NCBI GenBank assembly: GCA_964017235.1
Contig: OZ024936.1
Location: 38,524,040-38,588,039 of the forward strand
Reading direction: 5' to 3'
Source of the DNA: Sabellastarte sp. h YS-2021
Lineage: Eukaryota > Annelida > Polychaeta > Sabellida > Sabellidae
Length of the DNA stretch: 64,000 nucleotides
Numbering within the stretch: the stretch's first letter is position 1; every line of letters begins with the position of its first letter. Shown here piece by piece: positions 1-64,000 of the stretch. The notes beneath the pieces are model-generated. The model was given only the letters and a program-made list of their open reading frames with translations. It was not told the DNA's origin and did no database searches. A program made the position numbers and the translations under genes.

Positions 1-37
1 AGCAGGTTGTTATTGCAAAAGTTACAAATTAAAGTCT

Positions 38-715
38 GTGAAAAGTGTTTCTTGTGTCACTCAGTTGTCTTGTGTTCAACCTGTAACAAATGTCCAAAAT
101 GCTGCACAAAATCTGCCTGTAGGGGCCAGACTTCAAAACTTTTGGCAAACTTGGCTGGATCTGGGAGCCAGTCCAAAAGTAGTTCAGATCCTAAAAGAGG
201 GTTACACCCTTCCCTTCCGGATCCGGCCAAGACTAACAAGGTCACCCACGGTTATAAGCTGCTATGTCAATCCACACAGGAACAGCTACCTGCTGGAGGC
301 ATTACATCAGCTTATAGCCAAGAATGCTGTAGAACTAGTAAAACACCAAACATCTCTGGGGTTTTTCAACAGACTATTTTTAGTCCCAAAACCCAACAAC
401 AAGTGGAGACCTATACTAGATTTGAGCAAACTGAATCTTTTCCTCAAGATGGAGAAATTCAAAATGGAGATACCGGAAACCATCAGAACGTCCCTCCAAC
501 AAGGGGAGTGGGTTACCTCAATAGATTTCAAGGACGCCTACTTCCACATACCAATACAGGAACAGTCCAGGAAATATCTGAGATTTCATGTCCAGGGTCA
601 GACATACCAATTCAAAGCACTGCCCTTTGGTCTGTCCACAGCACCCTTGGAGTTCACTGTGGTAGCAAAGGAGGTGAAACTGATGGCCATACACAAGGGT
701 ATAAGGATCCACTAG
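38..715 (+). pseudogene. DIRS reverse transcriptase, N-terminal and palm part (broken)
   Basis: The 225-residue frame matches the DIRS RT family. Its order is: a VGARLQNFWQTW lead-in typical of DIRS polyproteins, a NRLFLVPKPNNKWRPILDLS finger/palm segment (residues about 111-130), the first catalytic block SIDFKDAYFHIPI holding one metal-binding Asp, then ALPFGLSTAP. In a complete enzyme the YLDDW catalytic box would follow the GIRIH segment. Here a stop comes directly after GIRIH, and the expected downstream segment (ACLQHIQ...KLGWLVNLDKSEL) resumes in another frame with the box missing. I infer a small deletion of roughly ten codons that removed the active site and shifted the frame. It normally copies element RNA into cDNA; this copy cannot. 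Confidence 0.88.
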
Positions 716-1602
716 CCACATCCCAACAGGCCTGTCTCCAACATATTCAAATTCTAGTGAAAATATGCCAAAAATTAGGCTGGCTGGTGAATTTGGACAA
801 GTCGGAGCTGGATCCAAAGCAGATCTTCGATTTTGTAGGATACCAGTTCGACCACGAGGTCGGTCGGGTCCGACCGACCCCAGACCGGTGGCAGAACCTT
901 CAAGACAAAATATTAGAAATACTGTCACTACCGACCTGTCCGGTCCGGCAGTTCATGTCCCTGATAGGTTTACTAACAGCCACAGAGAAGCAAGTTCACC
1001 TAGGCCAGCTACACATGAGACCCAAACAGTGGCACCTCAAACACCATTGGAGAATACCAGAGTCACTAGAAAAGGTGATTCCAATCCCCAGCTCCCTGCA
1101 CCCTCACTTACAATGGTGGCTACAGGAAGACAACGTTCTCACAGGCCAACCATTACACCCAATAAAACATGCTCTGCAAATCTTTACAGACGCATCAAAA
1201 GAAGGGTGGGGCGCTTACTTAAACGAACACACTGCCAGAGGGACTTGGTCACTGCCAGAAAACAAACTGCATATAAACCATTTGGAACTCAAGGCAGTGT
1301 TTCTTGCCTTAAAAGAGTTTCAAAGCCTCTGTGCCGGCAAGATAGTACTTGTGGCAACCAACAACACTACAGTGATGTCATACATAAACAAGGAAGGAGG
1401 CATGAGATCGGGCACACTTTGTGCCCTACTATGGAGAATCTTGACCTGGTGTACCAGAAATCAAGTAACTCTCAAAGCTCGACACATCCCAGGCCGGCTG
1501 AACGTGGTAGCGGACAAGCTATCTCGACTAGGCCAGATCATTCAAACAGAATGGTCCCTCCTTCAAGAAGTTTTCCAAACCATATGCAGCAGGTGGCATT
1601 GA
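716..1602 (+). pseudogene. DIRS RT C-terminal part plus RNase H
   Basis: This is the in-frame continuation of the RT thumb (KLGWLVNLDKSEL and FDFVGYQFD, about 770-860), followed by an RNase H domain (about 1175-1535). RNase H landmarks are FTDASKEGWGAYL (first Asp), NHLELKAVFLAL (Glu) and NVVADKLSR (last Asp). At the third acidic position, expected as the D of a DN pair, the sequence reads ATNNTTV, with Asn at codon 1360-1362, so one catalytic carboxylate is lost. The open frame extends upstream to position 7, but that upstream part is only an overlap shadow of the RT frame. Family assignment is secure; activity is excluded by the frame break and the missing residue. Confidence 0.85.
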
Positions 1603-1955
1603 CCTCAGATAGATCTATTTGGCACGAGGTTCAACAACAAGTTACCTCAGCTTGTATCACCAGTACCGGACTCCCTGGCAGTAGCAGTAGATGCACTCAG
1701 TCCCCAATAGGAGGATCTGGATGCTTATGCCTTCCCACCAGCAGCCATCTTGGGCAAAGTGGTGGAGAAGTTACAGGACACCCCCTGCAAGAGAATCATT
1801 CTGATTGCTCCGGGGTGGCCCAACATGCCTTGGTTTTGGGATCTAGTGACCATGTCCAGTCAGATCCCACTAAGCCTGCCCAACCTGCCCAACCTGTTGA
1901 CACAACCTTTCAATCAGATCCCTCACAGAAATCTGACAAACTTAAATTTTCATGT

Positions 1956-2551
1956 ATGGCTCCTAGAGCCTCAGCGATTAAAGAGCAGGGCTTCTCTGAA
2001 GCAGTGGCAGCAAGGATTGAGGCTCCTCAAAGAGGATCAACCAGATCCGTCTATGAGGCAAAGTGGACCATTTTTACAAAGTGGTGCATCACTAATCAGG
2101 TGGACTTCAGGGCACCCCCTGTAAAGTCAGTTGCTGACTTCCTTATGTACCTTTTCGAGGACAGGAAGTTGCAGCCCAGCACCATTGATGGTTACAGGTC
2201 AGCCATTGCTGATAAACTGGGAATTCAACCCTCAACATCAGCAAAGATGAAAATCTCACTCGCCTCTTGGATACCTTCCATAGAGACAGACCCAAGGGCA
2301 GAAGGGGTATCCTTTCCTGGAACCTATCTCTGGTTTTACACCAGCTGACAAAGGCTCCCTTTGAGCCAATCAAGGAGGCCTCCTTGAAGCATTTGACCTT
2401 CAAGAGAGTTTTCCTCTTAGCCCTTGGTTCAGGCAAATGCAGAAGTGAGATTCATGCTTGGCAAAATAAGAACATCAGACACCAGTCTGACTGGTCCAAG
2501 GTGCTTTACCACCTGGGACCTGTAGTGGCTGCTCAACAGATCCACAAGTAG
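1956..2551 (+). pseudogene. DIRS tyrosine recombinase, frameshifted and internally deleted
   Basis: From Met at 1956 the frame gives a core-binding (SAM-like) domain with SVYEAKWTIFTKWC and PSTIDGYRSAIADKLG. It changes frame between about 2250 and 2267. The next frame carries HRDRPKGRRG, LKHLTFKRVFLLALGSGKCR and SEIHAW, which includes the first catalytic Arg region of the RHRY recombinases. After DWSKV (about 2500) the sequence jumps directly to LYHLGPVVAAQQIHK, a segment I associate with the extreme C terminus of DIRS recombinases. The HxxR block and the nucleophilic Tyr are absent, so I infer an internal deletion of more than 100 codons rather than 3' truncation. In intact elements it integrates circular cDNA without target duplication. 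Confidence 0.82.
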
Positions 2552-2589
2552 CCCAGAAATAGAGGAGATTCTATACATATGTAAATAGT

Positions 2590-3712
2590 GTATTATATAT
2601 ATGTTGTATTGAATGTAGATAACCATTGAATCTATAGATTCAATGGGTGAGTCATTGAATGTGTACATTCAATGGCTTGGTCATTGAATCTACACATTCA
2701 ATAGCAAGCAGCCATTGAATGTGTACATTCAATAATTTAACTGTGGAATGTGTACATTCCATAACCATAGGTATTGAATGTATATAAACATAACAAATGC
2801 AAATTACTAACTGATACTGTGTGAAATGGAACTTATTATTGTCATTTTCATTATAAATCACATCTGTTGATATTTATTGAACTAATCTTTTTGCTAAAAA
2901 TTGATTATCTGTAGTTAGTTACATACTTTTGAATCATAAAAAATTGTTGGGTATTCTAATAAAATTTTAATTTTAATCTGTTTTCTAATTATAGTTTCCC
3001 AATGAACGTATTTAACAATACAGGGGTACCACTATAAGGCAAATTACAATTAAATATCCAAATTTAACACTCAATTAGATGAATTAATTGCTATCAATTG
3101 CTATCACATTTTAGAATCATACACTTAGAGACCATAAAATGACTACTCGGGCTTGAACTGTTTCTCTTTTATTCTTTCATTGAGAGGCCAAATATTTTAA
3201 CAGTTGTGGATTAAAGTAGAGCTTATAATACAGCTTTTGTAATGCCTTCATCAGAAAGGCTTGATGCATCATTTAAGAATTTCTCAGAGATCATAAACAA
3301 TGCAATGAAATATATGACATTTATGTCATTACATATACATTTATTAATTTTAATGTTATAGATTGATTCTTCTTGATGTCAATTCCTGAAATGTAACACT
3401 TTTATTTCAGTTAATTTAATTATTTATTATTATACTAAAAATATCCAATATAGGCTATAAACTAAGTCTTTGCAATCAGTATCTGCATTTCATATTTTAT
3501 TATTTATTGTTTTATAAATTCCATGTCTTGGGTTATTGAATGTACACATTCAATGATTTTAGCCATTGAATGTACACATTTCACAGCTCACCCATTGAAT
3601 GTGTACATTCAATGATTTGCCCATTGAATGTACACATTCAATAATTTCACCCATTGAATGTATACATTGAATGGTTATCCACATTCAATACAACATATAT
3701 ATATATAAGCAA
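2590..3712. mobile_element. Foldback-like element with subrepeat-built inverted ends
   Basis: The left arm (about 2590-2790) and right arm (about 3535-3712) are inverted copies of each other. Both outer ends read TATATATATGTTGTATTGAATG when oriented inwards, and both arms consist of about five to six units of roughly 30 bp, each containing the near-palindrome CATTGAATGTGTACATTCAA. The arms flank about 740 bp of AT-rich sequence without coding potential. Long inverted ends made of tandem subrepeats are the hallmark of foldback elements. No transposase is present. The flanks suggest insertion in the 3' region of the DIRS copy, but TA-rich ends hide the target duplication. Confidence 0.72.
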
Positions 3713-3715
3713 AGA

Positions 3716-4150
3716 AAAAACAAAAAAAACCCCAAAAAACTGTGTTGTGCTTCCTTTGGGAGGTTTATTCCTACTTCTTATGGGACTGAACTCACCCCTC
3801 TCTTCCCCTACCTCAGAGCAGTTCTGTTAAAAAGGGGGGGAAATCGGTTGGACCGGATGACCGGTTTCTACTAACCGACTTTGGTCTTAAGGGTTCCTGA
3901 CCTCAAGGTCGACCCAGGTCTGGAAGAAAATTTGGGAGACGTTTGGCGGGCCGGTCTGCGCCGACCGGATTAGCAATTGTCCATTGGATAGGGTATTAAC
4001 TTATAAAAATTTAATTTACTTATTAAATTTGCAATTTTATTCCCTTTTATCTGATTTATAACTGATATATCTGCATACAAAAATATTTACTTAATATGAA
4101 GTTGTTTCTTTATTTAGTACTCGTATATCACTTCTGCGAAAAAGACTCTT
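3716..4150. other. Possible DIRS 3' remainder and CCGG-rich segment
   Basis: After the foldback arm comes CTTCCTTTGGGAGGTTTATT, which may be the displaced 3' untranslated end of the DIRS copy; this rests on memory of the family layout only. At 3836-3970 there is a G-run followed by GC-rich sequence with repeated CGGTT/ACCGG words, including an inverted pair (TCGGTTGG and CTAACCGA). From 3975 to 4150 the sequence is plain AT-rich and I recognise nothing. Confidence 0.35.
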
Positions 4151-4153
4151 AAT

Positions 4154-4465
4154 TTGGTACCTATCAAGCATTGCTCTGTTTTCAAAATGCCCTTATTGGT
4201 GTACAAGTTCATACATAGTCCTAAGTACTTTGGACTTTTCCTTCAATCCAGACATAGGGTGTACAAAAATCATAGAAGCCAATACGATGAGAAGCTGCTG
4301 GAGGTCCCCATTTTGCATCAATATCTAAGCCTAAAAAGCAGTTGGGCCTCAGCTATGCATATGATGCCCCAAGGATTTCAAATGATCTGCCTGCTGATGT
4401 ACGCTCAGCGAAACCTCTCTTCATTCAGGAAGCAGTTGAAAAACTATCTCTGCAAATTCATATGC
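4154..4465 (+). pseudogene. LINE reverse transcriptase, C-terminal fragment
   Basis: The segment resembles the C-terminal tail of CR1/jockey-group LINE polyproteins. One frame gives PIKHCSVFKMPLLVYKFIHS, a second frame gives SYAYDAPRISNDLPADVRSA, and the first frame resumes with LSSFRKQLKNYLCKF. In the family this order corresponds to a fold with APxxWNxLPxxIRxA followed by SFKxxLKxxLF. At least two small indels separate the pieces. No palm domain or YADD box lies upstream, so this is a short 5'-truncated or deleted relic. It is not a fragment of the 9060-12565 LINE, whose tail differs clearly. Confidence 0.65.
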
Positions 4466-4733
4466 CCTAGTTTTCTGGTCTTATCTCAGTCTTTCTCCAT
4501 ATAGTGGTGACCCTTATGATGTTTCTGGCTTAATGTTTAATCACCATAGTAATTGTTGGAGAATTGCAATAGGAACTCACTTGCCCCAATGAAATTTCTT
4601 GAGATTTATCATACCCTTGCAGTTAACGTTAGTAAGCCCATCATTCCTAGGAATCCACAGGGATGTCCTCTTCAACTGGGGTGATACACCAGATCTTCAA
4701 AGAGATTAATTGCAACTTATTACCATGATTGAA

Positions 4734-5494
4734 CTAGACCAAGGATGCATCTGTGGCCAGATGCAAGATGTATCCACCGGCAAAGGCAAAAGTAGCTATT
4801 ACTCAGCTATGCCACACGCTAGAGGTCTGAAATTTTACTATGTTATAGCTGACCCAAAAGTAGGTGAATAACAGATTTGCACAAAATTCTCTAAATGCAG
4901 TAGTTTTCAAGTTACAAGTGATTTTACTCATGATGGAAGTTAGTGAAAAGTAAAAAAATAGGTATTACTCACTTAGCTATTGAGATAGACACTCAAGTTA
5001 CTCACCATGTTGTAACTATGGAAAAAGTAGCTGAATAACATATTTTAACAAAGTTCTCTAAATGCAATACTTTTCAAGTTATAATTGATTTAGTGCATGA
5101 TTTCATTAATTTTAATGCATTAAAAATTATTTAAAAAATTCATAAAAAAACTTTAGCATGTGAAAGCTCTCCAAAATGTAGGTGAATTAATGAGTTATTT
5201 GAGAAATACTGGCTATCTGCAATACTTGTAGAGATAATTCGCATTTACTCATTTTGAGTAGGTGAGTAATTACCTACGGGTCTAGAACTTCACCATGTGA
5301 AAGCTCTCCCAAAAGTAGATGAACGAGTTATTTTAGAAAAATTGGCTATCTGCAATACTTTTAAGCAATAAGCCACCTGCCAAATATGAAAGAAATCTGG
5401 AAAGAAATGTGGACTGTAGGTCGCTAACAAGAAATCTCTGCAGACGCGGACGATGATATGAATCCATAGTATCCCCGCTTTGTGCCAGGGATAC
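4734..5494 (-). mobile_element. Rolling-circle-type element Q0 (minus strand, short copy)
   Basis: Read on the minus strand it begins at 5494 with GTATCCC, forms a terminal hairpin with GGGGATAC (inner arm at 5468-5475), carries the same 5' leader as Q1 (TTCATATTTGGCAGGTGGCT), then degenerate 133 bp (E) and 155 bp (A) monomers. It ends with GTGGATACATC..., a hairpin GCATCTG/CAGATGC and CTAG at 4737-4734, flanked by TT. The 5' flank is TTT. This is the same family as Q1 (16825-20091), with a much shorter internal array. It has no coding capacity. Confidence 0.8.
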
Positions 5495-6199
5495 AAATAT
5501 TGAACCACTAAGAAGCTACTGTCAGAGTAATACAGTCTCAAAGGTTAAGTTTGAGGGCTTAAGACAATAGAAGTATTAAGGAAAACATTTAATACAATGG
5601 AGGTGGAAGGAATTATGAAGACCTGTGCGGATTATACTACGAGTGACAAAACCTCGACAATGGCACTGAGCACAATTTAAAAACATCTCTGAACAGATAT
5701 AAAAAATTCCATCCATTAAATATTGGTGTATTTGTTCGGGATAAATAGAGTCCCATTTAAGTTTCGTTTCAGATAATTATAGGTTTAGAAATTGCCCGTG
5801 CCGTCCTCGTGATGGAAAGTACTGTATCGCTACCATACAAGCTACTTATATCACCATATTGTGTCAGATATCCGCAAAATGGAAAATGCGTTAATTCAGA
5901 TAATAGTTGATGGGGATTGTGGTCTGGTTTTCTCTCAAAATGGTAAATATTTTATTATCGCCCACGAAGTGAATGTGCGGTATTCACCAACTTCCATTTC
6001 ACAAACAAGAATCTGCATAATCTGTGCAATCTAGATTCAGATTTGGATTCTCTTTGGATTAGCTGAAATCGTGCAATGCAATTTTGTCTCGGCATGAATC
6101 CAAAATAAATAACATAAGCCAATACGTATAAATATCACACAAATGTCCCAAATGTTAAAATTTCCTGCCACATTTTGCCGCCATTATTTTGCAAAGCAT
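5495..6199. other. Unrecognised AT-rich spacer
   Basis: No domain, RNA gene or repeat end recognisable by eye was found on either strand, and the longest open frames are short and unconvincing. It could be unique host intergenic DNA or an old element beyond recognition. Confidence 0.4.
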
Positions 6200-6201
6200 T
6201 A

Positions 6202-6418
6202 GTGGTGGTGGACCAATTCACGCCCGGGTACCAATTCACGCCCACCCCTAAATTTATCCAAAACAATCACAGTTAAACAGTAAATTACAAATGTAAATGA
6301 TCCATTTGATGATTATCTATGATGTGGTAAACATCTTCTCTATGAAAAATTATAAATCTTCGAGAAAATTGAGGGTGGGCGTGAATTGGTATCCGGGCGT
6401 GAATTGGTCCACCACCAC
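6202..6418. mobile_element. MITE-A copy 1, TA-flanked (Tc1/mariner-type ends)
   Basis: The 217 bp element has near-perfect inverted ends of about 46 bp. The left end starts GTGGTGGTGGACCAATTCAC and contains two further copies of the ACCAATTCACGCCC word; the right end is its reverse complement. TA lies directly outside both ends (6200-6201 and 6419-6420), which is the target duplication expected for Tc1/mariner-mobilised MITEs. The interior is AT-rich and non-coding. A second copy sits at 14067-14283. Confidence 0.92.
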
Positions 6419-6439
6419 TATGGGTAATCCAATGAATAT

Positions 6440-6512
6440 GAATCCATTGATCTACTTCAGAAGGTAGAGCAATGGATTCATAATCCAGGTTCAGATTCTT
6501 GTCACATGACAA
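6440..6512 (+). other. tRNA-Met-like relic (A/B-box sequence)
   Basis: The stretch AGGTAGAGCAATGG (D-arm/A-box-like), an anticodon-like stem TGGA-TTCATAA-TCCA with CAT in the loop, and GGTTCAGATTC (B-box-like) occur in tRNA order. The variable loop is missing and the acceptor stem does not pair, so this is at best a tRNA-derived relic or SINE head, not a functional tRNA. Confidence 0.35.
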
Positions 6513-6684
6513 GCGAATCTGTTGATCTGAATACGCCTACTATCTTCAAGTCCCCACTGACAGGCCAAATCACCGACAGATAATTCACTTACAAAATGAC
6601 ACATGCAGCTTTTTAAACACTAAAATATTGCCGTAAATTATTTTATTATATTTGAAATCATTTCCTTTCATTAAACATGTGGTT

Positions 6685-6716
6685 GACTTTCTACCGGTAA
6701 ATGCCCATGCTTCAAA
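6685..6716 (+). repeat. MITE-B left-end relic
   Basis: GACTTTCTACCGGTAAATGC matches, with changes, the left inverted end of the MITE at 13941-14464 (GGCTTTCTACCAGTAAACGC). No matching right end is seen nearby. Confidence 0.5.
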
Positions 6717-6839
6717 TAATATTTAAACAACGGCAAGGCTATGTCCGGGACGTCCTGATATGTAACACATTGGCTATATGTCGGGAAGTGCTAAATCGCA
6801 TTAACAGGGAAGTGCTTCTTCTAGGGAAGTGCTTTATAT

Positions 6840-8099
6840 CAGGGTTGGGGTCAAGTACATATATTGAAATGTACTTAAGTACAAGTACAAGTACTTTGTT
6901 AATTTTCAAGTACAAGTACACATACAAGTCCTTTTTTCCTCAAAGTACTTAAGTACAAGTACTTTTCAAAGTACTTAAGTACAAGTACTTATCACCCGTG
7001 AATGACAAAGTAAATAAAAAAAAAAAACACACCACCAAGTTTATTCAAACATATATCCAAAATTTACAATTATACACTAATTGGTTGTTATCCACCTATT
7101 ACTATCTTTATAACATTAAAAGGCCCACTGTCATTATTGTTTATTCTATTTTAGTGACTACCAATATTTCACAAAACAACAGATACAACATATAAAAAAA
7201 TACCCAGCCTGCTATTGGGCTTATAAGTCACTTTAAGTTAGAAATTAATTAAGTGTTGTGATGATCAAAAATTAGTTAATCTAATACAATAATACTATAC
7301 ATAATAAGTTTTATGTTAACTAGTCTTTGTAAATTGAAGTATTAGAGAGAAAGTAGAAAGCTTTCTCCTTTAAGAAATAGGTGTTTTTCTTTTGAATACA
7401 ATGTTATCACCCAAAATTGCTATTCAATAAAAGTGACAAGTAAACAATGAACTAATCCTCACCTTCAAATGTTTGACAGAAATTGAAGTGACTTTTGTGC
7501 TTCCTGCTATAATCTGAGTACATTGTTTACACTTTGCTGTGACACTCCCTTCAGTATTAGCTGGAATCTCAGAATGCTTTAAAACAGCAGCCATTGTGCT
7601 AACACAATGTGGTTACCATAAAAGTGAGTGGTTTGTCAATCCCCCTGTCCTAGTATTTATAGTGGTCAGACAAGATCAAGGCCAGTGAAAGAGATAATCT
7701 TTTTTCTGTAATCAACAGTCTTACCTACTCCAACAATCTTCTGATCTGTATTCATGCGTTGAAAAAAACTCATTCCTGAGCAATTACATCACAGAGACTG
7801 TGTTAATCTGGTCCTTGTGATTAACTTGGACCTATTGAAAGATCTTAAATGCCCAGGTGCAATTTACAAAGAATACTCATACCAGGGTAGATATTATTAA
7901 CTGAGATCAGGCAATAAAGATCTGGGGACTTAAGGACTTAAATGTACTTGTAAGTACATCAAATTTAAAATCTACTTAAGTACAATTCAAGTACATGTAC
8001 TTGGAATTTGAATATGTACTTAAGTACATTTTAGTACTTTGAAAAAATGTACTTAAGTACAAATGTACTTAAGTACAGAGTACTTTGACCCCAACCCTG
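6840..8099. mobile_element. hAT-superfamily deletion derivative with 8 bp target duplication
   Basis: The 1,260 bp element starts CAGGGTTGGGGTCAA and ends with its inverted counterpart TTTGACCCCAACCCTG. It is flanked by the exact 8 bp duplication CTTTATAT (6832-6839 and 8100-8107); 8 bp duplications and CAGGG ends are diagnostic of hAT. Both subterminal regions (6850-6992 and 7930-8090) are dense in GTAC and AAGTACTTAAGTAC words in both orientations, plausible transposase-binding sites. A BED-finger exon survives on the minus strand at 7463-7594; the catalytic exons are gone. Confidence 0.93.
7463..7594 (-). pseudogene. hAT transposase first exon with BED-type zinc finger (relic)
   Basis: Read on the minus strand from an ATG at 7594-7592, 44 codons stay open and end exactly at an AAG|GTGAGG splice-donor-like junction (GT at 7462-7461). 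The peptide contains VTAKCKQCTQIIAGSTKVTS followed by ISVKHLK: the CxxC pair, the G-S-T-K spacing and the KHL helix start fit the N-terminal half of a BED finger, the usual DNA-binding head of hAT transposases. The second His would lie in a following exon. No RNase H-like catalytic region is left inside the element, so a downstream deletion is inferred. The exon lies inside the ends of its own transposon, which supports the identification. Confidence 0.7.
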
Positions 8100-8198
8100 C
8101 TTTATATCAAAGTTTATATCACAGGAAACCTTGCTTTAGAGTTTAGATTCTTTATTATTCGATCAAATACTTTAAACTCAAGAACTAGCAGCCATAGT

Positions 8199-8395
8199 AC
8201 CAACTCATTAATATTCATGAGAAGATATGAGGTCATGGATTCCTCAGTTTTTTGACTTTATAGTATTTGATTTTCATAGAGGAATTTCCTCTAAGAAAAT
8301 CAAATACTATAAAGTAAAAAAACTCGTGTCGTCCAACTCATTAATAATCCTGAGAAGATATGAGGTCACAGATTTCCCTTGGGGTTTTCTAACAA
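8199..8395. repeat. Direct repeat pair around a 60 bp palindrome
   Basis: A unit beginning CCAACTCATTAATATTCATG, followed by AGAAGATATGAGGTCA, occurs at about 8198-8243 and again at about 8331-8377 in the same orientation. Between the two copies lies a spacer-free palindrome (8255-8314) with arms of 30 bp and one mismatch. Related CTCATTAATATT...ATGAGGTCA units occur at 14521-14570 and 14690-14740, so this is a dispersed family. Confidence 0.7.
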
Positions 8396-8753
8396 CATAG
8401 AAACTACTGCAATATAGGGTCTCTTTATTGTTAAAGTACTGATTCCCCATCAACATAGAAACAAAGGATAAAAAATCAAGCAATGAAATCATTATCCGAC
8501 ATTTAGCCAGAAAGTTAAATATCAGGACATCCCGTGATTTAACCACTGGGTTTAAACAAAGTGATTATAGGCATGGGGTGCCGGACACATAATGTTAGTA
8601 CTGCTCAGTTACCCAAGTTCGTCACCTGGATTTTTTGACAATGTCAAAACCCCTTTTCAATCATCTTTCTCTGTAGGATTATGCATTACTGTTATAAGCA
8701 CTTGTTTCAGTGTCAATACTGCTTGTCCTTTTCATTTTTAAGGCAGGTGACAA

Positions 8754-8912
8754 ACCAGGGATGGGGTCAACTACATAAAGTATTTGTATTTGAAGTATTT
8801 AAATACTTTTTTGAAAGTATTTCAAATACATTGAGGAAAAAAGTATTTGTATTTAATTACATTACTAAAGTATTTGAAATTTCAAATACTTTTTCAAATA
8901 TTTTCAAATAGA
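8754..8912. mobile_element. One end of a second hAT-like element
   Basis: CAGGGATGGGGTCAACTACA followed by many AAGTATTT/AAATACTT words in both orientations parallels the end of the 6840-8099 hAT element (CAGGGTTGGGGTCAAGTACA with GTAC words). No matching right end ending in CCCATCCCTG is visible, so the element is truncated, perhaps by the LINE downstream. Confidence 0.62.
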
Positions 8913-9059
8913 TTTAATAAGATGCTGGTACTATATACTTTAAATGATGATTTCAATTAATATGCATTAAATCACCAAACTAAGTTTTAAATGTTCTATA
9001 AAAAAACCTTTTCATATGGATAATTAAATCCCTGTGTAAAGAGTTATTTTAATTGTCAT

Positions 9060-10795
9060 ATGCCGGGTTACAAATGTACCCATGTTTCATGCTCTGAGGG
9101 GAGAGGCGGTGATGTGGGGTTCTTCATTCGTGATGACATCGATTTCAAGGTCTTACCCCAACCATGTGTCAATACCTTTGAGAGTATTTCCATTCAACTG
9201 TCAATGGGCAACACCCAGGACATCATTTTTCACACCTTGTACAGGCCTCCCAATGTCTCCAAAGCCGACTTCATTGGGGAATTCAGCACTTTTGTTGAGT
9301 GTGCTGCTTTAACATGTTGTGAGAATATTATTCTAGGGGACTTAAATCTGCACCTGGACAAACAGGATGTTTGGTCGCAGAAATTCAGTGACTCCCTCTG
9401 TCAATGTAATTTTACCCAGATCATTGACTCTCCAACCCACATTCACGGCCATATCTTAGACGTTTTATGTGTCAGGGATGCCTTTGCAGAGGCAGTTCGG
9501 CCGAAAGTCATAGGGGGACTCTCCGACCATCTTGCCATCACTTTCTCTGTTGATATACCCATTAAAACACCGTGCAACTTTAGGCAGGTTAATACACGGA
9601 AAATTCACAGGATAAATATCAATGCTTTTAGAGAGGACATCATGAATTCTGACTTAATCAAACATCCTCATAAGACAGCAAGTTTACTCAGTCACCAGTA
9701 CTTTAATACCTTGCGTAACATTCTTGACAGGCACGCCCCAGTTAAAAGAAAAAAAATACCATTGCACCCTGACAAAGGGTTCATGACTTCAGACATCCTC
9801 TCAGCAAAGCGTTTGAAACGGAAGTACGAGCGTATATGGCGCAAGGACAATTCCGCAATTAACCGCAGTAGATATCGTGCGGTTGTCAACCGCTACAATT
9901 TTCTACTTGAAGAGTCTAGACGAAGGCACTATTCCGCAGTTATTGCTGAAAACAATGGTAATCCCAAGGCTCTGTGGAACACTTTCAAAAAAATTCTACA
10001 TAAATCTTCGACCATTATTTTACCCGATCATGTCAGTCTGAAAGATCTAGCCAATGCCTTTGGGCATTTTTTCTGTGACAAAATCATGAAAATCAGAAGC
10101 GCACTACAGTCATCGGGTCCAGTTTCGATCACCAGACCAAGCTTGAACAACAGTGCCCTATCTTCTTTTGAGCCTGTATCTGAGGAAGACATTCTCAAAA
10201 TTCTAAAATCATCTCCTACCAAATCATGTGATCTAGACCCAATACCAACCTCACTGGTCAAAGATTGTGCAGACATCCTAATCACCCTAATTACCAATAT
10301 CATAAATTATTCGCTCAAAGAAGGCAGTTTTCCTAACTGTTTCAAAATCGCATATGTTACTCCCCTTCTCAAGAAGCCTAGGCTAGATAGAAATCTCCTG
10401 ACAAACTATAGACCAGTGTCAAACCTTAGTTTCATATCAAAGTTGATTGAAAAAGCTGTAGCAAATCAGTTAAATAGTTACATCAATAAAGAGGGGCTCT
10501 CCAATCTCAACCAATCAGCCTACAAGAGATTGCATTCCACAGAAACAGCACTCCTTAAAATTCAAAATGACATTGCTGCTTCGATGGACTCCGGTAAGGC
10601 TGTTGCTCTCACATTATTGGACCTCTCAGCAGCATTTGATACCATTGACCACACCATTCTTTTTAACTGCCTCAGGGATTGGTTCGGCGTGGATGGCACT
10701 GTGCTGATGTGGATCAAATCATATCTCACAAATCGTAGACAGAAAGTTAAATTGGGTAATAGCTTCTCGGATGCCTTCTCACTCCCGTATGGGGG
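9060..10795 (+). pseudogene. LINE ORF2 part 1: endonuclease C-terminal half and RT fingers/palm
   Basis: Residues about 1-170 are AP-endonuclease-like: GRGGDVGFFIRDD, the ILGDLNLHLD block, DSPTHIHGHILDVLC and the catalytic LSDHLAITF. After a linker with basic RRRHYSAV, the RT begins (about residue 440) with VTPLLKKPRLDRNLLTNYRP, VSNLSFISKLIEKAVANQL, SAYKRLHSTETALLKI and LLDLSAAFDTIDH, which holds the first catalytic Asp. The frame then breaks at a G-run (10789-10793): five G's stand where four would keep the frame. The Met at 9060 is simply where the truncated copy opens. The enzyme nicks target DNA and primes cDNA synthesis; this copy lacks the endonuclease N terminus. Confidence 0.85.
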
Positions 10796-11692
10796 CCCCT
10801 CAAGGTTCTGTCCTGGGTCCACTGCTTTTCACTCTTTACACTACCCCCCTCAGCCATATAATTTCCAGTTTCAATGTTACCCATCATCTTTATGCCGATG
10901 ACACCCAAATGTACTTGGCACTTGATTCCAGGAACTTTGATTCCAGTATTGCTGAGCTCACAGAGTGTCTTGCTTGCGTTCAAAAATGGATGGATGGTGT
11001 CAGATTGAAACTTAATCCAGAGAAGACAGAATTTATCATCATGGGCGACAGACAGGCCAGGGAGTCAATCATGCAAAAATTGCCCACCCAGTTTCTTGGA
11101 AACTCAATCACCCCCACTAATGAAGTTAAGAATTTAGGTGTTACTTTTGATTCTGGGAACACCTTTGCCAGCCATATAACCAAAGTTTGTCGTGCCTGCT
11201 ACTACCATCTCAAAGATCTCAGACGCATTTGTAAATTCCTCACTGTGGAGACTGCAGCCCTGCTGGCTAACTCAGTGATCAGTAGTCGAATTGACTACTG
11301 CAATTCCCTACTTTATGGTGTGAATAAATACAATGTGGCTAAACTCCAAAAGATTCAAAATGCCCTCTGCAGAATTGTTTTCAGACTTGATAAAACTAGC
11401 CATGTTACTCCACATCTGCAAAAACTACACTGGCTCCCCATTTCATACCGTATCCTGTTCAAATATAATCTTATTACATTCAAGGCTATCAAATTCTCCC
11501 AACCCTCATATTTATCATCCTTAATCAAACCCAGTAGCCTTACTCGTGGAAATCGGCTTTCTCTTTCTTCAGTTCGTCCCAAGAAGGCCATTGGTAGGCG
11601 AGGTTTTGCAATGGCTTCTCCCACTGAATGGAACACACTCCCACAATCGGTACGATCTCAGAACACAATCATAGGGTTTCGAAGCCACCTAA
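10771..11692 (+). pseudogene. LINE ORF2 part 2: RT catalytic core to C-terminal tail
   Basis: The frame continues after the one-base shift with [15 protein letters not shown], then [12 protein letters not shown], whose YADD catalytic box is at 10891-10902, then [18 protein letters not shown] (thumb entry), [12 protein letters not shown] and [10 protein letters not shown]. The late tail is [19 protein letters not shown] and FRSHL. At codon Leu (11689-11691) the MITE inserts. Removing that element and one TAA copy puts KTYLFRL next in frame, the usual CR1/L2 ending, so the insertion point is placed to the base. The only other visible lesion in the RT is the shift near 10790, so the copy looks fairly young. 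Residues after 11692 read into the MITE and are spurious. Confidence 0.85.
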
Positions 11693-12391
11693 TGTGGGTG
11701 TTCCACCACATGACTAAGGCTCCCGATTAAGGGTTTTTGAGGGTCGGTTTCAAAAATTTGTTTAGTCCCAGGCATCCTGTAAGGGTCGGTTGTGGTCGGT
11801 TGAGGCCGTGTGAAAAATCAAACATGTTTGATATTTCTCCCGACCCCAACTGATTATTTTTTCCCGCCATAAACAAAATGTCCAGTCTCAGGCCTCCTCA
11901 GACCAAATTTACACAGTCGTATGTTGTCCCAGGCCGCCTGCGACCCTTAGTCCCCAACCCTTAGTACCCGACCCTTAGTACCTTAGTCCCAGGCCTCCTG
12001 CGACCCTTAATCCCATTGCAAAACAAGAATCGGCTATCTCGGTCTGGGGACGCCTCAGGACACCTTGTGGGGTCGGGACTTAATCGTGGGTTAGTCGGGG
12101 CTTAGTCCCAGGAGGCCTGAGGCGTCCTGGGACCCAGTCGGTTTGTTTACGACAGGATCGTGGTTCAAACCGACCAGAAAATGGCTTAGTCGGTTCTTAG
12201 TCCCAGACCAGTTAGTGACTGTCTGGGGCCGCCTGAGGCGTCCTGAGGCTTCCTGAGGACGATCTGTACTTAATCCCAGACTTTGAAACCGATCCAGTTT
12301 TCACGCCCAATTTTGTTTTTTTTTCACCGACTGTCCACGATTAAGGGTCGCCGACAGGATCGGGGCTTAATCCTTTGGTGGAACAAGGGCA
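11693..12391. mobile_element. 699 bp MITE with TAA target duplication (PIF/Harbinger-type)
   Basis: The element starts TGTGGGTGTTCCACCA and ends TGGTGGAACAAGGGCA: the 16 bp inverted ends agree at 12 positions. TAA flanks both sides (11690-11692 and 12392-12394), a 3 bp TWA duplication as known for PIF/Harbinger. The interior is unusually GC-rich for this window and repeats TTAGTCCCAGGCCTCCTG-like words (about 11930-12010) and their inverse (about 12105-12255), with a 9 bp hairpin GTCCCAGGA/TCCTGGGAC at about 12104-12132. It has no coding capacity. Confidence 0.85.
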
Positions 12392-12770
12392 TAAAGACCT
12401 ACTTGTTTAGACTTGTATACCCCCCACCATAGTATTTCTCCCCTTGCGGCGCTAAATCAGGATTTGGACCCGGCATGTCCCTCGAATTTCCCTTTTTTGC
12501 CTTGAGCGCATTAGAGGATGTTGCATCAATTTTGCGCTATATAAATCATTCTATTTTGCTGTTGGAATAGCAGTGAAGTAAAAAAACTGTTGGAAACTAC
12601 CGGTATGTTTGTGAGCGATAATTTAGAACATTATTAAGGTGCACTTAACAGCTAAAGTTTTCATTTATTTCATTCATCAAACCTTTTCAAGTGATTAAAT
12701 CACATAATTAAACCAGTTTTGTTCAGTGGCATTGTGCATTACTTCTTTTATAAAACATAATGGCCATGTT

Positions 12771-12930
12771 AGGGTCCTCAGTGGCCTAGTGGTTAGCAAG
12801 TTTGGCATCTAATCATAGGCTGTCACCTCTGTGGGTTCGAGTCCCACAAGTGGCAATTCTGAAGACCTGTCCCAATATGACCCTGGCTGTTGAACGGGAC
12901 GTAAAACCCCAACTTTGACCTTTGACCTTT
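12771..12930 (+). mobile_element. Complete tRNA-derived SINE with 12 bp target duplication
   Basis: The 160 bp unit has a tRNA-like head with A box TGGCCTAGTGG (12782-12792) and B box GGTTCGAGTCC (12834-12844), a tRNA-unrelated body containing ACGGGACGTAAAACCCCAA, and a tandem TTTGACC tail. It is flanked by the exact duplication AATGGCCATGTT (12759-12770 and 12931-12942), proving retroposition. The body's end recalls the conserved 3' domain of some deuterostome/lophotrochozoan SINE superfamilies, but I cannot confirm which. Transcription would be by RNA polymerase III from the internal boxes. Confidence 0.92.
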
Positions 12931-12942
12931 AATGGCCATGTT

Positions 12943-13352
12943 TTGATTGTTTTTGTTTTTCTGGTTTCTTTCTTGTCGTACAAACATGCGTAGGTGATGA
13001 ACTTGGGTAGCTGAACAGTATGCACGTCAGGTCCCTGCTGACGTATATTGGCTTTATTATGTCTGGGGTCATGCACTGCAATCAATAAGGACTTCATGAA
13101 AAAAAAATATAGTCCTTCTGATGGCTTCATTGCCAGTGCTGCCATTATCACCATACCCTTGAATAAACATCTGGCAATATGAAACCGAGATTTTAGTGAG
13201 AGGTCACACGATTACTAGGAAGGCAAGTAGTTGAATGTTTTGGTTAATGTGACATATTGTTGATGCTGAGCAACATGGTGGCGAAAATAAGGGACTACCA
13301 TGCACTCAAAGAGGCTCAACATTGGATCAGTCTATGAAGCAAAGTAAACTTA
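12943..13352. other. Spacer with a possible short DIRS recombinase relic
   Basis: Most of this stretch is unrecognised. At about 13300-13350, CAAAGAGGCTCAAC...CAGTCTATGAAGCAAAGT aligns with the DIRS recombinase region at about 2028-2062 (CAAAGAGGATCAAC...CGTCTATGAGGCAAAGT). It is too short to be sure. Confidence 0.35.
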
Positions 13353-13427
13353 CATGACATCACTCTGCGGCAGCCGCATGACCAACTTCTCCAAAAGTAT
13401 AAGGCCCAGAGACATGCTGTGTTTTTT
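13353..13427 (+). mobile_element. X-D copy, truncated 5' part
   Basis: CATCACTCTGCGGC...ACTTCTCC...AAGGCCCAGAGACATGCTG matches the 5' leader of family X (compare 26415-26510 and 49470-49562), but the terminal hairpin is missing. It stops in a T-run, where X-C begins. The next part of the same leader, TTAAAAGATACCTTATCTAT, appears at 32877 directly after the end of X-C. Confidence 0.78.
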
Positions 13428-13940
13428 ATGTCAGCTGACTGGTCAGTCTGTTGACATTATGTCATCACTCTGCGGCGTGGGCCTATGCGAACAACTTCCA
13501 GAGTTGCTTCTAGGATGCGTTTTCTGCGATATCTCGCATTAATTTGCTTTTGCTCGCGGATTTCATCGAAGTATGCGGGGACAAGATTGTAAAAGAACGC
13601 ATTCAGCACAAGGCAGTGCAGGATATATATACGAAGCGAAAAGACGAGAGATCAAAGAAATCGAAACGATGCGTGGAGCGAGAGTTTGTCGAGGTTTTGA
13701 TTTTTCCGTCGAAATGTTCTTCGAATAATGCCTGTAGACGATTTTGGTTCCGTGATCGTTTACAAACTCAAATATATTATGAGGTACAGACAGAATTTGG
13801 ACATATTATACCCAAAAATATAAAATTAAGCTGAAAGTGGATGATTATATAAAAAATGGCTACAAGAAAAACGAAACTTACAGTAGACTGGATTGTTACC
13901 ACAACAGGCCATGGCAGCCGGTGGTGACCCTACGGGCGTA

Positions 13941-14464
13941 GTGGCTTTCTACCAGTAAACGCCCGTGTTTAAGATAACATTTAGCATTTATCTTATATTT
14001 GGAGGTTTAGTTTATGTTCTGCTTCAACCAAATTATCCAATGACATTCAAGATAATTAATGATTTAGTGGTGGTGGACCAGTTCACGCCTGTGTACCCAT
14101 TCACGCCCACCCCTAAATTTCTCCAAAACAATCACAGTTACACAATAAATTACCAATATATATGATCAATTTGATAATTATCTATGATGTGGTAAACATC
14201 TTTTCTATGAAAAAGTATGAATCTTTAAGAAAATTGAGGGTGGGCGTGAATAGGTACACGGGCGTGAATTGGTCCACCACCACTAAATATGCTGGGGAAC
14301 ATTTCTTTGAAAGTGATGTAATTTGACAATATATCTCTATTATCGGCCGTGTTTACTGCAAACCGTAAATACCAGTGAACGCCCATTTTGTTTGCAAATA
14401 GAAGCATTTGTCCTTGACCTCTAATAAAGATATATAAGGCGGGCGTTCACTGGTAGAAAGCCAC
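13941..14464. mobile_element. MITE-B, TA-flanked, interrupted by MITE-A
   Basis: The left end GTGGCTTTCTACCAGTAAAC and the right end (inverted GTGGCTTTCTACCAGTGAAC) agree over about 27 bp. TA flanks both sides (13939-13940 and 14465-14466). A second inward copy of CCAGTGAACGCCC lies at 14371-14383. Removing the nested MITE-A leaves about 300 bp of non-coding sequence. A decayed left end of the same family is at 6685-6716. Confidence 0.88.
14067..14283. mobile_element. MITE-A copy 2, nested in MITE-B
   Basis: This copy has the same 217 bp layout as 6202-6418, with inverted ends starting GTGGTGGTGGACCA and TA duplications at 14065-14066 and 14284-14285. Base differences from copy 1 in both ends (for example CACGCCTGTG against CACGCCCGGG) show the two copies have diverged. 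Confidence 0.92.
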
Positions 14465-14514
14465 TACGTATCTGTCGGAATTCCCTAGAAAAATATTTTA
14501 CTGGATCAAAATTC

Positions 14515-14745
14515 ACGGACAACTCATTAATATTAATGAGGTCACAGATTTTCGTGGTGGTTTTAATTCTTAATATTTTCTGATTTAAGATCAAATACTA
14601 GAAGGACTACAGAGCTCATGTATGCGTAAAAAATATTTGACGATTCCATTGGATTCTTTAGCAATATTTTACTTGAAGAATTTGTGGACTACTCATTACT
14701 ATTCATGAGGTCATGGTATTCTGTGGGGTTTTCCAACATATTTGT
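14515..14745. repeat. Pair of CTCATTAATATT/GAGGTCA dispersed repeats
   Basis: Two direct copies (about 14521-14570 and 14690-14740) read CTCATT(A)ATATT(C)ATGAGGTCA followed by a GGGGTTTT-like word. The same unit flanks the palindrome near 8255. The remaining part of this hAT-like element, 14745-14985, shows nothing recognisable. Confidence 0.6.
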
Positions 14746-15092
14746 ATGAATTGATGGTGTAATGACTGAATTTGTGATGCCATGACTTCAGATGAAAACT
14801 TAAAACCATAATGCCATGACAGGAGCCACTTTGATGTAAATAACCATTTTCAGTATTTTTTTAAAATTCTATCACTAGCCTTGAAGTTTATTTTTATTGG
14901 GCAAGACAATAAAAATTGACCACTAATTAATAGAAGTCCACTGTTAAAAATGCCTAAATAAGCTGAAAATGTATTTTTTATTACTTTAAACTTATCATAA
15001 AGTCGTCCCCCAGAATTTTTAGCCCCTCCCCCACATTTTGTGTAGTGGTGGGGGATCGCCCCCACTTTTTGAAATTCCTAGAATCAACACTG

Positions 15093-15316
15093 ACTTCTCC
15101 TCCAAAACTACAAGGCCCAGAGACATGCTGTTTTTTTAAAAGATACATTAACTAAACTATTGAGGATGAAAAATTGTTCGAGGCATACAAATATGTCTGT
15201 TCGTCTGTTTGCTAGAGCCATTACAGTTGAGGTACCCCCACCAAAAGTGTGAAAATTCTAACACTTTATCACTATTTTCTCAATGGGAGTAGTTGAATGT
15301 TTTGGTAGCTAGTTTT
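15093..15316 (+). repeat. X-C leader, second part
   Basis: ACTTCTCCTCCAAAACTACA and the following AAAAGATAC...GATGAAAAATTGTTC, then GGTACCCCCACCAAAAGTGT, match the 5' leaders of XA (26465-26620) and XB (49520-49675) closely. It carries on to the T-run in which P1 is inserted. Confidence 0.8.
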
Positions 15317-16450
15317 TACCTCACCTGTCGGGGTATTGTTTTCACCCATGCTGTCCGGGTGGTCGGGCGGCGGGCAAAAGTTTGTCCGGGCTGTGTCTCA
15401 GAAACTGTAAGGTGTAGGAAGTTAATACTTGGTAGGGACATTGGTTAGGATGTGTAGGTGTGCAACGTCATGGTCTGACCTTGATTTGACCTTTGACCTT
15501 GCCGTAGTGACCTTGAGTTTGAAAGTTTTGTCCGGGCTATATCTCGGAAACTGTAAGGTGTAGGAAGTTGATATTTGGTAGGGATATTGGTTAGGGGGTG
15601 TAGATGTGCAACGTCATGGTCTGACCTCGATTTGACCTTTGACCTTGCTGTAGTGAACATGACCTATAAAATCTTGTCCGGGCTATATCTCAGAAACCGT
15701 AAAGTGTAGGAAGTTGATACTTGATAGGGACACTGGTGAGGGGGTGTAGGTATGCAACATCATGGTCTGACCATGATTTGACCTTTGATCTTGCCGTAGT
15801 GACCTTGACCAATAAAATCTTGTCTGGGCTATATCTCGGAAACCGTAAGGTATAGTAAGTTGATACTTGGTAGGGACATTGGTTAGGGGTTTTAGGTGTG
15901 CATTATCATGGTGTGACCTTAATTTGACCTTTGACCTTGTTGTAGTGACCTTGACCTTTAAAATCTTGTTGCACCTTTGGGTCTGTCTTTTGATGCAGAT
16001 TAAGCACTGTTAAAGTCATATTAGAATTTATTAAGAATTTTAGTTTTATAACTTCCCATTGTAACAGATGGAATTTCAAGAAGTGAGCCACAGATTTTGC
16101 TCCAACACCACACATAAGCATTCATTGAATGTATTACCACTTCTGTATGCATGGTAATATTCAAAACATCTAAACCATAATTCGGCCATGCAGATGTAGA
16201 TAAAGAGCATTGTAATGTTTAGTTTACCGATTAATGCTGTCATCTTGTTATTGAATTTAATACTTCATCTTTACATGCATTATCTTTCTGTTAGACATTA
16301 TTTTCTCTATTTAAACATTTTTTTGGACCTTTATATAACTGACAGTGCTCTGAAAGTATCCTGAACTTTGTACTGATACAGTACTTCTATATCTCATGGT
16401 GTTCAAAATATTTCCCTAGGCTGTGGGGTACAGGCATCTCTGATGCTATT
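15317..16450 (+). mobile_element. P1, family P rolling-circle-type element
   Basis: It starts in a T-run with TACCTCACCTGTCGGGGTA, a decayed version of the P2 hairpin. About four 146 bp monomers follow (15400-15965), then a 3' unique part. The 3' end has the subterminal GGCTGTGGGGTA (16419-16430), a small hairpin GCATC/GATGC and a terminus TATTT shared exactly with P2. Beyond that point P1 and P2 flanks differ. Left flank TAGCTAGTTTTT and right flank CTGACTTTTCAGTAC belong to one A-type host sequence. Confidence 0.75.
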
Positions 16451-16824
16451 TTCTGACTTTTCAGTACCTTCCATAATGAGTAAAATCATTTGTAACTTAA
16501 AAACCATTGTGGTTAGAGAATTTTGTGTGAATATGTTATTCAGCTACTTTTGGGTCAGCTATAACATAATAAAATTTCAGTCATGTAGCTCATTGCATAG
16601 CTGAGTAATAGTTACTTTGAGGTTATCACTGTTGAATAAATCAGTTGTAACTTGAAATATATTGTTTTTACAGTATTTTCTTTAAATGTTTTTCACCTAC
16701 TTTTCAGTCAGCTATAACATACTGCAATTGCAGGCCTGTAGCTCGTAGCATAGCTACTTTCAGGTTTTCACTGTTGAGTAAATCAGTTTTAACTGGAAAA
16801 CTATGGCATTTAGAGTATTTTATT
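16451..16824 (+). repeat. Array A segment (155 bp monomers), host of Q1
   Basis: Monomers carry GTTGAGTAAATCA, ACTATTGCATTTAGAG, CAGCTATAACATA and GCATAGCTGAGTAATAGC. The last one stops in GTATTTTATT at 16824, and its continuation TTAAATATGTTATTCACC appears at 20092 after Q1. Confidence 0.85.
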
Positions 16825-16850
16825 GTATCCCCGGCGCGAAGCGGGGATAC
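16825..16850 (+). other. Q1 5' terminal hairpin
   Basis: A 9 bp perfect stem GTATCCCCG/CGGGGATAC with loop GCGCGAAG sits directly at the element border after TT. Confidence 0.9.
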
Positions 16851-18519
16851 TATGGATTCATCATCGTCGGCGTCCGCGCCCTCGTCCGCAGAGATTTCTT
16901 GTTAGCGACCTACAGTCCACATTTCTTTCCGGATTTCTTTCATATTTGGCAGGTGGCTTGATATGGTAGAGGACTCGCCACCCTATCTTTTTGGTAGGCT
17001 TTATGTCTAAATTAGGCCTGTGGTAGACAAAAATGTCTAAAATGTGGAATATTGCTTGTTAGCGACCTACAGTCCACATTTCTTTCCAGATTTCTTTCAT
17101 ATTTGGCAGGTGGCTTGGTATGCTAGAGGACTCGCCACCCTATCTTTTTGGTAGGCTTTATGTCTAAATTAGGCCTCTGGTAGACAAAAATGTCTAAAAT
17201 GCATTAAAATTCATGAAATCATGCACTAAATCACTTATAACTTGAAAAGTGTTGCATTTAGAGCATTTTGTTAAAATATGTTATTCAGATACTTTTTTCA
17301 TAGCTACAACATGGTGAGTAACTTGGGTGTCTGTCTCAATAGCTAAGTGAGTAATAGCTACTTTTGGGCTTTTCAGTAACTTCCATCATGAGTAAAATCA
17401 CTTGTAACTTGAAAACTATTGCATTTAGAGTATTTTGTTGCAATATGTTATTCAGCTATTTTTGGCTCAGCTATAACATAGTAAAATTTCAGACCTGTAG
17501 CTCATGGCATAGCTGAGTAATAGCTACTTTTAGGTTATCACTGTTGAGTAAATTACTTATAACTTCAAAAGTATTACATTTAGAGTATTTTGTTTCAATA
17601 TGTTATTCACCTATTTCAGAGTCAGCTATAACATAGTGAAGTTCCAGACCTGTGGCTCATTGCATAGCTGAGTAATAGCTACTTTGAAGTTCACACTGTT
17701 GAGTAAATCAGTTGTAATTGGAAAACTATTGCATTTACAGAAATTTGTGTAAATATGTTATTCAGCTACTTTTGGGTCAGCTATAACATAGTGAAATTAC
17801 AGACCTGTAGCTCATGGCACAACTGAGCAATAGCTATTTTCAGGTACTGACTGTTGAGTAAATGACTTGTAACTTGAAAAATATTGCATTTGGAGTGTTT
17901 TGTTAAAATATGTTGTTCACCTACTTTTGGGTCAGCTATAACGTCGTGAAATTACAGACTTATAGCTCATGGCATAGCTGACCAATAGCTATTTTCAGGT
18001 TCTCACTATTGAGTAAATCAGTTGTAACTTGAAAACTATTGCATTTACAGTATTTTGCTTAAATATGTTGTTCACCTAATTTTGGGTCAGCTATAACATA
18101 GAAAAAATTCAGACATGTAGCTCATTGCATAGCTGAGTAATAGCTACTTTGAGGTTATCACTGTTGAGTAAATCAGTTATAACATGAAAACTATTACATT
18201 TACAGTATTTTGTTTAAATATGTTATTCACATAATTTTTGGTCAGCTATAACAGAGTGAAATTGCAGACCTCTATGTCATGGCATAGCTTACCAATATCT
18301 ACTTTCAGGTTCTCACTGTTGAGTAAATCATTGTATCCACTGGATAGCCGCAGTGTGTAGAGAGATTTCACCATTACCGCTCTAATGAAAAAAATATTAT
18401 AGCTAGCCTTCTCAAGTTTGCAAGGTATATTAGAGGGTGCACCACAGTATTCTATTGGTAGGCTTTATGTCTAAATTAGGCCTGTGGCTAAATTACTTGC
18501 CTACTAAAAATGAGTAATT

Positions 18520-19770
18520 CTGCATTTTCTCTAAAGGTATTGCAGATAGCAAATTTTTCTTAAATAACTCATTCACCTACTTTTGGGAGAGCTTTCACAT
18601 GCTGAAGTTCCAGACCTGTAGGTAATTACTCACCTACTCAAAATGAGTAAATGCGAATTATCTCTAAAAGTATTGCAGATAGCCAATTTTTCTCAAATAA
18701 CTCATTCACCTACTTTTGGGAGAGCTTTCACTTGGTGAAGTTTCAGACCTGTAGGTAATTACTCACCCACTGAAAATGAGTAAATGCAAATTATCTCTAA
18801 AAGTATTCCAGATAGCCAATTTTTGTCAAATAACTCCTTCACCTACTTTTGGGAGACCTTTCACTTGGTGAAGTTTCAGACCTGTAGCTAATTATTCACC
18901 TACTCAAAATGAGTAAATGCTAATTATCTCTAAAAGTATTGCAGATATCCAATTTTTATCAAATAACTCATTCATCTACTTTTGGGAGAGCTTTCACATG
19001 GTGAAGTTTCAGACCCATAGCTAATTATTCACCTACTCAAAATGAGTAAATGCAAATTATCTCTAAAAGTATTCCAGATAGCCAATTTTTGTCAAATAAC
19101 TCATTCGCCTACTTTTGGGAGACCTTTCACTTGGTGAAGTTTCAGACCTGTAGCTAATTATTCACCTACTCAAAATGAGTAAATGCGAATTATCTCTAAA
19201 AGTATTGCAGATAGCCAATTTTTCTCAAATAACTCGTTCACCTACTTTTGGGAGAGCTTTCACTTGGTGAAGTTTCAGACCCGTAGGGAATTACTCACCT
19301 ACTGAAAATGAGTAAATGCAAATTATCTCTAAAAGTATTCCAGATAGCCAATTTTTGTCAAATAACTCCTTCACCTACTTTTGGGAGACCTTTCACTTGG
19401 TGAAGTTTCAGACCCGTAGCTAATTATTCACCTACTCAAAATGAGTAAATACTAATTATCTCTAAAATATTGCAGATATCCAATTTTTATCAAATAACTC
19501 ATTCATCTACTTTTGGGACAGTTTCACATGGTGAAGTTCCAGACCCGTAGGTAATTACTCACCTACTGAAAATGAGTAAATTCGAATTATCTCTAAAAGT
19601 ATTGTAGGTAGCCAATTTTTCTCAAATAACTCATTCGCCTACTTTTGAGAGAGCTTTCACTTGGTGAAGTTTCAGACCCGTAGCTAATTATTCACCTACT
19701 CAAAATGAGTAAATGCGAATTATCTCTAGAAGTATTGCAGATAGCCAGTATTTCTCAAATAACTCATTAA
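18520..19770 (+). repeat. Array E segment in Q1 (133 bp monomers)
   Basis: About nine tandem monomers with GGGAGAGCTTTCACTTGGTG, CACCTACTCAAAATGAGTAA and AAAGTATTGCAGATAGCCAA. The same monomer fills 56456-57359 and most of element G. Confidence 0.88.
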
Positions 19771-20091
19771 TGTAAAAACAACTTATAGGAAGTCATGGGC
19801 TGCAAATCTTTTCATGTGGTCAGATTTGACCTTGGGCCCCTCCTGCTTATTATTGGTCCTAGAGGTTTGCAATGTGAAAACGACTTATAGGAAATCATGG
19901 GCTGCGAATCTTTTGATCAGGTCAGACTTCACCTTGGGCCCCTGCTACAGGGTCAAATAAGGGTAACCAAACTTAAAAGTGCTTTCAGCTTGCTTATTAA
20001 CGAAAAATGCTGTTTATCTTCTAAACTATGTTAGTTGGCCTTTGTCGGTGGATACATCCAGCATCTGGTCACAGATGCGTCCTTAGTCTAG

Positions 20092-21476
20092 TTTAAATAT
20101 GTTATTCACCTACTTTCAGGTGAGCTATAACACAGAAAAATTGCAGACCTGTAGCTCATTGCATAGCTGAGCAGTAGCTGTTTTCAGGTTTTCACTGTTG
20201 AGTAAATCAGTTATAACTTGAAAACTATTGCACTTAGAGAATTTCCTTGAAATATGTCATGCAGCAACTTTTGGATCAGCTATAGCATAGTAAAGTTGCA
20301 TACCTGTAGCACATAGCATAGCTGAGCGATAGCTACTTTGATGTTCTCACTGTTGAGTAAATCAGTTGTAACTTGAAAACTATTGCATTTAGGATATTTT
20401 CTTCAAATATGTTGTTCACCTACTTTTGGGTCAGCTATAACATAGTAAAATTTCAGACGTGTAGCTCATTGCATAGCTGAGGAATAGCTACTTTGAGGTT
20501 CTCACTGTTGAGTAAATCAGTTTTAACTCGAAAGCTATTGCATTTAGAGAAATTTGTTTAAACATATTTTTCACTTTTGGGTAGGCTATAACATAGTGAA
20601 ATTGTAGACCTGTAGCTCCCAGCATAGCTGAGCAATAGCTACTTTGAGGTTCTCACTGTTGAGTAAATCAGTTGTAACTAGAAATTTATTACATTTAGAG
20701 TATTTTGTTTAAATATGTTATTATTGTACTTTTGGGTCAGCTATAACATAGTAAAACTGTAGACCTATAGCTCATTACATAGCTGAGCAGTAGCTATTTT
20801 CAGGTTTTCACTGTTGAGTAAATCAGTTATAACTTGAAAACTATTGCATTTAGAGAATTTCCTTGAAATATGCTATTCGTCTACTTTTGGGTCAACTATA
20901 ACATAGTAAAGTTGCAGACCTGTAGCTCATAGCATAGCTGAGTAATAGCTACTTTGAGGTTCTCACTGTTGAGTAAATGAGTTGTAACTTGAAAACTATT
21001 TGATTTACAGTATTTTGTTTAAATATGTTATTCATGTACTTTTCAGTCAGCTATAACAGTGGAATTGAAGACCTGTAGCTCATTGCACAGCTGAGGAATA
21101 GCTATTTTCTGGTTATCACTGTTTTGTGAATCACTTGTAGCTTGAAAACTATTGCATTTAGAGAATTTTCTTTAAATATGTTATTAATCTACTTTTGGGT
21201 CAGCCATAACATAGTAAAATTGCAGACATGTAGCTAATTGCAAAGCTAAACAATAGCTACTTCCAGGTTCTCACTGTTGAGTAAATCAGTTGTAACTTGA
21301 AAAGTATTGCATCTACAGTATTTTGTGTAAATGTGTTATTCATCTACTTTTCAGTCAGTTATAAGAATGAAATTGTATACCTGTAGCTCATAGCATAGTG
21401 GAGCAATAGCTACTTTCAGGTTGTCACAGTTGAGTAGATGAGTAGTAACTTGAAACTGTTGCATTTACAGTATTTT
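20092..21476 (+). repeat. Array A segment of X-C (155 bp monomers)
   Basis: About nine diverged A monomers. The last one is cut in a T-run after GCATTTACAGTATTTTT (21476) by the chain P2-Q2-XA and resumes as TTAAATGTGTTGTTCACC at 32261. Confidence 0.85.
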
Positions 21477-23076
21477 TACCCCACAGCCCTTAAGGGCTGT
21501 CGGGGTATTGTTTTCACCCATGGTGTCCGGATGGGTGGGCGGGCGGGCAGCGGGAAAAAGTTTATCCGGGCTGTATCTCAGAAACCGTAAGGTGTAGGAA
21601 GGTGATACTTGGTAGGGACATTGGTTAGGGGGTGTAGGTGTGCAACATAATGGTCTGACCTTGATTTGACCTTTGACCTTGCCGTAGTGACCTTGAGTTT
21701 GAAAATCCTGTCCGGGCTATATCTCGGAAACCGTAAGGTGTAGGAAGTTGATACTTGGTAGGGACATTGGTTAGGGGGTGTAGTTGTGCAACATCATGGT
21801 CTGACCTTGATTTGACCTTTGACCTTGCCATAGTGACCTTGACCTATAAAATCTTGTCCGGGCTATATCTCGGAAACTGTAAGGTGTAGCAAGCTGATAT
21901 TTGGTAGGGACTTTGGTTAAGGGGTGTAGGTGTGCAACGTCATGGTCTGACTTTGATTTGACCTTTGACCTTGCCGTAGTGACCTTGACCTATAAAATCT
22001 TGTCCGGGCTATATCTCGGAAACCGTAAGGTGTAGGAAGTTGATATGTGATAGGGATATTGGTTAGGGGGTGTAGGTGTGCAACGTCATGGTGTGACCTT
22101 GATTTGACCTTTGATCTTGCTGTAGTGACCTTGACCTATAAAATCATGTCCGGGCTATATCTCGGAAACCGTAAGGTGTGGGAAGTTGATACTTGGTAGG
22201 GACATTGGTTGTGGGGTGTAGGTGTGCAAAGTCATGGTCTGACCTTGATTTGACCTTTGACCTTGCCATATTGACCTTGACCTATAAAATCTTGTCCGGG
22301 CTATATCTCGGAAACTGTGAAGTGTAGTCAGTTGATACTTGGTAGGAATATTGGTTAGGGGGTGTAGGTGTGCAACGTCATGGTCTGACCATGATTTGCC
22401 CTTTGATCTTGCCGTAGTGACCTTGACCTATAAAATCTTGTCTGGGCTATATCTCGGAAACCGTAAGGTATAGGAAGTTGATACTTGGTAGGGACATTGG
22501 TTAGGGGTTTTAGGTGTGCATTATCATGGTGTGACCTTAATTTGACCTTTGACCTTGTCGTAGTGACCTTGACCTTTAAAATCTTGTTGCACCTTTGGGT
22601 CTGTCTTTTGATGCAGATTAAGCACTGTTAAAGTAATATTAGAATTTATTAAGAATTTTAGTTTTATAACTTCCCATTGTAAGAGATGGAATTTCATCAA
22701 GTGAACCACAGATTTTGCTCCAACACCACACATAAGCATTCATTGAATGTATTACCACTTCTGTATGCATGGTAATATTCAAAACATCTAAACCATAATT
22801 CTGCCATGCAGATGTAGATAAAGAGTGTTGTAATTTTAGTTTACTGATTAATGCTGTCATCTTGTTATTGAATTATCTTGTTTTGATACTTCATCTTTAC
22901 ATGCATTATCTTTCTTTTAGATGTTATTTTTTCTATTTAAACATTGTTTGGACCTTTATATAACTGACAGTGCTCTGAAAGTATCCTGAACTTTGTACTG
23001 ATACAGTACTTCTATATCTCATGGTGTTCAAAATATTTCCCTAGGCTGTGGGGTACGGGCATCTCTGATGCTATTT
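21477..23076 (+). mobile_element. P2, family P rolling-circle-type element
   Basis: The 5' hairpin (21477-21507) has the palindromic core ACAGCCCTTAAGGGCTGT flanked by TACCCC and CGGGGTA. A GGGTGGGCGGGCGGGC leader and about seven 146 bp monomers (21560-22590) follow, then a unique 3' part nearly identical to that of P1. The 3' end has GGCTGTGGGGTA (23044-23055, a copy of the hairpin's inner arm), hairpin GCATC-TCT-GATGC (23059-23071) and the terminus TATTT. Element Q2 begins at the next base. Confidence 0.85.
21560..22590 (+). repeat. 146 bp tandem array with nuclear-receptor-like half-sites
   Basis: Each monomer contains TGACCTTGATTTGACCTTTG, GACCTTGACC, TGTCCGGGCTATATCTCGGA and GGTGTAGGTGTGCAACGTCA. 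The spacing between successive TCCGGGCTATATC words is 146 bp (21711, 21857, 22003). The same monomer, more diverged, fills 15400-15965 in P1. Confidence 0.9.
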
Positions 23077-23822
23077 GTATCCCCGGACGAAAGTCGGGGA
23101 TACTTAGGATTCAGTACGGTCACGCCGCCGCCGCAGAGATTTCCTTTTGGATGCGATAACTTAAAAAATATTTTAGTTAGAACTTTCAAATTTGGTATGT
23201 GGGTATATATGGGCAATGCCATGAACGCTATTGTTTTGTGACCTTGACCTTCAATCTCAAGGTCACTGGTGGCCTCTTAAAGGTCAGATTTTGGCCATTT
23301 TTTCACTTTTTGGCCCACTTCTCCTGTACAGAAAGTCAGATCATCCTATGGCTGGTATATATAATGCATATATATGTCCTCTGTAAGCATGGAGAAATTT
23401 GACCTTGAAGCTCTTCATTGAAGGTCATCTACTGACCGCCAAAGTACCTGACCGAGGGTCATTTTTGGCCTTTTTGGAGATATTTTCACACTTAATGCTG
23501 ACTATATTGCATGGAAACTATTGAAAATGGCGTTGGAGATTGAGTACATGATGGACTTCTACCATCCAGGCTTACTGGTTACAGATCTTCATTTAAGGTC
23601 ATCCACTGACCGCCAAAGTACCTGACCAAGGGTCATTTTTTGGCAAATTTGGAGATATTTTCACACTTAATGCTGACTACATTGCATGGAAACTATTGAA
23701 AATGGCTTTGGAGGTTGAGTACATGATGGAGTACCAGCATCCAGGCTTACCGGTTACAGATCTTCATTTTAGGTCATCCACTGACCGCCAAAGTACCTGA
23801 CCGAGGGTCATTTTTGGCCCTC

Positions 23823-26250
23823 TATTTGTTTGTTTGTTTGTGAACAAGATAACTCAAAAACTGACGGATGGATTTTGATAAAATTTTCAGGATATGTCCA
23901 AAATGGTAAAAGGAAGATATGATTAAATTTTGGGAGTGATCCGGATCACTGTCTGGATCTTCTGGATCCATGAAATTTAATTTTTAAAGACAGATAACTC
24001 AAAAACTTATGGGTGCATTTTGATGACATTTTCAGGAAATGTCCTTAATGGGACGAGGAACAAGTGATTAGATTTTGGGAGTGATCTGGATCACTGTCTG
24101 GATCATCCGGATCCAGGCTGCCAGATGTGTTTGTGTACAATATAGCTCAAAAACTTATGGATGGATTTTGATGAAATTTTCAGGATATGTCTGAAAAGGT
24201 AAAAGGATGAAATGGTTGAATTTTGGAAGTGATCCGGATCACTATATGGATCTTTTGGATCCATGAAATGTAATTTTTAAAGACAGATACCTCAAAAAGT
24301 TATGGATGGATTGTGATGACATTTTCAGCAAATGACCTAAATGGTACAAGGAACAAGTGATTACATTTTTGGAGTGATCTGGATGACTGTCTGGATCATC
24401 TGGATCCAGGCTGCAACATAATTTTAGGATGAATTTTGATGATATTTTTAGGATATGTTACAAATGGTAAAAGGAAGAAGTGGTAAAAGGAAGAAATGGT
24501 TCAATTTTGCGAGTGATCTGGACCACTATCTGGATCTTCTGGATCCATGAAATATAATTTTTAAAGACAAATAGCTCAAAAAGTCATGGGTGGATTTTGA
24601 TGAAATTTTCAGGAAATGTCCTAAATGGGACAAGGAACAAGTGATTAGATTTGGGGAGTGATCTGGATCATCTGGATCCAGGCTGCCAGATGTGTTTGTG
24701 TACAATATAAATCAAAAACTTATGGATGGATTTTGATGAAATTTTCAGGATATGTCTGAAAAGGTAAAAGGATGAAATGATTGAATTTTGGAAGTGATCC
24801 GGATCACTATATGGATCTTTTGGATCCATGAAATGTAATTTTTAAAGACAGATACTTCAAAAAGTTATGGATGGATTGTGATGACATTTTCAGCAAATGA
24901 CCTAAATGGGACAAGGAACAAGTGATTACATTTTTGGAGTGATCTGGATCATCTGGATCCAGGCTGCCAGATGTGTTTGTGTACAATGTAGCTGAAAAAC
25001 TTATGGACGGATTTTGATGAAATTTTCAGGATATGTCTGAAAAGGTAAAAGGATGAAATGGCTGAATTTTGGAAGTGATCCGGATCACTATATGGATCTT
25101 CTGGATCCATGAAATGTAATTTTTAAAGACAGATACCTCAAAAAGTTATGGATGGATTGTGATGACATTTTCAACAAATGACCTAAATGGTACAAGGAAC
25201 AAGTGATTACATTTTTGGAGTGATCTGGATCATCTGGATCCAGGCTGCAACAGAATTTTAGGATGAATTTTGATGATATTTTTAGGATATGTTAGAAATG
25301 GTAAAAGGAAGAAGTGGTAAAAGGAAGAAATGATTCAATTTTGCGAGTGATCTGGACCACTATCTGGATCTTTTGGATCCATGAAATCTAATTTTAAAGA
25401 CAAATAGCTCAAAAAGTCATAGGTGGATTTTGATGAAATTTTCAGGAAATGTGCTAAATGGGACAAGGAACAAGTGATTAGATTTTGGGAGTGATCTGGA
25501 TCATCTGGATCCAGGCTGCCAGATGTGTTTATGTACAAGATAAATCAAAAACTTATCGACGGATTTTGATGAAATTTTCAGGATATGTCTGAAAAGGTAA
25601 AAGGATGAAATGATTGAATTTTGGAAGTGATCCGGATCACTATATGGATCTTCTGGATCCATGAAATGTAATTTTTAAAGACAGATACCGCAAAAAGTTA
25701 TGGATGGATTGTTTCAGCAAATGGCCTAAATGGTACAAGGAACAAGTGATTAAATTTTTGGAGTGATCTGGATCACTGTCTGGATCATCTGGATCGAGGC
25801 TGCCACATAATCTTGGGATGGACTTTGATATTTTAGGATATGTTACAAATGGTAAAAGGAATAAGTGGTAAAAGGAAGAAATGATTCAATTTTGCGAGTG
25901 ATCTGGACCACTCTCTGGATCTTCTGGATCCAAGAAATGTAATTTTTAAAGACAAATAGCTCAAAAAGTCATGGATGGATTAATGGGACAAAGAACAAGT
26001 GATTAGTTTTGGGGAGTAATCTGGATCACTGTCTGGATCATGTGGATCCAGGCTGCCAGATGTGTTTGTGTACAAGATAACTAAAAAACTTATCGACGGA
26101 TTTTGATGAAATTTTTAGAAGATGTCTGAAAAGGTAAAAGGATGAAATGATTGAATTTTGGAAGTGATCCGGATCACTATATGGATCTTCTGGATCCATG
26201 AAATGTAATTTTTAAAGACAGATATAAGTGAAAGAACTAGTGATTAGCTT
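23823..26250 (+). repeat. Array J, GATCC-rich dimeric tandem repeat
   Basis: Alternating half-units contain GTGATCCGGATCACTATATG or GTGATCTGGATCATCTGGAT, each preceded by TTTTGATGAAATTTTCAGGA. The spacing of the TGTTTGTGTACAA word (for example 24692 to 24975) gives a dimer of about 280 bp. Some half-units are deleted. The monomers carry the inverted word GATCCGGATC. Confidence 0.85.
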
Positions 26251-26261
26251 TTGGGAGTAAT

Positions 26262-26335
26262 CTGGTACTATGGAGAATCCTGACCTGGTGCTCCAGGAAA
26301 CAGGCTCAAGACCGACATATTCACGCCTTAACTAT
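26262..26335 (+). pseudogene. Short DIRS RNase H relic near the Q2 3' end
   Basis: TACTATGGAGAATCCTGACC and the following TGGTGCTCCAGGAAACAGG align with the DIRS RNase H region at 1429-1467 (TACTATGGAGAATCTTGACC, TGGTGTACCAGAAATCAAG). This is the segment encoding LLWRILTWC. It lies between array J and the Q2 terminal structures, as a captured fragment would. Short length keeps confidence moderate. Confidence 0.55.
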
Positions 26336-26779
26336 GTCCCGTCCGGGGATACACTGCGTCGAGACGCAATCTCTAGTTTTTTATGTCAGCTGACTTGTCA
26401 GTCAGCTGACATTATGTCGTCACTCTGCGGCGTGGGCGTACGCGTCCGCGTCCGCGTGAACAACTTCTCCTCCAAAACTACAAGGCCTAGAGACGTGCTG
26501 TTTTTTTTAAAAGATACCTTATCTATCGAGGATGAAAAATTGTTCTAGGCATGCAAATCTGTCTGTTCGTCTGTTTGCTAGAGACATTACAAGGGGGGTA
26601 TCCCCACCAAAAGTGTGAAAATTTCAACACTTAATCACAATTTTCTCAGTGACTATTGCAGGGATTTCTCTCATATCTTGCATATATGTACTAGGCCAGA
26701 GGTAGATTCTCTTGTGTGAGTATGAGACCTGGATCTGTCTTACTTTTTTTTTAATAAATTTTTTTAATAATTTTTAATG

Positions 26780-29700
26780 CATTAAAATTCATGAAATCAT
26801 GCACAAAATCATTTATAACTTGAAAAGTGTTGCATTTAGAGCATTTTGTTAAAATATGTTATTCAGCTACTTTTTTCATAGCTACAATATGGTGAGTAAG
26901 TTGGGTGCCTGTCTCAATAGCTAAGTGAGTAATAGCTACTTTTGGGCTTTTCAGTAACTTCCATCATGAGTAAAATCACTTGTAACTTAAAAACTATTGC
27001 ATTTAGAGAATTTCGTATAAATATGTTATTCAGCTACTTTTGGGTCAGCTATAACATAGTAAAATTTCAGACCTGTAGCTCATGGCATAGCTGAGTAATA
27101 GCTACTTTTAGGTTACCACTGTTGAGTAAATCGCTTATAACTTCAAAACTATTGCATTTAGAGAATTTCGTATAAATATGTTATTCAGCTACTTTTGGGT
27201 CAGCTATAACATAGTAAAATTTCAGACCTGTAGCTCATGGCATAGCTTAGTAATAGCTACTTTTAGGTTATCACTGTTGAGTAAATCGCTTATAACTTGG
27301 AAACTATTGCATTTACAGTATTTTGTTTCAATATGTTATTCACCTATTTTGGGATCAGCTATAACATAGTGAAGTTTCAGATCTGTGGCTCATTGCATAG
27401 CTGAGTAATAGGTACTTTGAAGTTCTCACTATTGAGTAAATCACTTGTAACTTAAAACCTATTGCATTTAGAGAATTTCATATAAATATGTTATTCAGCT
27501 ACTTTTGGTCCAGCTATAACATAGTGAAATTTCAGATCTGTAGGTCATGGCATAGCTGAGTAATAGCTATTTTAAAGTTCTCACTATTGAGTAAATCAGT
27601 TGTAATTGGAAAACTGTTGCATTTAGAGAATTTCGTATAAATATGTTATTCAGCTACTTTTGGGTCAGCTATAACATAGTAAAATTTCAGACCTGTAGCT
27701 CATGGCATAGCTGAGTAATAGCTACTTTTAGGTCATCACTATTGAGTAAATCAGTTGTAACTTGAAAACTATTGTATTTACAGTATTTTGCTTAAATATG
27801 TTGTTCACCTACTTTTGGGTCAGCTATAACATAGTAAAATTTCAGACCTGTAGCTCATTGCATAGCTGAGTAATAACTACTTTGAGGTTCTCACTATTGA
27901 GTAAATCAGTTGTAATTGCAAAACTATTGCATTTAGAGAATTTCGTATAAATATGTTATTCAGCTACTTTTGGGCCAGCTATAACATAGTGAAATTTCAG
28001 ATCTGTAGGTCATGGCATAGCTGAGTAATAGCTACTTTGAAGTTCTCACTATTGAGTAAATCAGTTGTAATTGGAAAACTATTGCATTTACAGAATTTCG
28101 TATAAATATGTTATTCAGCTACTTTTGGGTCAGCTATAACATAGTAAAATTTCAGACCTGTAACTCATGGCATAGCTGAGTAATAGCTACTTTTAGGTCA
28201 TCACTATTGTGTAAATCAGTTGTAACTTCAAAACTATTGCATTTACAGTATTTTGCTTAAATATGTTGTTCACCTACTTTCGGGTCAGCTATAACATAGT
28301 AAAATTTGAGACCTGTAGCTCATTGCATAGCTGAGTAATAACTACTTTGAGGTTCTCACTATTGAGTAAATCAGTTGTAATTGCAAAACTATTGCATTTA
28401 GAGAATTTAATATAAATATGTTATTCAGCTACTTTTGGGTCAGCTATAACATAGTAACATTTCAGACCTGTAGCTCATGGCATAGCTGAGTAATAGCTAC
28501 TTTTAGGTCATCACTTTTGAGTAAATCAGTTGTAACTTGAAAACTATTGCATGTACAGTATTTTGCTTAAATATGTTGTTCACCTACTTTTGGGTCAGCT
28601 ATAACATAGTAAAATTTCAGACCTGTAGCTCATGGCATAGCTGAGTAATAGCTACTTTTAGGTTATCACTGTTGAGTAAATCGCTTATAACTTGGAAACT
28701 ATTGCATTTACAGTATTTTGTTTCAATATGTTATTCACCTATTTTGGGATCAGCTATAACATAGTGAAGTTTCAGATCTGTGGCTCATTGCATAGCTGAG
28801 TAATAGGTACTTTGAAGTTCTCACTATTGAGTAAATCACTTGTAACTTAAAACCTATTGCATTTAGAGAATTTCGTATAAATATGTTATTCAGCTACTTT
28901 TGGGCCAGCTATAACATAGTGAAATTTCAGATCTGTAGGTCATGGCATAGCTGAGTAATAGCTATTCTAAAGTTCTCACTATTGAGTAAATCAGTTGTAA
29001 TTGGAAAACTGTTGCATTTAGAGAATTTCGTATAAATATGTTATTCAGCTACTTTTGGGTCAGCTATAACATAGTAAAATTTCAGACCTGTAGCTCATGG
29101 CATAGCTGAGTAATAGCTACTTTTAGGTCATCACTATTGAGTAAATCAGTTGTAACTTGAAAACTATTGTATTTACAGTATTTTGCTTAAATATGTTGTT
29201 CACCTACTTTTGGGTCAGCTATAACAGTAAAATTTCAGACCTGTAGCTCATTGCATAGCTGAGTAATAACTACTTTGAGGTTCTCACTATTGAGTAAATC
29301 AGTTGTAATTGCAAAACTATTGCATTTAGAGAATTTCGTATAAATATGTTATTCAGCTACTTTTGGGCCAGCTATAACATAGTGAAATTTCAGATCTGTA
29401 GGTCATGGCATAGCTGAGTAATAGCTACTTTGAAGTTCTCACTATTGAGTAAATCAGTTGTAATTGGAAAACTATTGCATTTACAGAATTTCGTATAAAT
29501 ATGTTATTCAGCTACTTTTGGGTCAGCTATAACATAGTAAAATTTCAGACCTGTAGCTCATGGCATAGCTGAGTAATAGCTACTTTTAGGTCATCACTAT
29601 TGTGTAAATCAGTTGTAACTTCAAAACTATTGCATTTACAGTATTTTGCTTAAATATGTTGTTCACCTACTTTCGGGTCAGCTATAACATAGTAAAATTT

Positions 29701-31150
29701 GAGACCTGTAGCTCATTGCATAGCTGAGTAATAACTACTTTGAGGTTCTCACTATTGAGTAAATCAGTTGTAATTGCAAAACTATTGCATTTAGAGAATT
29801 TAATATAAATATGTTATTCAGCTACTTTTGGGTCAGCTATAACATAGTAACATTTCAGACCTGTAGCTCATGGCATAGCTGAGTAATAGCTACTTTTAGG
29901 TCATCACTTTTGAGTAAATCAGTTGTAACTTGAAAACTATTGCATGTACAGTATTTTGCTTAAATATGTTGTTCACCTACTTTTGGGTCAGCTATAACAT
30001 AGTAAAATTTCAGACCTGTAGCTCATGGCATAGCTGAGTAATAGCTACTTTTAGGTTATCACTGTTGAGTAAATCGCTTATAACTTGGAAATTATTGCAT
30101 TTAGAGTATTTTGTTTCAATATGTTATTCACCTATTTTGGGGTCAGCTATAACATAGTGAAGTTCCAGACCTGTGACTCATTGCATAGCTGAGTAATAGC
30201 TACTTTGAGTTCTCAATGTTGAGTAAATCACTTATAATTTGAAAACTATTGCATTTAGAGAATTTAGTATAAATATGTTATTCAGCTACTTTTGGGTCAG
30301 CTATAACATAGTAAAATTTCAGACCTGTAGCTCATGGCATAGCTGAGTAATAGCTACTTTTAGGTTATCACTGTTGAGTAAATCACTTATAACTTGGAAA
30401 CTATTGCATTTAGAGTATTTTGTTGCAATATGTTGTTCACCTATTTTGGGGTCAGCTATAACATAGTGAAGTTCCAGACCTGTGGCTCATTGCATAGCTG
30501 AGTAATAGCTACTTTGAAGTTCTCACTGTTGAGTAAATCAGTTGTAATTGGAAAACTATTGCCTTTACAGAAATTTGTGCAAATATGTTATTCAGCTACT
30601 TTTGGGTCAGCTATAACATAGTGAAATTACAGACCTGTAGCTCATGGCACAACTGAGCAATAGCTATTCTCAGGCACTGACTGTTGAGTAAATCGGCTAT
30701 AACTTGAAAAATATTGCATTTGGAGTATTTTGTTAAAATATATTGTTCACCTACTTTTGGGTTAGCTATTACATAGTGAAATTACAGACCTATAGCTCAT
30801 GGCATAGCGGAGCAATAGCTATTTTCAGGTTCTCACTATTGAGTAAATCAGTTGTAACTTGAAAACTATTGCATTTACAGTATTTTGCTTAAATATGTTG
30901 TTCACCTACTTTTAGGTCAGCTATAACAGAGCAAAAATTCAGACATGTAGCTCATTGCATAGCTGAGTAATAGTTACTTTGAGGTTCTCACTCTTGAGTA
31001 AATCAGTTGTAACTTGAAAACTATTACATTTAGAGTATTTTGTTAAATATGTTTTCACAGACGTTTTGGTCAGCTATAACATAGTGAAATTGCAGACCTC
31101 TATGTCATGGCATAGCTGAGCAATAGCTTCTTTCAGGTTCTCACTGTTGA
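26780..31150 (+). repeat. Array A in XA (155 bp monomers, 9-mer higher-order repeat)
   Basis: About 28 head-to-tail monomers; GAGTAAATCAGTTGTAA words recur at exactly 155 bp (28051, 28206, 28361, 28516). A nine-monomer block starting CGCTTATAACTTGGAAA at 27287 is repeated at 28682 (1,395 bp away), including rare variants such as GAGTAATAGGTAC. A third start lies at 30075. Confidence 0.92.
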
Positions 31151-31960
31151 GTAAATCATTGTATCCAACCTGTAGGAAATCATGGGCTGGGAATCTGTTA
31201 ATATTGTCTGATTTGACCTTGGAACCCTCCTTCAAGGTCAAATGAGGATAGCCAAACATAAAAGTGCTTATAACTCGCTTATTATTGTCCTAGAGGTTTG
31301 GAATGAAAACCAACCTATAGAAAATCATGAGCTGGGAATTTTTTGGTGTGGTCGGATTTCACCTTGGACCCCTCCTTCAAGGTCAAATGAGGATAGCCAA
31401 ACTTAAAAGTGCTTATAACTCGCTTATTATTGGTCCTAGAGGTTTGGAATGGAAAACCAACATATAGAAAATCATGGGCTGGGAATCTTTTGGTGTGGTC
31501 GGATTTCACCTTAGACCCCTCCTTCCAGGTCAAACGAAGATAGCCAAACTTAAAGTGCTTATAACTCGCGTATTATTGGTCTTGGAGGTTTGGGATGGTA
31601 AACCAACATATAGGAAATCATGGGCTGGGATTCTTTTGGTGTGGTCAGATTTGACCTGGGACCCCTCCTTCAAGGTCAATTGAGGATAGCCAAACTTACA
31701 ATGGCTTAGAACTCGCTTATTATTGGTCCTACAGGTTTGGGATGGTAAACAAGCTACAGGAAATCATGGGCTGGGAATTTTTTTGTGTGGTCGGATTTGA
31801 CCTTGGACCCCTCCTTCAAGGTCAAACAAGGATAGCCAAACTTAAAAAGTGCCTATGACTCACTTATTATTGGTCCGAGAGGTTTGGGATGGTAAACCAT
31901 CCTAAATTCTTTGGCTGGGAATCTTTTGGTATGGTCAGATTTGACCTTTAGACCCCTTCT
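31150..31960 (+). repeat. Array H in XA (about 147 bp monomers)
   Basis: About five tandem copies with AAATCATGGGCTGGGAATCT, GTCGGATTTGACCTTGGACC, CTCCTTCAAGGTCAAA and CTTATAACTCGCTTATTATTGG. It begins after the word ATTGTATCCAACC. The matching array in XB is 53757-54720. Confidence 0.88.
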
Positions 31961-32260
31961 TCATGGTCGAACGAGGATATTGCATTTATAGTATTTCTTT
32001 AAATATTTTTAACCTACTTTTTACACTTAAACAATTACCTTGTTACTTTATTTCATAATACCATTTGCAGGGCACAACTTTTTTGTCCTTTTCTTCTATC
32101 AGCTTCGGAATATCTTTCGAACATGCTGTTCAGTTACCATTTACTGTATTTCTGTACAGCCCTTTCCCTGATAATTATGCTTTCCTCTCATTATCACCAT
32201 CACAAATCAAAAACATTCAGTCAGCTGACACAGTGCCCGTTCACAGGCACTCTCCTCTTG

Positions 32261-32833
32261 TTAAATGTGTTGTTCACCTGTTTTGGAGTCAGCTATAACA
32301 TAGTAAAGTTGCTGACCTGCAGCTCATTGCACATATGAGCAGTAGCTACTTTCAGGTTTTCAATGTTGAGTAAATCAATTGTTACTTGAAAACTGTTGCA
32401 CTTAGAAAATTTCCTTTAAATATGTTATTCAGCTACTTTTACTATAGTAAAGTTTCAGACCTGTAGCTCATTGCGTTGATGAGCATTAGTTACTTTGAAG
32501 TTCTCACTATTGAGTAAATCAGTTGCATCTTGAAAACTATTTCATTTACAGTATTTGGTTTAAATCTGTGATTCACCCACTTTTTGCTCAGCTATAACAT
32601 AGTATAATTGCAGACCTGTAGCTCAGTACAAAGCTGAGGAAAAGCTAATTGGAGATTATCATTGTTGATTAAAATCACTTGTAACTTGAAAACTATTGCA
32701 TTTACAGTATTTTGTTGAAATATGTTTTTCACCTACTTTTTACACTTTAACAGCTAACTTTACTTCTGAATGCCATTTGCAGGGCACAACCTTTGTGACC
32801 TTCTTTCACTTCTACTCTGAAACTCAAAACATA
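32261..32833 (+). repeat. X-C array A tail and 3' unique part
   Basis: Three diverged A monomers (starting TTAAATGTGTTGTTCACC) are followed by CATTTGCAGGGCACAACC, the same 3' unique part seen before the termini of XA and XB. Confidence 0.8.
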
Positions 32834-32876
32834 CAGTCAGCTGACACAGAGCCTGTTCACGGGCACTGATTGCTTG

Positions 32877-33395
32877 TTAAAAGATACCTTATCTATTGAG
32901 GGTGAAAAATTGTTCAAGGCATGCAGATATGAGTGTTCGTCTATTTCCCAGAGCCATAACCCCAACCCAAAGTGTGAAAATTTCAACACTTTATCATAAT
33001 TTTCATTGACAGTTGAAGGGATTTTGCTCTTCCCTTGTATATATGTATACAAGGCAACAAGTTTTTGAATTTTTTTTATAAATTTTTAAAATAATTTTTA
33101 GTGCATTAAAATTCATGAAATCATGCACTAAACTTGAAAGTTATTGCATTTAGAGCATTTTGTTAAAATGTGTTATTCAGCTACTTTTTCCATAGCTACA
33201 ACATGGCGAGTAACTTGGATGTTTATCCCAATAGCTAAGTGAGTAATACCCACTCCTGACTTTTCAGTAACTTCCATAATGAGTAAATCACTTGTAACTT
33301 GAAAACTGTTGCATTTAGAGAATTTTGTATAAATCTGTTATTCATCTACTTTAGGGTCAGCTATAACATGGTGAAATTAAAGACCTGTAGGCTAC
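32877..33395 (+). mobile_element. X-D copy, right part
   Basis: It begins TTAAAAGATACCTTATCTAT, the X leader directly downstream of the T-run where X-C inserted, and continues through GATGAAAAATTG-like sequence, the AT-rich leader end and about two A monomers. Homology ends near 33395, so X-D is truncated on the right. Confidence 0.78.
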
Positions 33396-33423
33396 AGTAA
33401 TTTACTAAACCAAAACATGGTAT

Positions 33424-34130
33424 TCATTGAAATATGAGTGTATTATTATTTATCTTTGCCTTCCACACTTTTGGTATAACAGCTAGACTAGAATTAGTAT
33501 GAAGAATGTTGGTGTTCCAATTCGGTTGCGACCATAATTCTTCACAAGTCATGAAGTTATTGTTCTGATTCAATTGGTCTATTGCTTTTACGTTTAAGTC
33601 ACATTCATTTAGCCCTAAATCTTTAGGATGAATCAAGTTACTGTTGCTTGATATATATCAGTTGAGGAAAATGTATTCATTGAGTATATCTTGTAAGCTT
33701 TCAGCAGATTTAAATTTAAAATTAAACTAACATTTCAACATTTGTCGTCTTCTAAAATTAGATTTTTCATGGTAAGAATTTTTTTAGCAGAATAAAAAGC
33801 AAAAATATCTGGCATAAAAGGCCACCATCCTATACTTTAGCAATTATTGTTTCTGTTTTCACTTTAGGTGGTTTATCACTCCATTAAAAACTAAAAATTA
33901 GTTTTATCTAATTTTTCTGAAAATTGTAACGGTGTATATGTCATACTAAATAGGTGTATGCCCTTTGATAGTCAAAATGCCTTTATTATCATAATACGTC
34001 CTTTTCATGAAAGATTCCTTTTCCTCCAAATCTGTAACATACTACTTATATTTTTAAGGCGTTCATCAATCATATCCATATTTGAAGTACATGAAATATC
34101 CATTATTTGTAGTACATGATGATTTATTTG
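33424..34130 (-). pseudogene. L1/Tx1-group LINE RT C-terminal fragment
   Basis: Read on the minus strand from about 34130, the translation gives DERLKNISSMLQIWRKRNLS, then KGRIMIIKAF, SKGIHLFS and GWWPFMPDIFAFYSAKKIL, with several stops. Then comes an open stretch (33636-33424) with HPKDLGLNECDLNVKAIDQL and CEELWSQPNWNTNI. This order (xxIxxxLNIWKxRNLSLxGKIxIIK, then GGLxMPDIxxFxxALKIxWIKR, then an LWNNxxI-like word) is the thumb/C-terminal part of L1/Tx1 LINEs. At least five stops show it is long dead. No endonuclease or palm is present. Confidence 0.75.
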
Positions 34131-34208
34131 TACAAAGCAGTTGTATCCAGGTTATGAATATAGGATGAAAGTTAAATTGTTTAAAGGTGGCAAACAGAAA
34201 ATCTTATT

Positions 34209-34563
34209 ATGTCCACCCACTGGGGGGTGGACATATTATTTTTGCTTTTTCCGGCATCCGGCGTCCGGCGTCCCACTTAGTTTCCAGACATTTTAGGCAA
34301 CAGTTCTTATCCTATCTTTACCAAATTTGGCATGCAGGTTTATTGGGTTAATAGCTTGTATGGGATTGCTTTTGGTGATGATAGCTCTATAGCTAACTGA
34401 GTAATAGCTACTTTGCTACTTTCTAGTATCTCTTTGGTTTTCAGACATTTTAAGGAATGCTATTAAGCCTATCTTTCTGAAATTTGGTATGGAGGTTCAT
34501 TGGGTTAATAGCTTGTATGGGATTGCTTTTGGGGGTAATTGCTTCATAGATGAGTGAGTAATT
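34209..34563 (+). mobile_element. R1, family R rolling-circle-type element, 5' part
   Basis: The terminal hairpin (34208-34235) pairs TATGTCCACCC with GGGTGGACATA. Then come CGGCATCCGGCGTCCGGCGT and ACCAAATTTGGCATGCAGGT, the family leader. R2 begins at 34564 after GTGAGTAATT. The part of R1 right of R2 probably starts at 46302 (AATGAGTAATTGG) and may include the F, D and E arrays up to 57359, though its 3' end is not seen. Confidence 0.7.
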
Positions 34564-37500
34564 ATGTCCACCCCCCTGGGGGGTGGATATATTATTTTTG
34601 CTTTTTTCGCCGTCTGATGTCCGGCGTCCGGCGTCCGATGTCCGGCGTCACGCATGGTTTCCGCTCATTTAAAGGAAATGTATTAGAGCTATTGTCACCA
34701 AATTTGGTATGCAGGCTTATTGGGTCAGTAGCTTGCTTGGGATTGCTTTTGGCTGTTGTACCTCTTTTGCTTACTGAGTAATACTTAAGTACAGCTATTT
34801 TCAGTACCCATTGGTTTCCGTGCATTTAAGCCAAAATAATTAAAGATATTTTACTACAATTTTGAATACAAGATTGTTATGTCCATAGCTCGCTTGGTAT
34901 TGCATTTGGGACTGATAGCTTTGTCAGTACATGAGTAATAGCCATTTAGGTACTTCATTGTGTATTTTCAGTACTACTTTTGAGTAATTTGCTAATATCT
35001 CAGAAACAGTAAGAGATAGAGCGATTTCGTCGAAATTTTCGACCCACAGGGTATCTAAGGAATGTAATATTTGCAATTTTCAAAAAATTTTCCCCTCCCC
35101 AAAAATGGCGGCCATTTTGAATTTTCGAATTTTTGCCAAAATTGGCAAAACACTAATTTGCTTCTATCTCCTTAACCGTGCGAGATAGAGTGATTTCGTC
35201 GAAATTTTCGACCCACAGGGTATCTAAGGAATGCAATCTTTGCAATTTTCCAAAAATTTTCCCCTCCCCAAAAATGGCAGCCATTTTGAATTTTCGAATT
35301 TTTGCCAAAAATGGCAAAACACAAATTTGCTTCTATCTCCTTAACCGTGCGAGATAGAGCGATTTCGTCGAAATTTTCGACCCACAGATTATCTAAGGAA
35401 TGCAATCTTTGCAATTTTCCAAAAATTTTCCCCTCCCCAAAAATGGCGGCCATTTTGAATTTTCGAATTTTTGCCAAAAATGGCAAAGCACCAATCTGCT
35501 TCTATCTCCTTAACCGTGCGAGATAGAGCGATTTCGTCAAAATTTTCGACCCACAGGGTATCTGAGCATTGTACTCTTGGTAATTTTTACAAAATTTTCC
35601 CCTCCGCAAAAATGGCGGCCATTTTGAATTTTCGAATTTTTGCCAAAAATGGCAAAACACTAATTTGCTTCTATCTCCTTAACCGTGCGAGATAGAGCGA
35701 TTTCGTCGAAATTTTCGACCCACAGGGTATCTAAGGAATGTAATATTTGCAATTTTAAAAAAATTTTCCCCTCCCCAAAAATGGCGGCCATTTTGAATTT
35801 TCGAATTTTTGCCAAAAATGGGAAAACACAAATTTGCTTCTATCTCCTTAACCGTGCGAGATAGAGCGATTTCGTCGAAATTTTCGACCCACAGATTATC
35901 TAAGGAATGCAATCTTTGCAATTTTCCAAAAATTTTCCCCTCCCCAAAAATGGCGGCCATTTTGAATTTTCGAATTTTTGCCAAAAATGGCAAAGCACCA
36001 ATCTGCTTCTATCTCCTTAACCGTGCCAGATAGAGCGATTTCGTCAAAATTTTCGACCCGCAGGGTATCTGAGCATTGTACTCTTGGTAATTTTTACAAA
36101 ATTTTCTCCTCCGCAAAAATGGCGGCCATTTTGAATTTTCGAATTTTTGCCAAAAATGGCAAAACACTAATTTGCTTCTATCTCCTTAACCGTGCGAGAT
36201 AGAGTGATTTCGTCGAAATTTTCGACCCACAGGGTATCTAAGGAATGTAATATTTGCAATTTTCAAAAAATTTTCCCCTCCCCAAAAATGGCGGCCATTT
36301 TGAATTTTCGAATTTTTGCCAAAAATGGCAAAACACCAATCTGCTTCTATCTCCTTAACCGTGCGAGATAGAGCGATTTCGTCAAAATTTTCGACCCACA
36401 GGGTATCTGAGCATTGTACTCTTGGTAATTTTTAAAAAATTTTCCCCTCCCCAAAAATGGCGGCCATTTTGAATTTTCGAATTTTTGCCAAAAATGGCAA
36501 AACACAAATTTGCTTCTATCTCCTTAACCGTGCGAGATAGAGCGGTTTCGTCGAAATTTTCGACCCACAGGGTATCTAAGGAATGCAATCTTTGCAATTT
36601 TCAAAAAATTTTCCCCTCCCCAAAAATGGCGGTCATTTTGAATTTTCGAATTTTTGCCAAAAATGGCAAAACACCAATCTGCTTCTATCTCCTTAACCGT
36701 GCGAGATAGAGCGATTTCGTCAAAATTTTCGACCCACAGGGTATCTGAGCATTGTACTCTTGGTAATTTTTAAAAAATTTTCCCCTCCCCAAAAATGGCG
36801 GCCATTTTGAATTTTCGAATTTTTGCCAAAAATGGCAAAACACAAATTTGCTTCTATCTCCTTAACCGTGCGAGATAGAGCGGTTTCGTCGAAATTTTCG
36901 ACCCACAGGGTATCTAAGGAATGCAATCTTTGCAATTTTCAAAAAATTTTCCCCTCCCCAAAAATGGCGGCCATTTTGAATTTTCGAATTTTTGCCAAAA
37001 ATGGCAAAACACAAATTTGCTTGTATCTCCTTAACCGTGCGAGATAGAGCGATTTCGTCGAAATTTTCGACCCACAGGGTATCTAAGGAATGCAATCTTT
37101 GCAATTTTCAAAAAATTTTCCCCTCCCCAAAAATGGCGGCCATTTTGAATTTTCGAATTTTTGCCAAAAATGGCAAAACACCAATCTGCTTCTATCTCCT
37201 TAACCGTGCGAGATAGAGCGATTTCGGCAAAATTTTCGACGCACAGGGTATCTAAGGAATGCAATCTTTGCAATTTTCAAAAAATTTTCCCCTCCCCAAA
37301 AATGGTGGCCATTTTGAATTTTCGAATTTTTGCCAAAAATGGCAAAACACTAATTTGCTTCTATCTCCTTAACCGTGCGAGATAGAGCGATTTCGTCGAA
37401 ATTTTCGACCCACAGGGTATCTGAGCATTGTACTCTTGGTAATTTTAAAAAAATTTTCCCCTCCCCAAAAATGGCGGCCATTTTGAATTTTCGAATTTTT

Positions 37501-40500
37501 GCCAAAATTGGTAAAACACCAATCTGCTTCTATCTCCTTAACCGTGCGAGATAGAGCGATTTCGTCAAAATTTTCGACCCACAGGGTATCTGAGCATTGT
37601 ACTCTTGGTAATTTTTACAAAATTTTCCCCTCCCCAAAAATGGCGGCCATTTTGAATTTTCGAATTTTTGCCAAAAATGGCAAAACACAAATTTGCTTCT
37701 ATCTCCTTAACCGTGCGAGATAGAGCGATTTCGTCGAAATTTTCGACCCACAGATTATCTAAGGAATGCAATATTTGCAATTTTCCAAAAATTTTCCCCT
37801 CCCCAAAAATGGCGGCCATTTTGAATTTTCGAATTTTTGCCAAAAATGGCAAAACACCAATCTGCTTCTATCTCCTTAACCGTGCGAGATAGAGCGATTT
37901 CGTCAAAATTTTCGACCCACAGGGTATCTGAGCATTGTACTCTTGGTAATTTTTACAAAATTTTCCCCTCCCAAAAAATGGCGGCCATTTTGAATTTTCG
38001 AATTTTTGCCAAAAATGGCAAAACACTAATTTGCTTCTATCTCCTTAACCGTGCGAGATAGAGCGATTTCGTCGAAATTTTCGACCCACAGGGTATCTAA
38101 GGAATGTAATATTTGCAATTTTAAAAAAATTTTCCCCTCCCCAAAAATGGCGGCCATTTTGAATTTTCGAATTTTTGCCAAAAATGGCAAAACACCAATC
38201 TGCTTCTATCTCCTTAACCGTGCGAGATAGAGCGATTTCGTCAAAATTTTTGACCCACAGGGTATCTGAGCATTGTACTCTTAGTAATTTTTAAAAAATT
38301 TTCCCCTCCCCAAAAATGGCGGCCATTTTGAATTTTCGAATTTTTGCCAAAAATGGCAAAACACTAATTTGCTTCTATCTCCTTAACCGTGCGAGATAGA
38401 GCGATTTCGTCGAAATTTTCGACCCACAGGGTATCTAAGGAATGTAATATTTGCAATTTTCAAAAAAATTTTCCCCTCCCCAAAAATGGCGGCCATTTTG
38501 AATTTTCGAATTTTTGCCAAAAATGGCAAAACACCAATCTGCTTCTATCTCCTTAACCGTGCGAGATAGAGCGATTTCGTCAAAATTTTCGACCCACAGG
38601 GTATCTGAGCATTGTACTCTTAGTAATTTTTAAAAAATTTTCCCCTCCCCAAAAATGGCGGCCATTTTGAATTTTCGAATTTTTGCCAAAAATGGCAAAA
38701 CACTAATTTGCTTCTATCTCCTTAACCGTGCGAGATAGAGCGATTTCGTCGAAATTTTCGAACCACAGGGTATCTAAGGAATGTAATATTTGCAATTTTC
38801 AAAAAAATTTTCCCCTCCCCAAAAATGGCGGCCATTTTGAATTTTCGAATTTTGGCCAAAAATGGCAAAACACTAATTTGCTTCTATCTCCTTAACCGTG
38901 CGAGATAGAGCGATTTCGTCGAAATTTTCGACCCCCAGGGTATCTAAGGAATGCAACCTTTGCAATTTTCAAAAAATTTTCCCCTCCCCAAAAATGGCGG
39001 CCATTTTGAATTTTCGAATTTTTGCCAAAAATGGCAAAACACTAATTTGCTTCTATCTCCTTAACCGTGCGAGATAGAGTGATTTCGTCGAAATTTTCGA
39101 CCCACAGGGTATCTAAGGAATGTAATATTTGCAATTTTCAAAAAATTTTCCCCTCCCCAAAAATGGCGGCCATTTTGAATTTTCGAATATTTGCCAAAAA
39201 TGGCAAAACACCAATCTGCTTCTATCTCCTTAACCGTGCGAGATAGAGCGATTTCGTCAAAATTTTCGACCCACAGGGTATCTGAGCATTGTACTCTTGG
39301 TAATTTTTAAAAAATTTTCCCCTCCCCAAAAATGGCGGCCATTTTGAATTTTCGAATTTTTGCCAAAAATGGCAAAACACAAATTTGCTTCTATCTCCTT
39401 AACCGTGCGAGATAGAGCGGTTTCGTCGAAATTTTCGACCCACAGGGTATCTAAGGAATGCAATCTTTGCAATTTTCAAAAAATTTTCCCCTCCCCAAAA
39501 ATGGCGGCCATTTTGAATTTTCGAATTTTTGCCAAAAATGGCAAAACACCAATCTGCTTCTATCTCCTTAACCGTGCGAGATAGAGCGATTTCGTCGAAA
39601 TTTTCGATCCACAGGGAAGCTAAGGAATGTAATATTTGCAATTTTCAAAAAATTTTCCCCTCCCCAAAAATGGCGACCATTTTGAATTTTCGAATTTTTG
39701 CCAAAAATGGGAAAACACAAATTTGCTTCTATCTCCTTAACCGTGCGAGATAGAGCGATTTCGTCGAAATTGTACTCTTAGTAATTTAAAAAAAATTTTC
39801 CCCTCCCCAAAAATGGCAGCCATTTTGAATTTTCGAATTTTTGCCAAAAATGGCAAAACACTAATTTGCTTCTATCTCCTTAACCGTGCGAGATAGAGCG
39901 ATTTCGGCAAAATTTTCGACGCACAGGGTATCTGACCATTGTACTCTTGGTAATTTTCAAAAAATTTTCCCCTCCCCAAAAATGGCGGCCATTTTGAATT
40001 TTCGAATTTTTGCCAAAAATGGCAAAACACAAATTTGCTTGTATCTCCTTAACCGTGCGAGATAGAGCGATTTCGTCGAAATTTTCGACCCACAGGGTAT
40101 CTAAGGAATGTAATCTTTGCAATTTTCAAAAAATTTTCCCCTCCCCAAAAATGGCGGCCATTTTGAATTTTCGAATTTTTGCCAAAAATGGCAAGACACC
40201 AATCTGCTTCTATCTCCTTAACTGTGCGAGATAGAGCGATTTCGGCAAAATTTTCGACGCACAGGGTATCTAAGGAATGCAATCTTTGCAATTTTCAAAA
40301 AATTTTCCCCTCCCCAAAAATGGTGGCCATTTTGAATTTTCGAATTTTTGCCAAAAATGGCAAAACACTAATTTGCTTCTATCTCTTTAACCGTGCGAGA
40401 TAGAGCGATTTCGTCGAAATTTTCGACCCACAGGGTATCTGAGCATTGTACTCTTGGTAATTTTAAAAAAATTTTCCCCTCCCCAAAAATGGCGGCCATT

Positions 40501-43500
40501 TTGAATTTTCGAATTTTTGCCAAAAATGGTAAAACACCAATCTGCTTCTATCTCCTTAACCGTGCGAGATAGAGCGATTTCGTCAAAATTTTCGACCCAC
40601 AGGGTATCTGAGCATTGTACTCTTGGTAATTTTTACAAAATTTTCCCCTCCCCAAAAATGGCGGCCATTTTGAATTTTCGAATTTTTGCCAAAAATGGCA
40701 AAACACAAATTTGCTTCTATCTCCTTAACCGTGCGAGATAGAGCGATTTCCTCGAAATTTTCGACCCACAGATTATCTAAGGAATGCAATATTTGCAATT
40801 TTCCAAAAATTTTCCCCTCCCCAAAAATGGCGGCCATTTTGAATTTTCGAATTTTTGCCAAAAATGGCAAAACACCAATCTGCTTCTATCTCCTTAACCG
40901 TGCGAGATAGAGCGATTTCGGCAAAATTTTCGACCCACAGGGTATCTGAGCATTGTACTCTTGGTAATTTTTACAAAATTTTCCCCTCCCAAAAAATGGC
41001 GGCCATTTTGAATTTTCGAATTTTTGCCAAAAATGGCAAAACACTAATTTGCTTCTATCTCCTTAACCGTGCGAGATAGAGCGATTTCGTCGAAATTTTC
41101 GACCCACAGGGTATCTAAGGAATGTAATATTTGCAATTTTAAAAAAATTTTCCCCTCCCCAAAAATGGCGGCCATTTTGAATTTTCGAATTTTTGCCAAA
41201 AATGGCAAAACACCAATCTGCTTCTATCTCCTTAACCGTGCGAGATAGAGCGATTTCGTCAAAATTTTCGACCCACAGGGTATCTGAGCATTGTACTCTT
41301 AGTAATTTTTAAAAAATTTTCCCCTCCCCAAAAATGGCGGCCATTTTGAATTTTCGAATTTTTGCCAAAAATGGCAAAACACTAATTTGCTTCTATCTCC
41401 TTAACCGTGCGAGATAGAGCGATTTCGTCGAAATTTTCGACCCACAGGGTATCTAAGGAATGTAATATTTGCAATTTTCAAAAAAATTTTCCCCTCCCCA
41501 AAAATGGCGGCCATTTTGAATTTTCGAATTTTTGCCCAAAATGGCAAAACACTAATTTGCTTCTATCTCCTTAACCGTGCGAGATAGAGCGATTTCGTCG
41601 AAATTTTCGACCCACAGGGTATCTAAGGAATGTAATATTTGCAATTTTCAAAAAAATTTTCCCCTCCCCAAAAATGGCGGCCATTTTGAATTTTCGAATT
41701 TTGGCCAAAAATGGCAAAACACTAATTTGCTTCTATCTCCTTAACCGTGCGAGATAGAGCGATTTCGTCGAAATTTTCGACCCCCAGGGTATCTAAGGAA
41801 TGCAACCTTTGCAATTTTCCAAAAATTTTCCCCTCCCCAAAAATGGCGGCCATTTTGAATTTTCGAATTTTTGCCAAAAATGGCAAAACACTAATTTGCT
41901 TCTATCTCCTTAACCGTGCGAGATAGAGTGATTTCGTCGAAATTTTCGACCCACAGGGTATCTAAGGAATGTAATATTTGCAATTTTCAAAAAATTTTCC
42001 CCTCCCCAAAAATGGCAGCCATTTTGAATTTTCGAATATTTGCCAAAAATGGCAAAACACCAATCTGCTTCTATCTCCTTAACCGTGCGAGATAGAGCGA
42101 TTTCGTCAAAATTTTCGACCCACAGGGTATCTGAGCATTGTACTCTTGATAATTTTTAAAAAATTTTCCCCTCCCCAAAAATGGCGGCCATTTTGAATTT
42201 TCGAATTTTTGCCAAAAATGGCAAAACACAAATTTGCTTCTATCTCCTTAACCGTGCGAGATAGAGCGGTTTCGTCGAAATTTTCGACCCACAGGGTATC
42301 TAGGGAATGCAATCTTTGCAATTTTCAAAAAATTTTCCCCTCCCCAAAAATGGCGGCCATTTTGAATTTTCGAATTTTTGCCAAAAATGGCAAAACACCA
42401 ATCTGCTTCTATCTCCTTAACCGTGCGAGATAGAGCGATTTCGTCAAAATTTTCGACCCACAGGGTATCTGAGCATTGTACTCTTGGTAATTTTTAAAAA
42501 ATTTTCCCCTCCCCAAAAATGGCGGCCATTTTGAATTTTCGAATTTTTGCCAAAAATGGCAAAACACAAATTTGCTTCTATCTCCTTAACCGTGCGAGAT
42601 AGAGCGGTTTCGTCGAAATTTTCGACCCACAGGGTATCTAAGGAATCCAATCTTTGCAATTTTCAAAAAATTTTCCCCTCCCCAAAAATGGCGGCCATTT
42701 TGAATTTTCGAATTTTTGCCAAAAATGGCAAAACAACAATCTGCTTCTATCTCCTTAACCGTGCGAGATAGAGCGATTTCGTCGAAATTTTCGATCCACA
42801 GGGAAGCTAAGGAATGTAATATTTGCAATTTTCAAAAAATTTTCCCCTCCCCAAAAATGGCGACCATTTTGAATTTTCGAATTTTTGCCAAAAATGGGAA
42901 AACACAAATTTGCTTCTATCTCCTTAACCGTGCGAGATAGAGCGATTTCGTCGAAATTGTACTCTTAGTAATTTTAAAAAAATTTTCCCCTCCCCAAAAA
43001 TGGCAGCCATTTTGAATTTTCGAATTTTTGCCAAAAATGGCAAAACACTAATTTGCTTCTATCTCCTTAACCGTGCGAGATAGAGCGATTTCGGCAAAAT
43101 TTTCGACGCACAGGGTATCTGACCATTGTACTCTTGGTAATTTTCAAAAAATTTTCCCCTCCCCAAAAATGGCGGCCATTTTGAATTTTCGAATTTTTGC
43201 CAAAAATGGCAAAACACAAATTTGCTTGTATCTCCTTAACCGTGCGAGATAGAGCGATTTCGTCGAAATTTTCGACCCACAGGGTATCTAAGGAATGTAA
43301 TCTTTGCAATTTTCAAAAAATTTTCCCCTCCCCAAAAATGGCGGCCATTTTGAATTTTCGAATTTTTGCCAAAAATGGCAAAACACCAATCTGCTTCTAT
43401 CTCCTTAACCGTGCGAGATAGAGCGATTTCGTCAAAATTTTCGACCCACAGGGTATCTGAGCATTGTACTCTTGGTAATTTTTAAAAAATTTTCCCCTCC

Positions 43501-46301
43501 CCAAAAATGGCGGCCATTTTGAATTTTCGAATTTTTGCCAAAAATGGCAAAACACAAATTTGCTTCTATCTCCTTAACCGTGCGAGATAGAGCGGTTTCG
43601 TCGAAATTTTCGACCCACAGGGTATCTAAGGAATGCAATCTTTGCAATTTTCAAAAAATTTTCCCCTCCCCAAAAATGGCGGCCATTTTGAATTTTCGAA
43701 TTTTTGCCAAAAATGGCAAAACACCAATCTGCTTCTATCTCCTTAACCGTGCGAGATAGAGCGATTTCGTCAAAATTTTCGACCCACAGGGTATCTGAGC
43801 ATTGTACTCTTGGTAATTTTTAAAAAATTTTCCCCTCCCCAAAAATGGCGGCCATTTTGAATTTTCGAATTTTTGCCAAAAATGGCAAAACACAAATTTG
43901 CTTCTATCTCCTTAACCGTGCGAGATAGAGCGGTTTCGTCGAAATTTTCGAACCACAGGGTATCTAAGGAATGCAATCTTTGCAATTTTCAAAAAATTTT
44001 CCCCTCCCCAAAAATGGCGGCCATTTTGAATTTTCGAATTTTTGCCAAAAATGGCAAAACACCAATCTGCTTCTATCTCCTTAACCGTGCGAGATAGAGC
44101 GATTTCGTCGAAATTTTCGATCCACAGGGAAGCTAAGGAATGTAATATTTGCAATTTTCAAAAAATTTTCCCCTCCCCAAAAATGGCGACCATTTTGAAT
44201 TTTCGAATTTTTGCCAAAAATGGGAAAACACAAATTTGCTTCTATCTCCTTAACCGTGCGAGATAGAGCGATTTCGTCGAAATTGTACTCTTAGTAAATT
44301 TAAAAAAATTTTTCCCTCCCCAAAAATGGCAGCCATTTTGAATTTTCGAATTTTTGCCAAAAATGGCAAAACACTAATTTGCTTCTATCTCCTTAACCGT
44401 GCGAGATAGAGCGATTTCGGCAAAATTTTCGACGCACAGGGTATCTGACCATTGTACTCTTGGTAATTTTCAAAAAATTTTCCCCTCCCCAAAAATGGCA
44501 GCCATTTTGAATTTTCGAATTTTTGCCAAAAATGGCAAAACACAAATTTGCTTGTATCTCCTTAACCGTGCGAGATAGAGCGATTTCGTCAAAATTTTCG
44601 ACCCACAGGGTATCTAAGGAATGCAATCTTTGCAATTTTCCAAAAATTTTCCCCTACCCAAAAATGGCGGCCATTTTGAATTTTCGAATTTTTGCCAAAA
44701 ATGGCAAAACACTAATTTGCTTCTATCTCCTTAACCGTGCGAGATAGAGCGATTTCGTCGAAATTTTCGATCCACAGGGAAGCTAAGGAATGTAATATTT
44801 GCAATTTTCAAAAAATTTTCCCCTCCCCAAAAATGGCGGCCATTTTGAATTTTCGAATTTTTGCCAAAAATGGCAAAACACAAATTTGCTTCTATCTCCT
44901 TAACCGTGCGAGATAGAGCGATTTCGTCAAAATTGTACTCTTCGTAATTTTTAAAAAATTTTCCCCTCCCCAAAAATGGCAGCCATTTTGAATTTTCGAA
45001 TTTTTGCCAAAAATGGCAAAACACTAATTTGCTTCTATCTCCTTAACCGTGCGAGATAGAGCGATTTCGGCAAAATTTTCGACGCACAGGGTATCTAACG
45101 AATGCAATCTTTGCAATTTTCAAAAAATTTTCCCCTCCCCAAAAAATGGCAGCCATTTTGAATTTTCGAATTTTTGCCAAAAATGGCAAAACACTAATTT
45201 GCTTCTATCTCTTTAACCGTGCGAGATAGAGTGATTTCGGCAAAATTTTCGACGCACAGGGTATCTAAGTAATGCAATCTTTGCAATTTTCAAAAAATTT
45301 TCCCCTCCCCAAAAATGGCGGCCATTTCGAATTTTTGCCAAAAATGGCAAAACACAAATTTGCTTCTATCTCCTTAACCGTGCCAGATAGAGCGATTTCG
45401 TCGAAATTTTCGACCCACAGGGTATCTGAGCATTGTACTCTTTGTAATTTAAAAAACATTTTCCCCTCCCCAAAAATGGCGGCCATTTTGAATTTTCGAA
45501 TTTTTGCCAAAAATGGCAAAACACAAATTTGCTTCTATCTCCTTAACCGTGCGAGATAGAGCAATTTCGTCAAAATTTTCGACCCACAGGTATCTGTGCA
45601 TTGTATTCTTGGCAATTTAAAAAAAAATTTCCCCTCCCCTAAAATGGCGGCCATTTTGAATTTTCAAATTTTTGTCAAAAATGGCAAAACACAAATTTGC
45701 TTCTATCTCCTTAACCATGCGAGATAGAGCGATTTCGTCGAAATTTTCAACCCACAGGGTATCTAAGGAATGTAATCTTTGCAATTTTCAAAAAATTTTC
45801 CCCTCCCCAAAAATGGCAGCCATTTTGAATTTTCGAATTTTTGCCCAAAATGGAAAAACACAAACTGGCCTTAACCGTGCAAAATAGAGTTATTTCGTTG
45901 AAATTTTCGACCCATAGGGTATCTAAGAAATGTACTCTTGGCAATTTTTAAAAAAATTTCCTTTTCCCAAAAATGGCGGCCATTTTGAATTTTCAAATCT
46001 TTGCCAAAAGTAGAAAAACAGGAATTTGCTTCTATCTTCTTAACCGTGCAAGATAGAGTGATTTCGTCAAAATTTTCAACCCAACCAATGCAAAAAGGCA
46101 TGAAGCTAAAATAATTTACATCTACACTAACAAATATTTAAGCATCATTGATATATTTTACAAATGAAACAGGGTCTTGTAAGACTACTGTACAATTTGG
46201 GCAAAAGGTTCATGGGTGGACATTACACATGATAATGTGTGTTCTTCTATGCTATCATGTTTCTATTCGCATCTACTATCAACAGGGCGGCCTATTTCTA
46301 G
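34564..46301 (+). mobile_element. R2, family R element carrying the 169 bp satellite
   Basis: The 5' hairpin (34563-34591) pairs TATGTCCACCC with GGGTGGATATA (one mismatch), followed by GTCCGGCGTCCGGCGTCC and ACCAAATTTGGTATGCAGG. A 450 bp leader is followed by the F array (about 35000-46090). The 3' end has GGGTGGACATTA (46214-46225, a copy of the hairpin's inner arm), hairpin ACACAT-GATA-ATGTGT (46225-46240), and CTAG (46298-46301) before TTAATTA. The true terminus may be the CTAG or may lie just after the hairpin. No coding potential apart from monomer-generated open frames. Confidence 0.78.
35000..46090 (+). repeat. Array F, about 65 monomers of 169 bp
   Basis: Monomers contain TCTCCTTAACCGTGCGAGAT, AGCGATTTCGTCGAAATTTT, CGACCCACAGGGTATCTAAG, TTTTCCCCTCCCC, AAAATGGCGGCCATTTT and TTTGCCAAAAATGGCAAA. 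Spacing is 169 bp over long stretches. Two classes alternate irregularly: those with CTAAGGAATGCAATCTTTGC and those with CTGAGCATTGTACTCTTGG. A deletion variant (CGTCGAAATTGTACTCTTAG) marks larger duplications at about 39764, 42952 and 44278. The many 71-104 residue open frames on both strands are monomer artefacts. Right-end monomers (45600-46090) are more diverged than the core. Confidence 0.95.
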
Positions 46302-46905
46302 TTAATTAAATAAATGAGTAATTGGCTATTTTGAATACTGAAAAAGGCAAATGTGCTCATATCTCCTAAACCGTGCGAGATAGAGCGATTTCGTTGAAAT
46401 TTTCGACCCGCAGGGTATCTAAGGAATGTAATCTTTGCAGTTTTCAAAAAATTTTCCCCTCCCCAAAAATGGCGGCCATTTTGAATTTTCAAATTTTTGC
46501 CGAAAATGGCAAAACACGAATTTGCTTCTATCTCCTTAACCGTGTGAGATAGAGCGATTTCGTTGAAATTTTTGACCCACAGGATATCTAAGAAATGTAC
46601 TCTTGGCAATTTTCTAAAAATTTTCCCCTCCACACATATGGCGGCCATTTTGAATTTTCGAATTTTGGCCCAAAATGGAAAAACACAAATTTGCCTTAAC
46701 CGTGCAAAATAGAGTTATTTCGGTGAAATTTTCGACCCACAGGGTATCTAAGAAATGTACTCTTGGCAATTTTCAAAAAATTTTCCTCTTCCCAAAAATG
46801 GCGGCCATTTTGAATTTTCAAATTTTTTCCCAAAATAGAAAAACATAAATTTGCCAATGTCCCAATGAATTTTCATGCCCTTGAAAATTTTTTTGGTTTT
46901 ATTGA
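46302..46905 (+). repeat. Diverged F monomers right of R2
   Basis: After TTAATTAAATAAATGAGTAA come about three F-type monomers (AACCGTGCGAGATAGAGCGA, ATGGCGGCCATTTTGAATTT) more diverged than the main array. They probably belong to R1, the host of R2. Confidence 0.7.
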
Positions 46906-46909
46906 CTTA

Positions 46910-49435
46910 GGCCTAAAGATAAGTGAGTAATAGCAATCTTAGCTACTTTGAGTAAAGGGCTCATAACTCAAAAACTATTGCAGTAACAACTTTTTCTTCA
47001 AATATGTTGTTCAGCTACTTTGTCCTTAGCTATAAGATGGTACATAGTTTGGGGTCCCATTGCATGCCATAAGTGAGTAATAGCTATTTTCTCATTTGTA
47101 GCTAAATAACAGAAGAAGTAAATGTCAAATATCTTCAAAAGTATTGAAGTTAGGGAAATCTTTTCGAATATGTTGTCCATCTTCTTTTTGGTAAGCTATC
47201 ACATACTAAAGTTTCAGACCTGTTGCACCTTGGATAGCTGAGTAATAGCTACTTTGAAATTCTGACTGGTGAGTAAAGCGATTGTAACTCCAAAACTATT
47301 GCAGTTAGAGTATTTTCCTAAAATATGTTGTTCAGCTACTTTGTCCTTAGCTATAAAATGGTACATATTTTGGGGTTCTATTGCATGCCATAAGTGAGTA
47401 ATAGCTATTTTCTCATTTGTAGCTAAATAACAGAAGAAGTAAATGTCAAATATCTTCAAAAGTATTAAAGTTGGGGAAATCTTTTCAAATATGTTGTCCA
47501 TCTACTTTTTGGTAAGCTATGACATAGTAAAGTTTCAGACCTGTTGCACCTTGGATAGCTGAGTAATAGCTACTTTGAAATTCTGACTGTTGAGTAAAGC
47601 CATTGTAACTCCAAAACTATTGCACTTAGAGTGTTTTCCTAAAATGTGTTGTTCAACTACTTTGTTCTTAGCTATATGATGGTACATAGTTTGGGGTTCT
47701 GTTGCATGCCATAAGTGAGTAATAGCTATTTTCTCATTTGTAGCTAAATAACAGAAGAAGTAAATGTCAAATATCTTCAAAAGTATTAAAGTTAGGGAAA
47801 TCTTTTCAAATATGTTGTCCATCTACTTTTTGGTAAGCTATGACATAGTAAAGTTTCAGACCTGTTGCACCTTGGATAGCTGAGTAATAGCTACTTTGAA
47901 ATTCTGACTGTTGAGTAAAGCTATTGTAACTAAAAAAGTATTGCAGTTAGAGTGTTTTCCTAAAATATGTTGTTCAGCTACTTTGTTCTTAGCTATAAGA
48001 TGGTACATAGTTTGGGGTTCTATTGCTTGCCATAAGTGAGTAATAGCTATTTGCTCATTTGTAGCTAAATAACAGAAGAAGTAAATGTCAAATATCTTCA
48101 AAAGTATTAAAGTTAGGGAAATCTTTTCAAATAGGTTGCCCATCTACCTTTTGGTAAGCTATGACATAGTAAAGTTTCAGACCTGTTGCACCTTGGATAG
48201 CTGAGTAATAGCTACTTTGAAATTCTGACTGATGAGTAAAGCCATTGTAACTCCAAAACTATTGCAGTTGGAGTATTTTCCTAAAATATGTTGTTCAGCT
48301 ACTTTGTTCTTAGCTATAAGATGGTACATAGTTTGGGGTTCTATTGCTTGTCATAAGTGAGCAATAGCTATTTTCTCATTTGTAGCTAAATAACAGAAGA
48401 AGTAAATGTCAAATATCTTCAAAAGTATTGAAGTTAGGGAAATCTTTTCAAATATGTTGTCCATCTACTTTTTGGTAAGCTATAACATAGTAAAGTTTCA
48501 GACCTGTTGCACCTTGGACAGCTGAGTTATAGCTACTTTGAAATACTGACTGTTGAGTAAAGCCATTGTAACTCCAAAACTATTGCAGTTAGAGTATTTT
48601 CCTAAAATATGTTGTTCAGCTACTTTGTCCTTAGCTATAAGATGGTACATAGTTTGGGGTTCTATTGCATGCCATAAGTGAGTAATAGCTATTTTGTTAT
48701 TTGTAGCAAAATCATGACATAAGTAAATGTCAAATATCTTCAAAAGTATTAAAGTTAGGGAATTCTTTTCAAATATGTTATCCATCTACTTTTTCATAAG
48801 CTATCACATAGTAAAGTTTCAGATCTGTTGCACATTGGATAGCTGAGTAATAGCTACTTTGAAATTCTGCAGTTGAGTAAATCCATTGTAACTCCAAAAC
48901 TATTGCAGTTACAATATTTTCGTAAAATATGTTGTTCACCTACTTTGTCCTTAGCTATAAGCTGGCATGTAGTTTGGGGTTCTATTGCATGCCATAAGTG
49001 AGTAATAGCTATTTTCTTATTAGTAGCAAAATAATGACATAAGTAAATGTGAAATATCTCCAGAAGTATTAAAGTTACGGAATTCTTTTCAAATATGTCA
49101 TTCATCTACTTTTTTGTAAGCTATCACATAGTAAAGTTTCAGACCTGTTGCACATTACATAACTAAGTAATAGCTACTTTGAAATTGTGACTGTTGAGTA
49201 AATCTATTGTAACTCCAAAACTATTGCAGTTACAGCTTTTTCTTCAAATATGTTGTTCAGCTACTTTGTTCTTAGCTATAAGCTGGCATGTAGTTTGGGG
49301 TTCTATTGCATGCCATAAGTGAGTAATAGCTATTTTCTTATTAGTAGCAAAATAATGACATAAGTAAATGTGAAATATCTTCAGAAGTATTAAAGTTACG
49401 GAATTCTTTTCAAATATGTCATTCATCTACTTTTT
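46910..49435 (+). repeat. Array D, dimeric 321 bp repeat (left part)
   Basis: Alternating half-units contain CTGTTGAGTAAAGCCATTGT...TATTGCAGTTAGAG and GCATGCCATAAGTGAGTAAT...AAATGTCAAATATCTTC. The spacing of equivalent points (47501, 47822, 48143) is 321 bp, that is two half-units of about 160 bp. Words such as GAGTAATAGCTACTTTG and GTTTCAGACCTGT show common ancestry with array A. XB interrupts it at 49435. Confidence 0.9.
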
Positions 49436-49849
49436 ATGTCAGCTGACTTGTCAGTCAGCTGGCATTATGTCGTCACTCTGCGGCGTGGGCGTACGCGTAC
49501 GCGTCCGCGTCCGCGTGAACAACTTCTCCTCCAAAACTACAAGGCCTAGAGACGTGCTGTTTTTTTTAAAAGATACCTTATCTATCGAGGATGAAAAATT
49601 GTTCAAGGCATGCAAATCTGTCTGTTCGTCTGTTTGCTAGAGACATTACAAGGGGGGTACCCCCACCAAAAGTGTGAAAATTTCAACTTTTTATCACAAT
49701 TTTCTCAGTGACTATTGCAGGGATTTCTCTCATATCTTGCATATATGTACTAGGCCAGAGGTAGATTCTCTTGTGTGAGTATGAGACCTGGATCTCTCTT
49801 ACTTTTTTTTTAATAAATTTTTTTAATAATTTTTAATGCATTAACATTC

Positions 49850-52800
49850 ATGAAATCATGCACAAAATCATTTATAACTTGAAAACTGTTGCATCTAGAG
49901 CATTTTGTTAAAATATGTTATTCAGCTACTTTTTTCATAGCTACAATATGGTGAGTAAGTTGGGTGCCTGTCTCAATAGCTAAGTGAGTAATAGCTACTT
50001 TTGGGCTTTTCAGTAACTTCCATCATGAGTAGAATCACTTGTAACTTAAAAACTATTGCATTTAGAGAATTTCGTATAAATATGTTATTCAGCTACTTTT
50101 GGGTCAGCTATAACATAGTAAAATTTTAGACCTGTAGCTCATGGCATAGCTGAGTAATAGCTACTTTTACGTTATCACTGTTGAGTAAATTGCTTATAAC
50201 TTCAAAACTATTGCATTTAGAGAATTTCGTATAAATATGTTATTCAGCTACTTTTGGGTCAGCTATAACATAGTAAAATTTCAGACCTGTAGCTCATGGC
50301 ATAGCTGAGTAATAGCTACTTTTAGGTTATCACTGTTGAGTAAATCGCTTATAACTTGGAAACTATTGCATTTAGAGTATTTTGTTTCAATATGTTATTC
50401 ACCTATTTTGGGATCAGCTATAACATAGTGAAGTTTCAGATCTGTGGCTCATTGCATAGCTGAGTAATAGCTACTTTGAAGTTCTCACTATTGAGTAAAT
50501 CAGTTGTAATTGGAAAACTATTGCATTTAGAGAATTTCGTATAAATATGTTATTCAGCTACTTTTGGGTCAGCTATAACATAGTAAAATTTCAGACCTGT
50601 AGCTCATGGCATAGCTGAGTAATAGCTACTTTTAGGTCATCACTATTGAGTAAATCAGTTGTAACTTGAAAACTATTGCATTTACAGTATTTTGCTTAAA
50701 TATGTTGTTCACCTACTTTTGGGTCAGCTATAACATAGTAAAATTTCAGACCTGTAGCTCATGGCATAGCTGAGTAATAGCTACTTTTAGGTCATCACTA
50801 TTGAGTAAATCAGTTGTAACTTGAAAACTATTGCATTTACAGTATTTTGCTTAAATATGTTGTTCACCTACTTTTGGGTCAGCTATAACATAGTAAAATT
50901 TCAGACCTGTAGCTCATGGCATAGCTGAGTAATAGCTACTTTTAGGTTATCACTGTTGAGTAAATCAGTTGTAATTGGAAAACTATTGCATTTAGAGAAT
51001 TTAGTATAAATATGTTATTCAGCTACTTTTGGGTCAACTATAACATAGTAAAATTTCAGACCTGTAGCTCATGGCATAGCTGAGTAATAGCTACTTTTAG
51101 GTCATCACTATTGAGTAAATCAGTTGTAACTTGAAAACTATTGCATTTACAGTATTTTGCTTAAATATGTTGTTCACCTACTTTTGGGTCAGCTATAACA
51201 TAGTAAAATTTCAGACCTGTAGCTCATGGCATAGCTGAGTAATAGCTACTTTTAGGTTATCACTATTGAGTAAATCAGTTGTAACTTGAAAACTATTGCA
51301 TTTACAGTATTTTGCTTAAATATGTTGTTCACCTACTTTTGGGTCAGCTATAACATAGTAAAATTTCAGACCTGTAGCTCATGGCATAGCTGAGTAATAG
51401 CTACTTTTAGGTTATCACTGTTGAGTAAATCGCTTATAACTTGGAAACTATTGCATTTAGAGTATTTTGTTTCAATATGTTATTCACCTATTTATGGATC
51501 AGCTATAACATAGTGAAGTTTCAGATCTGTGGCTCATTGCATAGCTGAGTAATAGCTACTTTGAAGTTCTCACTATTGAGTAAATCAGTTGTAATTGGAA
51601 AACTATTGCATTTAGAGAATTTCGTATAAATATGTTAATCAGCTACTTTTGGGTCAGCTATAACATAGTGAAATTACAGACCTGTAGCTCATGGCATAGC
51701 TGAGTAATAGCTACTTTTAGGTCATCACTATTGAGTAAATCAGTTGTAACTTGAAAACTATTGCATTTACAGTATTTTGCTTAAATATGTTGTTCACCTA
51801 CTTTTGGGTCAGCTATAACATAGTAAAATTTCAGACCTGTAGCTCATGGCATAGCTGAGTAATAGCTACTTTTAGGTCATCACTATTGAGTAAATCAGTT
51901 GTAACTTGAAAACTATTGCATTTACAGTATTTTGCTTTAATATGTTGTTCACCTACTTTTGGGTCAGCTATAACATAGTAAAATTTCAGACCTGTAGCTC
52001 ATTGCATAGCTGAGTAATAACTACTTTGAGGTTCTCACTATTGAGTAAATCAGTTGTAATTGGAAAACTATTGCATTTAGAGAATTTAGTATAAATATGT
52101 TATTCAGCTACTTTTGGGTCAACTATAACATAGTAAAATTTCAGACCTGTAGCTCATGGCATAGCTGAGTAATAGCTACTTTTAGGTCATCACTATTGAG
52201 TAAATCAGTTGTAACTTGAAAACTATTGCATTTACAGTATTTTGCTTTAATATGTTGTTCACCTACTTTTGGGTCAGCTATAACATAGTAAAATTTCAGA
52301 CCTGTAGCTCATTGCATAGCTGAGTAATAACTACTTTGAGGTTCTCACTATTGAGTAAATCAGTTGTAATTGGAAAACTATTGCATTTAGAGAATTTAGT
52401 ATAAATATGTTATTCAGCTACTTTTGGGTCAACTATAACATAGTAAAATTTCAGACCTGTAGCTCATGGCATAGCTGAGTAATAGCTACTTTTAGGTCAT
52501 CACTATTGAGTAAATCAGTTGTAACTTGAAAACTATTGCATTTACAGTATTTTGCTTAAATATGTTGTTCACCTACTTTTGGGTCAGCTATAACATAGTA
52601 AAATTTCAGACCTGAGCTCATGGCATAGCTGAGTAATAGCTACTTTTAGGTTATCACTGTTGAGTAAATCGCTTATAACTTGGAAATTATTGCATTTACA
52701 GTATTTTGTTTCAATATGTTATTCACCTATTTTGGGGTCAGCTATAACATAGTGAAGTTCCAGACCCGTGACTCATTGCATAGCTGAGTAATAGCTACTT

Positions 52801-53755
52801 TGAAGTTCTCAATGTTGAGTAAATCACTTGTAATTTGAAAACTATTGCATTTAGAGAATTTAGTATAAATATGTTATTCAGCTACTTTTGGGTCAGCTAT
52901 AACATAGTAAAATTTCAGACCTGTAGCTCATGGCATAGCTGAGTAATAGCTACTTTTAGGTTATCACTGTTGAGTAAATCACTTATAACTTGAAAACTAT
53001 TGCATTTAGAGTATTTTGTTTCAATATTTTATTCACCTATTTTGGGGTCAGCTATAACATAGTGAAGTTCCAGACCTGTGGCTCATTGCATAGCTGAGTA
53101 ATAGCTACTTTGAAGTTCTCACTGTTGAGTAAATCAGTTGTAATTGGAAAACTATTGCTTTTACAGAAATTTGTGCAAATATGTTATTCAGCTACTTTTG
53201 GGTCAGCTATAACATAGTGAAATTACAGACCTGTAGCTCATGGCACAACTGAGCAATAGCTGTTCTCAGGCACTGACTGTTGAGTAAATCAGCTATAACT
53301 TGAAAAATATTGCATTTGGAGTATTTTGTTAAAATATATTGTTCACCTACTTTTGGGTTAGCTATAACATAGTGAAATTACAGACCTATAGCTCATGGCA
53401 TAGCGGAGCAATAGCTATTTTCTGGTTCTCACTATTGAGTAAATCAGTTGTAACTTGAAAACTATTGCATTTACAGTATTTTGCTTAAATATGTTGTTCA
53501 GCTACTTTTAGGTCAGCTATAACAGAGCAAAAATTCAGACATGTAGCTCATTGCATAGCTGAGTAATAGTTACTTTGAGGTTCTCACTCTTGAGTAAATC
53601 AGTTGTAACTTGAAAATTATTACATTTAGAGTATTTTGTTAAATATGTTATTCACAGACGTTTTGGTCAGCTATAACATAGTGAAATTGCAGACCTCTAT
53701 GTCATGGGATAGCTGAGCAATAGCTTCTTTCAGGTTCTCACTGTTGAGTAAATCA
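49850..53755 (+). repeat. Array A in XB (155 bp monomers)
   Basis: About 25 monomers. Short higher-order duplications are visible: GAATTTAGTATAAATATGTT with the rare GGGTCAACTATAAC recurs at about 50998, 52083 and 52393, that is seven and two monomers apart. This pattern differs from the nine-monomer duplication in XA. Confidence 0.9.
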
Positions 53756-53756
53756 T

Positions 53757-54720
53757 TGTATCCAACCCGTAGGAAATCATGGGCTGGGAATCTGTTAATA
53801 TGGTCCGATTTGACCTTGGAACCCTCCTTCAAGGTCAAATGAGGATAGCCAAACATAAAAGTGCTTATAACTCGCTTATTATTGGTCCCAGAGGTTGGAA
53901 TGAAAACCAACCTATAGAAAATCATGAGCTGGGAATTTTTTGGTGTGGTCGGATTTCACCTTGGACCCCTCCTTCAAGGTCAAATGAGGATAGCCAAACT
54001 TAAAAGTGCTTATAACTCACTTATTATTGGTCCTAGAGGTTTCGAATGGAAAACCAAGCTATAGAAAATCATGGGCTGGGAATCTTTTGGTGTGGTCGGA
54101 TTTGACCTGGGACCCCTCCTTCAAGGGCAGTTGAGGATAGCCAAACTTACAATTGCTTAAAACTCGCTTATTATTGGTCCTACAAGTTTGGGATGGTAAA
54201 CAAGCTACAGGAAATCATGGGCTGGGAATTTTTTTGTGTGGTCGGATTTGACCTTGGACCCCCTCCTTCCAGGTCAAACAAAGATAGCCAAACTTAAAGT
54301 GCTTATAACTCGCTTATTATTGGTCTTGGAGGTTTGGGATGGTAAACCAACATATAGGAAATCATGGGCTGGGATTCTTTTGGTGTGGTCAGATTTGACC
54401 TGGGACCCTCCTTCAAGGGCAGTTGAGGATAGTCAAACTTACAATTGCTTAGAACTCGCTTATTATTGGTCCTACAAGTTTGGGATGGTAAACAAGCTAC
54501 AGGAAATCATGGGCTGGGAATTTTTTTGTGTGGTCGGATTTGACCTTGGACCCCCTCCTTCAAGGTCAAACAAGGATAGCCAAACTTAAAAAGTGCCTAT
54601 AACTCACTTATTATTGGTCCGAGAGGTTTGGGATGGTAAACCATCCTAAATTCTTTGGCTGGGAATCTTTTGGTATGGTCAGATTTGACCTTTGGACCCC
54701 TTCTTCATGGTGGAACGAGG
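53757..54720 (+). repeat. Array H in XB
   Basis: About six copies of the roughly 147 bp unit with AAATCATGGGCTGGGAATCT and AGGTCAAATGAGGATAGCC. Unit order partly differs from that in XA. Confidence 0.85.
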
Positions 54721-55003
54721 ATATTGCATTTATAGTATTTCTTTAAATATTTTTAACCTACTTTTTACCCTTAAACAATTACCTTGTTACTTTATTTCAT
54801 AATACCATTTGCAGGGCACAACTTTTTTGTTGTTTTCTTCTGTCAGCTTCGGAATATCTTTCGAACATGTGTTCAGTTACCATTTACTGTATTTCTGTAC
54901 AGCCCTTTGCCTGATAATTATGCTTTCCTCTCATTATCACCATCACAAATCAAAAACATTCAGTCAGCTGACACAGTGCCCGTTCACGGGCACTCTCCTC
55001 TTG

Positions 55004-56455
55004 TTTGTAAGCTATCACATAGTAAAGTTTCAGACCTGTTGCACATTGCATAGCTAAGTAATAGCTACTTTGAAATTGTGACTGTTGAGTAAATCCATTG
55101 TAACTCCAAAACTATTGCAGTTACAGCTTTTTCTTCAAATATGTTGTTCAGCTACTTTGTCCTTAGCTATAAGCTGGCATGTAGTTTGGGGTTCTATTGC
55201 ATGCCATAAGTGAGTAATAGCTATTTTCTTATTAGTAGTAAAATAATGACATAAGTAAATGTGAAATATCTTCAGAAGTATTAAAGTTACGGAATTCTTT
55301 TCAAATATGTCATTCATCTACTTTTTTGTAAGCTATCACATAGTAAAGTTTCAGACCTGTTGCACATTGCATAGCTAAGTAATAGCTACTTTGAAATTGT
55401 GACTGTTGAGTAAATCTATTGTAACTCCAAAACTATTGCAGTTACAGCTTTTTCTTCAAATATGTTGTTCAGCTACTTTGTCCTTAGCTATAAGCTGGCA
55501 TGTAGTTTGGGGTTCTATTGCATGCCATAAGTGAGTAATAGCTATTTTCTCATTAGTAGCAAAATAATGACATAAGTAAATGTGAAATATCTTCAGAAGT
55601 ATTAAAGTTACGGAATTCTTTTCAAATATGTCATTCATCTACTTTTTTGTAAGCTATCACATAGTAAAGTTTCAGCCTTGTTGCACATTGCATAGCTAAG
55701 TAATAGCTACTTTGAAATTGTGACTGTTGAGTAAATCCATTGTAACTCCAAAACTATTGCAGTTACAGCTTTTTCTTCAAATATGTTGTTCAGCTACTTT
55801 GTCCTTAGCTATAAGCTGGCATGTAGTTTGGGGTTCTATTGCATGCCATAAGTGAGTAATAGCTATTTTCTTATTAGTAGCAAAATAATGACATAAGTAA
55901 ATGTGAAATATCTTCAGAAGTATTAAAGTTACGGAATTCTTTTCAAAGATGTCATTCATCTACTTTTTTGTAAGCTATCACATAGTAAAGTTTCAGACCT
56001 GTTGCACATTGCATAGCTAAGTAATAGCTACTTTGAAATTGTGACTGTTGAGTAAATCCATTGTAACTCCAAAACTATTGCAGTTACAGCTTTTTCTTCA
56101 AATATGTTGTTCAGCTACTTTGTCCTTAACTATAAGATGGTATATATTTTGGGGTTGTATTGCATGCCATAAGTGAGTAATAGCTATTTTCTTATTTGTA
56201 GCAAAATAACAACATAAGTAAATGTCAAATATCTTCAAAAGTATTAAAGTTAGGGAAATATTTTCAAATATGTTATTCATCTAGTTTTTGATAACCTATC
56301 ACATAGTAAAGTTTCAGACCTGTTGCACATTGGATAGCCGAGTAATACCTACTTTGAAATTGTGACTGTAGGGTAAATGCATATAGTTTGGGGTTCTATT
56401 GCATGCCGTAAGTGAGTAATAGCTATTTTCTTGTTTGTGGCAAAATAATGACATA
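55004..56455 (+). repeat. Array D, right part
   Basis: Continuation of the 321 bp dimers after XB: equivalent points at 55317, 55638, 55959 and 56280 are 321 bp apart. The first four dimers are very similar to one another, which implies recent homogenisation. Confidence 0.9.
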
Positions 56456-57359
56456 ATTTTTCTCAAAAACTGCTTCATCTACTTTTGGGAGAGCTTTCAC
56501 ATGGTGAAGTTTCAGACCCGTAGCTAATTATTCACCTACTCAAAATGAGTAAATGTGAATTATCCCTAAAAGTATTGGGGATATCCAATTTTTCTTAAAT
56601 AACTCATTCACCTACTTTTGGAAGAGCTTTCACTTGGTGAAGTTTCAGACCCGTAGCTAATTATTCACCTACTCAAATTGAGTAAATGCTAATTATCTCT
56701 AAAAGTATTGTGGATATCCAATTTTTATCAAATTACTCGTTTATCTACTTTTGGGAGAGCTTTCACATGGTGAAGTTCCAGACCCGTAGCTAATTACTCA
56801 CCTACTCAAAATGAGTAAATGTGAATTATCTGTAAAAGTATTGCAGATATCCAATTTTTCTCAAATAACTCATTCACCTACTTTTGGGAGAGCTTTTACT
56901 TGGTGAGGTTTCAGACCCGTAGCTAATTATTCACCTACTCAAAATGAGTAAATGTGAATCATCTCTAAAAGTGTTGCGGATATCCAATTTTTATCAAATA
57001 ACTCATTCATCTACTTTTGGGAGGGCTTTCACATGGTGAAGTTTCAGACCCGTAGCTAATTACTCACCTACTCAAAATGAGTAAATGTGAATTATCTGTA
57101 AAAGTATTGCAGATATCCAATTTTTCTCAAATAACTCATTCACCTACTTTTGGGAGAGCTTTTACTTGGTGAGGTTTCAGACCCGTAGCTAATTATTCAC
57201 CTACTCAAAATGAGTAAATGTGAATCATCTCTAAAAGTATTGCGGATATCCAATTTTTATCAAATAACTCATTCATCTACTTTTGGGAGGGCTTTCACAT
57301 GGTGAATTTTCAGAGCCGTAGCTAATTATTCACCTCCTCAAAATGAGTAAATGTTAATT
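56456..57359 (+). repeat. Array E segment (133 bp monomers), host of G
   Basis: About seven monomers with GAGCTTTCACATGGTGAAGT, CACCTACTCAAAATGAGTAA and AGTATTGCGGATATCCAATT, alternating between ...TTTTTATCAAA and ...TTTTTCTCAAA versions. The last monomer is cut at AAATGTTAATT, where G begins. Confidence 0.88.
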
Positions 57360-57749
57360 AAGCGTCCCACAAGGGACGCTTGTTTGTGTATGGGAGACCT
57401 TCAGGCTCCACCGGCTCCGGCGGCTCCGCATTTTGTTTTCCTTATAACTCTGTAACCGTTAAGCGGATTCTTTTCAAATTTGGCAGGTTTAGGCAGTAGC
57501 CTTGGGGAATTTTTTTGAATATGCTGCAGTGACATTTCAACCAATCAGAGAGGTCACATGACCAAAAATGTCTTTTTTCGATGAGGAAGCTTGTCCGGAT
57601 GATAACTTGAAAGGAATTTTATCAATTCACCTGAAACTTGGCAAATACATTCATTCTATTAAAATCTGGAAATCATTAGATTTTGGCATTGATTGGTTAA
57701 GAAATGGCCGAGTAATTAATGATTAATCAATCATTATGAATTTTCCAAA

Positions 57750-58355
57750 TAAGGAAAACACAAAAATGCTTATATCTCGAAAACCGTGCTAGATAGAGCG
57801 ATTTCGACAAAATTTTTGATCCGCAGGGCATCTCTGAAGAGTAGTTATCCCAATTTTCAAAAAATTTTTGTCTCGCCAAAAATGGCGGCCATTTTGAATT
57901 TTCGAATTTTTCGCAACAATTGCAAAACACAAAAATGCTTATATCTCGAAAACCGTGCTAGATAGAGCGATTTCGATGAAATTTTTGACCCACAGGGTAT
58001 CTCTGCAGAGTAGTTATCCCAATTTTCAAAAAAATTTTGTCTCGCCAAAAATGGCAGCCATTTTGAATTTTCGAATTTTTCGCAAAAATTACAAAACACA
58101 AAAATGCTTATATCTCGAAAACCGTGCTAGATAGAGCGATTTCGACGAAATTTTTGATCCACAGGGTATCTCTGCAGAGTAGCCATGCCAATTTTCAAAA
58201 AAATTTTCTCTTGCCAAAAATGGCGGCCATCGTGAATCTTCGAATTTTTGCGCAAAAATTGCAAAACACAAAAATGGTAATATTTCGAAAACCGTGCTAC
58301 ATAGAGCGATTTCGACGAAATTTTTGATCTTCAGGGTATCTCTGCAGAGCAGCTA
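57750..58355 (+). repeat. F-like monomers in G, left block
   Basis: About four units with ATATCTCGAAAACCGTGCTA, GATAGAGCGATTTCGACGAA, CAGGGTATCTCTGCAGAGTA and AAAATGGCGGCCATTTTGAA. These are clearly related to array F but form a separate subfamily. Confidence 0.88.
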
Positions 58356-59390
58356 TCCCAAAGAGCTTTCACTTGGTGAAGTTTCAGACCCATAGCTAAT
58401 TGCTCACCTACTCGAAATGAGTAAATGCGAATTACCTCTAAAAGTATTGCAGATAGCCAACTTTTCTCAAATAACTGATTCACCTACTTTTGGAAGAGCT
58501 TTCACTTGGTGAAGTTTCAGACCCGTAGCTAATTACTCACCTACTCGAAATGAGTAAATGCGAATTACCTCTAAAAGTATTGCAGATAGCCAATTTTTCT
58601 CAAATAACTCATTCACCTACTTTTGGAAGAGCTTTCACATGGTGAAGTTTCAGACCCATAGCTAATTATTTACCTACTCAAAATGAGTAAATGCTAATTA
58701 TCTGTAAAAGTATTGCGGATACCCAATTTTTATCAAATAACTCATTCATCTACTTGTGGGAGAGCTTTCACATGGTGAAGTTTCAGACCCATAGCTAATT
58801 ACTCACCTACTCAAAATGAGTAAATGCGAATTATCTCTAAAAGTATTGCAGATAGCCAATTTTTCTCAAATAACTCATTCACCTAGTTTTGGGAGAGCTT
58901 TCACTCTGTGAAGTTTCAGACCCATAGCTATTTATTCACCTACTCAAAATGAGTAAATGCTAATTATCTGTAAAAGTATTGCGGATACCCAATTTTTATC
59001 AAATACTCATTCATCTACTTGTGGGAGAGCTTTCACTTGGTGAAGTTTCAGACCCATAGCTAATTACTCACCTATTCAAAATGAGTAAATGTGAATTATC
59101 TCTAAAAGTATTGCAGATAGCCAATTTTTCTCTAATAACTCATTCACCTACTTTTGGGAGAGCTTTCACTTGGTGAAGTTTCAGACCCATAGCTAATTAT
59201 TCACCTACTCAAAATGAGTAAATGTGAATTATCTCTACAAGTATTGCAGATAGTCAATTATTCTCAAATAACTCATTCACCTACTTTTGGGAGAGCTTTC
59301 ACTCTGTGAAGTTTCAGACCCATAGCTATTTATTCACCTACTCAAAATGAGTAAATGCGAATTATCTCTAAAAGTATTGCAGATAGCCAG
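58356..59390 (+). repeat. Array E block 1 in G
   Basis: About eight 133 bp monomers. The junction with the F-like block at about 58360 (CTATCCCAAAGAGCTTTCAC) is repeated exactly at 59889. Confidence 0.9.
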
Positions 59391-59394
59391 ATTG

Positions 59395-59888
59395 GTTAAG
59401 AAATGGCCGAGTAATTAATGATTAATTAATCATTATGAATTTTCCAAATAAGGAAAACACAAAAATGCTTATATCTCGAAAACCGTGCTAGATAGAGCGA
59501 TTTCGACGAAATTTTTGACCCACAGGGTATATCTGCAGAGTAGCCATGCCAATTTTCAAAAAAATTTTATCTCGCCAAAAATGGCGGCCATTTTGAATTT
59601 TCGAATTTTTCGCAAAATTGCAAAACACAAAAATGCTTATATCTCGAAAACCGTGCTAGATAGAGCGATTTCGACGAAATTTTTGACCCACAGGTTATCT
59701 CTGCAGAGTAGCCATGCCAATTTTCAAAAAAATTTTCTCTTGCCAAAAATGGCGGCCATTTTGAATTTTCGAATTTTTGCGCAAAAATTGCAAAACACAA
59801 AAATGGTAATATTTCGAAAACCGTGCTACATAGAGCGATTTCGACGAAATTTTTGATCTTCAGGGTATCTCTGCAGAGCAGCTATCCC
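59395..59888 (+). repeat. F-like monomers in G, second block
   Basis: Three F-like units. The block starts with the G leader words GATTGGTTAAGAAATGGCCG (59393), as at 57692, and ends in the same sequence as the first block, so it arose by internal duplication. Confidence 0.88.
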
Positions 59889-62800
59889 AAAGAGCTTTCA
59901 CTTGGTGAAGTTTCAGACCCATAGCTAATTGCTCACCTACTCGAAATGAGTAAATGCGAATTACCTCTAAAAGTATTGCAGATAGCCAACTTTTCTCAAA
60001 TAACTGATTCACCTACTTTTGGAAGAGCTTTCACTTGGTGAAGTTTCAGACCCGTAGCTAATTACTCGCCTACTCAAAATGAGTAAATGCTAATTATCTC
60101 TAAAGTATTGCAGATAGCCAATTTTTCTCAAATAACTCATTCACCTACTTTTGGGAGAGCTTTCACTTAGTGAAGTTTCAGACCCATAGCTAATTACTCA
60201 CCTACTCAAAATGAGTAAATGCGAATTATCTGTAAAAGTATTGCAGATAGCCAATTTTTCTCAAATAACTCATTCACCTACTTTTGGGAGAGCTTTCACT
60301 TGGTGAAGTTTCAGACCCATAGCTAATTACTCACCTACTCAAAATGAGTAAATGCGAATTATCTCTAAAAGTATTGCAGATAGCCAATTTTTGTCAAATT
60401 AATCATTCACCTACTTTTGGGAGAGCTTTCACTTGGTGAAGTTTCAGACTCATAGCTAATTACTCACCTACTCAAAATGAGTGCGAATTATCTCTAAAAG
60501 TATTGCAGATAGCCAATTTTTCTCAAATAACTCATTCACCTACTTTTGGGAGAGCTTTCACTCTGTGAAGTTTCAGACCCATAGCTAATTACTCACCTAC
60601 TCAAAATGAGTAAATGCGAATTATCTGTGAAAGTATTGCAGATAGCCAATTTTTCTCAAATAACTCATTCACCTACTTTTGGCAGAGCTTTCACTTGGTG
60701 AAGTTTCAGACCCATAGCTAATTACTCACCTACTGAAAATGAGTAAATGTGAATTATCTCTAAAAGTATTGCAGATAGCCAATTTTTCTCAAATAACTCA
60801 TTCACCTACTTTTGGGAGAGCTTTCACTTGGTGAAGTTTCAGACCCATAGCTAATTACTCACCTACTGAAAATGAGTAAATGCGAATTATCTCTAAAAGT
60901 ATTGCAGATAGCCAATTTTTCTCAAATAACTCATTCACCTACTTTTGGCAGAGCTTTCACTTGGTGAAGTTTCAGACCCATAGCTAATTACTCACCAACT
61001 CAAAATGAGTAAATGCGAATTATCTCTAAAAGTATTGCAGATAACCAGTTTTTCTCAAATTATTCATTCACCTACTTTTGGGAGAGCTTTCACTTGGTGA
61101 AGTTTCAGACCCATAGCTAATTACTCACCTACTCAAAATGAGTAAATGCGAATTATCTGTAAAAGTATTGCAGATAGCCAATTTTTCTCAAATAACTCAT
61201 TCACCTACTTTTGGGAGAGCTTTCACTCTGTGAAGTTTCAGACCCATAGCTAATTACTCAGCTACTCAAAATGAGTAAATGCGAATTATCTCTAAAAGTA
61301 TTGCAGATAGCCAATTTTTCTCAAATAACTCATTCACCTACTTTTGGCAGAGCTTTCACTTGGTGAAGTTTCAGACCCATAGCTAATTACTCACCTACTG
61401 AAAATGAGTAAATGTGAATTATCTCTAAAAGTATTGCAGATAGCCAATTTTTCTCAAATAACTCACCTACTTTTGGGAGAGCTTTCACTTGGTGAAGTTT
61501 CAGACCCATAGCTAATTACTCACCTACTGAAAATGAGTAAATGCGAATTATCTCTAAAAGTATTGCAGATAGCCAATTTTTCTCAAATAACTCATTCACC
61601 TACTTTTGGCAGAGCTTTCACTTGGTGAAGTTTCAGACCCATAGCTAATTACTCACCTACTCAAAATGAGTAAATGCGAATTATCTCTAAAAGTATTGCA
61701 GATAGCCAGTTTTTCTCAAGTTATTCATTCACCTACTTTTGGGAGAGCTTTCACTTGGTGAAGTTTCAGACCCATAGCTAATTACTCACCTACTCAAAAT
61801 GAGTAAATGCGAATTATCTGTAAAAGTATTGCAGATAGCCAATTTTTCTGAAATAACTCATTCACCTACTTTTGGGAGAGCTTTCACTTGGTGAAGTTTC
61901 AGACCCATAGCTAATTACTCACCTACTCAAAATGAGTGAATGCGATTTATCTCTAAAAGTATTGCAGATAGCCAATTTTTGTCAAATTAATCATTCACCT
62001 ACTTTTGGGAGAGCTTTCACTTGGTGAAGTTTCAGACCCATAGCTAATTACTCGTCTACTCAAAATGAGTAAATGTGAATTATCTCTAAAAGTATTGCAG
62101 ATAGCCAATTTTTCTCAAATAACTCATTCACCTACTTTTGGGAGAGCTTTCACTCTGTGAAGTTTCAGACCCATAGCTAATTACTCACCTACTCAAAATG
62201 AGTAAATGCGAATTATCTCTAAAAGTATTGCAGATAGCCAATTTTTCTCAAATAACTCATTCACCTACTTTTGGCAGAGCTTTCACTTGGTGAAGTTTCA
62301 GACCCATAGCTAATTACTCACCTACTGAAAATGAGTAAATGTGAATTATCTCTAAAAGTATTGCAGATAGCCAATTTTTCTCAAATAACTCATTCACCTA
62401 CTTTTGGCAGAGCTTTCACTTGGTGAAGTTTCAGACCCATAGCTAATTACTCACCTACTGAAAATGAGTAAATGCGAATTATCTCTAAAAGTATTGCAGA
62501 TAGCCAATTTTTCTCAAATAACTCATTCACCTACTTTTGGCAGAGCTTTCACTTGGTGAAGTTTCAGACCCATAGCTAATTACTCACCTACTCAAAATGA
62601 GTAAATGCGAATTATCTCTAAAAGTATTGCAGATAGCCAGTTTTTCTCAAGTTATTCATTCACCTACTTTTGGGAGAGCTTTCACTTGGTGAAGTTTCAG
62701 ACCCATAGCTAATTACTCACCTACTCAAAATGAGTAAATGCGAATTATCTGTAAAAGTATTGCAGATAGCCAATTTTTCTCAAATAACTCATTCACCTAC

Positions 62801-63480
62801 TTTTGGGAGAGCTTTCACTTGGTGAAGTTTCAGACCCATAGCTAATTACTCACCTACTCAAAATGAGTGAATGCGAATTATCTCTAAAAGTATTGCAGAT
62901 AGCCAATTTTTGTCAAATTAATCATTCACCTACTTTTGGGAGAGCTTTCACTTGGTGAAGTTTCAGACCCATAGCTAATTACTCGTCTACTCTAAATGAG
63001 TAAATGCGAATTATCTCTAAAAGTATTGCAGATAGCCAATTTTTCTCAAATAACTCATTCACCTACTTTTGGGAGAGCTTTCACTTGGTGAAGTTTCAGA
63101 CCCATAGCTAATTACTCACCTACTCAAAATGAGTAAATGCGAATTATCTCTAAAAGTATTGCAGATAGCCAATTTTTCTCAAATAACTGATTCACCTACT
63201 TTTGGGAGAGCTTTCACTTGGTGAAGTTTCAGACCCATAGCTAATTTTTCACCTACTCAAAATGAGTAAATGCGAATTATCTCTAAAAGTATTGCGGATA
63301 CCCAATTTTTATCAAATAACTCATTCATCTACTTTTGGGAGAACTTTCACTTGGTGAAGTCCCAGACCCGTAGGTAATTACTCACCTACTCAAAAGGAGT
63401 AAATGTGAATTATCCCTTAATGGTATTGCAGACAGCCAATTTTTCTCAAATATCTCATTCACCTACTTTTGGGAGAGCTT
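59889..63480 (+). repeat. Array E block 2 in G (about 27 monomers)
   Basis: 133 bp monomers with GGGAGAGCTTTCACTTGGTG and AGTTTCAGACCCATAGCTAA. Rare variants recur about 930 bp apart: CTCAAGTTATTCATTC (61716, 62646), ATGAGTGAATGCGA (61932, 62862) and TACTCGTCTACTC (62050, 62980). This defines a seven-monomer higher-order repeat. Confidence 0.92.
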
Positions 63481-64000
63481 TCACACACGAAAATGAAAAA
63501 TTGTGAATATCTCGGAAAAGCTATTTCTTCTCCTTTAATGCTCGGCGGGAGATACACACCGCGACAGTGGTCTTGTCAAAACATTTTGTCTCCCCAAAAA
63601 TGGTGGCCATTTTGAATTTTCAAAGTTTTTGCAAAACACAAAAATGCTTATATCTCGAAAACCGTGCTAGATGGAGCGAACTCAACAAAATTTTTGACCT
63701 GCTGGGTTCTCTGCAGAGTAGCCATGCCAATTTTCAAAATATTTTTTTCTCGCCAAATATAGCGGACATTTCGAATTTTCGAATTTTTTGCAAAACACAA
63801 AAATGCTTATATCTTGAAAACCGTACTAGATAGAGCAGACTGCACTGACTTTGGTTGCCACAACAGTATAAGGCTAGAAACGAAGCATTTTCTTAATACT
63901 TTAGCACTCACCGTTATATCCTTTTCGGGACGCTTTGTTTTTGCTATGCAAAAACATTATCTTTTTTTTTGCGAGCGATCCTCTAGTTAATTATTTTGTA

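Follow-up and report, generated by a model that had tools for sequence, protein, structure and literature searches.

The closest described systems are Helitron2 and Helentron-type transposons. Helitron2 was defined by Bao and Jurka (2013; PMC3627910) through a terminal plan with a 5' asymmetric inverted repeat (ATIR) lying 0–2 bp from the end within a 5' hairpin and with T-run targets; the same work reports two Culex elements with compensatory base mutations and proposes that, when the rolling circle ends, pairing of the 5' with the 3' ATIR disrupts the hairpin at the 5' end. Papers on Helentrons and HINEs (PMC4067079, PMC7492417) describe TT targets and tandem arrays. Those of Thomas et al. 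(2014; PMC4067079) carry palindromic subterminal inverted repeats (subTIRs) and a 3' palindrome, insert at TT with a varying number of Ts, contain tandem repeats in some copies and have an autonomous partner with a C-terminal endonuclease, while Pacific oyster Cg_HINE (PMC7492417) is described as a 5' subTIR with a complementary inverted repeat, a short microsatellite of GTCC-like units, a satellite-like array, and a 3' subTIR with a palindrome, the subTIRs changing in step with the other parts of the element. In Fusarium oxysporum, non-canonical Helitrons (PMC5148889) have ATIRs, show hairpins at both ends in two subgroups and terminate in ATTTT or CTCCTGT; the term 'tandem repeat' is absent from the main text of that paper.

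The stretch analysed here (the window; 64,000 nt of contig OZ024936.1 of the annelid Sabellastarte sp.) is, at a probability of about 0.92, built of non-autonomous Helitron2/Helentron-type rolling-circle transposons (HINEs) nested in one another. Its nested elements (Table 1) are non-coding, with no RepHel gene inside any of them and no Rfam match at gathering scores within the window, and they resemble the systems above in most of the respects listed, the Fusarium termini being comparable to TATTT and CTCTTG here. They differ from Helitron2 (PMC3627910) in lacking a RepHel gene, in carrying long tandem arrays and in the position of the 3' copy in G and R; from the elements of PMC4067079 in sequence and in subTIRs that begin at the very end rather than 2–4 nt inside, as in the mite; and from Cg_HINE (PMC7492417) in being nested in each other's arrays. 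The Fusarium elements, unlike these, were discovered via their genes (PMC5148889). The terminal plan was published in 2013 and the elements are of no new kind; the interpretation in terms of plan, compensation and pairing switch is likewise that of Bao and Jurka (PMC3627910).

Table 1. Elements of the window, with their ends and the longest exact inverse match between them (own match)
Element	Positions	Strand	5' arm	3' copy	Terminus	Own match (nt)	Remarks
Xa (outermost host of the nest)	13428..32876	+	ATGTCAGCTGACT	CAGTCAGCTGACA	GCTTG before TT	13	3 empty paralogous sites
P1 (within Xa; damaged 5' hairpin)	15317..16450	+					right end 94% identical to P2 over 489 columns
Q1 (within 155-bp array of Xa)	16825..20091	+			CTAG	6	131/155 flank-join matches span an empty site
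P2	21477..23076	+	TACCCCACAGCC	GGCTGTGGGGTA		12	
Q2 (adjoins P2 on the right)	23077..26376	+	GTATCCCCGGACG	CGTCCGGGGATAC	CTAG	13	
Xb (after Q2 and a T-run)	26383..32260	+			CTCTTG	12	empty sites for block 21477–32260
R (5' ends 34208 and 34563, single 3' end)	34208..46301	+			CTAG	11 (R1), 10 (R2)	
Xc (within a 321-bp array)	49436..55003	+			CTCTTG	12	135/149 flank-join matches span an empty site
G	57360..63986	+	AAGCGTCCC	GGGACGCTT	CTAG	9	
Q0 (small Q1-lineage copy)	4734..5494	-	GTATCCCTGG	CCGGTGGATAC	CTAG	6	outside the span of the original prediction

An inverse copy of the 5' end, 9–13 nt long, lies near the 3' end of X, P2, Q2, R and G. Own matches were measured by comparing the first 16 nt of each element with its last 90 nt, and the lengths in Xa, Xb, Xc, P2, Q2, R1, R2 and G were each reached in 0–2 of 2000 dinucleotide shuffles. 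The 3' copy of Q1 is imperfect (about 11 bp with one bulge), its exact match being reached by 46 of 2000 shuffles, and that of Q0 by 622 of 2000. Matches between families are at most 7 nt long, except for one of 10 nt between the 5' end of Q1 and the 3' end of Q2. A scan for the plan alone, with no sequence given and with criteria chosen after the original prediction had been read, found eight distinct 5' loci on the forward strand of the window and none on the reverse, whereas 40 shuffled windows averaged 0.18 (34 with none, five with one, one with two); a looser earlier scan, lacking the terminus motif and the G+C limit, gave an additional forward match outside the elements (6866) and several satellite places on the reverse strand. 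The 5' hairpin folds in X, P2, Q1, Q2, R1, R2 and G, 3' hairpin stems measure 5–8 bp in P, Q2, X, R and G, and by eye Q1 has the 3' hairpin GCATCTG/CAGATGC. Genome-wide, the X 5' 13-mer occurs 8873+9004 times versus 15+20 for the reversed pattern. In all 12 rows of calculated energies the 5':3' duplex exceeds the 5' hairpin in stability, to which we give no weight because the duplex figure omits the hairpin-loop cost.

The original prediction, that five families share one terminal layout, is upheld by these results, as are the motifs it quoted and its naming of the Helitron2/Helentron plan. Its finer points fared less evenly. The 3' copy lies 18–36 nt from the end in P2, Q1, Q2 and X, but farther away in G (51 nt) and R (78 nt); the outer X copy ends in GCTTG instead of CTCTTG; and the sequences it called unrelated are so at the termini, whereas array units are shared between families (a Q1 stretch with the 146-bp array of X at 78–83%, a G stretch with the R array at about 74%).

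The ends CTAG in Q, R and G, each following a 3' hairpin (X and P end in CTTG or TATTT), could be taken for those of classic Helitrons (Helitron1), which we consider very unlikely: across the families the 5' ends start with AT, TA, GT, TA and AA rather than TC, insertion is between Ts rather than between A and T, and asymmetric inverted repeats exist together with 5' hairpins, which classic Helitrons lack.

Borders were examined by joining the two flanks into a single query, a match spanning the junction marking an empty paralogue. Such sites fix the borders of Xa (3 of 5 matches spanning), Xc, Q1 and, as one block, P2-Q2-Xb (90/106). No match spanned the junction for Q2 alone (of 6), Xb alone (of 87), Q2-Xb (of 87), P1 (of 42), R1 (of 2), R2 (of 4) or G (of 52, and of 53 with 4 kb of extra right flank; this flank is not part of the left-flank array). 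P2 alone gave 1/89, this one match being nothing other than the 5' end of Q1, and P2-Q2 gave five weak matches of 89 (75–81%) reaching about 30 nt beyond the junction; the borders of Q2 and of P2, whose right border is ambiguous within Ts, are placed solely as members of the block. The predicted coincidence of borders with hairpins holds where an empty site was recovered (Xa, Xc, Q1 and the block); R, G and P1 lack such a site. Xa is flanked by 6+2 Ts versus 8, 8 and 7 in its three empty sites, indicating insertion between Ts without target duplication, and Xc by 5+3 Ts versus 6 in four empty units; Xc and Q1 have about two Ts more than their empty sites, a difference that either variation in the number of Ts or a short duplication of Ts would produce. 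Some elements accordingly have empty sites without long target duplications, and recent near-identical copies are present.

Arrays make up most of the region, their units are common to families, and three of the elements lack an empty site, all of which would be expected of satellites whose array edges happen to form hairpins and whose termini do not belong to transposons. This explanation has very little probability in view of the empty sites that four insertions, at the base predicted, and a Q3 copy on C11 have, plan-scan counts far above those of shuffles and end copies numbering in the thousands, and it is already contradicted for X, Q1 and Q3. The Helitron2/Helentron reading is retained below.

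The inner arm of the 5' hairpin had been said to recur near the 3' end. This does not hold in P2 or Q2, where the copies (GGCTGTGGGGTA and CGTCCGGGGATAC, respectively) differ from the inner arms (GGCTGTCGGGGTA and GTCGGGGATAC) and instead complement the outer arm. The example given for compensation, an arm changing together with the hairpin between Q1 and Q2, fails because both have the same outer arm, GTATCCCCG, and differ in their 3' copies (CGGTGGATAC in Q1, CCGGGGATAC in Q2). Compensation between ends finds partial support in this genome: two ATIR positions distinguish the Q2 from the Q3 lineage, at the 5' and the 3' end alike. On C1, the 3' copy matches in 34 of 35 linked elements of two Q lineages, versus an unmatched 3' copy in both linked elements (2/2) of the rarer GTAT/A-bulge haplotype of Q2. 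All three paired copies of the Q1 lineage have an imperfect 5':3' pair. A single recognition grammar preserved by compensation is supported as to the one plan and the double difference between Q2 and Q3, but not by the Q1 lineage or the GTAT/A haplotype. A third co-changing haplotype, predicted as GTATCCCCAGAC with GTCTGGGGATAC, was rejected, the two linked cases carrying GTCCGGGGATAC instead. A second segment resembling a 3' end lies upstream in 36 of 44 Q3 3' ends. At C1_3184520 on the reverse strand, an apparent Q4 5' end and a Q2 3' end are 1.15 kb apart, which nesting may explain.

It is conceivable, if somewhat unlikely, that the elements are of Helentron type and the joint change in Q2 and Q3 merely reflects common descent of two old lineages with no selection for pairing. 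The 34 matching linked pairs go back to very few events, the GTAT/A haplotype and the Q1 lineage persist with unmatched or imperfect copies, and the predicted third pair was not found, all consistent with descent; yet X, P2, Q2, R and G, with unrelated termini, each match their own copy, as do Q3 and S (see below), and compensatory pairs are known in Culex (PMC3627910).

Helitron_like_N has 24 matches in this genome versus none in 14 control genomes. One family, S, has an uninterrupted frame of 2245 aa in which Helitron_like_N and PIF1 are joined by a weak Exo_endo_phos match at the C-terminus (21.4 bits, below the Pfam curated cut-off of 24.5), flanked by 5' hairpins TAGG[T/C]GGGTTGCG and by the 3' copy CGCAACCCGCC followed by CTCTTG|TT. 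The genome thus holds a RepHel-endonuclease frame bounded by ends that follow the plan of the window elements, with other termini. The search that had been proposed for Rep/helicase elements with the same termini yielded no RepHel gene bearing the ends of X, P, Q, R or G at 11 of the 24 loci (ten of them viewed across 3.5 kb of downstream sequence), and S is the sole autonomous kind with ends identified among the loci looked at. A RepHel gene on C11 was rejected as the autonomous partner of Q3, the Q3 copy being an insertion in that gene; the joined flanks align with an uninterrupted relative of the gene across 300 columns (99.7% match, a single gap). The S Helentron, the doubled Q3 3' end and the contrast between 34/35 matching and 2/2 non-matching linkages in Q are the new findings here.

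Each element of the nest runs from a 5' asymmetric inverted repeat in a hairpin through tandem arrays to a 3' copy, a 3' hairpin and the terminus, the copy complementing the 5' outer arm and the terminus sitting between target Ts. For the window elements we infer rolling-circle replication, a pairing switch and mobilisation in trans. Most likely, a Rep-helicase(-endonuclease) supplied from elsewhere nicks the DNA at the T/5' border and drives its replication as a rolling circle; the single-stranded 3' copy would then pair with the 5' arm, opening the 5' hairpin and marking the second cut, and the resulting copy would be joined into another T-run. A more far-reaching and rather improbable idea is that one Helentron enzyme, perhaps of the S type, recognises structure instead of sequence and so moves families whose termini are unrelated, needing a 5' hairpin and any 3' segment that pairs with the outer arm. 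New families would in that case arise via a change of the 5' arm and capture of a new pairing 3' end, the old 3' end being left inside the element, as the doubled Q3 3' end suggests.

The genome holds thousands of end copies from several Helitron2-type families and a Helentron with an uninterrupted Rep-helicase frame, so that the pairing-switch model of 2013 can be tested statistically here, using linked 5' and 3' ends, perfect versus imperfect lineages, and Q3. Within the window, Helitron2-type elements are stacked one in another at T-runs and bear long satellite arrays.

The original prediction that element families X, P, Q, R and G share one terminal layout was a good observation, and all motifs quoted for it were found in the window. 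The plan (5' hairpin, arrays, an inverse 3' copy near the 3' end, 3' hairpin and a terminus between Ts) is already known from published descriptions: passages of Bao & Jurka 2013 (PMC3627910), PMC4067079, PMC5148889 (Fusarium) and PMC7492417 (oyster HINE) jointly describe its structural points, and they cover the pairing model and compensatory changes as well. The window elements are new families of this known kind, and the recognition grammar proposed for them repeats a published model. The description of the families as unrelated applies to their termini, which differ, but not to their arrays, which are common to families with different termini. The 3' copy, previously taken to repeat the inner arm of the hairpin, is instead the complement of the outer (first) arm, as evidenced by P2, whose inner arm has an extra C absent from the 3' copy, and Q2, whose 3' copy takes in a base left as a bulge when the hairpin folds.

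We compared the first 16 nt of each element with its last 90 nt for the longest exact inverse match, with 2000 dinucleotide shuffles of the 3' stretch per element as null. Matches of 13 (Xa), 12 (Xb), 12 (Xc), 12 (P2), 13 (Q2), 11 (R1), 10 (R2) and 9 nt (G) were reached in 0–2 of 2000 shuffles, R1 and R2 being two 5' ends of one R element; the expected excess over shuffled sequence thus holds for these eight ends and is weak for Q1 and Q0, which have own matches of 6 nt only, equalled in 46 and 622 of 2000 shuffles, respectively. Cross-family matches were at most 7 nt, except for 10 nt between the 5' end of Q1 and the 3' end of Q2. A scan by plan only (TT and a hairpin, then a distant inverse copy, another hairpin and a CTAG, CTTG or TATTT terminus, criteria chosen with the finding already known) returned eight distinct 5' loci on the + strand and none on the minus strand, compared with 34 zeros, five ones and a single two in 40 shuffled windows. 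Q1 was among the eight via the copy of Q2 rather than its own, and Xa and Q0 were missed in the window; a looser first scan also gave one + strand match outside elements and several minus-strand satellite matches.

Borders were examined by joining the two flanks of an insertion and searching for places without it. For Xa, three of five matches span the junction and are free of insertion; such places exist because Xa sits within left-end sequence of a second X, itself partial. Spanning matches for Xc (135/149), Q1 (131/155) and P2-Q2-Xb as a single block (90/106) return repeat units. The T counts at Xa (6+2 versus 8, 8 and 7 in empty sites), Xc (5+3 versus 6 in four empty units) and Q1 (2+3 versus 3, 3 and 2) therefore indicate insertion between Ts, the number of which varies, as reported in a passage of Thomas et al. 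2014 (PMC4067079); a short T duplication is also compatible with these counts. P2, Q2 and Xb lie head to tail, each starting at the T-run that closes the previous element, and none of the three gave an individual empty site, nor did R1, R2, G or P1; the right flank of G, even with an extra 4 kb, held no continuation of the left-flank array. Orientation in the Xa nest is uniform even though the + strand has T-runs and A-runs (of 2–4 or more) in about equal numbers.

Genome-wide (1.786-Gb assembly, 647 contigs), the X 5' 13-mer occurs 8873+9004 times versus 15+20 for the reversed pattern. In 200 kb taken around 13 of these places, an X 3' end lay downstream in the right orientation in 10, with the inverse copy unchanged in 9 of the 10, the search pattern itself demanding that copy with up to 2 changes allowed. 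The Q superfamily comprises at least four lineages (Q1–Q4). Q1 and Q2, offered as an example of hairpin and repeated arm changing together, have the same outer arm, GTATCCCCG, but different 3' copies, and the example is therefore wrong. Q1, Q0 and a further Q1-lineage copy on contig C1, the three whose ends were paired, all have an imperfect 5':3' pair, for which the predicted duplex with one bulged base would still be ~11–12 bp. The best 40 of 705 candidates for the Q1 right end were 96–100% identical, which suggests, though not base by base, that the Q1-type 3' copy is common in the genome.

A genome search with the Q2/Q3 5' hairpin pattern gave 4338+4138 places (control 0). A hand count of the first 100 places listed gave 84 ATAT/A..ATAT, 13 GTAT/G..ATAC and 3 GTAT/A..ATAC, with no broken outer pair among them although the pattern permitted it. 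For the 3' pattern the totals are 9804+9353 (control 152+157), of which the first 100 places listed were examined. We linked each of 42 5' ends, from the C1 stretch where both listings overlap, to the first GTCC..ATAC or GTCT..ATAT downstream (same strand, ≤15 kb), using exact patterns that ends mutated otherwise escape. ATAT/A ends were linked to GTCT..ATAT in 31 of 33 cases (one other had the inner segment only, one nothing) and GTAT/G ends to GTCC..ATAC in three of seven, four having no match; no swapped pairs were seen among the 42. In this check for the anticipated covariation the 5' and 3' ends thus match by lineage, but the GTAT/A haplotype, linked to GTCC..ATAC in 2/2 cases, is unmatched at one position and uncompensated, and few independent events underlie the counts.

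Upstream of GTCTGGGGATATGT (same strand, ≤2 kb) lie 36 of the 38 listed GTCTGGGGATAC places, at 128–150 bp in 35 and 1218 bp in one; 8 of 44 listed GTCTGGGGATATGT places have no upstream GTCTGGGGATAC in the list. Q3 copies on C1 and C11 (L013, L017, L025, L035) carry a second 3'-end-like segment, ~128 bp before the 3' copy, and four Q3 copies read by eye show a short inverted repeat after this inner segment. It might be an older 3' end kept inside after gain of a new one; no element terminating at it was found.

Helitron_like_N gave 24 matches in this genome and none in 14 control genomes. At one locus an unbroken 2245-aa frame with DUF6570, Helitron_like_N and PIF1, and a C-terminal Exo_endo_phos match slightly under Pfam's cut-off, lies between the 5' hairpins and candidate 3' end of family S on contig C3. 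Ten further loci, read 3.5 kb downstream, showed the same S 3' end in two, a Q3 insertion in one and none of the sought ends in seven; S ends without this gene between them are present on C1. Since this Rep-helicase frame lies between ends of the same plan, the window elements share their plan with a Helentron of this genome, which has a further terminal sequence unrelated to those of the window families. R once and S twice have twin 5' ends, separated by a few hundred bases, and only one 3' end; a passage of a review (PMC12628747) describes plant Helitron arrays with several 5' ends and one 3' end.

Features of the window (C14:38524040-38588039) and of related elements elsewhere in the genome
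Feature	Position	Strand	Content
Open frame	window 705-2348		547 aa; no Pfam match at E 0.001
Q0	window 4734-5494	minus	small Q1-lineage copy; sole listed element on this strand
Non-LTR retrotransposon	window 9024-11730		reverse transcriptase matches in two frames that overlap; broken by frame change
Partial host X	window 13354-13427 and 32877-33270		left-end sequence, 5' hairpin missing; Xa in its T-run
Xa nest	window 13428-32876		P1, Q1, P2, Q2, Xb oriented like Xa, and Xa like host X
Other sequence in Xa left end	window ~13500-15090		~1.6 kb, repeats around ACCAGTRAACGCCC
R twin 5' ends	window 34208, 34563		
Q1-lineage copy	C1:1949536		
Q3 copy	C1:2415680-2435599		3' part present twice, 1897 bp apart
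Q3 lineage			5' ATATCCCCAGAC; 3' GTCTGGGGATAT
Q4 lineage			5' GTATCCACCGG or GTATCCACTGG; 3' CCGGTGGATAC
S 5' hairpin	C3:168666691		TAGGTGGGTTGCG
S 5' hairpin (twin)	C3:168667291		TAGGCGGGTTGCG
S 3' end (candidate border)	near C3:168678924		CGCAACCCGCC..CTCTTG, then TT
S twin 5' ends, second case	L026 7617/8030	minus	

This genome could serve well as a test of the published pairing model.
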